Shown: one piece after another, positions 1 through 64,000 of the stretch | How positions within the stretch are numbered: the first letter of the stretch is position 1 | Layout of the letters: the number at the start of each line of letters is the position of its first letter | Assembly (NCBI GenBank): GCA_021018995.1 | Contig: CM037588.1 | Span: 86,643,765 to 86,707,764, forward strand | Source of the DNA: Chloranthus sessilifolius | Taxonomy: Eukaryota; Streptophyta; Magnoliopsida; Chloranthales; Chloranthaceae | Direction: 5' to 3' | Length of the DNA stretch: 64,000 nt | Notes under the pieces: generated by a model | The model's database searches: none | What the model was told of the DNA's origin: nothing | What the model saw: the letters and a program-made list of their open reading frames with translations, nothing else | Made by a program: the position numbers and the translations under genes

Positions 1-943
1 AATTTTTTTCAACCCTTTGGGAATAGGGGGGGCTCTCTATTTATAGAGAAGAGGTGGGTTAGAGGGTTACTTAAGAGTTAATTAGTTTAGTAATTAGGTA
101 ATCCTCCATCTAAGGTTTTCTAGGTTTTTAGGGTCCTAAGGGTTTGGGGAACTGATTTCAATGGCAGATGATGGGGTGAGACCATAGGTGACTTAAGGGT
201 TGCATATAAGCTCAAAGGGGGTGCAACCAACCTTAAGACACCCACCTCAACCAATGGGATGGTCAAAAGGTCAAACCTGATGAAGGGATTTTAAGCATCT
301 GATGACAGTTACTGTAGCTAAGCTGGGCGTATCTATTACATACGCCCAGTTTATGTACAGTGATTTCCATGAAAACTAGAGGAGACCTGAGAAGCTGGGT
401 GTCCGCGGTGGGCCCTACCTATGCTGGGCGTATGTATTATGTACGCCCGACCAATTTTGGCCCAAAAATACCAGGTGTAAATAATATATACGCCTGATCA
501 AAATGGGGCCAAATATGCTGGGTGTATCTAATACATACGCCTGAGCAAAAGTCATGATTTTATGTAAAATGTCAATCAGCCATAACTTTTAAACAGTAAC
601 TCCAAATTGATCTTTGGCTTGCTGGAAAGCTGGAGAAGTCCTCCTTCTAATGGTATGTGGCTCATCCTTGGCAGTGATTTGTTTAAAATTTTGTAGCTCT
701 CCTCCCATCAAATGCTTAGAAGGGTTTAAGTTGAGTATGGGAAGGGATCCTAGGGTTTAGAGGTGATCTCTAAGGGTTGGGGGAATTTTTCTAAAGGGTT
801 CATGGTGATTCCTAAAGGTTTGGATAGGTTCCTAAGGGTTCAGGGTGATTCCTAAGGGTTCAGGGGTGCCATCGGAAGCACAGGGGTACATCTCTCTCGG
901 AGTACAGACTAATCGGGCCTTGGGACAAATTTGGGTGTCTACA
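1..943 (-). repeat. 3' LTR of the Tat element (partial)
   Basis: Aligns with 21117-22064 almost base for base, including the TATA segment (38-45), the palindromic motifs and the end GTGTCTACA at 943, whose reverse complement TGTAGACAC is the LTR start. About 685 bp of R-U5 lie beyond the left edge of the window. Confidence 0.93.
320..545. repeat. 47-bp-period palindrome array, left LTR
   Basis: Four copies of an imperfect palindrome (GGCGTATA...TATACGCC) are centred a few bases after 327, 428, 475 and 522. The last three are exactly 47 bp apart and the first is 101 bp away. In element orientation the array lies in U3, about 280-500 bp upstream of the TATA box. Confidence 0.9.
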
Positions 944-956
944 GATGCCCCTCTTT
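944..956 (-). other. Polypurine tract of the Tat element
   Basis: Directly next to the 3' LTR end; on the minus strand it reads AAAGAGGGGCATC. It would prime plus-strand DNA synthesis. Confidence 0.88.
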
Positions 957-2999
957 AGTATTTGACCACTAATGATCGGATGCCAAAGATAAAAGACATC
1001 CGCAGAGGTCCAAGGCACGTTGGATGGGTCCACCTGGTTTAACTCGATTCTCAAACATTCATGGTGATGGTGAGTGTACGTAAGCCCTCTCATTTCGGGA
1101 TATCGTCCGTACCTCAATGCTAACAGTCCCCTGGCGCATTGCGACATTACTGGGCATAACTGCGATGATCATAAAAAGTGTAAGCCCGCTAGTGGGGATA
1201 TCGTCCACTTCCTGAGGGAAATTATAGATTTGTGATGTTGAGTATTAATTTGAACCAGACAGCTCCATGAAACGGGGTGATCGATCTATGCTTCGGAATC
1301 GACGCGAAGTACACAAGGCGAAGGCCTACAAATTGTGTCCAATCCTATGGGGTATCGACAGCTCCATTGGATTGGCCACGGGTGGCCTTACCTAGGTAAG
1401 ACTCGGAGTCCTTGGGCGAACCCATGAACCTCAAGGTTGCTTTAGCATGATTTACCCGTGTGGAGAAAATATTGATGTCGCAACACTTCTTGGGAATGCG
1501 TGCCCATTTTCAGAGTGAATTTTTGTGTGTTATTTTCAAATTTTATTTTATTTTGAGGCCTCTAAGCAAAGCTCAAGGACCTCTGGCAATTTTATTCTTG
1601 CACAACTCTTTAAGTGGATCAAATGCCAGTTGATACGCTTTAAGAGTGCGTGCGCTCTGTCGGGGATAGGTACACCTTGGGGATGTGCACGTTCTGGTGG
1701 TGAGGTGCTCCTGATTCACGCGAACTGGGGTGCCTTAACTCGAGAAAAAGCTGAAAAAGATCAGGCTAGGACCAAACATCCATCGAAAGAGATGGTCAAT
1801 TCTAGCCTCCATCCCTAATGAAATTATGTCTTACTAACTATGCACAGACAGACACCCATTAGGGGCGATAAGCAGCAAATAGGCGTGAATGGAAGCCTCA
1901 ACCCTAAGGTACAATTTACGAGGACAAACGACTATCCTGCGGATACCCAGATGCAAGTGTGTACATTCAATAGGGACACCATGCCTATACAGGTTTTAAG
2001 CCTGTGTAAAAGGAAGTAAAAGGGAATGAGCCCTTCGGTCTGTATGTTTGCACATAGTTTGGATGGTTGTAATTTTATTTTTGACGGGTCAGTTTCAACT
2101 GACAATAAACTTTTTGAATGGTCTGAAGTCAGGTGAACTCTTGGTCAACATAGATCCGAAGGTGGACGATCAGAGCCAAAGCTTGAAAGGTGGGGTCAAC
2201 CTACTCAGGATTTTAACTACATAACAAAAGGTTGTTATCCCGAACCTTCTCCTTCTCCCCCTTTTTTTTTTCTTCTTCCTTTTTTTTTTGCACATGTCAG
2301 TTTGAGACTTTGAGCATGCTCACACTATTTTTATTTTCGCATATATCCTTAGGCAGATCAACTTTCCATGTTGATACACCTCAAGGACGTGCGCATTCCG
2401 GTGATAGGTCCTTGGTTTGCTTGCCGGATCAGGTCTCACCTCCAGGGGATGCGTGGTCTTGGTCTTTAAACAAATTAAACCCAACTATCTTGTTTAGGAA
2501 AGTGGGTTCGGAAGCGGGTTCCTAATGACCAGGGGTAAACATGACTAGTATTTTGCCTGCCGGATCAGGCATGAGGTATCCCTGTGTAAAACAGGGTTTG
2601 AGAATTTTTGGGTGAACCCGGTCATTCTGAATTGATTTAACACGACTCTCGAAGTGGGGCAAACAAGCGTTGCAACGCTCTTTTGAGAACTAGTGTTGTG
2701 TTTCAGCATTTTTCCTTTTTCTCTCTTCTCTCTTTCTTTTTATGGTTGTTCTTTCATGTGAATCTCCCTCTTTTTTGTTTAGGTTTTATGCAAGATTTTT
2801 TATGATTTTATGATTTTATGGGAGCATTCAGCGGGCTCTTACAGATCTAGATCCATTATTATAGCACGGTCCCTTTGGGCCAATCGAAGGGAGCTCGAAG
2901 GGCCATTTGGGGATGCGTGCACGATCACCTGATGATATGGGGGCTTCTAAGAGGGGCCAGGCCTAGATCTGGGGCATACAAAGGGCCTGTAGGGTCATC
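957..2999. other. Non-coding 3' region of the Tat element
   Basis: No open frame with family resemblance was seen on either strand. It holds imperfect direct repeats: a segment with GGATATCGTCC near 1095 and again near 1195, and a segment with GGA(T/C)GTGC(A/G)C near 1678 and 2385. Pyrimidine runs occur near 2255-2290 and 2700-2740. Confidence 0.6.
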
Positions 3000-3011
3000 A
3001 AAGCCAAAATT

Positions 3012-3092
3012 TGGCTAGGCGTATATAATATATACGCCTGGCAAATCTGCAACGAAAATGGCCAGGCGTATATATTATATACGCCTGACCAA
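3012..3092. repeat. 47-bp-period palindrome pair upstream of the PMD gene
   Basis: Two near-perfect copies (AGGCGTATA...TATACGCCTG) start their cores at 3019 and 3066, exactly 47 bp apart. They lie about 530 bp upstream of the plant mobile domain start codon and just upstream of a TATA-like sequence. Confidence 0.9.
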
Positions 3093-3125
3093 AATCTAGC
3101 AATTTAAAAACTGCTCGAGCCTGAG

Positions 3126-3133
3126 TACAAAAG
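3126..3133 (+). promoter_or_regulatory. TATA-like sequence of the PMD gene
   Basis: The sequence ACAAAAGGGGCC follows the palindrome pair by about 35 bp and precedes a C/T-rich leader (3140-3200), as at many plant promoters. A leader intron is plausible: GAAG|GTAATC near 3305 and CCTTTTTAG directly before the start codon at 3623. No transcript evidence is available; the call rests on position and base composition. Confidence 0.3.
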
Positions 3134-3622
3134 GGGCCCTCCTTTCAAATTCTATTTTCTTTCCTCCTTCCTTCTCAAGTCCAGGACAGCCCCTTAGGGT
3201 TTTTGTGTTTGATTTTGCTTGAGTTCTACCATCGGGAGTTGCTCGTGCCGATTAAAAGCGTTCACTCTTCGCCGATTTTTAGATCTATTTCCTCCCCTAT
3301 TGAAGGTAATCACCACCCCTCTTTCATCTTTCCTTTAGATTTTGATAGTGTTTTTTTGTTTGAAATGCTTAATGTCTTTGTGGTGAAAGATTAATGCTTT
3401 TGATTTTCTTTCAAGTATATGTGATTCCTTATGCCTATGCTCCCCCTTTTTTTTCATTTTTTATTATATCATCATCATTCATCATTCATTTTTTCTTTTT
3501 TTTCTTTCATGATGGATTTGTGCTTTTCCCCCCTTTTTTCTCTTTTCTTGTTCTTCCTTATTTTGTTTTTTTTTTTTTCTTTAGCAACATTTCCTTATAC
3601 CGATGTGTTCCACCTTTTTAGG

Positions 3623-5984
3623 ATGTCTGGCGACGAAGGGCAAGATCAACAGGAGGGGCCAGAGATGGCCTATGGTCCTCATGGGGAGCAGTTTATCATT
3701 TCTTAGCGCTCTTCTCAACCCTGGTAGGAAATGCACGGTGAAGTCGCCCACATTGGCCTCCTCCATTATCAGCACACCCATATCTCCAACTTCGGGATTG
3801 CTGGCCAGGTAAACCGATGAGTCCTTTTCTTTTCCTTCGATGCTTTGCTATACCATTTCACTCCTGTTCGATAGATTCCTTTTGTTTGTAGCCTTTACCT
3901 CATATCATGTTTCAGGGTGGCTGGTTTGATCTCCAGTGCCTCGTGCTCTATCTTCCCCCAGTGGTGAAGGACCTGCTTGCTTAAGCCGGTTTTGGGGATT
4001 TTATTTCGTGCCCCGCTGTGAGGGTCGACACGGCTTATGTGAAGGCCCTAATAGAGCGCTTCCACCCTGAGACCATGACATTTCATATGGTCGTTGTTGA
4101 GATGACCCTTACACCCGTGGACTAGTCCATGATCACTGGGGTTCGCATTGGAGGGGTGTCAGTGACACCTACCCGCACTCCTGATAGGGAGGAGGTGACT
4201 CGGCTGATAGGGGCCTACCCAACCTCAGGGAATGTTCACGGTTCTGAAGTCAAGTTATCCTGGCTGGTTAGTCTATTTGAGCCTCATGAGTTAATGGATC
4301 TGGGCCAGCCCGATGTGGCCATTTATCCCAAGCCAGAGCGTGCACTAATGCTGGCCCGTATTTCTCTGTTGTTCCTTTTGGGTAAGACTCTTCTTTCAAA
4401 TACCAGCGGAAGGCGGGCCTCATTGTCCCTTCTCAGTCTTATGGTGAACTGGGACAACGTGCATCGGTTTGATTGGGGCGGTGCTAGCTATGCGGTGCTC
4501 ATGTTTAGTCTGGCGCGAGCTGTACTTGGGGAGTCCAGTTCCATTGTGGGCTTTTGGCCCGCACTTGAGGTATTTTATCCCCTGGTCTCAGTTTGTCCAA
4601 CTTTTCCCTTTTATGGAATATTTTTTTTATCTGCTTGCCTTCTCAGGTTTGGGGGTATCTGCATTTCCAACCTGGTCGCCCTTTGCTTCTATCCGAAGTT
4701 CCTACGTTCCCCCTCATGAGCAATTGGCACTCGAACCGCCGTCGGGACGTAGGCATGAAGCACCTGGAGTTAGGGCTGCGCTCCCAGTTTGATCTGTTGA
4801 TCCCTGAGTAGGTATAACAATTTCTCTCTTTACAAATGTGATAGTTCTTTCGTGTTGTGGGTTCAAATGTATATATATCCCTCCTCTCTTTTTTTTTTTT
4901 TGAGCAGGTCATCCTTGATCCCTACGTCGAATCTCCCTTCTGAAACCTGGCTGTAGTGGGTCCTTCTCGCTTTTTGTTAGACTGATGTATCATTTTCTTC
5001 TAGGGGTCCTGGACTAGGGCCTATTACCTAGGAGAGAGGGTGGTTCATCAGTACCGCCCTCTTTTCGCTGTGCCCCAAGCTCCCCCAGCTGATGTGTTGG
5101 CTCTTGAAGGTTCCACCGAAGTGCTTACCGCTCGCTTCCTCCATCATGGGGTCCCCATTGATGATCTTCTTTTTTCAGGGGGATATCAGATGTGGTATGA
5201 GTCTCTGCCCTATCATTCTCTGCTGCCCCGGTTCGTGCCCGGTGCCAACTTTTTGGCTTTTGGCGGTCCGCGGTCTCAGTTAATGTTCTTTCCTCTTTTT
5301 ATTTAGCAACCTTCCTGTGATTGCCTTGATTGCCCTGCTATTTGAATAAAAACCATTTCTCTCTACAGTTTGGGCAGGGTGGTGACTCAGATGAGGGGAT
5401 GAGGCAGCTGCTCCTGATGAGGCTACAGGTGCTGGACCTTCTGACCCTTTCGGTGCTAGTGCTTCTGGCAGTTCACCAGCCGAGATCCAGGGGACCTTTA
5501 AGCACTTGGATGATGCTTTCCTGTCGCGTATGTGTGCCGATGTGGCTGAGAAGGCACGCATATCCGCTGAAGCTATTTAGATCCCACCTCCTGAGTTGAT
5601 CCCCAGGGTAATTTCTCCCTTGTTGCCTTTCTCTCTTTTTTTCTTGAACTATGCGGATGACCTGTGTGACTGACACCTCTTTTTCTTACTGTGCAGAATT
5701 ATGAGTCGGCCGTGAACTAAGCTGAATATTACCGCAACATCATCTGGCTTAGAGAGGCTGAGGTGGTGAGTGAATACTGACCAAACCTGATCATTTTCTT
5801 AATTACCTTTTGCTTGTTTCCCTACTTGATGGCCTCTGGTGTGCTCCTGCAACGTGCTCGTGAAAAGGAGTCGCGCTCTCTGCTCGGCCACATCTCACAG
5901 GCGTGGACTTGGGTGGGAGAGACTCGTACTTTTCAAAGTGCGACCCGACGTCGGAAGAAGTCGAAGGGGGCTGCCCAAGACTAG
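3623..5984 (+). pseudogene. Plant mobile domain (PMD, aminotransferase-like) gene with introns, antisense inside the Tat element
   Basis: Reads as a multi-exon gene opposite in direction to gag-pol. Exon 1 is 3623-3808, ending CAG|GTAAAC; exon 2 is 3916-4569, exon 3 4647-4811 and exon 4 from 4908, each preceded by a pyrimidine tract and AG. Further exons start at 5004 and 5369; one ends at 5607 before GTAATT; a short one is 5698-5766; the last ends KKSKGAAQD-stop at 5984. Exons 1-3 keep one reading frame across the splices. Exon 2 carries the family pattern PAVRVDTAYVKALIERFHPE then MTFHM, and further on WDNVHRFDWGGASYA; exon 3 starts VWGYL. A Ser-rich then helical, basic tail follows. In-frame stops in exons 1-3 and later are mostly TAG or TAA in place of CAG/CAA. 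PMD proteins include Arabidopsis MAIN/MAIL1; their biochemical role is not settled. The domain is known in transposable elements. Confidence 0.82.
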
Positions 5985-6382
5985 TTTATTTCCTGAAATT
6001 TTGAAACATTGAAACAGTTTAGACTTTTATTTATTGAGGGAATATGTAATCTTTTAAACAACAAAATTTTTTTGAATGGTTTTATGATTTTTATGATTTA
6101 TATGAATGCTCTGTTTGGTTATCTCTCCGCTTTTATGGTTTCCTTTTCTTTAGCATGAAGCGGGCCAGAGCCCCTCCAATGATGGGGTTGGGCCGCATAT
6201 GATCCTTCGTATATGACCCACGGATACCGCGTCATCTGAGGATTTCCCATGGGCGCGTGAGCGTGCCTGCCTGTGGGTTGCCCCGAGATAAAAAAAGTAG
6301 GCAAAGCGAAACCCGTCCCTCTCTTGGGGGAAGTAAAAAAAAGGACCAATGCGAGGGGAGCCACACTTTCCTGCATTTTTAA
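5985..6382. other. Intergenic stretch between the two antisense genes
   Basis: AT-rich 3' flank of the PMD gene, followed by unremarkable sequence up to the 47-bp tandem array. No gene or RNA was recognised. Confidence 0.6.
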
Positions 6383-6596
6383 GTGGGCGTATATATTATA
6401 TACGCCTGGCAAAATATTTAAAATTTTGCCTTGGCGTATATAATATATACGCCTGGCAAAATATTTAAAATTTTGCCTTGGCGTATATAATATATACACC
6501 TGGCAGAATATTTAAAATTTTGCCTTGGCATATATAATATATACGCTTGGCAAAATATGTACAATTTTGCCTTGGTGTATATAATATATACGCCAC
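6383..6596. repeat. 47-bp tandem repeat with palindromic core, five units
   Basis: Units begin at about 6384, 6431, 6478, 6525 and 6572, exactly 47 bp apart. Each is TTGGCGTATA...TATACGCC followed by TGGCAAAATATTTAAAATTT; later units carry scattered C/T changes. The array ends about 180 bp upstream of the DUF7745-like start codon and is the purest form of the motif found in the LTRs. Confidence 0.95.
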
Positions 6597-6778
6597 CTAT
6601 AACTGGGCTCAACGGGGTTCTTCATAACCCGAACCTGGCCCTCTTTGCCTCTCTTTTCATCCGGGCTTGGCATTTTTGCCCCTCCTTTTTTTCTTTCTTT
6701 TTCTCTCCTTTTTTTCTTTACAAGCGGATCCGTCGCCCTACATTGACTGATTTTTATAAAGAACATCTTTGTACGTAC

Positions 6779-8270
6779 ATGGACCCGCTTCCTAAAAAAA
6801 ACCCAAATTCTCATACAAGGGTTGGGGCTAGTATACTTCCTTGTTTGGATCCGGGGTCCAGTTTTTTGCAAAAATGGTGCGATAGCTTGGCTGAGGGCGA
6901 GCTCGCTGTTCTGGATCGCCTCGGGTTATCCCGCCTTTCCTCTCTCCTTGCTATTCCTCTGTTGCCCAACCTCCTGCAGGTGGCTTTGGCGTCATGGGAC
7001 CATAGGGCCCATGTTTTCAGATTTGGGTCCAGGGAGCTCACCCCGACCTTGGAGGAGCTAGCCTCTATTACTATCTTGAGGATGCATCGGGGACTTGCCA
7101 AAGTTGTGCTCAAACCAGGGTATGCAAAGGCGGTCCATGCGGTTCTCGGTTTGAAAAAGGGTGGGTATGAGAAGGGCTTCGCCGGGGGGCCCACCAGGTG
7201 CTCGGTGAAATTCCTGAGAGAACTTTTCGGCGACTCGAGTTCCCAAAAGTTGCCTATATAAGATCCTTTCAATGTAAAGGCCTTTGGCCTTTATTTGCTG
7301 TCGAAAGTTCTCTTCTTTATTGGGGGCGAGACATTTTCCCTCGGGTTATGCGATGTCTTGACCGAATTGGAGGGAGGTCGTTCACTGGTACACCTGGTCT
7401 TGGACGAGATGTATCGGGGCCTGGATGCCTCGGCCTCGGGCCAGGTCGGGATTCTTAGCAGGAGTCCACTCCTTATTTAGATTTGGCTAGGAGAGCATTT
7501 GGCTATCATGGGGCCCGTGCCGAGATTTTGCTTGGTAAGAGGGGATGTGGCTCGGGGCTTTCTGACCTGGTGCTCGAGACTGCCCCATGGGAGCATCGAG
7601 GAACTGAGCCTATGGCTATCTGACGCGGAGTTGATCTGGCAACTTCCCTGAATGGATGACACCTTTCCGATTGTCCGTTCTCAGGATTGTGAGGGTATCA
7701 TGCTTTTAGGGTTGACTGGTAGTACCTACTATTTCCCATCTCAGGTGCTCCGTCAATTCGGATATACCCAACACGTGTCGTGCACTGTGAGGCTGCCCTT
7801 GTGCTCTTTGATATTCTCTTGGGGTTCTCTCAGTGACCTAGACCGCATAGCAGCCCTCTGAGAGATCCACCAATCGGCGCACATGTGCAGCTTAGTTCAG
7901 GGGGGCGTTCTCTCTTCTGATTACAAGGTTTGGCTGGCATCTGAGGGCTTACTTACCCCTAACCCGATTTCGGTAGATGTGATAGAGCTGTGACCCTAGC
8001 CATACAAGGGAATGATACTCCGGACTAGGATTGAGTCTCTTTCTGTAGAGAGGCTGGCTTTGACTGAGGCTTTGGAGAAGGAAAGGGCGGGAGATTACGA
8101 GAGAGTTGCTACGAGAGTGACGTTCTTGATTGGGGCTTTTGGTGAGTCTCAGATCTGACGCCTTGCATGGCGTCGAAGAGTCTTCATGGTAGGTGGTTGT
8201 CTGATCGAAATGCCCGTGAGGACTCTCTTCTTACAGAGATTAGTTCTTTGAAGCGTGGTCCCTGCCCCTG
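6779..8270 (+). pseudogene. DUF7745-like gene, antisense inside the Tat element
   Basis: From ATG at 6779 the frame runs to 7261, then continues in the same frame through stops at 7261, 7480, about 7651, 7861, 7993 and 8158, so the gene is broken. The N-terminal part has the pattern HRAHVFRFGSRELTPTLEEL, close to the conserved core of plant DUF7745 proteins. Next come VKAFGLYLLSKVLFF and VLDEMYRGLDA, then YFPSQVLRQFGY, in the expected order. A charged helical stretch (ERLALTEALEKERAGDYERV) follows, and a final piece in another frame ends KRGPCP-stop at 8270. DUF7745 is a plant domain of unknown function that is abundant near retrotransposons. A relationship to PMD proteins is possible, so the name is a family resemblance only. 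Confidence 0.72.
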
Positions 8271-9864
8271 ACCTATTCCTGTACATAGCATAGATCATAT
8301 ACACAGGGGGGGCTGATGCCCCTTAACAGAGATCTCTTTCCTTTTTGTTTGGGTTATTTCTTCTTTTTTGTTTGTGTTCTTTTTTTTTTTATACTTGTAA
8401 AGAAGGCAAAAAATAGAAAGTGTGTCATGTTGTTATCTTTTTGGGACGTGACACTTCACACGTAACGCTGTAAGAAAAGAAATGAAATCTATTATACATA
8501 TATTTTATTATTATATATATATATATATTTTTTGGTGTTCGAATTTTCTTCCATACGTCTCGCACCGTAACGTTTTTTATGGAAAAGGAAAATCTATTAT
8601 CTTTTTTGAAATTTTCTCCTACACAGCGTGGGGCTTTTTATAGAAAAGGAAAATCTATTATCTTTTTTAAAATTTTCTCCTACACAGTGTGAGGCTTTTT
8701 ATGGAAAAGGAAAATCTATTATCTTTTTTAAAAATTTCTCCTTTTCTCCTTCTCCTTTTTGTGATGTCGGTATTTACGAGGCCAACTTGTGGGTCCTTTT
8801 TTGAGCATGGTCAAACCCTGTTTATGAGGCTCCAATTTTTCTTTTTAAACATGGGTAGGTCAGCTTCCCCGAGATTGATTAGTCTTCTGCCTTTACCTTT
8901 GGTCATGTGTCAGACGACGCGGTAGAGACGACATACTTGATCGGGATCCGATCCAATTTTAACATGAGTGGCCCAGCAAAGGGGAGAAGAGGCTCAAGGG
9001 GTCTAGACTAAAATAGGCGGGCCGGAACAGATCCTCCCCTAATCTCTCTTTTCTTGACACTTTTGCTCACAGTGCTCCAGACGGGTTTTCGCTATGCCTG
9101 TCATCCCCGTTTTTACCCGTAGCGCCCTTTCTGGTTTTCACTACATCCATGGGTTTGCTCTCTTACCCTGTGTGCCTTTCGAGTTTTCACACCGTCCGCG
9201 TGAGTTGGCTGTTTTTTAATTCATGTCCATCTTGCTTTGAACTCAAATTAATTTTTTCCTCTTTTTTTTTTTTCAAGAACCAGAAAGCCATGACATGGAC
9301 ATTGATTCCATCATAGATGGTTGGATGGGGTTCTGGTGTCGTCTCACGACTCAGCTCATGTTGACTTAACAGATATTATGACTGCTTTCGAACCTACAAA
9401 GAGGGCTTCCTTCAGGGTGTAGCTTGGCCATGGGTTAGGTTAGGATTTGATGGTATGCTGGGCTAAAAGGGTTTCCTTGATACGACTTCAATTTTCACAA
9501 CATACTTTCCTCCTTGGGGGTTTTTCTATACATATTTTTTTTGTTATTCTTTTTCCTCCATTTCAGGCAATCTCTTTTTGAGTTTTGCTTTTTCGATTTT
9601 TTTAGATTTGATAGTAACTTTATAAGCATGCATCTTTTCTCTCTCTCTCTCTCTCTTTTTTTTTTTTGGTACATGTACACGTATATTTTTTTTTTGGGGG
9701 AGTGGGTTTATTGAAAGAAATGTCCAGGCTCAAATGGGGTAGCAAAGGATATCATTATTTTTAGGGATGTTTTTGGGCTACTGTGCTTGAAATGATGGCC
9801 TCTTTTGGGTGGTTCTTAAGCAGTCACGTATTTATTTGATCAATACTTACCTTATCGCGATAGA
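8271..9864. other. AT-rich non-coding region between the DUF7745-like gene and integrase
   Basis: Contains a 61-bp tandem repeat (listed separately), a TA run near 8512-8528, a CT run near 9640-9668 and long T runs. No coding or RNA gene was recognised. Confidence 0.6.
8571..8745. repeat. 61-bp tandem repeat, about 2.7 units
   Basis: AAAATCTATTATCTTTTTT recurs at about 8589, 8650 and 8711, 61 bp apart, with the flanking CTCCTACACAG(C/T)GTG(G/A)GGC also repeated. Confidence 0.85.
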
Positions 9865-10960
9865 CTAAGAGTAGAACCGTCAGATGTATCCAGCGTTGAT
9901 GGGCTCAGGAAGATGATCTCCATCCATGGTGGCGAGGCGGATGGCGCATCCTGACAGCACTTCTCGAATGATGTATGGTCCTTCTCAGTTCAGCTTAAAC
10001 TTTCCTCTTGGATCGACATGGAGGGATGGGAAGATCTTCAGCACAGTGTCTCCTACCTTTATATCTCGACCGTGGACACGTTTATTGTAAGTGCATGCGA
10101 TTCTCTTCTGATAGACTTGGGTGTGACACAAAGCTAGGAGTCTCTTCTCGTCAATCAAATCTAATTGCTCAAAATAGGATCTTTCTTTCTCAGCTTCGGG
10201 CAGATGGGATTCCAGAAGGATGCAGAGTGACGGTACTTCGACCTCAACGGGTAGCACAACCTTGGTTCCATACACAAGGGAGAATGGTGTTGCCCCTATA
10301 GTAGTACGGATAGACGTTCTATAGGCCCAAAGTGTGAAGGGTAACTGCTCACTCCAATCTCTGTAAGTGACTACCATCTTCTCCAAAATGCGGATAAGAG
10401 TTTTGTTGGTCGCTTCTACAGCTCCGTTCGTCTGAGGCCTGTATGGGGATGAGCAATGATGCTTGATTTGGAACTGCTCACACAAGGCCTGGATGCACCT
10501 ATTAGCGAAATTAGTGTCATTATCAGTGATGATATCCTTGGGCATGCCAAATCTGCAAATGATGTTGTTCTTGATGAACTTCTCGACATGACTGGCCTTA
10601 ATGCTCGTATAGGAGGCTGCCTCTACCCACTTCGTGAAGTACTCCACTGTGACGAGGATGAACTGATGTCCGTTGGAAGCCTTAGGATTGATCTTGCCGA
10701 TGACATCGAGACCCCAGGTGGCGAACGACCAAGGAGTGGTCATGCTATGTAAATTAATGATCAGAGCATGTATTAGACTGGAGTGTTCTTGGCACTTGTA
10801 GCACTTCTGAACGTGTTTACAGCAATCAGTCTCTAAAGTGGTCCAAAAGTATCCTTGCCTTAGGATTTTCTTAGCGAGCATGTGTCCACTGACGTGTGCC
10901 CCGCAAACTCCTTCATGATCTCGACCGCTTCTCTCTCGATTAGGCATCGGAGCAGAACAT
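9865..10960 (-). pseudogene. Integrase of the Tat element
   Basis: Joins element DNA into the chromosome. The zinc-binding part reads H-x3-H (HVSGH) then CYKC. The catalytic triad is present as WGLD, ITDN and VEATN, with 35 residues between the second D and the E, as usual for D,D35E integrases. GKFKLN is followed by a stop (TGA where TGG is expected), and the C-terminal part continues in frame (PEPINAGYI) to about 9865. No chromodomain is seen, as expected for Tat. An upstream stop separates it from the RNase H region. Confidence 0.9.
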
Positions 10961-11189
10961 TGTCGTGAGACTGTCTGTACAGGAGATCACCGCAGATGAC
11001 GTAATTCGTTGCCAATCGCTGGATGGTGGGTCTGTCTACCTTCGATGTTCCTTCCGGGACAGTTTGGGTCTCGAGGAAATTCTTGATGTCTGAGAACCAA
11101 GGTGGCTCACATCTAACTTGGTAGATCCCTGACAGAATGCCGGTTCGTCCCTCTGCTCTATCATGATCGGTTTCATCTCAACTCCGTAC

Positions 11190-11578
11190 GGAATCTTAAC
11201 CATAGAGGCCAGGGTAGCCAGGGCATCGACAAACCAATTTCTTGCTCGCGGCACATAGGAGAAGGTGACCTCCTAAAAGCAGGTTATCAGATCCTCAAGA
11301 TGTTCATGGTACGGGATCAGCTTCTCATCCTTGGTCTTCCAATCTCCGTTGGTCTGGCATATGATTAACTGTGAATCCCCAAATACCCTGAGGTGAGTTA
11401 TATTCAGATCAAGAGCCGCCTATAAACCAACTATACAGGCTTCATATTCGGCCATATTATTGGTGCATGGGAAGTTCAACTTGATTGAGATGGGTACATG
11501 CGATCCTCTTGGCGAGATAAGAATGGCACCAACTCCTTGGCCTTCAACATGCGATACCCCATCAAAGTACATTACCCA
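11190..11578 (-). pseudogene. Second, archaeal-type RNase H (aRH) of the Tat element
   Basis: Reads WVMYFDGVS, then NMAEYEACI, GDSQLI and NWFVDALATLAS, so the four acidic catalytic positions (D, E, D, D) are all present. A second RNase H between the RT-linked RNase H and integrase marks the Tat lineage. At least two in-frame stops follow the AEYEA motif. Confidence 0.88.
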
Positions 11579-12211
11579 GGACTCCTCTGTTTCCTTCGTA
11601 TCCTCTTCAGTCATGAACAGGATGTCCTCATCGGGGAATCCAGTCCTTAGAGGTTCATAGTCCGACAGAGGGTTCTCAGCAAGATGATTAGCGAGTGCTT
11701 GCCCCTTGATCGACTTCTGGGTGACATAAGTAATGTCAAATTCGGAGAGGAGTAGTTGCCATCGTGCAATTCGGCCAGTGAGAGCAGGTTTCTCGAACAG
11801 GTACTTCAACAGATCCATCCGTGCCAGAAGTAGAACGGCTTGGGATAACAAGTAGTGTCGAAGTCTTTAAGTAGCCCAAACGAGCACTAAGCATGCCTTC
11901 TCCAGATGAGAATAGCGCGTCTCATAATCAGTGAACTTCTTGCTTTGGTAGTAGATGGCCTACTCTCTTCTTCCTATCTCATTATGCTGTCCTAACACAC
12001 AGCCCATGGAAAACTCTGTCGTGGACAGGTACATTATCAGGGGTCTATCAGGTACAGGTGGTACCAATACCAGAGGATTTAGGAGGTAACCCTTGATCTT
12101 GTCAAATGCGGCTTGACAGTCATCATTCCACTCAACTGGTGAATCCTTTCCTAGTAGCTTAAAGATTGGTGCGCATATCGGAGTTAACTATGCGATGAAT
12201 TGGCTGATGTA
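11579..12211 (-). pseudogene. RT-linked RNase H of the Tat element
   Basis: Shows the gypsy RNase H pattern: STTEFSMGCVLGQ, then AIYYQSKKFTDYETRYS, then LLLARMDLLKYLFEKPALTG and QALANHLAENP. In-frame stops occur near 11866, 11960 and 12190. It would remove the RNA strand during reverse transcription. Confidence 0.85.
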
Positions 12212-13300
12212 CTAGATTCTACCTAAAAACCCTCTAACCTCCTCTATAGATGGTGGTGGCATTTCAGTGATGGCCTCGATCTTGGTCGGATCAACCTTAA
12301 TCCCTCTCCTACTGACAATAAAGCCTAACAGTTTTCCTGACATAGCACTGAATGCACACTTCTGGGGATTCAATTGCAATCTGTACTTTCTCAACCTCTC
12401 GAATAGCTTCTGAAGATTTACCAAGTGGTCATCCCTTTCTGGCAATTTGGCAATCATGTCGTCGACATACACTTCGATCTCTCGGTGCATCATGTTGTGG
12501 AACAGGGCCGTCATTGCTCTCTGATAGGTTGCCCTAGCATTCTTGAGCCCGAATGGCATCACCTTGTAACAGAAGGTACTCCAGGGAGTGATGAACCCAG
12601 TCTTTTCTCGATCGACCTCTGCCATCTTAATTTGATTATAGCCCGAGAATCCATCCATGAATAAGAGCATTCTGTGCTTAACAGTGCTATCGACTAAGAT
12701 ATCAATGTGTGGTAACAGAAAGTCATCCTTAGGGCTTTCCTTATTGAGATTTCGAAAATCAATGCACATTTGAACCTTCCCATCCTTCTTTGGTACAGGG
12801 ACGATATTGGCCAGCCATTGTGGGTACTTGGATACCATGAGGAAACCCTCGTCATACTGCTTAATGACTCCATCCTTCACCTTCAACATCCATTCAGGTC
12901 GGAGGCGTCTCAGCTTCTGTTTAATCGACTTAATATCAGGGTAGAGTGGCAACTCATGCTCAACCAGATCGGTATCCAAACCAGGCATGTCTTCATACGA
13001 CCATGCAAACACGTCTTGGTATGATCGAAGGAAGTCTATCATACCTTTTCTCTCCGCAGGGGACAGTGATGTTCCGATTTTGGTGATTCTAGGGGCCTCT
13101 TTGGTGCCCAAATTGACATCCTCCATCTCTTCGTCGATCGGGGTCGAACCGTGCTCAAAATTGGCAAATTGTTTGAGGAGCTCATTGGGGAGCTCATCGA
13201 TTTGACCTTCCTCGTCCAGACTCGCGGCTCCTACCTCTTCTTGTATTTCTATAAGAAATGGGTCGACTTCACGCGGGATGGGTATTACGGCATCATTTTT
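12212..13300 (-). pseudogene. Reverse transcriptase of the Tat element
   Basis: About 304 residues are open from the Met at 13126, and the frame is coding-like up to about 13300 (acidic linker DELPNELLKQFANFEHGS). Conserved RT blocks appear in order: VPKKDGKVQMCIDFRNLN, MDGFSGYNQI, PWSTFCYKVMPFGLKNA, and the YVDD box at residues 220-223. The YVDD aspartates are intact. The frame differs from that of the G-patch ORF, which fits an intervening intron or a frameshift. Confidence 0.92.
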
Positions 13301-13535
13301 AATTTTATTAGGAATTTTAAAAGATAATATTTTTAGAATTTGTATTTTTTCTATTTTTATGGTTTTTTGTAATTTTTCGGAGGTTAGCCCCTGGCGAGGT
13401 GGATCTCTATATATATAGGGTAGAGTGTCCCAGAGGCTAACCTCACTTTTTACAAGTTATTTTTTTTTGGAGAGCTGGTGCTGTATTCACGGCATTTGGC
13501 GGCTCCCAGGAGTTAGGGCAAAGATGCCCAGTTAC
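13291..13535 (-). other. Candidate intron between protease/G-patch and RT
   Basis: About 245 bp of AT-rich, non-coding sequence separates the two pol ORFs. On the minus strand the upstream side ends ...CACAG|GTAAGTAACTGG, a perfect plant 5' splice site at 13535-13536. The acceptor is uncertain because several AGs lie between 13390 and 13300. Ogre elements are known to carry an intron at this position, which supports the reading. Confidence 0.5.
13380..13444. repeat. Inverted repeat inside the candidate intron
   Basis: GAGGTTAGCCCCTGG at 13380-13394 pairs with CCAGAGGCTAACCTC at 13430-13444 (14 of 15 positions). The 35-bp loop contains a TATATATA run. Confidence 0.8.
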
Positions 13536-13543
13536 TTACCTGT

Positions 13544-14290
13544 GAGGCTTGGCCTTTACCTCTTTAGTTGGAAGCGGCATCGGTAGGCTTTTGCAGTTCC
13601 TCCCTCAACATATTTATGGAGGGATCCTCTGGGACCCTGTCCTCTTTGGTTAGGATGGGCCCAAAGTGGCTGGTGCTAGAGTGATGGGTGGACCGGGGGA
13701 CTTCTTCCTCAAATAAGGAGAGGGCGGCTAAGTCCACCTTGAGGTCTAGGGGGATGATGTAAGGGTTGGTGGGATGGGTGGAAACAGGCTTGTGTGGGGT
13801 TACCCTTGTCTCCCCATTCAGATCAATCTTTACCACCCCGGCGCTCACGAAGGTTTGGCGGATGTGGGGTCGGGCGGGAGTTTCTTCTTCTAGGTTTATT
13901 CCTCTAGCCCTGGCGACTGCTGCGTCTCTTATCTTTTCCTTGGCCTCTTTGACTTCTTCAATGGGTCTGTAGCCCAGGCCGAATTTGGTTTGTTGCCCCT
14001 TGGCCCTGATGGGGTCTCTTCTTCCTTGAAGGCGTGGGCCCAACCCTTTCCCTTTTTGGTGGCCCCATTTGTGGAGCATGAACACAACTGCATCCATTCC
14101 TACTCCAGTTTTGGTAGGGGTTTTTTCAGTCGACCCGAGGGTAAAGGCTAAGAAGTCATACTCAAATCGATGGAGATCGGTGTCATTTGCTGTGTGCGGC
14201 ATGTTAAGCACTTTTGAATTCTCAATATGCAGAGCGCTCCTCTCCCTGTCTTTTTTGCTCTCACCTATGATGGTGACGACTCTTCCCTCT
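13544..14290 (-). pseudogene. G-patch linker domain of the Tat polyprotein
   Basis: A 215-residue open stretch (14211 down to 13564). Residues 43-81 form a G-patch: MLHKWGHQKGKGLG...GLGY, with the spaced glycines that define this RNA-binding motif. G-patches after the protease are known in some Tat elements. The stop at 13564 is probably a mutated codon because coding-like sequence continues to the splice site. Confidence 0.75.
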
Positions 14291-14800
14291 GAGATGAATT
14301 AGAGTTTTTGGTGTAGAGTTGATGGTATTGCCCCGATCTCATGTAGCCACAGCCGGCCCAATAGTAGATTAAATGTAAACTTGATGTTCATCACCTGAAA
14401 GGGGACGGTGAAGGTTTGCGGCCCGATGATCAGGTCGAGGTCTACTTATCCTATGATTTCTCTCCTGGTGTTGTCGAATCCCCTGGGGCTTGTTATGGAT
14501 GGCTGGAAGGTGTTATGGTTCGCACCAATTTTGATTGTCGTCCTTAGAGGGCATACATTCAGTGCCGACCCGTTGTCTATTAAGACCAACGGCACCACCA
14601 GGTTCCCTGTTATATTCAGGGGCTTAGAGTGGTTGTTCCCCTCGAGCGGCAGATTCGCATCTATGAATGAGATGGAATTTGGGGCCAGTACTTGCCCGAT
14701 TATTTCTCTCACCTCATCCGGGGTTACGTGGGCGGAAACATGTGCATCTTTGAGTGCTCTCATTAAGGCTTGAAAGTAGAGCAGGGAGGTGATTAACAAA
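14291..14800 (-). pseudogene. Aspartic protease of the Tat polyprotein
   Basis: The active-site block reads PLVLIDNGSALNVCP at residues 70-84 of the open stretch starting at 14799, the usual Tat/Ogre form (DNGSA). It continues past a stop (REIIG-stop-VDLDLIIGPQTF) to LLGRLWLHEIGA, the second conserved protease block. It would cut the polyprotein into its parts. Confidence 0.85.
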
Positions 14801-15890
14801 TCCCTGTGTATGGTGTTCTCTTTTGTGTCTCAACATGCTCTCTGGCCATTTTCTCAAAGGGTTCCACTCTTTTCTTTCTTCTTTTCTTCTCCTCTGGCCC
14901 CAATGCTTTAGTGTAGAAATCTTGGAATAAACTCAACAGTCTCCTCTTGATTGCAACTAGCATTCATGTCCGTTTGTTCATAGCTTAGCGACACTTGATG
15001 CGGGTCATAGGCAGGTTTCGGGATAAGGAAGGGAGTGCATGGTGATTCTGGGGAGGATTGAGCTGGGTATGTCGGATTCTCGGGTCCAACCAGGTTGACT
15101 CCAGTAGGGGCGGAATGGTAGTGGCTGGAATTGGTGAGGTTGGGTTTGTGGAAGCGGAGGGGGCTTGTACAGGCATTACCTGGGCGTGATAAGACCAGTG
15201 GTGATTGGGAGTGGGTGAAAAGGGGAGTGGGTGAGGGGTGGAGTTGGATTGGGGGCAAAATAGCGAAGGGATGGTGGGAGTGTGACTGGGATGGAGTGAC
15301 TAGGAGACGTCGGAGGTGCGGGTGGAGCAGAGTGATAGGGATATGAAGGGTTTGTATATGGGGTGGTATGGTGGGGCGATGATGGGTTTATGGATAAAAC
15401 AGGGTAAATTGGAGATGATGGAGTTGTGCATGGACCCGGGTGATTGGGATATGACGGGGTAGCGGATAGAGCAGGGGGGTATGGATATGAAGGGTTTGCA
15501 TATCAGGTGGCATGATGGGGCGATGGTGGGTTCATGGATGAACGGGGTAAATTGGGGATGATGGAGTTGTGCATGGGGTGGGGTGATTTGGGGATGGTGA
15601 AGTTGTGTATTGGGCAAGATGATTTGGGGATGGTGGGGTGGTATACTAGGTGGTGGGATTTGGGGGTGTGTACGGGATGGGATAATTTGGAGATGGCAGA
15701 GTGGTGTAGTGGGTGGAGAGATTCGGGTGTGTGTATGGGGTAGGGTAGTATGGGGATGGTAGAATTATGTATGGCGTGGGGTGATTTGGGTGTGACGGAG
15801 AGGTATATGGGGTAAATTGGGAGTGGGGCGGATACGTGTATGATTGCGGCGGGGCTGTGCCTGTTTGGATTTGATAGGCGGGAGCGGAAG
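14801..15890 (-). other. Pro/Tyr-rich low-complexity tail between gag and protease
   Basis: On the minus strand this is C/A-rich and encodes stretches such as PSPNYPIPYTPPNPTT. An imperfect minisatellite of about 45 bp (GGGGATGGTGGAGTTGTGTA on plus) fills 15300-15800. The length is probably unstable, and several stops break the frame. Confidence 0.6.
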
Positions 15891-15899
15891 TGGAAAAAT

Positions 15900-17110
15900 A
15901 CTGCCCTAAATCTAAGGGCTCCTCTTGGTATGTCGGGGTGGGAAAGTAATCGGCTAAATACAACGACTCGATCACCCCCACAAATGGTTCGTCCTTATTC
16001 AACCTGGGAAATGAGAACTCCTGTTGATTACTGATATAATTCGAGGGGTCAAACTCTTCTTCTTCCTCTTCTACCCAGTGGATGTTAGGCCTGGGGCCTC
16101 CTGGGTGTGGTGGTAGAGGGGCTTGATATATGTTCTGGTTCTGCTCTTGAGGAAGCGGCGAGGGAATAATTTTTCCTGCCTCTATTAAATCTTGGACCGC
16201 GTGCTTTAGTGGGAAGCACCGGTTCGTAGGGTGACCCGGTTCCTGGTGGAAGTTACAATGCAGGTTCGGGTCATAGTTTCTCGGGATTGGATTGGGTGGT
16301 GGGCGAGGCTGGAGTAAATTGACCAGACCTTTGTAGCAACACTGGTAATAAGACACTTAAAGATTGCCCCAACGGCGTGAACACCCGTTCGAATCATGCT
16401 CTCATCTGTTCTTGGGTAAATGGGGCTCTCGGTCCATTATTTGGCCTTGGCTCTTGCTCGAAACGGGCTGGGGGTGGTTGTCTGAAGGCTATGTCAGACA
16501 TTGGTATTGGCACAGGGGTAAGCGATGTTACACCTCTGTCCCTGGTCTTCTTTCAATTCTTGGTTTGGCAGCTTTTCGAACCCCGTTGGCCACGCTCTTT
16601 CCCAACCTGCCCTCTCAAACGGCGTCTTCGCAATGGTTGGCATTTCTGACCAAATCAGTAAAACTTGACTATTACTGATACACTAAAAAATCTGTGATGA
16701 CTGGGAGAGCTCCCTTGGTTATCAATTCAATATGCGCATCATCAAGAATCCGGTGGGTCACCTGGGCGGCCAATGCCCTCCACCTTCCTAAGTAGGCACT
16801 GAAAGTTTCATCATGTCTTTGCTTCAAATGGGCCAGATCCAACTTTCTTGGCTCTATGTCCATGTTATAGACATACTGTTCTTAGAATAAGTGTGTCAGA
16901 TCTTTCCAAGTTTTTGTCATGGATGGTTCTACGGACGTGAACCATCCCAGTGCTGGGCCCGTTAGACTCTTTTGAAACACTTTGATGAGGAGTCATTCAT
17001 CTCCGCCGTACTGGCACATATCCCTACAGTAAGATTTTAAGTGGGCGATGGGGTTGCCAGTGCCATTATATTTATCAAATGATGGCATCTTAAATTTTTG
17101 TGGCAGGGGA
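15900..17110 (-). pseudogene. gag (capsid core and zinc knuckle) of the Tat element
   Basis: The capsid core starts near 17110 (LPPKFKMPSFDKYNGTGNP) and includes LAHLKQRHDETFSAYLGRWR at 16672-16863, typical of the retrotransposon gag domain. A zinc-knuckle-like motif CNFHQEPGHPTNRC lies near 16250, followed by LKHAVQDLIEAGKI, an arrangement characteristic of Tat gag. Several stops interrupt the frame. Confidence 0.85.
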
Positions 17111-19021
17111 CATCCGAGAACAGACATAAGTCTAAAAAGTCAGTTGAATGCAGTTCTACCCCTCCCATCTTCATCAGCTGCTTCTGTATTCTGTCTATCT
17201 ATTCTTTTAGCTGCTCTGATTCTTTTGAGGCTGTAGTTGGGACTGCCACCCCCTGATTTTGTTCGGTCTTGGGTGTGACGATGGTGGGCCTGGGGGGGCG
17301 AAGCTGGCAGCTCCTCCACTGTTGTAGATCTCGTCCTCCTCGTACTGTTGGTCATTATACTGGTGAGGGGCGAGGTCCACTATTTGGACTTGGGGGTGAT
17401 GGGTTGGATGACCTGGTGGGGCCACAAGGTTTGCAGGGGATGGGAAGGAGTGAATGGATGAGTGGTTTGTGGATGAATGATGTGCTGAGCTGGGTGCATT
17501 CTGGGGGTGATGGGGGTATGGTTGATGTGGCGGGATGCTGTAGGCATGGTTTTGAGGAATGGGGTGGATCAGATTTTCCGTTGGAGGCGGGATGGGGGTG
17601 TAAGGGGTATAGGTGAATGAAGGGTACTGGTGAAGGGGTAAGGGGTTCGTGAACGGGCCTTGATGAGTGTGGGTGGACGGGCCTTGGGTTTGATGGATTT
17701 GGGCTTGATGGTTTTGGAAGGCTTGGGTTGATGAGCTTTGGGCCTGGGTGTGGGGGTTGGTATGATTTTGGGCTAATGGGCCCTATTGGGTTTGGACTAA
17801 TGGGCCATGTGGGTATTGAGTGCGGGGTGATGGACCTTGGGCCTGGGTTTGATAGGTTTGGGTCCAAGGGCCCTAGGGGGCTTGGAACTGGGCCTGGGTC
17901 TAATGGGTTTGGGCCTGGGCCTGAGTTTGGTGGGTTTGGGCCCATGGGCCGTGATGGTTTTGGGCATGGCTTGGGTCTGATGGGTTTGGGCTTGGGCCCA
18001 TGGGCCTTATGGGTTTTGGGCCTGGGCCTGAGTTTGATGGGTTTGGGCTTGGGCCCATGGGCCTTGAGGATTTTGGGCATGGGCCTGGGTCTGATGGGCT
18101 TGGGCCTGAGCCTGCTTGGGTTTGGGAGTGGGCTTGGGCCCATGGATTTGTGTGGGTTTGGGCCTGAGATGAGTGGGCTTGGGCCTGGAATTGAGGTGGG
18201 GGGTCTTGGATGGTATGAATGATGGGTGGTTGGGCATGGCCATGAGGGAATGGGGTATGGAGGTTTTGGAGACCTGGATGTGGGGTTTGGGATGTAGGGT
18301 CCTGAGAGGCAGCCCACAGGGTATACATCATTCTCATGTCCTCTATTGAGTGCATGGATTCAGGTGTGAGATTGGAGGGTGACGGTCCATTCAAGGATGG
18401 AAGGGGTCGGGTGAAATTGGGTATGACCCGAGTATGGGGGGTATGGGTGATTATGCCTATGGAAGATGGTGGGTTATTGGTCATACCCTGGGAAAAGTTG
18501 GGCATGACCTAGGTAAATGGGGGGGTATGTTGGGATGTGGATGGGCCATGTGATGTGGACGGTATGTGAGATGAGGTGGATGGGATATAGGATGTAGGGG
18601 GCATGGATAATGAGGTGGATGGGATGTGGGAGGTAGGCGGGGGATGGGGCTCCCTATGGGGTCTTTGGGAGTAGGGGGTGCGGTAAGGGTGTATGGATGG
18701 GGATGTATGGGTCGGTTGGGAAATGAGGGGTTTCAGTAGGGGATGAGATGGGGGTATGTTGGGAGACTGTAAGGGCGGGGGATGGGGTGGATGCGAACAC
18801 GGGCCCCCAAATGGACCCGTGACATCGAACCGGGTTTGGGTGAAGGCGTCAGAGATCGGGTCTTCTCCTACATGGGAATGGGATGGGGATGATGGTGGGG
18901 GTGTATCGGCGCTCGACATGATCCGCTGACGAGTGTTGTATCGATATCTTAGGTAAGGGTCGAATACCTTCCTAGTTATCTTTCTACGGGTTGGGTTCGA
19001 GGTCACCGTAGTGACGGTCAC
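17111..19021 (-). pseudogene. Pro/Gln-rich first ORF upstream of gag
   Basis: Starts with MTVTTVTSNPTRRKITRK at 19021, is basic for about 35 residues, then becomes extremely Pro/Ser/His rich. One stop at 18509 is followed almost at once by another open stretch (18505-17900) and further Pro-rich frames. Ogre elements carry an extra ORF before gag; this may be its counterpart or simply a long gag N-terminus. No domain was recognised. The Gly-rich plus-strand frames over the same bases are shadows. Confidence 0.55.
17640..18200. repeat. 57-bp minisatellite in the Pro-rich coding region
   Basis: CCCATGGGCC recurs at 17941, 17997 and 18054, 56-57 bp apart, within wider GGGCTTGGGCC/TGATGGGTTTGGG repeats. 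A 57-bp unit keeps frame and equals 19 residues (GPSPNPSDPGP-type). Confidence 0.8.
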
Positions 19022-19424
19022 ACCAAAAGTATATTTTTGTTTTGGGTTTTTGATTTTTCTTTATATATATTTTTTTAGATTTTTCAAATGAAAATTAACT
19101 CCCCTACTTAAATGAATGATGATCTGGTGCCTTAGGAAAATTTCCGTCTCGGGTGATATATGCACCTTTAGTAGGTCCCACGGCAGGATCCTACATACTT
19201 CGAAAGAAGTGAAAGGGAACCCTTTCGTTCTATTGAAGGTGAGGGAATCCATGCAAACGACCTGATCTCTCCAAGCAAATCAATGAGAAGTCGCCTTCTT
19301 TTGACTGGGCGGGGGCATATTGGGTGTTATAGAATGCGGGAGGCTATTGCGGGCACTAATACCGCAAATCGGGGAACTTGGGTGGTGGATTGGGCCTCAG
19401 ATCGGGCTGCTTGAACCCAGTTTA

Positions 19425-19600
19425 TATTGGGCGTATGTATTATATACGCCTAACCAAAACTAAGCAGATTGGGCTGGGCATATATATCATATACGCCTGG
19501 CTTAAATATGGGGATTTTGGTTGCGCGTATATATTATATACACCTGAGTATCTCTGAGGATTTGTTGCTAGGCGTATTTAATATATACGCTTGGCAAAAA
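19425..19600. repeat. 47-bp-period palindrome array in the 5' leader
   Basis: Four copies with core G at 19431, 19478, 19525 and 19572, each 47 bp apart. Spacers between palindromes differ from those of the 6.4 kb array, so the period is kept although the sequence between has changed. It lies about 400 bp upstream of the first ORF of the element. Confidence 0.92.
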
Positions 19601-20414
19601 CTATTCTTTTAGCTTGGTTTGATAGTGAACAGCAAGCCCACAATGAGTCTTTTTGAACTGGTTTCCTGGGAGGGATGCTCCAGGGGACTGTTGTGTATGT
19701 TATCGGGTCACTCCTTTCCGCTTCCTAGGGATACACGGCTGAATTCGGGCAGTCTACGCTCTCACCATTATAGGTTTTACGGCTTGATTGGAATTGGCAA
19801 CCCAACCGATATACCTCCGGCGCAAGCGCCTTCTCAGGTATTGGAAGGGGTGGTTCTTTTCAGGATCATCACCACTAGGGCTGCCGCCTTATTAGGAGCC
19901 GGATAAGTTATATTTGTGCCTAAACCCCCCAAAAAAATTACCCAGAACACGCAAAAACAAATTTGATTATGTCCCCACACTGTTGGTTCACTTTTAATTA
20001 CAGATTTTTAAAGGGGAGTGAATTTAAGTCCAAATTCGGGTCGGGGATGACAAGCTCGTGCCTCCTCAATGGGCTGGCGTTCAACGGCGAGATATGATGA
20101 TTGAAATAAAGAGCGCACGTAGGCCCGCCAAACGGCTAAGGCTCGTAAATGACTGAAATTTAAATGACGTGAAAAGTAGATGCGAGCAGGCCCGCCAAAC
20201 GGCTAAGGCGGCTTAAATGACAAAACCGTAAAAACTAAAATTTAAAGGCGCAAGTAGGCCCACCAATCGGTTAAGGCACTTAAAGGACCGAATCGTAGGG
20301 GTAAGTATGTTAGTAAAAACAACAAAAATGAAGAAAAAATAGTAAAAAATTAGAAAAACAGCAATGGTTAGTAAAGAAAAAAAGGCCAACAAGAGGGGAA
20401 GCGCTAGGGTGATA
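19601..20414 (-). other. 5' leader of the Tat element
   Basis: Non-coding region between the PBS and the palindrome array. Three imperfect copies of a unit of about 67 bp contain AGGCCCGCCAAACGGCTAAG (starts 20121, 20188 and 20256). Nothing else was recognised. Confidence 0.65.
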
Positions 20415-20432
20415 TCCCCAGCAGAGTCACCA
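20415..20432 (-). other. Primer binding site of the Tat element
   Basis: The minus strand reads TGGTGACTCTGCTGGGGA, four bases from the inner LTR end. It matches, with one change, the tRNA-derived PBS I associate with Ogre-type elements (TGGCGACTCTGCTGGGGA). Confidence 0.88.
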
Positions 20433-21154
20433 TCTATGCGACCATGGATTCTCTCGAACCCGTCGCGGCGATGCACTCGCGATAGAATGGATGTAGAGTC
20501 GCCACCCGGAGCTTTTGGTGACTCAGGAAACCTTTAAATCAATATTTTGTGCACCGAAGTGCTAAATATAACTTTGATTTACCGATTTTTGCCAAAGACT
20601 CTAGGGTAGGGGCTTCGGTTATCGATCGGGAAGGGTTTAGGCACCCGATCAACCCACGTGTAGTGGTCTCTATCTATGGCCAAAATAATAAAAAAATGAA
20701 CGGAGCTTCCCCTTGCCCGAAGGCGATACGGTCCTATCAAGCTTTGAGCCAAACCGAAATTTCGGCGGCGTAACGGCTTGAATCCTTGGACGGAGGAAAC
20801 ACTAAGAAGGAAGAGGAAGAGAGGGGTGAGCCAGAGCTCACGGGCCCTTGTTGCACCGTGGAAGACCTTCGCTTCGGCGTGCTTCCGATGGCTTTAAATG
20901 GCTTAAACGGTGGGGGAATGGATTCTAATGCTAGGATTCGATAGATGGGAAGTGTAGGATGAAGCTAGGGACTAAGCTTGACTAAAAAGGGGTGATCTAA
21001 TGGTTGAAATGGATTGAAAGGGGTGAGCTAAGCATGCTGGAATTCTGGTTGAAGAATGCAAAATAAGATGAAACTTTCTCTCACTAAGGCTCTCTCTCTT
21101 AAGCACTTTCAACCTTAATTTTTTTCAACCCTTTGGGAAGAGGGGGGGGCTCTC

Positions 21155-21162
21155 TATTTATA
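21155..21162 (-). promoter_or_regulatory. LTR TATA box (Tat)
   Basis: The minus strand reads CTCTATAAATAGAG, a strong TATA box in the middle of the LTR. Transcription would start about 30 bp to the left. Confidence 0.75.
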
Positions 21163-21437
21163 GAGAAGAGGTGGGTTAGAGGGTTACTTAAGAGTTAATT
21201 AGTTTAACAATTAGGTAATCCTCCATCTAAGGTTTTCTAGGTTTTTAGGGTCCTAGGGGTTTGGGGAACTGATTTCAATGGCAGATGATGGGGTGAGACT
21301 ATAGGTGACTTAAGGGTTGCATATAAGCTCAAAGGGGGTGCAACCAACCTTAAGACACCCACCTCAACCAAGGGGATGGTCAAAAGGTCAAACCTGATGA
21401 AGGGATTTCGAGCATCTGATGACAATTACTGTAGCTA

Positions 21438-21662
21438 AGCTGGGCGTATATATTACATACGCCCAGTTTATGTACAATGATTTCCATGAAAACCAGAGGA
21501 GACCTGAGAAGGTGGATGTCCGCGGTGGGCCCTACCTATGCTAGGCGTATGTATTATGTACGCCCGACCAATTTTGGCCCAAAAATGTCAGGCGTATATA
21601 ATATATACGCTTGACCAAAATGAGACCAAATTTGCTGGGCGTATCTAATACATACGCCTGAG
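21438..21662. repeat. 47-bp-period palindrome array, right LTR
   Basis: Core positions 21444, 21545, 21592 and 21639 repeat the 101-47-47 spacing of the left LTR. Lies about 280-500 bp upstream of the TATA box in element direction. Confidence 0.9.
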
Positions 21663-22108
21663 CAAAAGTCATGATTTTATGTAAAACTTTAATTGGCCAT
21701 AACTTTTGAACCGTAACTCCAAATTGGGTGATCTTTGGCTTGCTGAAAAGCTAGAGAAGTCGTCTTTCCAGTGGTATGTGGCTCATTATTGGTAATAATC
21801 TATGTAAAATGTTATAGCTCTCCTCTTATCAAATGCTCAGAAGGGTTTAAGTAGAGTCTGGGAAGGGATCCTAGGGTTTAGAGGTGATCTCTAAGGGTTG
21901 GGGGAATGGTTCTAAAGGGTTCAGGGTGATTCCTAAAGGTCTGGGTAGGTTCCTAAGGGTTTAGGGTGATTCCTAAGGGTTCAGGGGTGCCGTCGGAAGC
22001 ACAAGGGTACATCTCTCTCGGGGTACAGACTGATCGGGCCTTGGGCCGAATTTGGGTGTCTACAACCACCGGCCACTGAAGGCCGCAAAAGTTCCATTTG
22101 AACTTCAC

Positions 22109-22743
22109 TCACCCTTCCATTTTATGTTTTAAGGGGTAAAAATTACACTGAATTATTGAATCGAGCATCCAAAGCTCGCACGATAAGTTGACACGTTTAA
22201 TCAAGCGGCCCGAACCCATTCGACCATGGGCCATCTCAGCCGCAACGTGTTTATAATCTAGCGTGGCCGTGAAAGGGTCAGCAAGGGCAATATCCTCGTG
22301 GTTATAAGTGTGGAAACACTCCAAGGCATCGGCCACATCATCGAAAGTGAACGTATAAGGCTGATTATCAATTTTGGTCCTGAGAATGGTCGGGTCCTTG
22401 ATCAGTTCCATGTTCTGATAGAATAGTCTGACTATCCTAGGGTAATAACTGTCCTTGCATGGGCGAGGGATTCCGGTCAAACTCGCGGTGGAAATATAGT
22501 CGAAAGCCCACTTTGTCTCATCGCACTTGGCGAAAGTTGTAGGATCAATAATTCGGGTTCAAAGTCTTTGTCAAACCACCATTCATTTGGTCGTTCACGT
22601 GATAGTGGTGGAGGTGGTGCTTGTGTAGGTGGTGCAGATGAAGAATCCGTAGGTGGTTTCTTCGGTGGCTATTGCGAAGAGGAACCCGAAGTGGGTTTCT
22701 TTGGTGCAGCACTCGCCGTGGCTTGGCTAGTCTGGGGTGGCAT
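22109..22743 (-). pseudogene. Env-like 'putative plant transposon protein' fragment of an Athila element
   Basis: Starts MPPQTSQATASAAPKKPTSG at 22743 with a Pro/Ser-rich N-terminus. One stop and one frameshift (near 22558) occur; then residues resembling the plant transposon protein domain follow: YYPRIVRLFYQNM, IDNQPYTFTFDDVADALECF, and CELWMLDSIIQCNFYPLKHK. This domain is common in the third ORF of Athila-type elements. It stops after KMEG at 22109, earlier than relatives, close to the Tat insertion point, so it is probably truncated. Its role is unknown. Confidence 0.68.
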
Positions 22744-23020
22744 TGTAAACTAATTAGAAAATTAGGGTTTATGGCCAAGGGTTTAGCCCTAATTTCACAA
22801 TCTGACAATAGGAAGGAAATGGAGACTCTAAAGACCAAAATAGAGGTTAATGGTGACCTCTTGATGTTCCGAATAATTGTTGCGTGCTGCTCTTAGCTTG
22901 AAATGGTCGGAATCAATGAAAAAAATCGGCGACCCCCACAAACCCTAGAACTCTCCCAAGGAGAAAAAAAAGAATAAATGTGGTTGGATTTTGAACGAAT
23001 GGCAAAAATCGAACCCAAAC

Positions 23021-23028
23021 ATATATAG
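23021..23028 (-). promoter_or_regulatory. TATA-like box upstream of the env-like ORF
   Basis: The minus strand reads AACTATATATGTTTGG, about 280 bp upstream of the ORF start and directly downstream of the CGATCGAACG motif cluster. The sequence around it resembles the TATA region of the Athila LTRs here. Confidence 0.42.
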
Positions 23029-23035
23029 TTTTCAA

Positions 23036-23400
23036 AATCGATTGAACGATTTACCAATTTGTTCGATCGGTTTTCAGACATTAATGTTAGCCCCCAAATT
23101 CATTCGAACGGATGTTAATTTTGATTGAACGAATTGCATTAGTTAAAGTGGTCCCAAAATTTTTGTTCGATCGAAATTAGAAATCGATCGAACGATTTTC
23201 TGAAGTTGATTTTGATGCTACTTTTCACTCCACTAGCCCAAGCATTTCGTTCGAATGATTTAGAAAATCGATCGAACGATTTTTGGCAACAGCTGGAGCT
23301 GTCACAGGTCTTTGCATTTCATTCAAACAATTTGAAAATCGTTCGAACAGTTTCCTAACAACACATAAGGCTTTTGCCTACAAAATTTTGATCGAACAAA
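23036..23400. repeat. Cluster of CGATCGAACGATTT-type motifs
   Basis: At least nine copies of TCGAT(C/T)GAACGA-like or GTTCGAACG-like sequence on both strands in 365 bp. Several are near-palindromic, and some show TG or CA in place of CG, as after deamination. Confidence 0.8.
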
Positions 23401-23757
23401 ATTTCCACAACGGAATTGAGGTTGTTCCTTCAAGCCCCTTAACCCCTTTAATGAACTAGCCTTTAGTTACACAAGAAAACATGATCCTACACAGCGTGAC
23501 AGATCATGTTATTCATAAATCATTCACAGATTTGTTAATCTACCAATTTGGTAGTTGTTCCACTCATAAGGTAGTGGCTCTATGCTTATAAACTACACCT
23601 AGATATAAACAAAACAGTCAAACTCTTAGAGATAATGTATAATTCCAATACTATTTCTAATTACAAAACACCTTGCAATACAGTTACACATATTCAGTCA
23701 TACATTCTAATTTCCAACTTATAATTACAAAATAGAGTTGGGACTAGTACCCATGTA

Positions 23758-24855
23758 CTATTGCTCAAATAAATGGGGATACAGTTCCCTGATTTCAGCC
23801 TCTCGCTCCTAAGTCGCTTCCTCGACCGGATGATTCCCCCACTTGACAAGCACTAATGGAATGATCTTAGTGCGTAGAGTCTGTTCTTTTTTATCCAGAA
23901 TTTGAGTCGCTCCCTCAATCGTAGTCATGTCCTCATACAAATCAATTGGCTGATCTCCCAAAATGTGTGTAGGGTCCTTTACGTACTTCCGGAGCATAGA
24001 AACATGAAAAACATTGTGCACTCTATCAAACAACGAAGGCAACCTGATGCGATAGGCTACTTCATCGACTCGACCCAAAACTTTGAAGGGTCCTATGTAA
24101 CGGGGACTCAACTTTCCCTTCCTTTCGAACCTCATTACACCCCTCATGGGTGATATTTTCACAAAAACATGATCGCCAATGGTAAAGTCTAGGCTAGAAT
24201 CGGCATAACTCTTGTCTGCTCTGAGCTGACCTAAGTTGCCCTCTTATCATAGGTACGACCATGGCGTTATCTTCAAGAATTTCCAAACCTAATATAAATT
24301 TCTCTCTGATTTTTTCCTAGTTGATAGGCGATCTGCATCGCCTACCATAAAGAGCTTCATACGGTGCCATCCCAATGCTCGCTTGGAAACTATTATTGTA
24401 TACAAATTTGATCAACAGAAGATGTTGATCCCATGATCCCTGCATCTCGAGCATACACGCCCTGAGCATATCTTCGATCACTTGATTTACTCGCTCTGTT
24501 TGCCCATCGGTCTGCGGATGGAAAGCCGAACTAAAATCCAAACGAGTGCCCATACCTTCCTGGAATTTCTGCCAAAACTTTGAAGTATACAATGAGTCAC
24601 GATTAGATACAATACTACTGGGAATGCCATGTAATCGTACGATCTCCTTCATATAAAGTTCCGCGAGTCTTCCTGCCGTATATATAGTATTGTAAAGCAA
24701 GAAGTGAGATAACTTCGTCAGTCTATCTACGACAACCCATTTAGTGTTGTATCTTTTCACTATTTGCGGCAACCTCATGATGAAATCCATTGAGATTGAC
24801 TCCTATTTCCATTCCGGTATAGGTAGCAGTTACAATAATCCAGCAGGGTGTCTAT
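23758..24855 (-). pseudogene. Integrase and chromodomain end of a Del/Tekay-type chromovirus
   Basis: The integrase core starts with PAGLL and PEWK-stop-ESISMDFIMRLPQ, followed by VVVDRLTKLSHFL, SNRDSLYTSKFW and FHPQTDGQTERVNQ, giving the catalytic D, D and E. Then YIGPFKVLGRVDEVAYRIRL and VHNVFHVSMLRKYV; the C-terminal part (LVKWGNHPVEEAT-stop-ERE) is a chromodomain ending ...YPHLFEQ-stop at 23758. Stops are TAG for TGG and TAA for CAA. The 5' part is missing because the P element starts at 24856. Chromodomains direct insertion towards marked chromatin. Confidence 0.88.
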
Positions 24856-25128
24856 TGTTAAGTAGTGAAAAATGCCAGTTTTCACCCCTTAACCTGACCT
24901 TTGATGGACCTGTGAGCACACTAAAAAACACCTGTTGAGTCTATTTTGTAGATAGCAATAAAAGACAGGAATAGTGGAGAAAACCACTCAAAAATGCTGC
25001 ATAAAGAAGTCCATCTCTCAGCATAATGCAGACCTAGCAATGGCATATAAGAGGGCTGCACACCATTGGCCACTTGGGGTGTGTGGCAACAGCAGGGCAG
25101 AGTTAAGGAAGTGAAAGCAGGTAGAAAA

Positions 25129-25570
25129 CATCCTATCGAGAGGTTATCTAAAGGTTTCGATAGGATCTGAAGACAGAGAAAGAAAGAATTTGTGAGGATT
25201 GAGAAGTTCGATAGGATCCAAGAACCTATCGAGTAGCTGAAAGAAAGGAAGAAATCATCCTATTGAAAGCCTGCCTGAGGTGTAAAGGGAACCTATCGGA
25301 TGGTTGCCTGAACCTATCGAGATGGAGAAGCTGGAGCTCAGACTTATTGGAAGGCACTTGAACATTTCGACAGGAGTGAGAGCAATCCTATCGAAATGCT
25401 GGCATGCAGAGCTGAACCTATTGAAAAGCTTTCCCAACCTGTCGAATGCTCCAGACAAAGGGGCAGAGAACGCTGAAGCTTCAAGAGGAGGCTCATCCTA
25501 TCGAAACCTATCGAAGAGATCTGAGAACCTAGCGAAAGGACCAAAAAGCTCAATTTGAACATGTCGAAAG
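25129..25570. repeat. Cluster of CCTATCGA motifs in the P LTR
   Basis: About 15 copies of CCTATCGA(A/G) or its reverse complement in 440 bp, for example near 25129, 25228, 25313, 25388, 25496 and 25505. Several are decayed to CCTATTGA or CCTGTCGA. With the solo LTR removed, the cluster lies about 230-670 bp upstream of the candidate TATA box. Confidence 0.85.
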
Positions 25571-25714
25571 CTTCCTCAACTTGTCTAAATCATGTGAAGA
25601 ACTTCTCAGAAAATAGGCTGTTCACACGCTGCAACTTGGTGACCTGCTACACGCAACCCAAGGCATTTTGGTGACCGGCACGACGATCCTGAATATGCCC
25701 TAGGAAACTCTAAC

Positions 25715-28317
25715 TGTGACAGCCCGAATTTCGGCACCCCGAAACCCGTGCCATCAGCACGATCATCTTGACCGTGCCCTTTAGCTAAGCACGAAACACT
25801 GGTATATCAAGCATAGAAAAGTATAATAAACGAGTTTGCAGAATTTAAATCTATATTAATTAACTTCCCAAAAGACAGTTCTACCCTCATGCCTCTGCAT
25901 GAATGGAGAACCGATCCGAACCATCGATGATAGAAATCATCACGGATGGTTCGTCCCAAAAGAATAATCCCAACTCCTTATGTACATGGTTTTAAACAAC
26001 AATCAAGGCTTGACATACCAAGCCGTACAAAACCTCTCCAAAAATCCCTCAAAGTGGCACAACAGAGTCCTCTAGAAGAAGTCCTCTGGAGGTGGCTCCA
26101 ACTCACACCGCCGCAGGTCCCATCACGGGATCGGCCTCTCAAGCCTCGGCAAGAATCGCTAATAGTGGACTGACGATAGTCTATAGGGTGAGCTACATCC
26201 TAGCTCAATAGGGAACGAACACAGTTGAACATATAAATTATGACTCACATATATTCCATGATATGCTATGCATGATGTGTCTATGCAGTTGTTAATGAAC
26301 AGTTAAAAAGCATTTCGTTTTACTGTTGATTTCTTATATTTTCATTTACTCGTGAATGATGCTGAGAAGGCCTAAAGCAAAACTTAAACTTTCAACTTAA
26401 GTAATCCCCGAGCAATATAGCATCGAGCCCCGATGAGATACCCATCATCGTCATCTATATAGACAGTTTTAACCGTATTCCCTGGGAATACCAATAGTAT
26501 CCAAGCCCCTTTCCCCTGGGGATTGGTGGCGGGGTTTCACTTGTCTCAATCAACACCCCTGGGGTGTGCTTACTATGTACGGATAAGCCTCCGCACTGGC
26601 CTACGGTTTTGCCGCCGTATCGGTCACGGATATCCTGCCGTGTCAGTCGTGGATATCCCGCCACGTCGGTGGGGTACCCTATCAAACCTCAAATAACAAA
26701 AATATCGGTGCCTTACATATAGTTATTCACCGTGTAAATGTGCTATCTTATATCAGTTAGGCCCTATCAAACATTATTCAATCCTTGGATACATCCCTGG
26801 GATGTATCCATTTACTTGCATCACACCTGATGCTCTTATCTCTTTACTTCTTCATCCCCTGGGGATGGCTCATTATGATTACTCTTATGGGTGTCACACA
26901 CACACACTTTTCACAAACTCTTAAGAAATAGGCATTTGAATTGAGTTCTATATCACTACATACATGCTCTTGTAAAATAAAGTACATGTTCAAGGTGTTC
27001 TCTACCTCAAGTCTTCGTTTGATCAATGCATCAAGGTCCCACGTGGCTCCTTGTGCATTAGTCCACACGTACCACCTATGGTACCATATAACAGGTAAAA
27101 CACATCACAAAGGATGCAATAAAGAAGGTATAAGATCCTCCAAAAATCTTAAAGTCAACCCAAAAGTTAACATAATTTATGTCAGTCGATTAATCAAACT
27201 CCAAAATCGATTAATCGAAGGTCAATATCGATTAATCGAAACAATTTCGATTAATCGAAATTCTCCTTTTCGCAAAGTCCATTCTCAGTTCGAACAGTCG
27301 AGTTTTCATTCGATTAATCGAATCCAATTTCGATTAATCGAAATTCTTCTTTTCGTAAAGTAATTTCACTGTTCGAACAGTCGAGTTTTCATTCGATTAA
27401 TCGAATCCAATTTCGATTAATCGAAATTCTTCTTTTCGCAAAGTAAACTCGATCACGATGAAGTTTCACAAGTTGATTAATCGATTCCAAATCGATTAAT
27501 CGAAAACTAAAATCGATTAATCGAAATCCCATTTCGATTAGTCGATTTTTCCTTAAGTCATTTCCTCCAACCCCTGGGGTCCACTGGAGGTTCTCAGTCG
27601 ATTGATCGATCCCCAAATCGATTAATCGAAATCCAAAGTCGATTAATCAAAATCAAATTTGATTAATCGAAATCGGGGTCCTCTGACTTTTCAACTTCCT
27701 GGCCAATTTTGATTAATCGAAACCTAATTTCGATTAATCGAAATTATCGGTCCATACTTCTCTTTTCCATACTTTTTCCTCTATTTTTCTAAGCCATTAT
27801 CCTAGGATTTTAACCCACATTTAACCACAACTTAACCCCTATAATCTATGCATCTTATTTACAAAAAATTTTTACCTTGGATAGATCTCAAGTTGATTTC
27901 TATCAAACAGTTGGAAGGCTAGGGTTTCCAGCTTTTGTTCTAACGGATCCCTTGCGTTGAATCGGCCTCTTTAATACTTGGATCCTTCCTTCCTCAACTA
28001 GCCTTTACTCCTTGCATTAATCACTCTTTTTACTCTCTCTCTCTCTTCTTTACTCTCCTTCAACAACCCAAAATGCCTATCTAGGGTTATTAAACCCTTT
28101 TATCCTATTCTTCACTTGTGAGTTGAGCACATACACCGCGGTAGGTGTATGCGACTTCCTATTTACAACACACACCACATCGACATTAAGTTTATCACAT
28201 CTCATCCGTTCATCACACCTCATGCTAACTATTGGACTTCCGTTTGGTCAAACCTATGACCGATCGGGCACGGATCCCGAGGTCATAGTTTTTAGCGTGA
28301 TTTTTCGGGCTATTACA
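25715..28317. mobile_element. Solo LTR, probably of a Del/Tekay chromovirus
   Basis: 2603 bp starting TGTGACAGCCCGAATTTCGG and ending GGGCTATTACA, flanked by a perfect 5-bp duplication CTAAC (25710-25714 and 28318-28322). No ORF with homology was seen inside. The size, TG...CA ends and 5-bp duplication fit an LTR left by recombination between the two LTRs of an element. The family is inferred from the style of the ends and the size only. The two ends are also imperfect inverted repeats of about 14 bp. Confidence 0.8.
27180..27740. repeat. TCGATTAATCGA cluster with an 83-bp tandem repeat
   Basis: More than a dozen copies of the perfect palindrome TCGATTAATCGA in the solo LTR. Within it a unit starting GAAATTCT(C/T)CTTTTCG repeats at 27257, 27340 and 27423, exactly 83 bp apart, and contains TTCGAACAGTCGAG. 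Confidence 0.92.
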
Positions 28318-28889
28318 CTAACCAACCCTATGTGCTCTGATAGAACTCTAACGACCTCTGAGGACCTTCTAGAAGGAAATATTGGTGGGAGAAAGGAGAG
28401 GGAAAAGCTATATAATGAGATCCCCAATTGTAATTGGGGGAGATCAAAATCTTGAGATTAGGGCTTGCAACAAAATTCTGTTTTCCCTCCTTTAGCTCAA
28501 TGATGGTTGGCTAACTCTCTTGGAGCAGTAAGGGGTGAGGTCTGATATGTAATTGGGTAAGGTTGAGAGTGTTATTTATGGGTCAATTGCTGCACAGACT
28601 ATAGATCTGAGTGCATTTCATTATAAAGTGAGTTTTATGTAATGTAAATATTGATTTTATTGTTTTAATTGGATCTATAGTTCCCTTGGTTTCATTTGGT
28701 GCTCAATCAGATTTGTGTAGAGGAGTTTGCTGATCAGCTCACCCACTTAACTGGTAGACCTCTTGGATACCATTTGATCTCCCTAGATCTGATATCCCTG
28801 TAATTGCCTATGTCTCTAACCTGGTAATTGCAACATCTGTAGTGATTTTAATGCTCTGATTGAAACCTTTGAGTTGGAGGAAATCTATA

Positions 28890-29050
28890 GGATGGTTTGT
28901 GACCATTGAAGTGGACAGACCATAGCCTTAAGATCAGTTCAATCTCTGGTTTCACTTGAATTCTTCCACCTTAAACTTTTGGGTCGGATGAAGTCTATAG
29001 GATGGTCTGTGACCATTGAAGTGGACAGATCATAGCCTTAAGATCAGTCA
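28890..29050 (+). repeat. Repeated 45-bp LTR motif (GTGACCATTGAAGTGGACAG)
   Basis: Two close copies in the P LTR (near 28896 and 28998) of GGATGGT(T/C)TGTGACCATT, continued by GAAGTGGACAGA and ATAGCCTTAAGATCAG. The same motif recurs, diverged, in the other Athila LTR sequences near 38127, 38646, 47738, 48128 and 48239. Confidence 0.8.
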
Positions 29051-29525
29051 AATCCCTTGGTTTATAGTAGATTCTTCTACTCTGCAGTTGTGCTTGTAGC
29101 CAGTTGAGGGATTGGTGTGCTTTGAATTCCCTATAACATGATCAGCTCAACCCAATTGCTGTAAGTCCAAACTCCAAGTTGTTCTTCTCCATTTTCTATT
29201 TTTAATCCCTTCCAATTGTGAGATCTGAACTCTGGACTCGATCCCAGTTAATTCTGCATTTATTTGTAGTTTAGTTTAAGTGACAACCCTTTAAAACCTC
29301 TCCCCTTTCTTTTACTAACCTAGTATTAGGTAGGGTGCCAGATCTCTTTCAGATCTGGAGATTTACCATATTTTGAACTCACCTCCCTGTGGATATTCCC
29401 TTATTTACTCTTTTAAAACTTGCTACAATAGACCCTGAATACTTGCAGGTCTGTGTGTGTGATCTACCTTGAATTGAGTGAATTTAAACCCCTTTTTAAT
29501 GCAAGGCAGTTTATCAACAAGTTTT

Positions 29526-29543
29526 TGGCATGACTGTCGGGGA
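29526..29543 (+). other. Degenerate PBS of P
   Basis: TGGCATGACTGTCGGGGA, seven bases after the LTR end, resembles the Athila PBS TGGCGCCGTTGCCGGGGA with mostly transition changes. Confidence 0.65.
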
Positions 29544-29966
29544 GGTGTGCTTTTAAATTGGTAGATCTAAGTTTGTTTTAGTTTAGATCATAGATCTGTG
29601 ATAGTTTGTTTGATTTTTCACTAACTGTGTTTATAAGTCTTGTTGTTTTCTAGTTCTTTTTATCATTTCATCAGATCTCGAGCTGCTACTAAGGAAGAAC
29701 ATTGTGCTAGAGGCTGCTCTTGAGTTTGCTTCCCTCTACCCCTGTTAATTTGTCAGATCTGTTGATTTTTGTTTTAGATTCATTGGTCATTTGTTTTTAT
29801 TCCAGATTGTTGTGTTTGAAGATTTGCTCTGCAGTAAGATTGTGAGTGGTGTATGTTTGGAAGGAGAACTCTGAGCCCTTAGATTGTTCCATTAAATTCA
29901 GAGGTTGAAAGAATTCTCAGATCTAGGCAAATTTCACCCACATTTGTTGCAGCTGAATCTACCGAA

Positions 29967-31387
29967 ATGGGTGAGCAACAACAGCCTAGAACTCTAAAGG
30001 AATTTAATGCACCAGGGGTTTACAATTCCCCCTTCTGCATTCAATTTCCTGCTGCTCAAGGAAATTATGAAATTAAGTCTTCCATAATCCAGATGCTGCC
30101 CTTATTCCATGGCCTGACCAAAGAGGATACATACAAGCACATTGATGAATTCTTAGGACTGTGCACCACTTTCAATATCACAGGTTTGGGGGAGGAGGCA
30201 ACCAGGATGAGACTCTTTCCTTTCTCATTGAAGGATGGAGCCAGGACCTGGTTATCCATGCTTCTCCCCAACAGTATTCAGTCCCAGAGTGATCTTCAAT
30301 ATCAATTTTTGGCCAAAATTTTCCCCATGTCCAAGACAAGCCAGTTAAGGAAGGTCATTATCTCATTTGCTCAAGATCCAATTGAGGATTTTCACCAATC
30401 TTGGGAGAGATTCAAAGAACTCCTGAAGAAATGTTCCCATCATCAAATCCCTGAATGGAAACTTATCCAAAGTTTCTATCAAAGGATTGACTCCAAAAGC
30501 AGGGATATGGTTGATGCCTCTTGTGGTGGTACTTACCTCCACAAAACTACTGAGGAGGCTTGGGAGTTATTTGATATCATTAGTGAGAACTCCATGCAAA
30601 GGGAGACTTTGTCTAGGGATTTAGATCCTCCTAGAATGGTGAAGGAGAATTCTACTAGAGGGAAGATGTATGAGGTAAATGTGCATAGTGATTTGGAGAA
30701 GAAAGTGGACAGTTTGGCATTGAGATTTGATAAGCTCATGGGAACAATGTAGTTACCCATGGCTGCTAGAGTGGAGGAGGCATGTGCTATATGTCAGTCT
30801 CCACTCACTCCCTTGAGGAATGCCCCTCAGTTGTCCAATTTTCAGATTTTATTCTAGAGCATGTGGCTGCCACCCAGTCCTATGGGCAACAGCTTGTTGC
30901 TGGGTACCAATGGAGAAACTACCGCAACTTGAGGTGGAGACAAGATGCCTACCCAAACCAGCAGCAGCAGCCACAGCAGTCCATGCCCTACAAAAATGCT
31001 CAACCCTACCACCAAAGTTATGTTCCCAAGCCTCATTACCAGCAGCCCATGACCCAGCCTGTGGCCCAGCCTGTGCAGCAACCTGCACCCCCTCCAGCTG
31101 TGAGATTACCTTCTTTTGAGGAATAAATTCTTGCCTCATTGTAGAATTTGGGTCCCTTATCTCAAACTGTGCACTCTCACAGTCAAAGCATTAAAAAGAT
31201 AGAAGACCATCTTGGTCAGCTGTCTAATGCTTTGACTAAGAGAGAGGAAGGGAGGCTGCCTAGCCAACCATTGGATAACCCAAGGAGACAGTTTATAGTG
31301 GGTGAAGTTTCCTCCACCCATGAGGAAGCTAAATCTGTTACTACATTGAGAAGTGGAAGGCTGGTGGATAATCAAGTGGGCTGTGAG
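29967..31387 (+). pseudogene. gag of Athila element P (first part)
   Basis: Forms the particle shell. 262 residues are open from MGEQQQPRTLKEF; the capsid core includes HIDEFLGLCTTFNITG, FSLKDGARTWL, FHQSWERFKELLKKCSHH and GTYLHKTTEEAWEL, characteristic of Athila gag. A stop at 30752 is followed by a Gln/Pro-rich part (31000-31100) and the C-terminal SQTVHSHSQSIKKIEDHLGQ. The copia element interrupts it at 31388; it resumes at 37584. Confidence 0.88.
31383..31387 (+). other. Target site duplication of the copia element (left)
   Basis: GTGAG before the left LTR is repeated exactly after the right LTR at 37579-37583. Confidence 0.93.
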
Positions 31388-31906
31388 TGTTAGAAAAATA
31401 GGTTCGGGTTGCAAAAGAAGATAAAGATCGGAATTAAAATATACGCTAATCCGGTTCGAGGCACGTTAAATATCGTTGTCTTTAAACCGAGATTTGCCCC
31501 TACCACTATGATCTAGTGGTCACCAAAAGGTTACCGGCAAATCGGTTCCAGAATACAACGAACCGGCAGCGTATCCGTGTGATCAGATTTGGTGAATCTG
31601 ATCACGCAACCAGAACACCAAAAAACTAAAGCGGAACTCTGAGAAGGAGAAAGCTTAAAGAAATTTGCGAAAATGCAGTGTTTGAAATGAGGGGTCTTGG
31701 GGCCCTTTTATAGATAAAATAGGTGTAACTGAACGGACATATCCGTAAAACAAGTGTAACCGAACGGACATATCCGTAGCATATAACTGAACGGTCGGAT
31801 AAGACATATCCGTTTAAAATTCAAATGGGCGGTTAGACACTTATTCAAAAGTTTAATTAAATTACCGTATCGCCACGCCACGCCACGCCACGTACACGTA
31901 CACGTA

Positions 31907-31943
<37 letters not shown>

Positions 31944-32195
31944 CCGTGCCCGTGCCCGTCCCGTCCCGTCCCGACCCGACCCGACTCGGCTCGGCTCGGC
32001 TCGGCGCGCGCGCGTGTGTGTGACTGATGGGTTGCATGGCGGTGGAAGCTACAAAATTCGGTGCCCCCTGGGTGAAGGCTACAAGCCTTGAGCCAAGACA
32101 AAGATATATAAGCCAAACCCAAAAAAGAGTTTACACGATGTGGGACAAATCCCAATTTCAAGAGCTTATTTTTAAAACCTTTAAAATATCCAACA
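31388..32195 (-). repeat. 3' LTR of the copia element
   Basis: Starts TGTTAGAAAAATAGG and ends ATATCCAACA. It contains the graded microsatellite (31871-32023). Confidence 0.93.
31871..32023. repeat. Graded microsatellite chain in the copia LTR
   Basis: Runs stepwise through CACGC, CGTACA, CGTGCT, CGTGCC, CGTCC, CGACC, CGGCT, CG and TG units with no gap. The other LTR has the same order with fewer copies (37276-37407). Confidence 0.95.
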
Positions 32196-32210
32196 ATCCC
32201 CCACTATTTT
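32196..32210 (-). other. Polypurine tract of the copia element (with a duplicate)
   Basis: The minus strand reads AAAATAGTGGGGGAT directly next to the 3' LTR. The same sequence recurs 60 bp further in (32256-32270). Confidence 0.85.
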
Positions 32211-32804
32211 AAAGATTTAAAATAAAATTAAAAACTTTCTTAAAAAAAATAAACAATCCCCCACTATTTTAAAGATTTGAAATAGAGCAACGCTAGAAAA
32301 TGTGCATAAATGAAAATGTCTTACAGACTTGAATTTTCACTTTAGTGAAAATAATTCAAAATTTATCAAGATTTTTAGTGAAACTAAGTCTTGAACTAAC
32401 GATCTTATATGACAAATCGGAATTATTTCACACACATATTTCACATATGTTGGTGTTCAATAAAAGGTTAGCACATTTAGGCCCTATGCTAGTACCCTGG
32501 TTTTCGTAAGTGTTTATGAGATAAAGCCAAGTCTCATTGAAAGCGGCTCCACCTTCACACTTATATAGGCAGACCTATAAGAGATGTCCCTGTAACTGTA
32601 ACATCTCAACACATAGTATTATAGGACTGTTAAGAGCAATGCTCTACCTCCCCTTATCCATTACAGGTGAAACACTACCCTTCCTGGGATGTATATGAGA
32701 TATATTTCTCATCAATGTAGTGCCCTTCAGCTGCCACGGATTTACGACTTGTTTTTTCCTTTGAACCTAAACATTGATTAAACAAATATTAGGTAGGGTT
32801 CCCA
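32211..32804. other. 3' untranslated region of the copia element
   Basis: No ORF with family resemblance. Holds the second PPT-like copy, otherwise AT-rich. Confidence 0.6.
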
Positions 32805-34334
32805 TCATAAGTGGCTGTTTAGGTTTAATGGCTTTAAACCCATCCCGATTGAAGTTTTATTAATCCCATCTCTGCCAAGGCTTTTAGTAAACGGATCTGC
32901 CAGGTTTTCTGCAGACCTGACCCCAATTACTGAGATTACTCCATCTCTAAGTAATTGTTTTACATAGCTATGTCTTAGACCAATGTGTCTATTTTTTCCA
33001 TTATACGTTTGACTATAAGCCTTTGATAGTGTTGCTTCACTATCACAATGTATAGAGATAGGTGGCAATGGTTTAATCATAATTGGAATTTCTAGTAGTA
33101 AATTACGTAACCATTCTGCTTCTTTTCCACTTGCCGCTAAGGCAATGAATTCTGATTCCATAGTGGAATGTGTGATGCAAGTCTGCTTCTTTGATCCCCA
33201 TGAGATCGCAGCACCTCCAAAAGTGAATATCCATCCACTTGTAGACTTTGATTCTTCTGAACCAGATATCCAACTTGCATCGCTATATCCTTCTAAAACG
33301 TGAGGATATCCAGAAAATTTTAAACCATAATTAATAGTACCCTTTAAATATCTAAAAACATGCGAAATAGCATTCCAATGAATAGAACTAGGGTTACTTA
33401 TAAATCTACTTAACTTACTTACTGCAAATGCGATGTCCGGTCGTGTACAATGCATTGCATACATAAGGCTACCAATAACCCTTGCATATTCTAATCAAGG
33501 TGCACACATCGTCCATCATTTTTAGTCAATTTAAGATTAATATCTAAAGGTGTATTGGCAGATTTCAAATCAAAATAATTAAATCTTTTCAAAATCTTTT
33601 CAACATAATGAGATTGAGTTAAAGTTAATGTATTTTCATTTCTTATAATTTTGATTCCCAAAATTACATCTGCCAGACCCATGTCTTTCATGTTAAAAGA
33701 TGAACATAAGAAGTTTTTAGTTTGTAAAATAACTTCTAAATTAGTTCCAAAAATAAGTAAATCATCTACATAAAGACATATAATAACACCATTATTATGA
33801 GAAAATTTATAATACATACATTTGTCGGCTTCATTAGTTTTGAATCCAAAATTGGTAATAGTATTATCAAACTTTTCATGCCACTGTTTTGGTGCTTGTT
33901 TGAGCCCATATAGAGATTTAATAAGTTTACAGACTTTCTTTTCTTGTCCAGGTAGAACAAATCCTTCTGGTTGTTCCATATAGACCTCTTCCTTTAAATC
34001 ACCATTTAAAAGCGGTTTTAACATCCATTTGATGGATTTGTAACTTATGTATAGAAGCTAAGGCAATTAGAAGTCTTATAGTCGAAATTCTAACAGCAAA
34101 GCGTAGGTGTCAAAATAATCAACACCTTCCTTTTGTCTATATCCTTTGGCAACCAATCTGCCTTAAATTTTCTATAGTTCCATCTGTTCTAAGTTTTCTT
34201 TTAAATATCCATCTACATCCTATGGGTTTAGATCCTTCTGGTAAGACTACTAATTTCCATGTTTTGTTTCCCATTATTGAATCAATTTCATCATTGATAG
34301 CTTCTTTCCAAAAAGCATTATTTCTAGATTTCAT
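32805..34334 (-). pseudogene. Copia reverse transcriptase and RNase H
   Basis: Three open pieces in order. GCRWIFKRKLRTDGTIE lies at 34137-34334. EVYMEQPEGFVLPGQEKKVC, SLYGLKQAPKQWHEKF and CLYVDDLLIFG lie at 34024-33491. The third piece, 33464-32805, has [15 protein letters not shown] and VFRYLKGT, then the RNase H acidic sites [17 protein letters not shown] and HCDSEATL, then LADPFTKSL near the end. The YVDD box is intact. Pieces are separated by frameshifts and stops near 34130-34030 and 33480. Confidence 0.93.
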
Positions 34335-34875
34335 TCGTTAAAAGTGATAGGATCATCGTCTACATTTAGACACAAATGTTTCTTAGTACTTTTGGTTCTA
34401 TTTCCTTCAATCAAATAGATATAATAGTCTTTTGAAAGACTAGTTTCAAATTGTTGACGTTTACTTATGAGGTTCAATGATGACCTCTTCATCACTTGAA
34501 GATTCAATAACTTCTTTAGATTTAGAAGATTTTCCATCTTCATAAGATTTACTTTTAATATTTAATTTATTAGTTAGTGTAGTGAACTTAGATTCATAGA
34601 ATATAGCATCTCTAGATTCTATTATAGTATTTTTCGATGTTATCATTAGATTCCATAACTAAAATCTATAAGCTTTACTATTTTGTGCATAGCCAATAAA
34701 TGCACACTCAATAGATCTAATCCCTATCTTAGGTCTTTTAGGATCTACTAATCTAACAAGTGCCCTACACCCCATACTTTAAAATAGGCTAAACTAGGTT
34801 TTCGATTCTTCCAAAGTTCATAAGGTGTAATTAAACTTTTCTTATGTGGAATTCTATTTAAAATATGAGTAGCGA
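34335..34875 (-). pseudogene. Copia integrase C-terminal region (frameshifted)
   Basis: Coding-like stretches in several frames, such as ITPYELWKNRKPSLAYFKVW then GVGHLL, followed by a lysine/serine-rich linker (KRSSLNLISKRQQFE). These match the end of the copia integrase and the linker before RT. Confidence 0.7.
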
Positions 34876-36789
34876 TTAATAAAGCTTCACCCCATAAATT
34901 TTATCGAAATTAGCGTTAACTAATAATGCATTAGTCATTTCTACTAATGTTCTATTTTTTCTTTCGGCAACTCCGTTTTGTTGTGGCGTATAAGGAGCCG
35001 TCACCTCATGACGAATTCCATGAATTTCACAGAAATCGGAGAATTCATTTGACATGTATTCTCCACCCCGATCAGATCTAATGACTTTTATTCTTTTATT
35101 TAATTGATTTTCTACTAAAGCTTTATAAACTTTAAATTTTTCAAAAGCCTCATTTTTAGTATTTAATAAATATATATGAGTATATTTTGAAAAATCATCT
35201 ATAAAAGTAATAAAATATCGTTTTCCTCCTCTAGTAGGAACATTATTTAAATCACAAATATCACTGTGTATTAAATCTAATAAACATGAATTTCTAATAA
35301 CACTAGGAAAAGGTTTTCTAGTAATTTTAGTCTTAGCACATATACTACAAGCACTACTAGCAAAAGATTCATGTTTTGGAATTAAATCTAAGTTACCCAT
35401 ACATTTCATAGACCTATAATTTATATGTCCTAATCTATCATGCCATAAATTAGAAACAGAGACCAAGTAAGAAGAAGATGAGATTTTATTGAAGGGATCA
35501 GTAACATTGAGTTTGAACATGCCTCCCATGGCATATCCTTTTCCAACAAATTCACCATTTTTAGATAAGATAAACTTATCTGATTCAAATACAAGTTTAA
35601 AACCATGCTTAATCAATAAACCACCCGAAACAAGATTCTTACGGATATCGGGTACATGGAGCACATCAGTGAGTGTAACGACTTTTCCGGATGTGAAATT
35701 TAATTTCACTTTTCCACGTCCTATGATCTTTGCCGTAGATGAGTTTCCCATGAAGAGATCTTGATCATCATCAGCTTTGTCATAAGTCACAAACATGTCA
35801 CGATTATTACACACATGTTTTGTGGCACCAGTGTCGATCCACCATTCATTGATGTCACCAACCAGATTGACTTCCGAAAGAACGGCTACGAAGTTGTTTT
35901 TCACTTCCACTGCATTCGCTTGATTCTTCAACTTCTTGAAGAGGCGACAATCCCGTTTGAAATGTCCGGGTTTCCCACAGTGATAGCAACCACCATTCTT
36001 CGGTACCATGGTCTTATTCTCCTTGGCGAATTTCTTATTCTCCTTAGAATGAGAATATCCTCTCTTCCTCTTCTTGGACGGTCCACTAACAACCTTAGAC
36101 TCAACCAAGTGTGCTTTTGATGTCATATCAATGTGATCTTCTGTTTTGTCCCTAACTCGGGATTCTTCCTCAATACGTAAATGAAGGAGAAGATCTTCCA
36201 TAGAAATCTTCTCATTATTACGCTTAAGAATTTTTCGGTAATCTTTCCATGATAGAGGCAACTTGGCGATTACCGCACCAACCAGAAAATCCTCATCGAA
36301 ATGAGAACCATTAGCAACCATATAATTAATAATAACTTGAAAATCATGAACTTGGCTAAGAATAGGTTTGTCATCAACCATCGTAAAATTAAAAAACTGA
36401 CTGATAATATAAGAATTATACCCTGCATCTTCAGTTTTGTATTTCTTCTCGAGTGCATCCCAGAGTTCCTTCGAAGTATCGTAAGAGCGGTAGACGTCGA
36501 ATAAAGAATCCGACAGTGCATTCAAAATGTAGCCTTTGCAAGTGTAGTCGTCATCGTCCCATTTCTGCTTTTTACGGCCTTCAGCGAGGGTGGATGATTC
36601 GGTAATAGTCGGACACGGAGTTGTAATAACGTATACAACTTTTAGTGTGGTTAACAGAAAATGCAATTTCTGTTGCCACCGTTTGAAATTCGAACCATCA
36701 AAACTGTCTAACTTGTGGATGTTGTTAGGCAGCGCTGGATGAATCTTATCATTCACTAGAGCAGAAGTGGAGGACAAAATATGAGCCAT
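34876..36789 (-). CDS. Copia gag-protease-integrase polyprotein (637 residues, open)
   Basis: Starts MAHILSSTSALVND at 36789, only 17 nt from the 5' LTR. Gag covers residues 1-260 (FDGSNFKRWQQKLHFLL is typical). The zinc knuckle CYHCGKPGHFKRDC is at 268-281 and the protease site WWIDTGATKH at 317-325. The integrase zinc-binding part has LWHDRLGH and CSIC near 449-484; the catalytic core has D510 (HSDICD), D573 (RSDRGGEY) and E609 (GVAERKN), 35 residues between the last two. It then runs into a frameshift and ends YGVKLY at 34876. The most intact coding unit in the window. Confidence 0.93.
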   Translation of the reverse strand: MAHILSSTSALVNDKIHPALPNNIHKLDSFDGSNFKRWQQKLHFLLTTLKVVYVITTPCPTITESSTLAEGRKKQKWDDDDYTCKGYILNALSDSLFDVYRSYDTSKELWDALEKKYKTEDAGYNSYIISQFFNFTMVDDKPILSQVHDFQVIINYMVANGSHFDEDFLVGAVIAKLPLSWKDYRKILKRNNEKISMEDLLLHLRIEEESRVRDKTEDHIDMTSKAHLVESKVVSGPSKKRKRGYSHSKENKKFAKENKTMVPKNGGCYHCGKPGHFKRDCRLFKKLKNQANAVEVKNNFVAVLSEVNLVGDINEWWIDTGATKHVCNNRDMFVTYDKADDDQDLFMGNSSTAKIIGRGKVKLNFTSGKVVTLTDVLHVPDIRKNLVSGGLLIKHGFKLVFESDKFILSKNGEFVGKGYAMGGMFKLNVTDPFNKISSSSYLVSVSNLWHDRLGHINYRSMKCMGNLDLIPKHESFASSACSICAKTKITRKPFPSVIRNSCLLDLIHSDICDLNNVPTRGGKRYFITFIDDFSKYTHIYLLNTKNEAFEKFKVYKALVENQLNKRIKVIRSDRGGEYMSNEFSDFCEIHGIRHEVTAPYTPQQNGVAERKNRTLVEMTNALLVNANFDKIYGVKLY

Positions 36790-36914
36790 AAATCTCGGTT
36801 TAAAATTGTTAGAAAAATAGGTTCGGGTTGCAAAAGAAGATAAAGATCGGAATTAAAATATACGCTAATCCGGTTCGAGGCACGTTAAATATCGTTGTCT
36901 TTAAACCGAGATTT
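36790..36914. repeat. 15-bp inverted repeat joining the copia leader and LTR
   Basis: AAATCTCGGTTTAAA in the leader (36790-36804) is the exact reverse complement of TTTAAACCGAGATTT inside the adjacent LTR (36900-36914). No ordinary copia PBS (TGGTATCAGAGC-like) is present in the 17-nt leader. Confidence 0.85.
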
Positions 36915-37578
36915 GCCCTACCACTATGATCTAGTGGTCACCAAAGGTTCCAAATCGGTTCTAGGATACAACGAACCGGCGTATCCGATGTGATCGATTT
37001 GGTGAATCGATCACGCAACTAATACCAAAAACTAAAGCGAAACTCGAGAAGGAGAAAGCTTAAGAAATTTCTTAATGCAACGGTGTTTCAAATGAGGGTC
37101 TTGGGGCCCTTTATATAGATAAAATAAATTAGGCGAGCGGACATATCCGTAAAACAAGTGTAACCGAACGGACATATTCGTAGCATATAACTGAACGGTC
37201 GGATAAGACATATCCGTTTAAAATTCAAATGGGCGGTTAGACACTTATTCAAAAGTTTAATTAAATTACCGTATCGCCACACCACGCCACGCCACGTACA
37301 CGTACACATACACGTACTCGTGCTCGTGCTCGTGCTCGTGCCCGTGCCCGTCCCGACCCGACCCGACTCGGCTCGGCTCGGCTCGGCGCGCGCGCGTGTG
37401 TGTGACTGATGGGTTGCATGGCGGTGGAAGCTACAAAATTCGGTGCCCCCTGGGTGAAGGCTACAAGCCTTGAGCCAAGACAAAGATATATAAGCCAAAC
37501 CCAAAAAAGAGTTTACACGATGTGGGACAAATCCCAATTTCAAGAGCTTATTTTTTAAAACCTTTAAAATATCCAACA
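36807..37578 (-). repeat. 5' LTR of the copia element
   Basis: 772 bp, same ends as the other LTR. A TATA box (minus strand TATATAAA) is at 37110-37117. Carries a shorter graded microsatellite (37276-37407). Confidence 0.92.
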
Positions 37579-37583
37579 GTGAG

Positions 37584-37733
37584 CCTGTGAGAAATTTGAA
37601 AAAAGAAAAAGAAGTGTTTTCGAAAGGACACAACAAGAGCCACCAATGGTGGACAACCAAGAACAACCCAGTTTGAATAAGAAAGAGAATGATGATTTTC
37701 AAAATATCTCTCAAGCTTGGCTAGCTAATCCCC
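37584..37733 (+). pseudogene. gag of Athila element P (continuation)
   Basis: Resumes after the TSD copy with a lysine-rich stretch (NLKKEKE) and ends near LANPPV. Beyond 37733 (GTAAGTAGCTAGG) the sequence matches the inside of an Athila LTR, not gag. Confidence 0.6.
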
Positions 37734-39160
37734 CTGTAAGTAGCTAGGTTTAATTTTGTTTTAGTTTTGTAATAGATTTTTATATACATTGGGATCTTGG
37801 ATGAGCAATTGTATATGGGCTGCAGCCAGGAGATAGCTCGTTGTAAGTTTTGCTGTTATCAATGAACTGCTGTTTTAATGCTTAATCAAATCTATAGATC
37901 TTATGGTTTCTTTAGATGTCTATAGGATCCATGTATTTGGGACTTGCCCATTTAGTTTCTAGCAGATCTTTTATTTACCATCTGATTTCCCTTGGTTTGA
38001 TAGACACATGGAAAGTAATGTTAGATCTGTAGTGAGATCCAGGGAGCTCGGAGGCCTGCAGACCATGGTGGTTGCAGCTGTTTTCATGTTCTTTCTCAGG
38101 CCTCTGTGGGATGGACAGACCAATGGGATACCATGTGACCATTCAAGTGGATAGAGTATAGCCCTAAGATTGTGTCCATCCACATCTTTGAGAAGGATTC
38201 TTCTCCCCTGCACATGAGCTTCTAGAGCCTTGTGAGGAGGTTTGTACAGTAGCTGGCTCCCCTCTGTTCTACCTAATCGATATTAGATGTTAGATTTGAT
38301 CTCTTGTAGTAATTATAGCTTGAGGCTTAGTCATTACAAGTTATTTGTAGCAATGACCTGCTGAGCTAAAGGCCTTATTCAACCTGTTGCATGGTCCTTT
38401 TTGTGGGTACTAGTGAGCAGTATGCCTTAGCAAAGTACTTAGGATCTTATAGGTTGGAATACCTATGGATATTAGCCAGGTCTGTGCGCAGATCTAGGGA
38501 GCTTGTAGCACTGGCATTACATAGTGCTGCAATAGTATTCATGGCTAGAGCTGGTCTAGTGGCTGTGGAAATGATTAGTCCACTCTTATGGATTAGACTA
38601 GCGATTTTCTGATTTAACTAATGGGGATTTGATAGACTCTATCAGATACCCTGTGACCATTATAGTGAACAGAGTAGAGACCTAAGAGCGCCCCAAATGA
38701 CATGGGTTAAACTGGGAGCTTATACCTTGTTGAGGCTTCTAATAGCGTCTCAGCAAGGAGCACTGCAGAGACAAACTAAATCTGAGTTACATTATTTTAT
38801 CGTTAACTCTAGCTTAACCTACTTACTTCTCATAATTTTTGTATTTTATTTTGACACACTACCACCATCTTCTTCTCAACCCTTTCTTTAGGATAGGCCT
38901 GTACTTTATTTTCCCTTTTTGTGTAAATTTAGTGTAGTTATGACACCCAACTCCCTTCTCATAGGGTTGTCAGATCTGGAGGCCTACTATCAGTGCCCAA
39001 TTTGGGCTCTTGATCATTTTCTTTGTGGGACAAACTCTTACTCATCGAAACTTGCTATAATAGACCCTGAATCTTACAGGTCTAGGATTACTTTGGTTGT
39101 GCTGAATCCATTCTTTTATATTACTTTGTTTTCAATTGATTTCCACCACACAATTACATA
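37734..39160 (+). repeat. Athila LTR fragment (R-U5 side)
   Basis: Corresponds to about 47451-48740 of the LTR at 46403: GTAAGTAG start, GTGACCATT(C/T)AAGTGG repeats, TTTGTGGGACAAACTCTTACT and ACTTGCTA(C/T)AA(T/C)AG. The two are clearly diverged, so they are not a young LTR pair. It has no LTR start and runs directly into gag C-terminal sequence, with PBS and most of gag missing. Confidence 0.72.
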
Positions 39161-39979
39161 AGCACACTTTCACACCAAGTAGACAAAGCAACAGCCCCCT
39201 CCTTTGAAGATAAGGTTTTATCATCACTGTAAAACCTGGATTCTCTATCACAGACTGTGAACTCTCACAGTCAAAGCATAAAAAAGATAGACGACCAGCT
39301 TGGCCAGATTTTAAATGCATTGGCTAGAAGAGAGGAGGGCAGGCTGCCTAGTCAACTCCTAGCCAATCCTAAGGGTCAATTTATGATTGGTTAGGACTCC
39401 TAAACTCATGAGGAGGCTAAAACAGACACTACCCTAAGGAGTGGTAGGGTGGTTGATAATCAAGTGGGCAGGGAGGCAAAGGAGAAAAATGAGTGACAAA
39501 AAGAGGAATGTGAGTGTAGAAGAGGAGAACTCATCTCCTGCTACTGAGTAGCAGGAGGATAATAATGGGGCTGTTGTTGATCCCCAACAAGAGGAAATAA
39601 ATGAAAAAAAAAGAAAAAAATAAAAATCTGATCATGAAATAGCTAGGCATGCAGCTGAGGTACAACAGTACCACAGAGGCCATTTCCTCATGTATTAAAA
39701 GGCTCTTCCCCTTTTGATAAGGGGCATGCTAAAATGAAGGAAATGATGGAGACCTTCAAGCAAGTTAAGATTAATTTACCTCTGTTTGATGTCATCAACC
39801 AGGTCCCAGCCTAGGCAAAGTTTCTCAAAGACCTTTGTACCCAACACAAGAAGTCTAGGGCTCATTTATCCAAAAAGGTTTTTACAGTTGAGAATGTCCA
39901 GTCTGTATTTTCTATCTCCACACCAGCAAAATTGTAGGACTCAGGGGTACCTACTATCCCCTACATCATTGGTGAACAT
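39161..39979 (+). pseudogene. gag C-terminus and linker to protease of Athila element Q
   Basis: 39165-39460 is the same gag tail as in P (SQTVNSHSQSIKKIDDQLGQ, REEGRLPSQ). Then comes an acidic/basic linker with stops and FKQVKINLPLFDVINQVPA near 39755, and HKKSRAHLSKKVF, the conserved stretch before the Athila protease. Confidence 0.75.
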
Positions 39980-40660
39980 ACCATAGGCAAAGCCCTTCTA
40001 GACTTGGGAGCGAGTGTCAATCTACTATCATACTCAGTGTATGAACAACTAGGGTTGGGGGAACTGAAACTAACATCTATTGTGCTTCAGTTGATTGACA
40101 GGTTTGAAAGAAGGCCTGTGGGAATGATAGAAGATGTGCTGGTTGGAGTGGATAAATTCTTTTATCCTGCTGATTTTCTTATTTTGGATATGGAACCTTC
40201 AAAAAATAGTACCTCCATTCCTGTCATTTTGTGCAGACCATTTTTTGCCACAGCCAATGCCTGTATATAATATAGATAAGAGATAATGGAGGTGACCTTT
40301 GGAAACATGAAGGCCAAATTAAATGTGTACAGTGCTGCCAAGTAACCTCAATTGGACAATGAGGACTGCTTTGTAATAGATGTACTAGATGACCTAGTGG
40401 AGGAAAATGTGTCCAATCTGCTGGATTGGGATATAATTGGTGAGGAGTTTGAACATATTTGAACTAAGGCTCATGAGGGGGAGGCCCCAATTTACTTGGT
40501 TGAAGACAACAAGAAATCAAAGTCTTCAGGAGGCCTAGTGCAGCATTCCACATGTAAATCCAAATTATTTCCCCTGCCTCAGCCACCAAAGTTACCTTTG
40601 CTGCCATCTCTTGTCAGTCCACCAAATTTTGAGCTGAAATAGCTCCCCAGCACTCTCAAA
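39980..40660 (+). pseudogene. Protease of Athila element Q
   Basis: IGKALLDLGASVNLLSYSVY is the Athila active-site block (D-L-G-A-S), followed by LELKLTSIVLQ-like sequence and DFLILDMEPSKNSTSIPVIL and CRPFFATANA. A stop at 40270 is followed by more coding-like sequence. Confidence 0.82.
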
Positions 40661-41640
40661 TATATATTCTTAGGGCAAGATAAAAAACTGTCTGTGATTA
40701 TTTCATCTTCCCTCTCTAAGGAGCAGGAAGAGAAATTAATTGGTGTGCTCAAGATGCATAAAAAGGCAATTGGATGGACTATTGCTGATCTGGGGGGAAT
40801 TAACCCAGCTGTGTGTATGCACAAAATTCATCTAGAAGAGGGTTCCAAACCCTCTAGGGAGATGCAGAGGAAGTTAAATCCTCATATACAGGAGGTGGTG
40901 ATAAAGGAAGTGATAAAACTACTTGATGCTGGAGTAATATACAAATTTCTGACTCTGAATGGGTGTCACCTATACATGTGGTGCCTAAGAAGTCTGGCAT
41001 CACTGTAGTGCCCAATGAGTCCGGAGAATTAATGCCAAATAGGGAAACCACTGGTTGGAGGGTTTGTATTGACTACAGAAAACTAAATTCCAAGACTAGG
41101 AAGGACCATTTAAGTTAGCAGGCAAAGCTTACTATTGCTTTCTTGATGGATACTCTAATTACAACCAGATCCCTATGTATCCACAAGATCAGGAGAAAAA
41201 AACTTTCACTTGTCCATTTGGCACCTTTGCTTATCGAAGGATGCCTTTTGGACTGTGTAATGCTCCTGCTACTTTCCAAAGATGCCTATTTGTAATTTTT
41301 TCTGACATGTTAGGCAAGTATTTGGAGATCTTTATGGATGATTTTTCTGTGTATGGTGATGATTTTAATCAGTGTTTGGATCATCGATCCCTTGTGCTTC
41401 AGAGATGTGAGGAAATCAACATAGTGTTGAGCTGGGATAAGAGCAATTTCATGGTTAACCATGGAATTGTTCTTGGTCATGCGGTTTCTAACAAAGGAAT
41501 TGAGGTGAATATGTCAAAAATTGAGGTGAATATGTCAAGCAAGTGTCAGGATGTGCCTTTTATATTCACTGCTGAGTGCTAAACTTCCTTTGAGGTTCTG
41601 AAAAATTGCTTGACTTCTGCCCTATCATCCAAGCCCCAGA
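40661..41640 (+). pseudogene. Reverse transcriptase of Athila element Q
   Basis: Blocks in order: KAIGWTIADLGGINPAVCMH; SREMQRKLNPHIQEVVIKEV; TTGWRVCIDYRKLNSKTRK; then a gap with part of the palm missing (41110-41160); FAYRRMPFGLCNAPATFQRC; FMDDFSVYGDDF (the catalytic box). A 23-24 bp direct duplication near 41500-41545 (two copies of IEVNMS) and a premature stop at 41582 follow. Confidence 0.88.
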
Positions 41641-42060
41641 TTACTCCCTTCCCTTTGAGCGTATGTGTGACGCTTCGGATTTTGCAATTGGTGGAGTTTT
41701 GGAGTAGAGGAAAGATAAATTACCCAGTGTAATTTATTATGCTAGCAAGACATTGATTGATGCTCAGTTGAACTATACCACCACTGAAAAAGAACTGTTG
41801 GAAGTTGTCTTTGCCTTAGAAAAATTTAGACCTTATGTCTTAGGGTCTAAAATTATTATTTTCACTGATCATTCAGCCCTGAAGTACCTATTGTGTAAAA
41901 AAGAAGCCAAGCCTAGGTTGATCAAATGGATCCTCCTGTTACATGAGTTTAATCTAGAGATCAAGGATAAAAAGGGTGTGGAAAATGTGGTTGCATACCA
42001 CTTGTCTAGAATTTTACCAGCTGACTGTGCAAACATACCTGTGAATGATTCTTTCCCAAA
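41641..42060 (+). pseudogene. RNase H of Athila element Q
   Basis: CDASDFAIGGVLE is followed by stop and frameshift, then [36 protein letters not shown] and [13 protein letters not shown]. The last acidic site reads VAYH where VADH is usual, so this residue is lost. Confidence 0.85.
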
Positions 42061-43357
42061 TGAGAAACTTTTTGCCATCATTGTGAGTGTTCCCTGGTTT
42101 GCAAACATTATAAACTATTTTGTTGCAAGAAGGATTCCCCCACATTGGTCCAAGATGGACAAAGACCTGTTCTTCTCTCAGGTCAAATATTTTCTTTGGG
42201 AGGATCCTTACCTTTACAAGTGTTGTGCAGATCACATTGTTAAGAGGTGTGTTCTTAGAAATGAATTCCACAACATTCTTTCAATGTGCCATGAGAAGGC
42301 CTGTGGAGGTCATTTTGGGGGAAGAAAAACTACTGCCAAGGTGTTCCAAAGTGGATTCTATGGGCCATCCTTGTTTAAGGATGCAATGGAGCACTGCAAG
42401 GCCTATCAAAGATGTCAACAGATGGGGGGCATATATACAAAAGAGATTCAATGCCATTACACCCCATCCTTGTGGTAGAACTATTTGATGTATGGGGAAT
42501 AGACTTCATGGGTCCATTTCCTCCTTCCTATAGGTTTAACTTCATTCTTGTGGTCGTAGACTATGTGTCCAAATGGGTAGAAGCCATTCCCACAAGAACC
42601 AATGACCATATAGTTGTCTTTAGATTTTTGAAGGACAATATCTTCTCCAGATTTGGCACTCCCAGAGCCATCATTAGTGATGAGGGGAGTCCTTTCCATA
42701 ATAGGTACTTTGAGAGACTACTCAAGAAGTACTCTGTTACACATAGAGTGGCTACTCCATACCACCAATAGACCAGTGGGCAAGTGGAGATCTCTAACAG
42801 AGAAATCAAGCACATTTTAAAGAAAATTATGAGGACTGATAGGAAGGACTTATAGGACTGCCTATAAGACCCCTATTGGAATGTCCCCTTTTAGACTGGT
42901 TTATGGCAAGACTTGTCATCTACCAGCAGAGTTAGAACATAGGGCCTACTGGGCTATTAAAACTCTAAATTTTGACCTAACTGCTACTGGTTCACACAGG
43001 AAATTGCAGCTAACTGAGCTAGTGGAGCTGAGGATAGAGGCCTATGCAAAATCAAGAATTTACAAAGAGAAAGCCAAGGCTTTCATTAACAAAAGCCTGC
43101 TGAGAAAGGACTTTGAGGCTGGTGCCAAGGTATGGATGTTCAACTCCAAACTAAAATTCTTTCCAGGAAAGTTAAGATCCAGATGGGATGGCCCTTTTGT
43201 TGTAACTCATGCATCCCCATCTGGGACTATGGAGATAATGGACCCCACTTCTTGGAAGATCATCAAGGTGAATGGTCAGAGACTCAAGTTATGTGTGGAA
43301 AATTCCATGGAGTCCTCTGCAACCATGTATCTTCAAGACCCACCCACTCATGAGTGA
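42061..43357 (+). pseudogene. Integrase of Athila element Q
   Basis: Zinc-binding part [20 protein letters not shown] then CKAYQRC. The core starts in a second frame, [20 protein letters not shown], with [13 protein letters not shown], and after a stop SGQVEISNREIKHI: the D, D, E set is visible. The C-terminal part is open from 42881 ([20 protein letters not shown]) to [20 protein letters not shown] and the stop at 43357. Confidence 0.9.
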
Positions 43358-46300
43358 TCCACAACCATATACACTTTGTAAAATAACTGTTTTGTGTGTG
43401 TTAAAATTCTATCATTTGCTATTTTTAATTTGTTCTTGTATGTTGTAATGTGTTGTGTTAATGCTTAAGAGTTTAGATTACCTGGATCTGAATTTATGAG
43501 TCTTCATCTACCATGAATTGGGCCATCTGCCTGTGTGATTTGAATGTGTAGAGTAGACTGTGCAACCAGGGGTTTAAATTGATTGACTGCTATGATCTTT
43601 GTTGTGAACATATGTGTGCATGAATTATGCAATGGGCAAGAGTCTCACAACTGTGAAATAGTTGAAATGTGACAGAAATATGGGGCTGGTGCACCATGGC
43701 CGGGTGCATGACAGTTTAAATACACATGCCAATGGGCTGGCATTGAGAAGCAGTGGATTTGGCCCTGTTGCGAAGCTCATTTTCAACTGTGCGAGTAGTG
43801 AATTCCATACTTATTCTAGCTCGCGAGGCTCCTTCTGAACTGTGTGAGCTGTGATTTATCCCGCACAGAACTGTGCGACAGTGCATCCGATGCTTATTCC
43901 AGCTCGCGAGGCTCATTTCTTCTAATCTCATCCTCGCGATAACATGCCGAGAGCCTCGCGAAGCACGGGTTATGTTGATTTAAATCCTGCGATTGCTTCT
44001 TCTTCATTTTATCTCTCTGCCCTAGCTTCCAGCGCACACCACAGAGCTGTCATTTCCATTCTTTCACCTTCACTACCCATTTTGCCCCTACTCATACACC
44101 CTACCCCTATCACTTTGCTCCACGTCAGCTCCCAAGTATTTTACACCTGACAGAGAGCAGATTGGTTCACTATGCAAGTTCTAAGCTAAAACCCTAGCTT
44201 TTAGAGGGTAAATGCTATGTTTTCTCAGCTATGAGTTTAATTTGTATTTCCTCTGGTCTGCTATTTGATTTTGGGGAGGAATTTGTGTGGTGAAATCTCA
44301 GTGGAGCTGTAGCTACCTAGGGTTTGTGTTTTCAGACCTAGAATAGGGCAGCACCAAGCCCTAAAACAAAATCAAAGAGCCTTCTCAACAACAGGGCCGC
44401 ACCAAGCCCAAGAAGCCAGCTACCAAAAGAACCTAAGGTTTGTGCTGCCAGTGCTGACACTGTGAAGAAAGAGAAGAACAAGTATTTTGAAAAATAAAAC
44501 TCGCAACCTAATTTTGTTTTGAGTTCAGATTCAAATTTAGAATAGCTCTATGATGTAGTTTAGTCAGTTTGTAATATAATGTCTAATTTCAGTCTTTTGC
44601 ATGTATGGTGTCCTGTACATTTTTCTAGTTAATAAAATTATCTATTTGTGTGCCTCTATACATTGTCTTTATTTCTTCCATTTTTAGTTGTTAGTGGCAT
44701 TATTTCTCTGTTTTACTACCCTACTGCCCCTCCACATGTATCTTTTGAAATAGTGAGGACACTATTCCTCATAGGTTTGAGGGTATGGCATGGTAAGCCA
44801 ATGGGATAGTTAACCTAAGTGCAGCAGCCTTAATTAAGTCTGTAATAAATGTAGTAAAGTCCACCCTTAAATTTGAAAATGAGAAAATTTTAAAAAAATA
44901 AAACTGATGCAACCTTGTTAACACTAAAATCATTTAAAAATTCAATACTGCCATGAGGTGAACATCAAGAATTATTTTTTTCAGTACTTAGTGAACCAGT
45001 GAGGAGAGAAAAAGGTGAGGATGTGCCCAAGAATTCAATTGAAGACTATACCTAGTGAGATTTGGGCCTACAAAATTGTTTTCTTCTTAAAGAGTATATA
45101 TGGCAAGTCTTTTCTGCTTTAAGGACCGGTTGATTCAACCCCTTTTCACTAGAAGTTAGGCACCTCCAAGTTGAAACTTTTGGCAACATGCATAACACTA
45201 AGGAGATGATCAAGGCCTTCATTTGGACAGTTCGAGCCTAAAAGTACTAACCCATTGAAACTGCCCTTTTGCATACACTTTTTAAGCCTTCAAATCAATT
45301 TTTCTTCAAGATACACCAGAGTACTTGTACCTAAACCTGTAGACCTAATTAACCTTTCCCACACTCTAAGAATTCAGAAGGTAAAGGAGAAGGAGATGAA
45401 GGTAGATAAGCTAGGTTCAACATTTGGTGAATGAAGGAGAAAAGCAACATGTGGACAGCAGTGTATTTGTGGGATAGTGTGGCATTTCATAAAAATAAAA
45501 ATAAAAAAATAAAAGGGAAAAAGAGAAGTCAAGAGGATAACTTCATCTAAAAATTGAAAGGAAGAAGAGAGGCTGGCTACTTTGAATCTAAAAAATGTCA
45601 ATGAAGATGAAGTATGTTGAATTCAAGAAGGTGAAGTCATGAATCACCTCCTTTCCTTGCTGATTTTTCAGTTGTGAATCCCCTTTATCCCTTCCATTCT
45701 TTTCAAACCTCACCCTTAAGCCACATTATAACCCTTATAAAAGATATTGTTGATCCTAAGTGAAATGAACTGTCATGTGGAGAAAAGGGAATGCCTGATC
45801 TATGGTGAGAAGTGTTTAATGATGTCAGAAATTAGATGCAACTGCCGATGCTCATGCTTGCACACCCATTTGGGGTATGTAAATGCTCTTGAGCTTGTGT
45901 GAACTGAAACACCCTTTAAATTCATTTGTGAGAGGAAGCCCTAGTAAGCGTTGGGTCTGAGATTGAGCTTATTGGGCATTGTTTAAACCTAATTTTTGAA
46001 TCATTGGTAAGCTTAGTACTAGTTTGGACACTGTGTTTCTTGTTGTCAGCTGATTGGTTTGATAAGTATACATGCATGATTTAGGTGTTAACTGTTGGCA
46101 TTCAATGTCTTGAAACTCCTCAAATTTGAAAGATCAAAAGTAGACTGATACTCTATTTGTTGAAAACTGATTTTAGCATGCTTGCACTTGTGTTAACTAT
46201 TTTATTGAGAAGTTTGTAGGTATCTTCATTGGAAACCCTTAGGAGACTTCACTCCTCCACTAAGGATCACTTAGTGGTTTAAAAGGCTTGATGCATAAGC

Positions 46301-46402
46301 TAAATGCATCTGTGCTCCCTACAAAAGTGGCATTTAAATTTTTAGAGTAGTTGTTTAAATTTTATTTTGCTCGAGGACTAGCAAATATTAGGATTGGGGG
46401 TG
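43358..46402 (+). other. 3' region of Athila Q: motif spacer, env remnant, conserved non-coding block, PPT
   Basis: After a motif cluster (43748-43970) come a possible env-like remnant near 44390 (GRTKPKKPATKRT-stop), AT-rich sequence, a block near 45840-45900 conserved with N, and the PPT AGGATTGGGGGTG (46390-46402), preceded by TTTTGCTCGAGGACTAGCAA, a standard Athila 3' signature. No intact third ORF. Confidence 0.7.
43748..43970. repeat. CTCGCGAGG motif cluster, Q spacer
   Basis: GCTCGCGAGGCTC near 43819 and 43911, CCTCGCGATA, GCCTCGCGAAGC, and weaker GTGCGA and TTGCGAAGCTC copies. The same CTCGCGA core fills the LTR at 46780-47090. Confidence 0.82.
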
Positions 46403-46779
46403 TGTTAAGCACTGAAAAATATCATTTTTCACCTCTTAACCTAGCTTTTACTACTCCTTTGAGCCATTTAATAATCCTCTTTTAAGTCTATTTTGTAGTT
46501 AAGAATAAATTTACAGCTTAGTAAAAAGTCATGCTTTGGAGGCCAAGAAGAGTTAGATTTAAAGCCAAGGGCTGAAGCTGATGGAAGAACAAAGGATACA
46601 CCAGGGTGGTACACACCATGGTGACTATTTTGGCTGCTGAGGTGGGCCGTAGAAGTTAGATGGATGAAAGAAAGATGGGCCAAACAAGAAGAAGATCACA
46701 AGAAGATGTGCACTGCAAAGATAGAGAAATGTCTAGCTCATATGCTGATAGTTCAAATTGGCCTAAAAAGCCCCCTTGC

Positions 46780-47090
46780 GCAGCTCTCGCTAAGCTCAAG
46801 CCCGCAGTAGTGAAAGAGCTCGCGCTGATCTCGCGCAATGCACTGCAACAGTAAAAGAGCTCGCACACAACTAGTGCATCTCAAGAGGAGAGAGAGTCCC
46901 AGAAAATTTTCTCGCGAAGACCCCGTGCGCTTCAATGACAAAGCCAACCACGCGAGATGTGCAGCCCATCCTGGTGATCAACCCCATGCAGCTCAAAGCT
47001 CATCCTCGCAACAACCTGGTGAGACGCAAGTCAGCCTAGAGAGATCCTCGCGAATTGAACCACCTAGAGAACCATCTGCGAGCGCAATGC
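46780..47090. repeat. CTCGCG motif cluster in the Q LTR
   Basis: At least ten CTCGCG or CGCGAG cores in 310 bp (for example near 46817, 46830, 46858, 46910, 46951 and 47047), about 200-510 bp upstream of the LTR TATA box. Confidence 0.85.
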
Positions 47091-47293
47091 TACTCAATGC
47101 AAAAGGGACCTCTTCTCAGTCAATACATAGGGACACTTTAGGGATTTCACAACTTTTAGGGCACGCATCCTGAGGTTCTAACCTATTTCCCACTTCTCAA
47201 GGCATCCAAGGGCCACAATTGGGCCACGTCTTCAAGCAACAATTAGGGTTTTCCCTTCTATTTTCTTATTGGCCAAGGCAGTAAGAGACTTTG

Positions 47294-47301
47294 TATATAA
47301 G
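47294..47301 (+). promoter_or_regulatory. LTR TATA box (Q)
   Basis: TTTGTATATAAGTTG in the middle of the LTR, positioned as in the other LTRs here. Confidence 0.65.
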
Positions 47302-48793
47302 TTGTGCTCATAGTTGAAATAAACATCTCATCTTTAACCAAAATTGGTTGTGAGCTCTAGAGTTCTTTGGTCACTAGGGTTAGGGTTAGATCATCCATTT
47401 TTCTTTTCTTTTTCTTTAGCTCGGCAATTACTGGCTAAGATATTTTGTAAGTAGATAGCTTATTTCAGTTTGCAATGGGTTTTATATGAACTTGGGGGTT
47501 GATTTGAGCTTCTGCACTGGCTGTTGCCTTGAGGGCAGACATTGTAAGTTTCATTTTTATCAATGCAATGTCATTCTTATAGTTTAATTGAATCTATATA
47601 TTTTCTATGTTTTGCACATGAATTTCTATGGATTTGATGCACCCATGGCTGCTTGAGCTTGTAGCCTTGCAAACATGGTGGCAATAACAGCTATCCTGTT
47701 CGATTTCATCATCTGTGAGGAAGATAACCTCTGGGATAGCCTGTGACCATTTAAGTGGGCAGACTATAGCCCTAAGGCTAGTCTAAATCATAGATTTGAG
47801 ATAGATTCTTCTTCTCTGCACTTGAGCTTGTAGCCAAGTGAGAGATAGTTGCAGATCCAAACTCTCCTTTGTGTTGTAATGCCATTTTTAAATTTTAGAT
47901 CTGATATTCTGTAGAGATTGCAGACTTGTGAGTTAGGTCATTGCAGGCCTTTTGTAGCAATGACCAGCTGAGTCTAAGTCCCCATTCAACCTCTGATTAT
48001 ATGTAGTTTCCACTAGATTTTCAAGGGTTGTTTATTCCTATGAATGCATGAGCTTGTAGCCTTACAAACATAGTGTCTGTAATGGTATTCATGTTCTGAT
48101 TTAATTCATTGGTTGGAGGAAATATCTAGGATAGTCTATGACCATTTAAGTAAACAGATTATAGCCTTAAGATTAATCCATTCCCTTGGATTAGATTAGT
48201 TTTATGAGTTTAATCCATGTGAGTTAATCTTCTCCCTAGGATAGTCTGTGACCATTTAAGTGGATAGATTATACCCTTAAGAGAGCAGTCTAATTCATAG
48301 GGACTGATTTGGATTCCTCTACCTTTTAGATGTGCTTGTAGCCATCTGAAGGAGCACTGCAGAGTCACCTCTAGATCTGAGTTGCACAACTGACTTAACC
48401 TTAGCTGCATATTTCTCATTATTTTACCTTTATTTTATCACACCATCAACACCTTCTTTAAAATCCTTTCTATAGTATAGGACTACATTTTATTTCTTAG
48501 TGTTAGTTTTAGTTGTGATAACCCCACAAACTACCTTTCTTTAGGATTGCCAGATCTGTAGTCAGATTTGGAGGCCTACTAACATAACCCTCTTTGGGTT
48601 CTAGATCATCCATCCTTGTGGGACAAACTCTTACTTTTAAAACTTGCTACAACAGGCCCTAGATTCTTGTAGGACTGTGTTTGGTTTGTGTTGTGTTCAA
48701 TCCATTCTGCTTTGTTTTTGCTATTCTTCATTTTCCTCACATTATTCTTTATCATTTTTATAATAAAAAGAAACAGCAAAATCCATTCCAACA

Positions 48794-50030
48794 GAGGAGC
48801 TGATAATGGAATGGACTCAAAGGTGGAAGCTGGATAATGTGGGATGGTTGCAGAGGCTTGCCCAAAAGTAGCAGTGAAGGATGGTGGAGGTGGTGAAGGT
48901 GTTGATGATGGAATGGAAGTAAGGGTAGAAGGTGGCTGCTCTGATATGACTGCAGAGGTGGTTGCAGAAGTTTACTTAGGAAGGGCTGCTTCAGGCTCCT
49001 TCTTCTTGATCAATGTCAAACTAATCTTCCACTGCCTCTCTCCAAACAGTACTGGTGACAACTCAGCAGTGGGCTCTCCCATCCTCCAAACATACCCTCT
49101 TTTTTCAACAAGGCTATGATCAGCCTACTATAGGGTAAACCTTGAAATGTCTGCCACTTCTTTACTTTTCCATGTATATCCTCCATCCCCTCAAAAATCA
49201 GCTTAGCAGTATTGAAGAAATGCCCCATGGAGGAGTACAGTGCATCCACAATTGGGTGCCCCTTCTCCTGCTAATGACCAGCCACAAACACATTCTTCCT
49301 CAAAATATTGTCCATGAATAGAAGGATTGTACTGAAGTCACTCCTCATAATAGAATCAATTGAAGCACATATTGGGGCTCCTAGGCTACAGGATGGATCA
49401 TTGGTTGTAGGGATACCCAATACCTCTGCTATATCAGTGGCATCCACCACTGTCTCAAAGTCATCTATCAACACCACTAGCACAGGGTCATTCTTATTTG
49501 GCCCTCCTCCAGGCTATTTCACCCTAATGTTCTGGTACTACAACTTCACTAATCTGGGGTATACAATTTCATCCAAAGGCCTCAACAAGGAATCCATGGA
49601 GGCCTTTGCCAAAAACACTATGACATCCTTAGCCCACTCTTCCTTTGTGAAAATCAAAGATGGTCTCTGGTATCAGGCTGAGATTATCCACAAAATCATT
49701 TGGGGTAGTGAAAGGGTCAAACTCAAGGGCAACTCCCTTACCCTTCTTATGTTTCTTCTATTTTACAGTTTTAGGCTCATGGGTGCTAGCCTTGGTTTTC
49801 TTCTTTGGAGTTGTTGAGTCACCCGAAACAACAGATTTTCTTTTTGGTTGGGCCATAGGAGCTACAGGAGCTGAGGAAGAGGCAATCCTCTTGGATTTCC
49901 TAGTTGGTGAAGGGAGACAGGTTTGGGCAGGACTAAGCAAGTTGGTTAGGGTTTCTTCAAACTCAGTATTATCAACAATTCTGAAATCCTAATTTTTGTC
50001 TAATGAATCCAAACCCTAGGTTTTCCAAAA
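48794..50030 (-). pseudogene. Env-like third ORF of Athila element M
   Basis: Minus-strand pieces read NLLSPAQTCLPSPTRKSKRI then AQPKRKSV (49758-49940, basic N-terminus), LIDDFETVVDATDIAEVLGI and CASIDSIMRSDFSTILLFMD (49271-49483), and HFFNTAKLIFEGM then LPYSRLIIALLKKEGM (49016-49249). These resemble the plant transposon protein/env-like region of Athila elements. Many stops and frameshifts. It is cut at 48793/48794 by the end of the Q LTR. Its function is unknown. Confidence 0.62.
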
Positions 50031-50349
50031 CTCAGTAAACACTCAATGCACTAAATTAAACTAATAAATCCATTGATCCTTAACAAAAAGGTCTCAATCC
50101 ATTAGAAAATACACAGAGAACGAACTGGACTGAGAATGTACTAAGCACTTACCCAAACTTGGGCATTGCGAGGATAGTCCACAGTGATCCAAATCCATTT
50201 GGCTTGAGTTGTTGATCAAATTGGCAAAAATATTGGATGAATGGTGTAGCAGGTAGTGCATAGTAGAGTAGAAAGAAGAAATTCAGAGCGGGTGAAGAAG
50301 TGTGAGTGTTTAGTAGAGAGAAGGACTGAGAGAATGAGCTTCACGAGGA

Positions 50350-50356
50350 CTTTATA
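50350..50356 (-). promoter_or_regulatory. TATA box upstream of the M env-like ORF
   Basis: The minus strand reads GAATGTATAAAGTCC, directly downstream of the motif cluster and 330 bp before the env-like ORF. Candidate internal promoter. Confidence 0.45.
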
Positions 50357-50590
50357 CATTCAGAACCCGAGCCACGAGAGGATGGGCTTTAGAAAGAACA
50401 GCTCCAGAGGATCTTGAGCAGAAGGCATTGCTCTCATGAGCCTATCGAGGCTAGGTATAGCCTCAGAACAACTGTCCCGAGAGGATGATTTGAAGCGCTT
50501 GATCCTCTTGAGGGACAGCTAGTTCACTTACAAAATGGTCTCGAGAGGATGCCTGAAGGTTTCTGATCCTCTCTAGAATGTAAAAATGGC
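50357..50590. repeat. CGAGAGGAT motif cluster, M spacer
   Basis: CGAGAGGAT occurs near 50391, 50480 and 50552, with related CCAGAGGATCTTGAG, CTTGATCCTCTTGAG and TGATCCTCTCTAG copies on both strands, plus a CTATCGAGGC near 50443. Confidence 0.8.
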
Positions 50591-50837
50591 TTGTTTAGAC
50601 TCGTGATTGACATACTCTCATGCGAATAAGATCAGTGATCCTAATGCTAAATAGATCCATTCAACATTCAACAACACATCAATAATTATGGCACACATCA
50701 AGATTCATCAAAAGCAAACCACAAGAACATAGTATTTACAAAATTTTTAAAACACTTCAACAATTATGTTACACATGGTACAAAGGTTGAGATCATATAT
50801 CAGTGGGAGGTTCTTGAACGTGGATGGTTTCAGAGGA

Positions 50838-51765
50838 CTACACAACATTCTCAACACAGAGTTTGAGCCTCTGGCCATTGGCTTTCATGACCCTTCCAAA
50901 ATTAGGGTCCATGATCTCAATAGCTCCAGATGGGGATGCATGTATGACAGTAAATGGGCAATCCCATCTGGATCTCAACTTACCTGGAAAGAACTTCAAT
51001 TTTGAGTTGAAAAGCCATACCTTAGCACTATCAGCAAATTCCTTCCTAAAAAGGTTCTTATCGAAAAAGGCCTTGACTTTCTCCTTGTAGATTCTAGCAT
51101 TTGCATAGGCATCCAGCCTAAGTTCCTTCAACTAAGATATTTGCAGCTTCCTATTTTTACCAGCAGAAGGTAGATCAATATTTAAAGCTTTAATGGCCCA
51201 ATAGGCCCTGTGTTCTAACTCTACTGGTAGATGACAAGTTTCCATAAACAAGTCTGAAAGGGGACATCCCAATAGGAGTCTTATAGGTAGTCCTATAAGC
51301 CCACAATGCATCTTCCAGCTTTAAGGACCAATCCTTCCTATCTGTCCTCATTGTTTTCTCCAGAATATATTTATTTCCCTGTTGGAAATCGCTACCTACC
51401 CACTTGTATGTGGGTGATATGGAGTAGCAATTTTGTGTGTAACAGTATACTTTTTGAGCAAGCTCTCAAAGTAATTATTACAGAAATGACTCCCCCACTG
51501 ATGATAGCTTTGGGAGTGCCAAATCTTGAGAAAATATTTTCTTTTAAAAATTTCAGGACAGCTCTGTGGTCATTTGTTCTTGTGGCAATAGCTTCCACCC
51601 ATTTAGAAATATAATCAACAGCCACAAGAATGAAATTGAAACCAAAGGAAGGAGGGAAAGGACCCGTAAAGTCTATCTCCCAAACAACAAGGATGGGTTG
51701 CAATGGCATAGAATCTCTTTTAGATATGCCCTCATCCTTTAACATCTCTCACAAGCCTTGTAGTG
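50838..51765 (-). pseudogene. Integrase of Athila element M
   Basis: The core [20 protein letters not shown] followed by [20 protein letters not shown] lies at 51392-51745; the tail KELRLDAYANARIYKEKVKA and KLRSRWDCPFTVIHASPSGA lies at 50838-51131. Very similar to Q integrase but on the opposite strand. The sequence around the catalytic E is disrupted. Confidence 0.88.
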
Positions 51766-52600
51766 CTAGAATGCATCCTTGAACAAGGATGACCAATAAA
51801 ATTTAGATTGGAGCACTTTTGCTGCTGTCCTTTTTCCCCAAAAGTGAGCTTCGTAGGCATGTTCGTGGCACATTGGTAGAATACTGTGGATTTCACCATT
51901 AGGGACACATCTCCTCACTACCTGGTTTGCATAACATTTGTAGAGGTAAGGATCCTCCCAGAGAAAATATTTGACTCGAGAGAAAAACAAGTCCTTGTCC
52001 ATCTTGGACCAATGTGGGGGGATCCTTCCAGCAGCTAGGTAATTCATAATGTTGGCAAACCAAGGCATATCTGTGTTGATGGCAAACATTTGCTCATCAG
52101 GGAAGGAAACATTTAGTGGTGTTGCAGTACCATCCTTAAGCATAATCTTGGATAAGTGATCAACAACCACATTCTCTACCCCTTTTTTATCTTTGATCTC
52201 AAGATCAAACTCCTGCAGGAGTAAGATCCATTTGATCAGCCTGAGTTTTGCCTCTTTTTTCGACAGCAGGTACTTTAGGGTAGAGCGGTCAGTGAAAATT
52301 ACAATTTTAGACCCTAATAAATAAGGTCTAAATTTATCCAAAGCAAAGACTACTGCTAGAAGCCCCTTTTCAATTATTGCATAGTTTAATTGAGCATCCG
52401 TCAGTGTCCTGCTTGCATAATAAACTACACTTGGTAGTTTCTCTCTTCTCTGCCCTAAGACTACACCAATAACAAAGTCAGAGGCATTACACATTAACTC
52501 AAAGGGGAGAGAATAATCTGAGGCTTGGATAACTGCGGCAGAGGTCAAACACTATTTTAATACCTCAAATGCTTTCAAGCATTCAACATCAAACTCAAAA
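51766..52600 (-). pseudogene. RNase H and integrase zinc-binding part of Athila M
   Basis: 260 residues open: [56 protein letters not shown] and [12 protein letters not shown], then zinc-binding [20 protein letters not shown]. The first site reads CNASD where CDASD is usual. Confidence 0.88.
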
Positions 52601-53790
52601 GGCACATCTTGACATAGCAAGTGGCATAATGGATTAGAGATTTTGCTGAAATCCTTGATAAACCTCCTATAAAAACCTGCATGACCTAAGAATGATCTGA
52701 CCTGTTTGATGGTTTTTGGTGGAGGGTAGGTGTGAAATCAGATCAATTTTTGCTCTATCAATCTCAATTCCTTTATGGGACACCACATGGCCAAGAATAA
52801 TTCCTTGGGTGACTATGAAGTGGCTCTTTTCCCAGCTCAAAACCAGATTGGTTTCTTCACATCTTTGAAGCACAAGGGAGAGGTGGTGCAAATATTGACT
52901 GAAATCATCCCCATAAACTGAGAAATCATCCTTAAAGATTTCAAAAAACTTATCCAACATGTCAGAAAATACAGCATACATGCATCTTTGGAAAGTGGCA
53001 GGAGCATTGCACAATCCAAATGGCATCCTTCTATAAGCAAAGGTGTCAAATGGACAGGTGAAGGTTGTCTTTTCCTGATCTTGAGGATACACTATATCTG
53101 GTTGTAACCAGAATATCCATCAAGAAAATAGTAGTAAGCTCTTCCTACCAATTTATTCAATATTTGGTTAATAAAGGGCAATGGGAAGTGGTTTTTTCTA
53201 GTCTTGGAGTTCAATTTTCTGTAGTCAATACAGACTCTCCAACTAGTAACCTCCCTGGTGGGCATCAGCTCTCCAGACTCATTTAGAACTATTGTGATGT
53301 CAAATTTCTTGGGGACCACCTGGATAGGTGATACCCATTCAGAATCAGAAATTGGATAGTTTACTCTAACATCAAGCAGTTTAGCAATCTCTTTCATTAC
53401 CACTTCCTGCATGTGAGTATTCAATTTCCTTTGCATCTCCCTAGAGGGTTTGGAGCCCTCTTCCAAATGAATTTTGTACATACAAACTAATGGATCAATT
53501 CCCCCTAAATCTGTAATGGACCATCCAATTGCTTTTTTATGCTTCCTGAGAACACAAAGTAATTTCTCCTCTTGATCCAAAGTGAGAGAAGATGATATAA
53601 TTACTGACAGTTTATCATTCTGCCCCAGGAAAGCGTACTTTAGAGATTTCGGGAGATGTTTCAACTCCAAATCAGGTGGACTTTGAATAGAAGGCAATGA
53701 AGGTGCCTTAGAGGGTTGAGGGAGGGGCAACATACTAGGTTTCCAAATGGAATATTGTACTGACCCCACTGAAGAGTCCAAAGTGTTTAC
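52601..53790 (-). pseudogene. Reverse transcriptase of Athila M
   Basis: Open from about 53790 to 53092 and, after one stop (GYSGYNQI-stop), from 53092 to 52667. Blocks: KAIGWSITDLGGIDPLVCMY, SWRVCIDYRKLNSKTRKNHF, PLPFINQILNKL, FLDGYSGYNQI, MPFGLCNAPATFQRCMY and FKDDFSVYGDD. The residue before the DD box is K where M is expected. Confidence 0.9.
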
Positions 53791-54276
53791 ATCTTCAGCA
53801 AAATAAGTGGAGGCCTCCTCTTCAACACCCTCAGTCGAAAATTCTTCAAACTCATCAAAAAACTCATCCCAGTCCAGTAGCTTGGGCAAGTTTTCTTCTA
53901 CCAACTCATCAATGACATCAACCACAAAATAGTCCTCACTTTCAAATTGAGGTTGGTTGATTGCATTATACACATTGAGCTTCATCTTCATGTTTCTAAA
54001 AGTGACTTCCATCACTCCTGACCTGCACTGAATGCATGCATTGGCAGTGGCCAGAAATGGCCTGCCCAATATTGTAGGTATTGGAGTGGTACACTTTGTA
54101 GGCTCCATGTCTAGTACTAAGAAATCTACTGAGTTGAAAAACTTGTCCCCCTTACCAGCACTTTCTTCATAATTCCCATAGGCATCATCTCTGATCTGTC
54201 AGCCAGCTGGAGTACCACAGGTGTGGATGTCAACTCCCCCAAACCTAGCTTCTCATGCACAGAGTATGGAAGTAGG
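53791..54276 (-). pseudogene. Protease of Athila M, truncated by the N insertion
   Basis: Residues LLPYSVHEKLGLGELTSTPV near 54260-54200 and MEPTKCTTPIPTILGRPFLA at 54108 are the Athila protease. The upstream D-x-G-A part is absent because the LTR of N starts at 54277. Confidence 0.85.
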
Positions 54277-55257
54277 TGTTGTCGCTCCAAGTGTGCCATA
54301 ATTGTGTGCATTATGAATCAAAAATTAAAGAATTAAAGAATGCTAGGTTATATGGATGTTAACTTATGAAAGGGATATCAGCACATTGGGGCTAACACTG
54401 GCCTGCAAGATCAGGGCCAATTGTAGCAAGTTTTAAAAGTAAGTATTTCAAGATCGTCCACAGAGAATTTTGTCTAAACTGAGAGATAAACCTCCAGATC
54501 TGTGCTACCAGATCTGGCTCTATAATTATCTAAAAAAAAGAATAGATAAAAGAGAGTGTTGGATTGTGTCACATTTAACTATAAGCAAATAAAGAAAAGA
54601 ACTAACTACATGATCCAGATCCGAGTTGGGGAGATGTTTAAAATAAGACAAATGCAGAAATAATAGCTTCATGTACTTTAGCCTCTCAATTTTAATGGAG
54701 AATCAGAGTTCAACAGGCGATTCAATCTTCATCCGCTACCAAAGACAGATGTAATAGAAATAAATCCGCATTAAGGAATAGGTTTAGACTTATGGCTATG
54801 ATCAGTCCACTTAAATCGTCACAGATCATCCAATAGTTGTGGCCTATTCTTTAGTTCGAAACATGAACATCATGTAAATCTTTGCTAGAATTAGGTTACC
54901 AACGCTAATTTGCAGGTGATGAATTAAGGGAAGTTGCATGCGGATGAGTGAATCTAAAGAAGTCTAATGCACTAAGGTGAACATTCGTAACCCTCGACAT
55001 GACTCCAATGGAGAAGACACAAATTACTGAACCTTTTAAAATCCAAAATTACAATTACAGAGCACGGCTTCTTAGAGAGCCCTCGAGACTTACAGCCTTG
55101 AATCCGAACTTGGAAGTACAAATCACTCACAATGGCTCTCAAAGGTAAACTACAAGAAGGGATTACATGGGGTTCGGATAAGCTATCCGGACCGAATGAG
55201 GGAAACAGAGATGAAAACTCTAAAATCTGGATACCCAAATTGGGCAAATGGTTCGCC

Positions 55258-55265
55258 TATTTATA
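55258..55265 (-). promoter_or_regulatory. LTR TATA box (N)
   Basis: The minus strand reads AAACTATAAATAGGCG; the same sequence is at 63419-63426 in the other LTR. Confidence 0.72.
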
Positions 55266-55554
55266 GTTTTCCTCCATCCTGCGATGGCTGGATTGACCAA
55301 TCAGAATGCTTTAGATCCTGGATTGCCCAATGAGGGTTGAGCACGGGATCGGATCTGTTTTGGCCAATGGAAATGCTCGATCTGGTTCGCCAATCTGTGC
55401 CGAAGCATCAATTCATTATGGGTTTGAAATTGTTTGAGCTTTGGAAGTTCCCGCCAGTAATTTAACTTTTAGGCGCTCACATGGGGAATATGCCTTCGGA
55501 TCTTGATTGGAACCTTCCTAATGTTTCGGCTTTTCAATGCATTGGGCGCGTGCG

Positions 55555-56020
55555 TATTCTTGAATTGCCCTTGTTAAAGCTGCGAATCTCCAGAATACCT
55601 TTTCGCAGAGTTCAGGGGCCTTTTCGCAAAGTTCAATGACTTCTGAAGCTCTGTTCGCAAAGTTCAATCTTCTTTTCGAGGAGTGTTTTCTTCTTTTCGC
55701 AAAGTTCAAGGTTCTTTGCGAGGAGTTCAGATGCTCTTCGAAAGCTATACCTGGAGTTTTAGTCCTTTTCGCAGAGTTTAATGACTTCTGAAGCTCTGTT
55801 CGCAAAGTTCAATCTTCTCTTCGAATTGTGTTTTCTTCTTTTCGCAAAGTTCAAGGTTCTTTTCGAGGAGTGTTTTCTTCTTTTCGCAAAGTTCAAGGTT
55901 CTTTGCGAATATTAGAAGTTCTTTGCGAATAGTAGAAGTTCTTTGCGAATTGAACTCTAGGCTCCCATTCTTCTTTGCGAATTGACTTTTAACTTGATTT
56001 TTTCTTTGCGAATGGCTCTC
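55555..56020. repeat. TTCGCAAAGTTC motif cluster in the N LTR
   Basis: More than 15 copies of (T/C)TTCGCAAAGTTCAA or TTTGCGA(A/G) in 465 bp, about 290-760 bp upstream of the TATA box. It includes a segmental duplication of about 145 bp (ATGACTTCTGAAGCTCTGTT at 55636 and 55781), which is also in the other LTR. Confidence 0.92.
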
Positions 56021-56251
56021 TCTCTTGCTTTAGGTCTTTGTCTGCTCTTTTAGACCCTCTTTAGCCATTCTTTGAAATTTCTTCACTCCTTCTTTAAACT
56101 TGACATGAGTCTTTTGATCTTTTGGGATGCTTTTCGATTTGGACCTTCGATTGGTTAGTCAGAAATGCACACTAAAGCACTTATTTAGTCTTCTCAAGGG
56201 TCTTTCAAGGCTCATGTTTAGGGGTGAAAATGGTATTTTCACTACTTAACA

Positions 56252-58213
56252 CACCCCAAACCTAAGCTTTGCTAGTCCCCTGAGCAAAGAAGCGTAAAAG
56301 CAAAATAAAGAGCCACTTTTGTAGGAAGCACAGTGCATTTAGCATATGCAACAAGCCTTTTAAACCCCTAGGTGATCCCTAGAGGAGTGAAGTCTCCCGA
56401 GGTTTTCAAAGAAGGTACCCACAAACTTCTCCATGGGACAGTTGGCATTAGTGCACCGTCATCCCATGAGCAATCAAAGATCAAAATTAGTTACTCTTGG
56501 ATCAATGTTTAAACAGAAATTTAGGTTTATTGTTTGCAAGGATTTCAACATTTATAAACCTTATGAATGTTTCACTCTTTCCAATCTGTGAGCAGCCATA
56601 GAAATCATGCAAATGTGTCAGAGTTCATCATTTGAATAAAATTAGGTTATAAGTCATACTTAATGTGCTCAAGTTCCAACCCAAACACTTACGGTGTACT
56701 CTCATCAAGATTTTTGTCGAAGGGTCCATTTCCACTCAAGCTCAAGAGCAATTACATCTCCCAAATGGATTTGTAAGCATGAGCATAGGCATGATTCTCA
56801 GGTGCTGGCATCCTTGACATCTTCTCACCATAGATTGGGAAACTGCTTATCTCCACATGACAGTTCACTCAACTTTGGATCACAAGGACTTTTATTTGGG
56901 TTTGTTGTATGGCTCATGGAGTGAGGTTTTGAGGATAGGAAGGTTGAACAGTGTTTGGATTTTTGAGAAGTCAGAATTGAAGGAGGTGGTTCATGACTCC
57001 ACCTTCTTGAGTTTAGCTTCTTTTGAGATTCTCGTGTTCAAAGTACTCGTTCTTCTTCCTTTGATCTTGAATTTTCAACATAAAGTTCCCTTTTGCCTTT
57101 TTTTTTTTTTTTTTTTCACATTGTTTTTCTTTTACTTTCTTGGCCACCATCGCCCATTTTGAGGTATTTCTTCTTCATTTATTTTGATATTTGCCCGAAA
57201 TGTTCCATCTTTACTTCTTTCTCCTTTAACTCCCAATTCTCAAGGTGAGGGAAGGCTGAATTAGTTCCATTGGTTAAGAAAATGGGTGTTTTGATGAAGC
57301 ATTGTAGGATTTATAGCTCAATTGGGGTACAAACAAGGCGATCTTTCTTGGTTGGTTCTGTTAGCTCAAGTCAGCCAAAGAAGGCCTTGATCTTTCCTCG
57401 ATTTCATGAATCTTGTTGCTTGTTTTGATTTGGAGTTTCCTAATTTCTAGTGGATCTAATGCCTCAACCATCCTTTGAATCGTAAAAGGGTTGCCTCAGT
57501 CACTCTTCAACGAGATTTAAAACATATAGGCTCAATTCTCACGGTTATGGTTTTTCCTTGAACTTTTAAGTATATCTTTACCTTTTCTCTTCCTCGTAGA
57601 CTTGCTATGTGCTAATACAAGTGTATTTTCCGGTGTTAACATCATGGAAATGTGGAATATTGTAGGGTTTAGAATGTCTAAATTCTTGCAAAGAAAATTT
57701 TAAAATTTCCACATTGTCATGATTCTTAAGTAAATTGATTCATTTCCTGATTACTTTGGTGATTGTGATGCCCTTATGCTAATTATCCCATGGGCAGGAC
57801 CTGTTTGCCATACCCCCAAACCTATGGGGAACAGTGTCCTCACTGGTTCAAAGGTGGCATGGTCACATTATACCGGAAAAATTGAAACAAGGCAGCAAAA
57901 TCGAGAAAGTGTAGTTCATAAGAACTGAGCTTGATGTCTATTAAAATGGATTTGGCTCCGTAAAGATCGCAAAGGACTTCTCCCATTTTCTATTCGAAAA
58001 GGAAATTTTAACTATTCAGCAGAACATGGTTCTTTTCGAGTAGTTCATTACTGACTCGAGAATCGATTGAATAGAACTTTGAACTTTTGAGCAAGTACTT
58101 TTTACTTTGCGATTTGAACTTTGAAGTGTATTTACACTATGCGTACAAGAAAAATAGAGCGAAGCAAAGAAAAATCGGAAAAACAATGTTGTACAAACAT
58201 ATTATACACTTTT
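56252..58213 (-). other. 3' non-coding region of N
   Basis: Begins (left) with the PPT (minus strand AGGTTTGGGGTG) and the Athila signature TTTGCTCAGGGGACTAGCAA. Contains a block conserved with Q near 56730-56790 and 57790-57850, a T19 run near 57101, and a motif cluster near 57990-58130. Env-like coding was not recognised; plus-strand open frames here look random. Confidence 0.65.
57990..58130. repeat. TTCGA/TTTGCGA motif cluster, N spacer
   Basis: TATTCGAAAAGG, CTTTTCGAGTAGTTC, CTCGAGAATCGATTG and CTTTGCGATTTGAACTTTG lie just after the integrase end in element direction. They are the same motif class as in the N LTR. Confidence 0.6.
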
Positions 58214-59420
58214 CTACCATCGATTTTGGAGATTCATGATGATAGGTGAAGGGCAAGGGCTCTGGGTGTTTTCAATGCATGGTTTGAGCCTCGACCATTT
58301 ACCTTGAGTATTCTTCCATCCTTGGGATCCGAAATATCCACACTCCCGAGGGGAGGCCTTGATGATGTTGTATGGCCCTTCCCATCTAGATCTCAATTTG
58401 CGTGAAAGAATTTAAGTTTAGAGTTGAATAACCATACCTTGGACCCCGGTATGAACTCTTTTCTCATGAGGCTCCTATCATGGAATGATTTAACCTTTTC
58501 TTTGTACAATGAGCTAGTGTAGGCATCCATCCTCAGTTCTTCCAGTTCGGTGAGTTGAAGCTTCCCTGTGGTTACCAGCAGAGAGTTAGATCCATATTAA
58601 AAGTTTTGATTGCCCACAAGGCCTTATATTCTAATTCTCTTGGTAGATGGCATGCCTTGCCATAAACCCGATCTGAAAGGGACATCCTATAGGAGTCTTG
58701 TGGCGATTCAGTATGCCCACAAGCATCATTAAACTTAAAGGACCACCTTTCTCCTTCTTCACAGTTTTTCAAAATGTGTTTGATCTCTCTATTTGAAATC
58801 TCCACCATCCCAGGTTTGTGGATGATAGGGAGTGGCTACTCTGTAGTGATGACAGTACTTTTTAATAGAGAGTCAAAGCACTTGTAAAGTGGCTTCCCCA
58901 TCACTAATGATGGCTCTGGGAATCCAAATCTGGAAAAATGTGGTCTTTGAGGAATCTTAAAACCACTTTGTGATCATTGGATTTGGTAGCTATGGCCTCA
59001 ATCCACTTGGAGACATAATCCACACTACCAAGATGAAATTGTTTCCATTAGAAGGGGAAAGGGCCCATAAAATCTATGCCCCAAACATCAAACAACTCAA
59101 CTACGAGATTGGCTGCGAGGGCATTGAGTTTCTTTGGAAATCTTGCCCGATTTTTGGCGATTCTGGCAAGATTTACATCTTGTAAGGCATCTTTAAAGAT
59201 TGTGGGCCAATAGAAACCACTGCCTGAATTTTTGCATTGTTTTATTACTGCCATGAAATGGCCTCCACTGATTGACAATATGCCGTGGAATTCATGGTCC
59301 GACACACTTTCTACGATCACTTGTCACAATTCTTGAATAGATAAGGATCTTCCCAAATGAAATGTTTAACTTGTGAGAAGAAAAGATCTTTATCCATTCG
59401 ATTCCAATGTTGAGGAATCA
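58214..59420 (-). pseudogene. Integrase remnants of N
   Basis: Open pieces include MRSRWEGPYNIIKASP and RLKPCIENTQSPCPSP (58214-58396), EISNREIKHILKNCEEGERW (58572-58808) and HGILSISGGHFMAVIKQCKN, then [18 protein letters not shown] (59048-59320). The order is as in Q and M, but single-base losses break every few dozen codons. Confidence 0.8.
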
Positions 59421-59930
59421 TCCAATAGCTAAGAACTTGACTATGTTTGCAAACCAAGGACATGAGGTATTGATGGCAAAAGTTGCTCATCGAAATGATT
59501 CATTAATGGGTAAGCTATCATCCTCGATTGAGAATTCGGATAAGTGATCGTACCACATTCTCCACTCCTTTCTTATCCTTAATCAGAGATCAAACTCCAA
59601 TAGGAGGATCCACGATTAATCCGGGCTTGGTATCCTTTTTAGTGAAGGTACTTTAGGGCGAGTGGTCAAGAAACACCACAATTTGTGAACCTAAAACATA
59701 AGGCTGAATTTTTCCAATGCAAACACAATGGCCACTCTTTCTCGCTTGTTGTGTAGTTGAGCTCGGCATCTATCATGGATCTGCATAAGCTATGACATGG
59801 GAAGCTTATCCTTTCTCCGCCTAGGACAGCTCCTAGGGCATAGTCCGATGCATCACACATCACCAAAGGGCACCGAATAGTCGGGATCCAAGATGGGAGC
59901 CAAATCGACATTTCTTAAGGACCTCAAAGG
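59421..59930 (-). pseudogene. RNase H remnants of N
   Basis: CPLVMCDASDYALGAVLG and MIDAELNYTTSEKEW (59666-59911) are followed by frameshifted pieces matching the [11 protein letters not shown] region. Confidence 0.8.
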
Positions 59931-61130
59931 TCATGCATTCATTAGTAAACACAAAAGGAACATCTTGACACAAGAAATGATGAGGGGCTTGGAAATTTTC
60001 AAATCTTTGATGAACCTCCTATAAAATCCTCGCATGCCCTAAGAAACTTGGATTTGCTTAACAGCCTGGAGGAGGCAAATGTGCAATTAGATCAATTTTT
60101 GCTTGGTCCACCTCTATGCCTTTATGGGAGACCACATGTCCTAGGACAATGCCTTGGTGACTATAAATGACTCTTTCCCAAATTAGAACCAAATTGGTTT
60201 CTTCACATCTTTGCAACACCAACTTGAGGTGGTGTAAGCATTGGGAAAAAGTCTCCATAAATTGAAAAGTCATCCATGAAGATCTCCATGAATTGATCAA
60301 TCATGTCGGAAAAGATGGCATACATGCATCTTTGAAAAGTAGCAGGGCATTGCAAAGACCAAAGGGCATCCTCCTATAGGCAAAAGTGCCAAAGGCGGTG
60401 AAGGTGGTCTTTTCTTGGTCCTGTGGGTACACAGGATCTGGTTGTAACCAGAGTACCCATCAAGAAGCGATAGTAAGCTTTGCAAGGATTTGGTCAATGA
60501 AGGGGAGGAAATGGTCTTTCCTTGTCATGGTATTTAATTTTTCTGTAGTCTATGCACCCTCCATCCAGCTTGTTTGTCCGGTGGACATAAGTTTACCAGA
60601 TTCAAATTTGCTACAACAGTGATGCAGATTTCTTAGGCACCACGTGTGGGTGCTACCCAAGCGAGAATCTAAAATGGGGTAAATGACCCCAGATTCTAGC
60701 GACTTGACAACTTCCTTCATTACCACTTCTTGCATGTGAGGATTCAACCTTCTTTGCATTTCTCTAGAAGGCTTGGCATCCTCTTCCGTGGATCTTATGC
60801 ATGCATACAGTTTGGGTTTATTCCTCCTAAATCAAAGAATGGTCCGACCAATTGCTTTCTTGTCTGTTTTAGAACTACCAATGCCTCTCTTCTTGCTCCT
60901 TTGTAAGGGAGGAAGAAATAATCACAGTGTGTTTGATGATCTCCCAAAACACATATTTCAGATTTTGGGAGTCGCTTGAGTTCCAATTCGTGGTGAGAAA
61001 AGAGGGCAGAAAGGTACCTTGGTAACTTGTGGAAGAGGAGAGGAGCAGTCTCCAAGAGAGAGAACTTGATGATCAGGTGAGTGCCTTGCTGCACAGACTC
61101 CTTTGAATTTGATCTCCTTTTCCTTCTTTC
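59931..61130 (-). pseudogene. Reverse transcriptase remnants of N
   Basis: Pieces near 60058-60300 (LHHLKLVLQRCEETNLVLIW, GIVLGHVVSHKGIEVDQAKI), 60297-60497 (LLDGYSGYNQI) and 60550-60790 (MQRRLNPHMQEVVMKEVVKS). All blocks are recognisable but in changing frames; the catalytic box is split. Confidence 0.8.
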
Positions 61131-61910
61131 TCGGTGGATCCCCCAATCATTTTTAAATTCTGGTGGAGTCTTTACCTTGCGAAATGTTTGTAAAGACTCC
61201 TCCACCATCATCAATGATGTCAACATGGAAACATTCCTCGCCAGAGAATTGAGGTTGAGTAACAATGATTATACACATTCAATTTAACTTTCATATTTCC
61301 AAAAGACACCTCCATGATGCCGACACTGCATTGAATGCATGCATTAGTCAGAGCTGTGAATGGTCTTCCTGCAATAACAGGATGGCAAGTGGTACTTTTG
61401 GTTGGTTCCATGTCCAACACCAAAAAGTCACAGGTAGAAAAACTTGTCTACTCCTACCAAAACATCTTCAATCAACCCCATAGGTTTCTTTCGATCTGTC
61501 ACCATTCATGTAACACCACTTGAGTGGGTTTGAATTCTCCCAAACCTAGCTTCTCATAGGGAATAGGGAAGTAGGTTGACACTAGCACCCGATCTAGCGG
61601 CTTTCTCAATGGTGTGCTCCCCAATGATGCAGGGGATTGTGGGGATTCAGGTCTTGCATCTTAGGTGGTGTTGCAATTGATAGCACTTGGTTGATTTTCT
61701 CCACAAAGGCCTTCTTGGATAAATGTATCCTAGATTGCCTTTTGTGGGTGCACACCTCTTTGAGAAATTTTGCATAGCGAGGACTGCTTGATTGCATCAA
61801 GCAGAGGTAGATTAATTTTAACTTGCTTGAATGTCTCCATCATTTCCTCAATTTTTGTGTTTCCTTTGTCAAAAGGAGAAACTGACTTCATTGCATGGGG
61901 AAATGGGAGG
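61131..61910 (-). pseudogene. Protease and upstream linker of N
   Basis: MVLDMEPTKSTTCHPVIAGR then PFTALTNACIQCS (61220-61423), GASVNLLPYS near 61560, and QSSSPRYAKFLKEVCTHKRQ, then SRIHLSKKAFVEKI (61606-61800). Frameshifts lie between the pieces. Confidence 0.78.
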
Positions 61911-62430
61911 TGAGGAACAAATTTCTATTTGTGTTTTCAGCTTCTTTTATTTTGTATTTGGTTTTGTAAAAAAAAAAATCAGCATGCCTAAAAGACAGCA
62001 GAAATTATAATCAAAACAAACATTAAACACACCAATCGGTTCTCGTGAATTTAAAATAGAAAATGAATGCAAAGGAGAAGGATGCAAACTCAAATGATTC
62101 TGCTTCCTTTGGTCCAGATGTTCCTTGTTGGACGCTAGATCCGCAAATATCCAAAACTTTCAAGTATTGACAAAATAAAAGAAAAACTCACTCAAATTTG
62201 ATAAAAGACAAAAGAGTGGCGCAGCATTTATTCCAATAACTAGAAGGCAAAGAATAAAACTCAAAAAAAAAAAAAAAAAAAAATTCTATCAAGTAAAACA
62301 GTTTTCTATACAAAACTCAGAGACATTTAATCAAGCACTTGGAATGCAAAGTGCAGGTTTAAAGCAAAATTAAAATAAAATCAAATCTACAAAATAGAAA
62401 AACTTAGGTCTATCTATTTTAGAACAAACT
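61911..62430 (-). other. 5' leader of N where gag would be expected
   Basis: AT-rich with an A21 run near 62263. No gag core or zinc knuckle on the minus strand. Confidence 0.65.
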
Positions 62431-62446
62431 TCCTAAGAACGCGCCA
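62431..62446 (-). other. Primer binding site of N
   Basis: The minus strand reads TGGCGCGTTCTTAGGA, six bases from the inner LTR end. Only its first part matches the Athila PBS TGGCGCCGTTGCC. Confidence 0.55.
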
Positions 62447-62452
62447 AAAACT

Positions 62453-64000
62453 TGTTGTCGCTCCAAGTGTGCCATAATTGTGTGCATTATGAATCAAAAT
62501 TAAAGAATTAAAGAATGCTAGGTTATATGGATGTTAACTTATGAAAGGGATATCAGCACATTGGGGCTAACACGGCCGCAAGATCGCCAATTGTAGCAAG
62601 TTTTAAAAGTAAGTATTTCAAGATCGTCCACGAGAGAATTTTGTCTAAACGAGAGATAAACCTCCGGATCTGTGCTACCGGATCTGGCTCTATAATTATC
62701 TAAAAAAGAATAGATAAAAGAGAGTGTTGGATTGTGTCACATTTAACTATAAGCAAATAAAGAAAAGAACTAACTACATGATCCGGATCCGAGTTGGGAG
62801 ATGTTTAAAATAAGACAAATGCAAATAATAGCTTCATGTACTTTAGCCTCGAATTTTAATGGAGAATCAGAGTTCAACAGAAAGCAGATTCAATCTTCAT
62901 CCTACCAAACAGATGTAAGAGAAATAAATCCGAATTAAGGAATAGGTTTAGACTTATGGCTATGATCTCATCCACTTAAATGGTCACAGATCATCCAATA
63001 GTTGTGGCCTATTCTTTAGTTCGTAACATGAACATCATCAGAATCTTGCTAGAATTAGGTTACCAACGCTAATTTGCAGGGGTGATGAATTAAGGGAAGT
63101 TGCATGCGGATGAGTGAATCTAAAGAAGTCTAATGCACTAAGGTGAACATTCGGAACCCTACATGACTCCAATGGAGAAGACACAAATTACGAACCTTTT
63201 AAAATCCAAAATTACAATTACAGAGCACGGCTTCTTAGAGAGCCCTCAGACTTACAGTCTTGAATCCGAACTTGGAAGTACAAATCACTCACAATGGCTC
63301 TCAAAGGTAAACTACAAGAAGGGATTACAGGGGGTTCAGATAAGCTATCCGACCGAATGAGGGAAACAGAGATGAAAACTCTAAAATCTGGATACCCAAA
63401 TTGGGCAAATGGTTCGTCTATTTATAGTTTTCCTCCATCCTGCATGGTTGGATTGACCAATCGAGAATGCTTTAGATCCTGGATTGCCCAATGAGGGTTG
63501 AGCACGGGATCCAGATCTGTTTTGGCCAATGGAAATGCTACGATCTGGTTCGCCAATCGGTGCGAAGCATCAATTCATTATGGGTTTGAAATTGAGCTTA
63601 CGGAAGTTCCGTAATTTAACTTTGGGCGCTCACATGGGTTGGAATATGCCTTGGATCTTGATTGGAACCTTCGAATGTTTCGGGCTTTTCAATGCATTAG
63701 GCGCGTGCAGATTCTTGGTGCCCTTGTTAAAGCTGCGAATCTCCAGAATACCTTTTCGCAGAGTTCAGGGGCCTTTTCGCAAAGTTCAATGACTTCTGAA
63801 GCTCTATTCGCAAAGTTCAATCTTCTTTTCGAGGAGTGTTCTCTTCTTTTCGCAAAGTTCAAGGTTCTTTGCGAGGAGTTCAGATGCTCTTCGAAAGCTA
63901 TACCTGGAGTTTTAGTCCTTTTCGCAGAGTTTAATGACTTTTGAAGCTCTGTTCGCAAAGTTCAATCTTCTCTTCGAATTGTGTTTTCTTCTTTTCGCAA
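62453..64000 (-). repeat. 5' LTR of N (partial, runs off the window)
   Basis: Copy of 54277-55860, with the same start TGTTGTCGCTCC, TATA box at 63419-63426 and the TTCGCAAAGTTC cluster from about 63755 on. Differences from the other LTR concentrate at CAG/CTG sites. Confidence 0.92.

Follow-up and report, generated by a model that had tools for sequence, protein, structure and literature searches.

The window that we analyzed, a stretch of 64,000 nucleotides from Chloranthus sessilifolius (assembly GCA_021018995.1, contig CM037588.1, positions 86,643,765 to 86,707,764 of the forward strand), carries LTR retrotransposons that, following the original prediction, we take to be Tat, Athila and chromovirus-like elements. 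The prediction, made from the letters of this DNA, held that arrays of a short motif lie upstream of the LTR TATA boxes and again before a third, additional ORF. We found arrays in the LTRs and before the third ORFs where it had placed them, and its distance of 200-760 bp from LTR array to TATA box was about right; its list of arrays was incomplete, since it had missed a Tat array at 19430-19591 and another at 27182-27743 within a solo LTR. The features are given below; TATA boxes were scanned as TATA[AT]A with the correct strand required, and the PMD and DUF7745 genes are antisense because the Tat element lies on the minus strand.

318..545, unstranded: array in the Tat 3' LTR, four GGCGTATATAATATATACGCC-type palindromes with 2-3 mismatches, of which three lie at 47-bp intervals; TATA box of the LTR at 45 (minus)
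3018..3085, unstranded: Tat array before the antisense PMD gene, two copies; TATA box not found
4126..4716, plus strand: fragment of the Tat antisense PMD gene; PF10536 at E 9.2e-08 and, weakly, DUF1985 at E 0.0046, neither reaching the curated cut-off
6386..6594, unstranded: Tat array before the antisense DUF7745-like gene, five copies, 47-bp period
6803..7858, plus strand: Tat antisense DUF7745-like gene, broken; DUF7745 at E 0.092 (6803-7258) and PMD at E 1.4e-04 (7652-7858), the pieces searched apart
19430..19591, unstranded: extra Tat array between 5' LTR and gag, four copies, 47-bp period
21443..21658, unstranded: array in the Tat 5' LTR, four GGCGTATATAATATATACGCC-type palindromes; LTR TATA at 21162 (minus)
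22112..22743, minus strand: third ORF of C, truncated by the Tat insertion; Transposase_32 at E 0.029, weak
23036..23400, minus strand: array before the third ORF of C (chromovirus-like), ATCGTTCGATCGAT-type; TATATA at 23027 (minus)
25100..25620, plus strand: P LTR array, CCTATCGA; TATA at 28409 (plus), beyond the nested solo LTR
25718..28317, minus strand: S, a solo LTR lying inside that of P; TTTCGATTAATCGAAA array at 27182-27743
43745..43985, plus strand: Q spacer array, CTCGCGAG core, then TTTAAA
46770..47080, plus strand: array in the Q LTR with a CTCGCG core; TATA at 47294 (plus)
50357..50590, minus strand: decayed array of TCCTCTCGAGAGGAT type in the M spacer; TATAAA at 50356 (minus), GGGTAAGT donor near 50155 (minus)
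55580..56015, minus strand: N LTR array, TTCGCAAAGTTC, 21/42-bp period; TATA at 55265 (minus)
57960..58130, minus strand: N spacer array, carrying the N LTR motif; second genomic copy at L039/L040

Several features speak against membership of these elements in Ty1/copia: SH3_Tf2-1 is present in the C element (profile match), the RVT_1 ORF of Tat lies upstream of its rve ORF, and third ORFs match Transposase_32 weakly. The motif cores are GGCGTATA..TATACGCC, TTTCG..CGAAA, CTCGAG, CTCGCG and TTCGCAAAG, and the CGG-CCG core is absent. The Tat motif had been described as a 47-bp palindrome; 47 bp is mostly the repeat length, but the unit is a 21-bp palindrome. The description of the motifs as CG-bearing holds unevenly: CpG observed/expected is 0.70-2.53 in 11 of the 13 window arrays (0.45 in the rest of the window), but only 0.58 in P and 0.45 in M. 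The M and P arrays are weak. Dyads are perfect or near-perfect in Tat, C-like and S, and the N motif is not a dyad. Spacing of about 21 bp was enriched 2.0- to 4.0-fold in the LTR arrays of S, N, Q, C and L036, an enrichment for which no significance was computed and which other periods sometimes exceeded; it failed in P and L024 and was weak in the L035 spacer and in L018, whose spacer is almost without CpG.

We compared the 5- to 8-mers of each LTR array with 234-301 non-overlapping 200-bp windows. Words from the Tat LTR array ranked the three other Tat arrays 1-3 at every k, those from Q put the Q spacer first, except at k=8, where it came second, and those from N placed the N spacer at rank 2, behind the S LTR. 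With another setting (6-mers, 160-bp windows) the N spacer took rank 1 and the Q spacer rank 2, after a low-complexity CT run. Since the window contains no P spacer, P lies outside the pairing test; its LTR words also pick the M spacer at k=7-8. The prediction had proposed its own test, that LTR and spacer motifs co-vary across families, and this was borne out: in six families, all six LTRs ranked their own spacer first at each of k=5, 6, 7 and 8 (exact permutation 1/720), a figure that is not blind because families, windows and representatives were picked once the arrays were known. Control comparisons in the same six families (k=6, k=6 CG-only and k=7) gave 231, 372 and 261 of 720 for U3 against coding, 51, 607 and 146 for late LTR against spacer, and 47, 417 and 76 for spacer against coding; in the C-like and S copies the third-ORF region stood in for pol as "coding".

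Other copies of these families were read from the 2.17-Gb genome to which the window belongs, and the pairing was confirmed at seven loci of Tat and in copies of Q, of N and of two chromovirus-like families. With up to 4 mismatches, the Tat palindrome lies before PMD in 7/7 loci, before DUF7745 in 6/6 covered and in the LTR in 5/5 covered, and nowhere else in these stretches; in one locus (L030) the palindrome before PMD differs from that of the LTR, and the LTR motif is unchanged. The spacer of the second N copy holds the LTR motif at two sites 21 bp apart. Among 12 Athila elements, own spacer ranked first in only 3 (p 0.015), a count that includes two elements (L009 and L024) that probably carry a foreign LTR, as judged because their LTR starts are unlike the class. 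The motif is class-wide in these 12, and an element-specific motif inside the M class is unsupported. The fast turnover of motifs that had been suggested is supported between families, but not inside the M class, where the motif is not private to single elements.

The two chromovirus-like families, S and C-like, are related and differ in motif at both LTR and spacer. From the solo LTR of the window we foresaw an S spacer array, and a genome copy proved to carry it. Allowing up to 3 mismatches, all matches to the C-like motif TTTCGTTCGAACGAAA lie in spacer or LTR (13/13 in L035, 11/11 in L036), as do all matches to the S motif (31/31 in L038, 24/24 in L037); the motif of the other family has 3, 1, 1 and 0 matches in L035, L036, L038 and L037, each with 3 mismatches. 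Exact counts in the genome are 187 for the C-like and 23,671 for the S motif (0 and 0 for reversed-pattern controls). Site spacing across the genome, among the 50 sites listed for each motif, fits the LTR and spacer positions: for S, 52/52 distances of 0.7-15 kb fall within 2.7-3.4, 6.7-7.5 or 9.4-10.6 kb, and for C, 30/37 distances of 0.3-15 kb within 2.3-2.8, 6.9-7.3 or 9.6-10.2 kb.

Promoter signals accompany some of the spacer arrays. As predicted, a TATA box directly follows the array at 23027 (minus), before the ORF at 22743, and at 50356 (minus), before the M ORF; L038 likewise has a TATA after its spacer array. In M-type Athila spacers, TATAA follows the array in 12/14 loci, with a GTAAGT donor about 200-230 bp past it in 11/13 covered loci. 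The TATA expected near 3126, before PMD, did not appear: the sequence there is TACAAAAG, which holds no TATA[AT]A. After the DUF7745 array the nearest TATA[AT]A is at 6755, and the Q spacer has TTTAAA instead of TATA. The proposed internal promoter of LTR-like kind thus has good support from sequence in M-type Athila (array, conserved TATA, donor) and chromovirus-like families (TATA after array), but the support does not extend to Q, PMD and DUF7745, which have no TATAWA close behind the array.

We propose, at a probability of about three in four, that these elements use a shared promoter module twice, at the LTR core promoter and at the promoter of the extra gene. Each family would place a single cis-regulatory module before both promoters, composed of a short dyad or near-dyad motif of its own; in Tat, it would occupy four places (LTR, leader, PMD and DUF7745). 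The extra gene, which runs antisense in Tat and sense in the Athila and chromovirus-like elements, would be a separate transcription unit, with the motif array, and the TATA box if there is one, between pol and the extra ORF; M-type Athila would have there, too, a first exon with splice donor. We infer promoter activity and protein binding. Since the module precedes both promoters, a single sequence-specific factor would act jointly on transcription of the genome and of the accessory gene; that related families with different motifs differ at both places likewise points to a single regulator of both.

The two-place design is already published for Ty1/copia Sireviruses, in which element-specific palindromic CpG motifs lie just upstream of the LTR TATA and further copies lie 5' of the env-like gene, and whose authors back an internal promoter hypothesis (in the available text of Bousios et al. 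2010, PMC2829016). Both placements, upstream of the LTR TATA and before the extra (env-like) gene, recur here. Sireviruses, as that text describes them, have a CGG-CCG core in all but Tnd-1 and a sense ORF (PMC2829016), whereas the elements studied here are of three Ty3/gypsy-type kinds, with other cores, antisense Tat genes and related families differing at both places. What is new is thus the design in three Ty3/gypsy-type lineages, the antisense PMD/DUF7745 genes and the motif difference at both places. VANDAL transposons also have short element-specific motifs in non-coding tandem arrays that vary between related families, with an accessory protein adjoining, and VANC carries DUF1985, which the Tat PMD fragment matches weakly; VANDALs are DNA transposons for which binding and methylation loss were shown, whereas binding to our arrays is a prediction (available parts of PMC5735166). 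Maize Grande gene23 is likewise an antisense gene between pol and the 3' LTR with a promoter upstream (PMC7264820), and Retand has antisense accessory ORFs, proteins predicted to bind DNA and tandem repeats that are specific to the family (PMC11963269), but the repeats are not tied to an LTR motif in the available parts of either paper. For Del/Tekay, the sections at hand describe CpG islands in LTRs only, with no matching array before an extra ORF (PMC4029996).

The PMD and Athila extra proteins are under purifying selection, with dN/dS of 0.15-0.47 for PMD (21 pairs) and at most 0.24 for Athila ORF3 in 12 of the 14 pairs with usable dS, out of 21. The Tat PMD fragment, a single exon fragment, scored 32.1 bits against Pfam PMD (curated cut-off 34.9) and 17.4 bits against DUF1985 (cut-off 35.1), with no DUF287 among the matches listed; Athila ORF3 of L023 matched Transposase_32 at E 1.9e-07 (31.6 bits, cut-off 45). 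Neither PMD (353 candidates) nor ORF3 (7,993 scored) had a relative at E<=0.001 in the protein database, and viral contigs gave no match to an M pol piece. Structure predictions were unusable (mean pLDDT 46 for the PMD fragment from a single sequence; 35 for ORF3 from 8 sequences). A single superfamily of PMD and Athila ORF3 was rejected for now (hhalign probability 0.2%, E 0.26, from shallow alignments of Neff 1.3 and 1.5). Another view of extra proteins, put forward for the 5' ORF of a Tekay element, gives the protein a fold resembling double-stranded-RNA-binding domains and a part in RNA silencing (PMC11728184, in part).

We suggest tentatively, at odds short of even, that each element's arrays are bound by the extra protein it encodes, in a VANC-like feedback or anti-silencing loop. 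A broader form of this idea is slightly more doubtful: Tat PMD/DUF7745, the Athila Transposase_32-type ORF3 and the chromovirus-like ORF3 might be activators or anti-silencing factors that read the family-private motif in their own LTR and promoter, with MAIN/MAIL1 as domesticated versions. MAIN/MAIL1 are host PMD proteins described as TE-derived, and a short "DOWN" motif occurs in 25/26 promoters of their commonly dependent genes (PMC7156037, PMC9899485, in the parts available).

The arrays could also be bound by host transcription factors, one per family or common to several, with the extra protein taking no part, a possibility that we take seriously without favoring it. Enhancers of the Tnt1 type in LTRs differ from family to family, as a host reader would allow, and the LTR array of the chromovirus-like S has one 18-base word, TTCTTCTTTTCGCAAAGT, exactly in common with that of the Athila-like N; a common word of at least 18 was reached by 1/300 random pairs of 400-bp window segments. 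Yet related S and C-like families differ within one host, which is less expected of a stable host reader, and their motifs change together at both places. Service to the host, with silencing pathways recognizing CpG-dense tracts, is unlikely: it would suit the CpG observed/expected of the arrays, which reaches 2.53 where the rest of the window has 0.45, and the view of LTR CpG islands as silencing-linked (PMC4029996, in part), but selection on the element should then purge such tracts, and dyads appear to have been kept at both promoters.

That the arrays arose neutrally, by slippage and copying between LTR and interior, with the extra ORF spliced from the 5' LTR transcript, seems quite improbable. 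About half of recently active Retand clusters have post-pol tandem arrays (PMC11963269) and splicing is reported for the Bagy2 env-like ORF (PMC7264820; both in the available text), but array positions are fixed in six families, M-type copies have a TATA and then a donor rather than an acceptor, and the Tat extra ORFs, being antisense, cannot be spliced from the genomic transcript. Still less probable is a function of the palindromes in RNA (hairpins, dimerization or packaging), which the perfect or near-perfect dyads of Tat, C-like and S and the array in the Tat leader before gag would fit, but which agrees poorly with the dyad-less N motif and with arrays lying upstream of TATA boxes.

The role and expression of plant env-like and antisense extra ORFs are described as unresolved in the available parts of PMC7264820 and PMC2829016. 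A family-private motif common to the LTR and the extra-gene promoter makes the role of these genes testable, and in two or more high-copy families the predicted site of binding can be given base by base. Should the extra proteins indeed read their own motifs, several lineages of retrotransposons would have evolved a VANC-like private code in which the cis motif and the trans protein change jointly; a function would be gained for a whole class of their genes, and the private code would explain how an element wakes itself and leaves its neighbors asleep.

All of the motif arrays named in the original prediction, which read LTR-type arrays ahead of the extra ORF as an LTR-like internal promoter, are present in the window. 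We found one more in Tat, a minus-strand element whose PMD and DUF7745-like genes are consequently antisense:

19430-19591, extra Tat palindrome array, between the 5' LTR and gag

When the remainder of the window was scored for words over-represented in each LTR array, Tat words placed the three other Tat arrays, namely those before gag (the newly found one, about 19401-19600), before DUF7745 and before PMD, at ranks 1-3 at every word length. For the Athila-like elements, the own spacer (the stretch between pol and the third ORF) ranked first in Q at k=5-7 and second at k=8 and in one earlier scoring, and second in N at k=5-8 and first in one earlier scoring. The spacer of N was outcompeted by the solo LTR S since the LTR arrays of S (chromovirus-like) and N share an exact 18-base word, TTCTTCTTTTCGCAAAGT (27427 and 55688, 55833, 55875, plus strand), which may reflect a common factor or motif exchange between unrelated elements. 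A further word, TGTGACCATT, occurs in LTR/leader regions of P, Q and N (28898, 29008, 38134, 38652, 47742 and 48247, plus strand; 62979, minus strand), within a block that resembles itself among these regions, the surrounding similarity being judged by eye only. The P gag region also holds a nested LTR-like direct-repeat pair (31731-32186 and 37135-37568) with CGTGCT/CCCGT simple repeats.

LTR and spacer motifs were expected to co-vary between families, and they do: taking a single representative from each of Tat, Q, N, C-like, S and M class, in fixed windows of 0.9-1.3 kb, both families and windows being selected once the arrays were already known, the own spacer was best for 6/6 LTRs at k=5-8, and 1 of 720 assignments was equally good. 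Controls with coding sequence or late LTR on one side gave 47/720 to 607/720.

The LTR motif also recurs in the post-pol spacer of other family copies (the chromovirus-like loci L035-L038, six further Tat loci and one N copy) in the 2.17-Gb, 32-contig assembly that contains the window, presumably a plant genome given its nested retrotransposons of plant type. In the Tat set, made up of the window's element and six loci spread over 150 PMD matches, the palindrome (≤4 mismatches) lies ahead of PMD in 7/7, ahead of DUF7745 in 6/6 covered (L030 ends too early) and in the LTR in 5/5 covered (L029 and L031 are without that LTR part), and it was not found elsewhere in the stretches scanned. L030 has altered copies ahead of PMD, with a different palindrome, TCAGCGATATAATATATCGCTGA, at oriented 2807-2829, and its LTR copies keep the usual one; the locus could be caught in mid-switch or could simply have decayed. 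The N sample was one LTR with its upstream interior, from 49 matches (40 with an LTR start). Its 4.6-kb interior has five sites with ≤2 mismatches to TTCGCAAAGTTC, four of them within about 310 bp past pol and two of these post-pol sites 21 bp apart. N-type LTR matches also repeat at about 10-kb steps on contig C29 (106835-167070; 106835/116875 and 156827/166653), as in tandem elements with common LTRs.

Neither chromovirus-like family is complete in the window: for C there is a spacer array but no LTR, and for S an LTR but no interior. In L035 and L036, chosen out of 150 C-like matches, the palindrome TTTCGTTCGAACGAAA (≤3 mismatches) is confined to spacer and LTR (13/13 and 11/11 matches). 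Over the third-ORF region they share 74-76% identity with the window's C element, which carries ATCGTTCGATCGAT instead; this makes them relatives rather than members of one subfamily. The S motif, TTTCGATTAATCGAAA, had 23,671 exact sites in a genome pattern search (reversed control, 0). The S spacer was predicted beforehand to carry it, and this was borne out in two copies: in L038 the order is pol end, array, third ORF, LTR start, second array; L037, on the opposite strand, has LTR, ORF and both arrays; and all matches fall inside the arrays (31/31 and 24/24, respectively). Because these copies were picked for having two site clusters, about 3 kb apart, they are not random, and site spacing is the wider test. 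For the 50 S sites listed, all on contig C1, the 52 distances of 0.7-15 kb all belong to one of three bands (with 15, 20 and 17 distances), which fits spacer-to-3' LTR, 5' LTR-to-spacer and LTR-to-LTR distances. For C, 30 of 37 distances (50 listed of 187 sites) lie within bands; the other seven are 4.6-4.7 and 11.6-12.2 kb. S and C align in short blocks only, outside the arrays.

In most of 20 Athila-type loci (the best of 146 RNase H matches after the window's own), CpG is concentrated roughly 200-600 bp past pol and again at 300-1200 bp within the LTR, with few CpGs in between; the L018 spacer and some other loci are exceptions. An LTR start could be assigned to 10 of these loci, and among them together with Q and N, the own spacer was most similar to the own LTR in 3/12 (mean similarity 0.063 versus 0.042, permutation P = 0.015). 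One class with a CTCGAG core takes in most of the 12, which makes the motif specific to that class rather than to single elements. Descriptively, motifs about 21 bp apart are in excess in S, N, Q, C and the L036 LTR; the signal is weaker or mixed in the L035 arrays and in several M-class LTRs, and absent in P and L024, with too few pairs in M. Set two helical turns apart, such sites would be well placed for cooperative binding along one face.

A TATA box was also expected after the arrays. On the coding strand this stood for the LTRs of Tat, N, P and Q, the C third ORF at 22743 and the M ORF; none was found after the arrays before PMD or in the Q spacer, and no close one before DUF7745. In an alignment of M-class members (13 loci plus the window's M), TATAA follows the spacer array in 12/14, at +356 to +492 relative to the end of pol (misses, L025 and L028), and GTAAGT lies about 200-230 bp beyond it, ahead of the third ORF, in 11/13 covered (misses, L017 and L025; L016 ends too early). 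With a putative splice donor downstream of a TATA box, the third ORF would more plausibly be transcribed as its own unit than be spliced from a 5' LTR transcript.

The accessory proteins, PMD and those of Athila, are under purifying selection. dN/dS is 0.15-0.47 for PMD (21 pairs) and, for Athila ORF3, 0.09-0.24 in 12 of 14 usable pairs (7/21 were saturated) and 0.55 and 0.83 in the two closest. Athila ORF3 starts with strongly basic stretches, and an Athila ORF is reported in PMC11728184 to have a predicted nuclear signal. In the window, matches of the Tat genes fall below curated cut-offs: the PMD fragment to PF10536 (E = 9.2e-08) and DUF1985 (E = 0.0046), and the broken DUF7745 gene, searched piecewise, to DUF7745 (E = 0.092) and PMD (E = 1.4e-04). 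A 61-bp tandem repeat (2.8 copies, 8574-8742) follows the latter gene.

In Ty1/copia Sireviruses, Bousios et al. 2010 (PMC2829016) describe element-specific palindromes that form CpG islands ahead of the LTR TATA box and a second time ahead of env, and the authors consider an internal promoter to be supported. The elements here are of Ty3/gypsy type, for which no report of this design stood among the titles and abstract openings listed in literature searches; thus, the design itself is known and its Ty3/gypsy version is apparently new.

The simplest reading, to which we give roughly three chances in four, is a shared promoter module that each family uses at two places, with further uses in Tat. 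One factor would bind at both promoters, LTR and accessory gene. Related families within one host have different motifs, differing in both places, and this lends appeal to a factor that travels with its element, for which the accessory protein is the obvious candidate. Three observations weigh against an element-encoded binder, namely the 18-base word common to S and N, the class-wide motif of M-type elements and the L030 mismatch between PMD and LTR palindromes, and we entertain it only tentatively. Under the shared module, binding at both promoters would couple genome transcription with accessory-gene expression.
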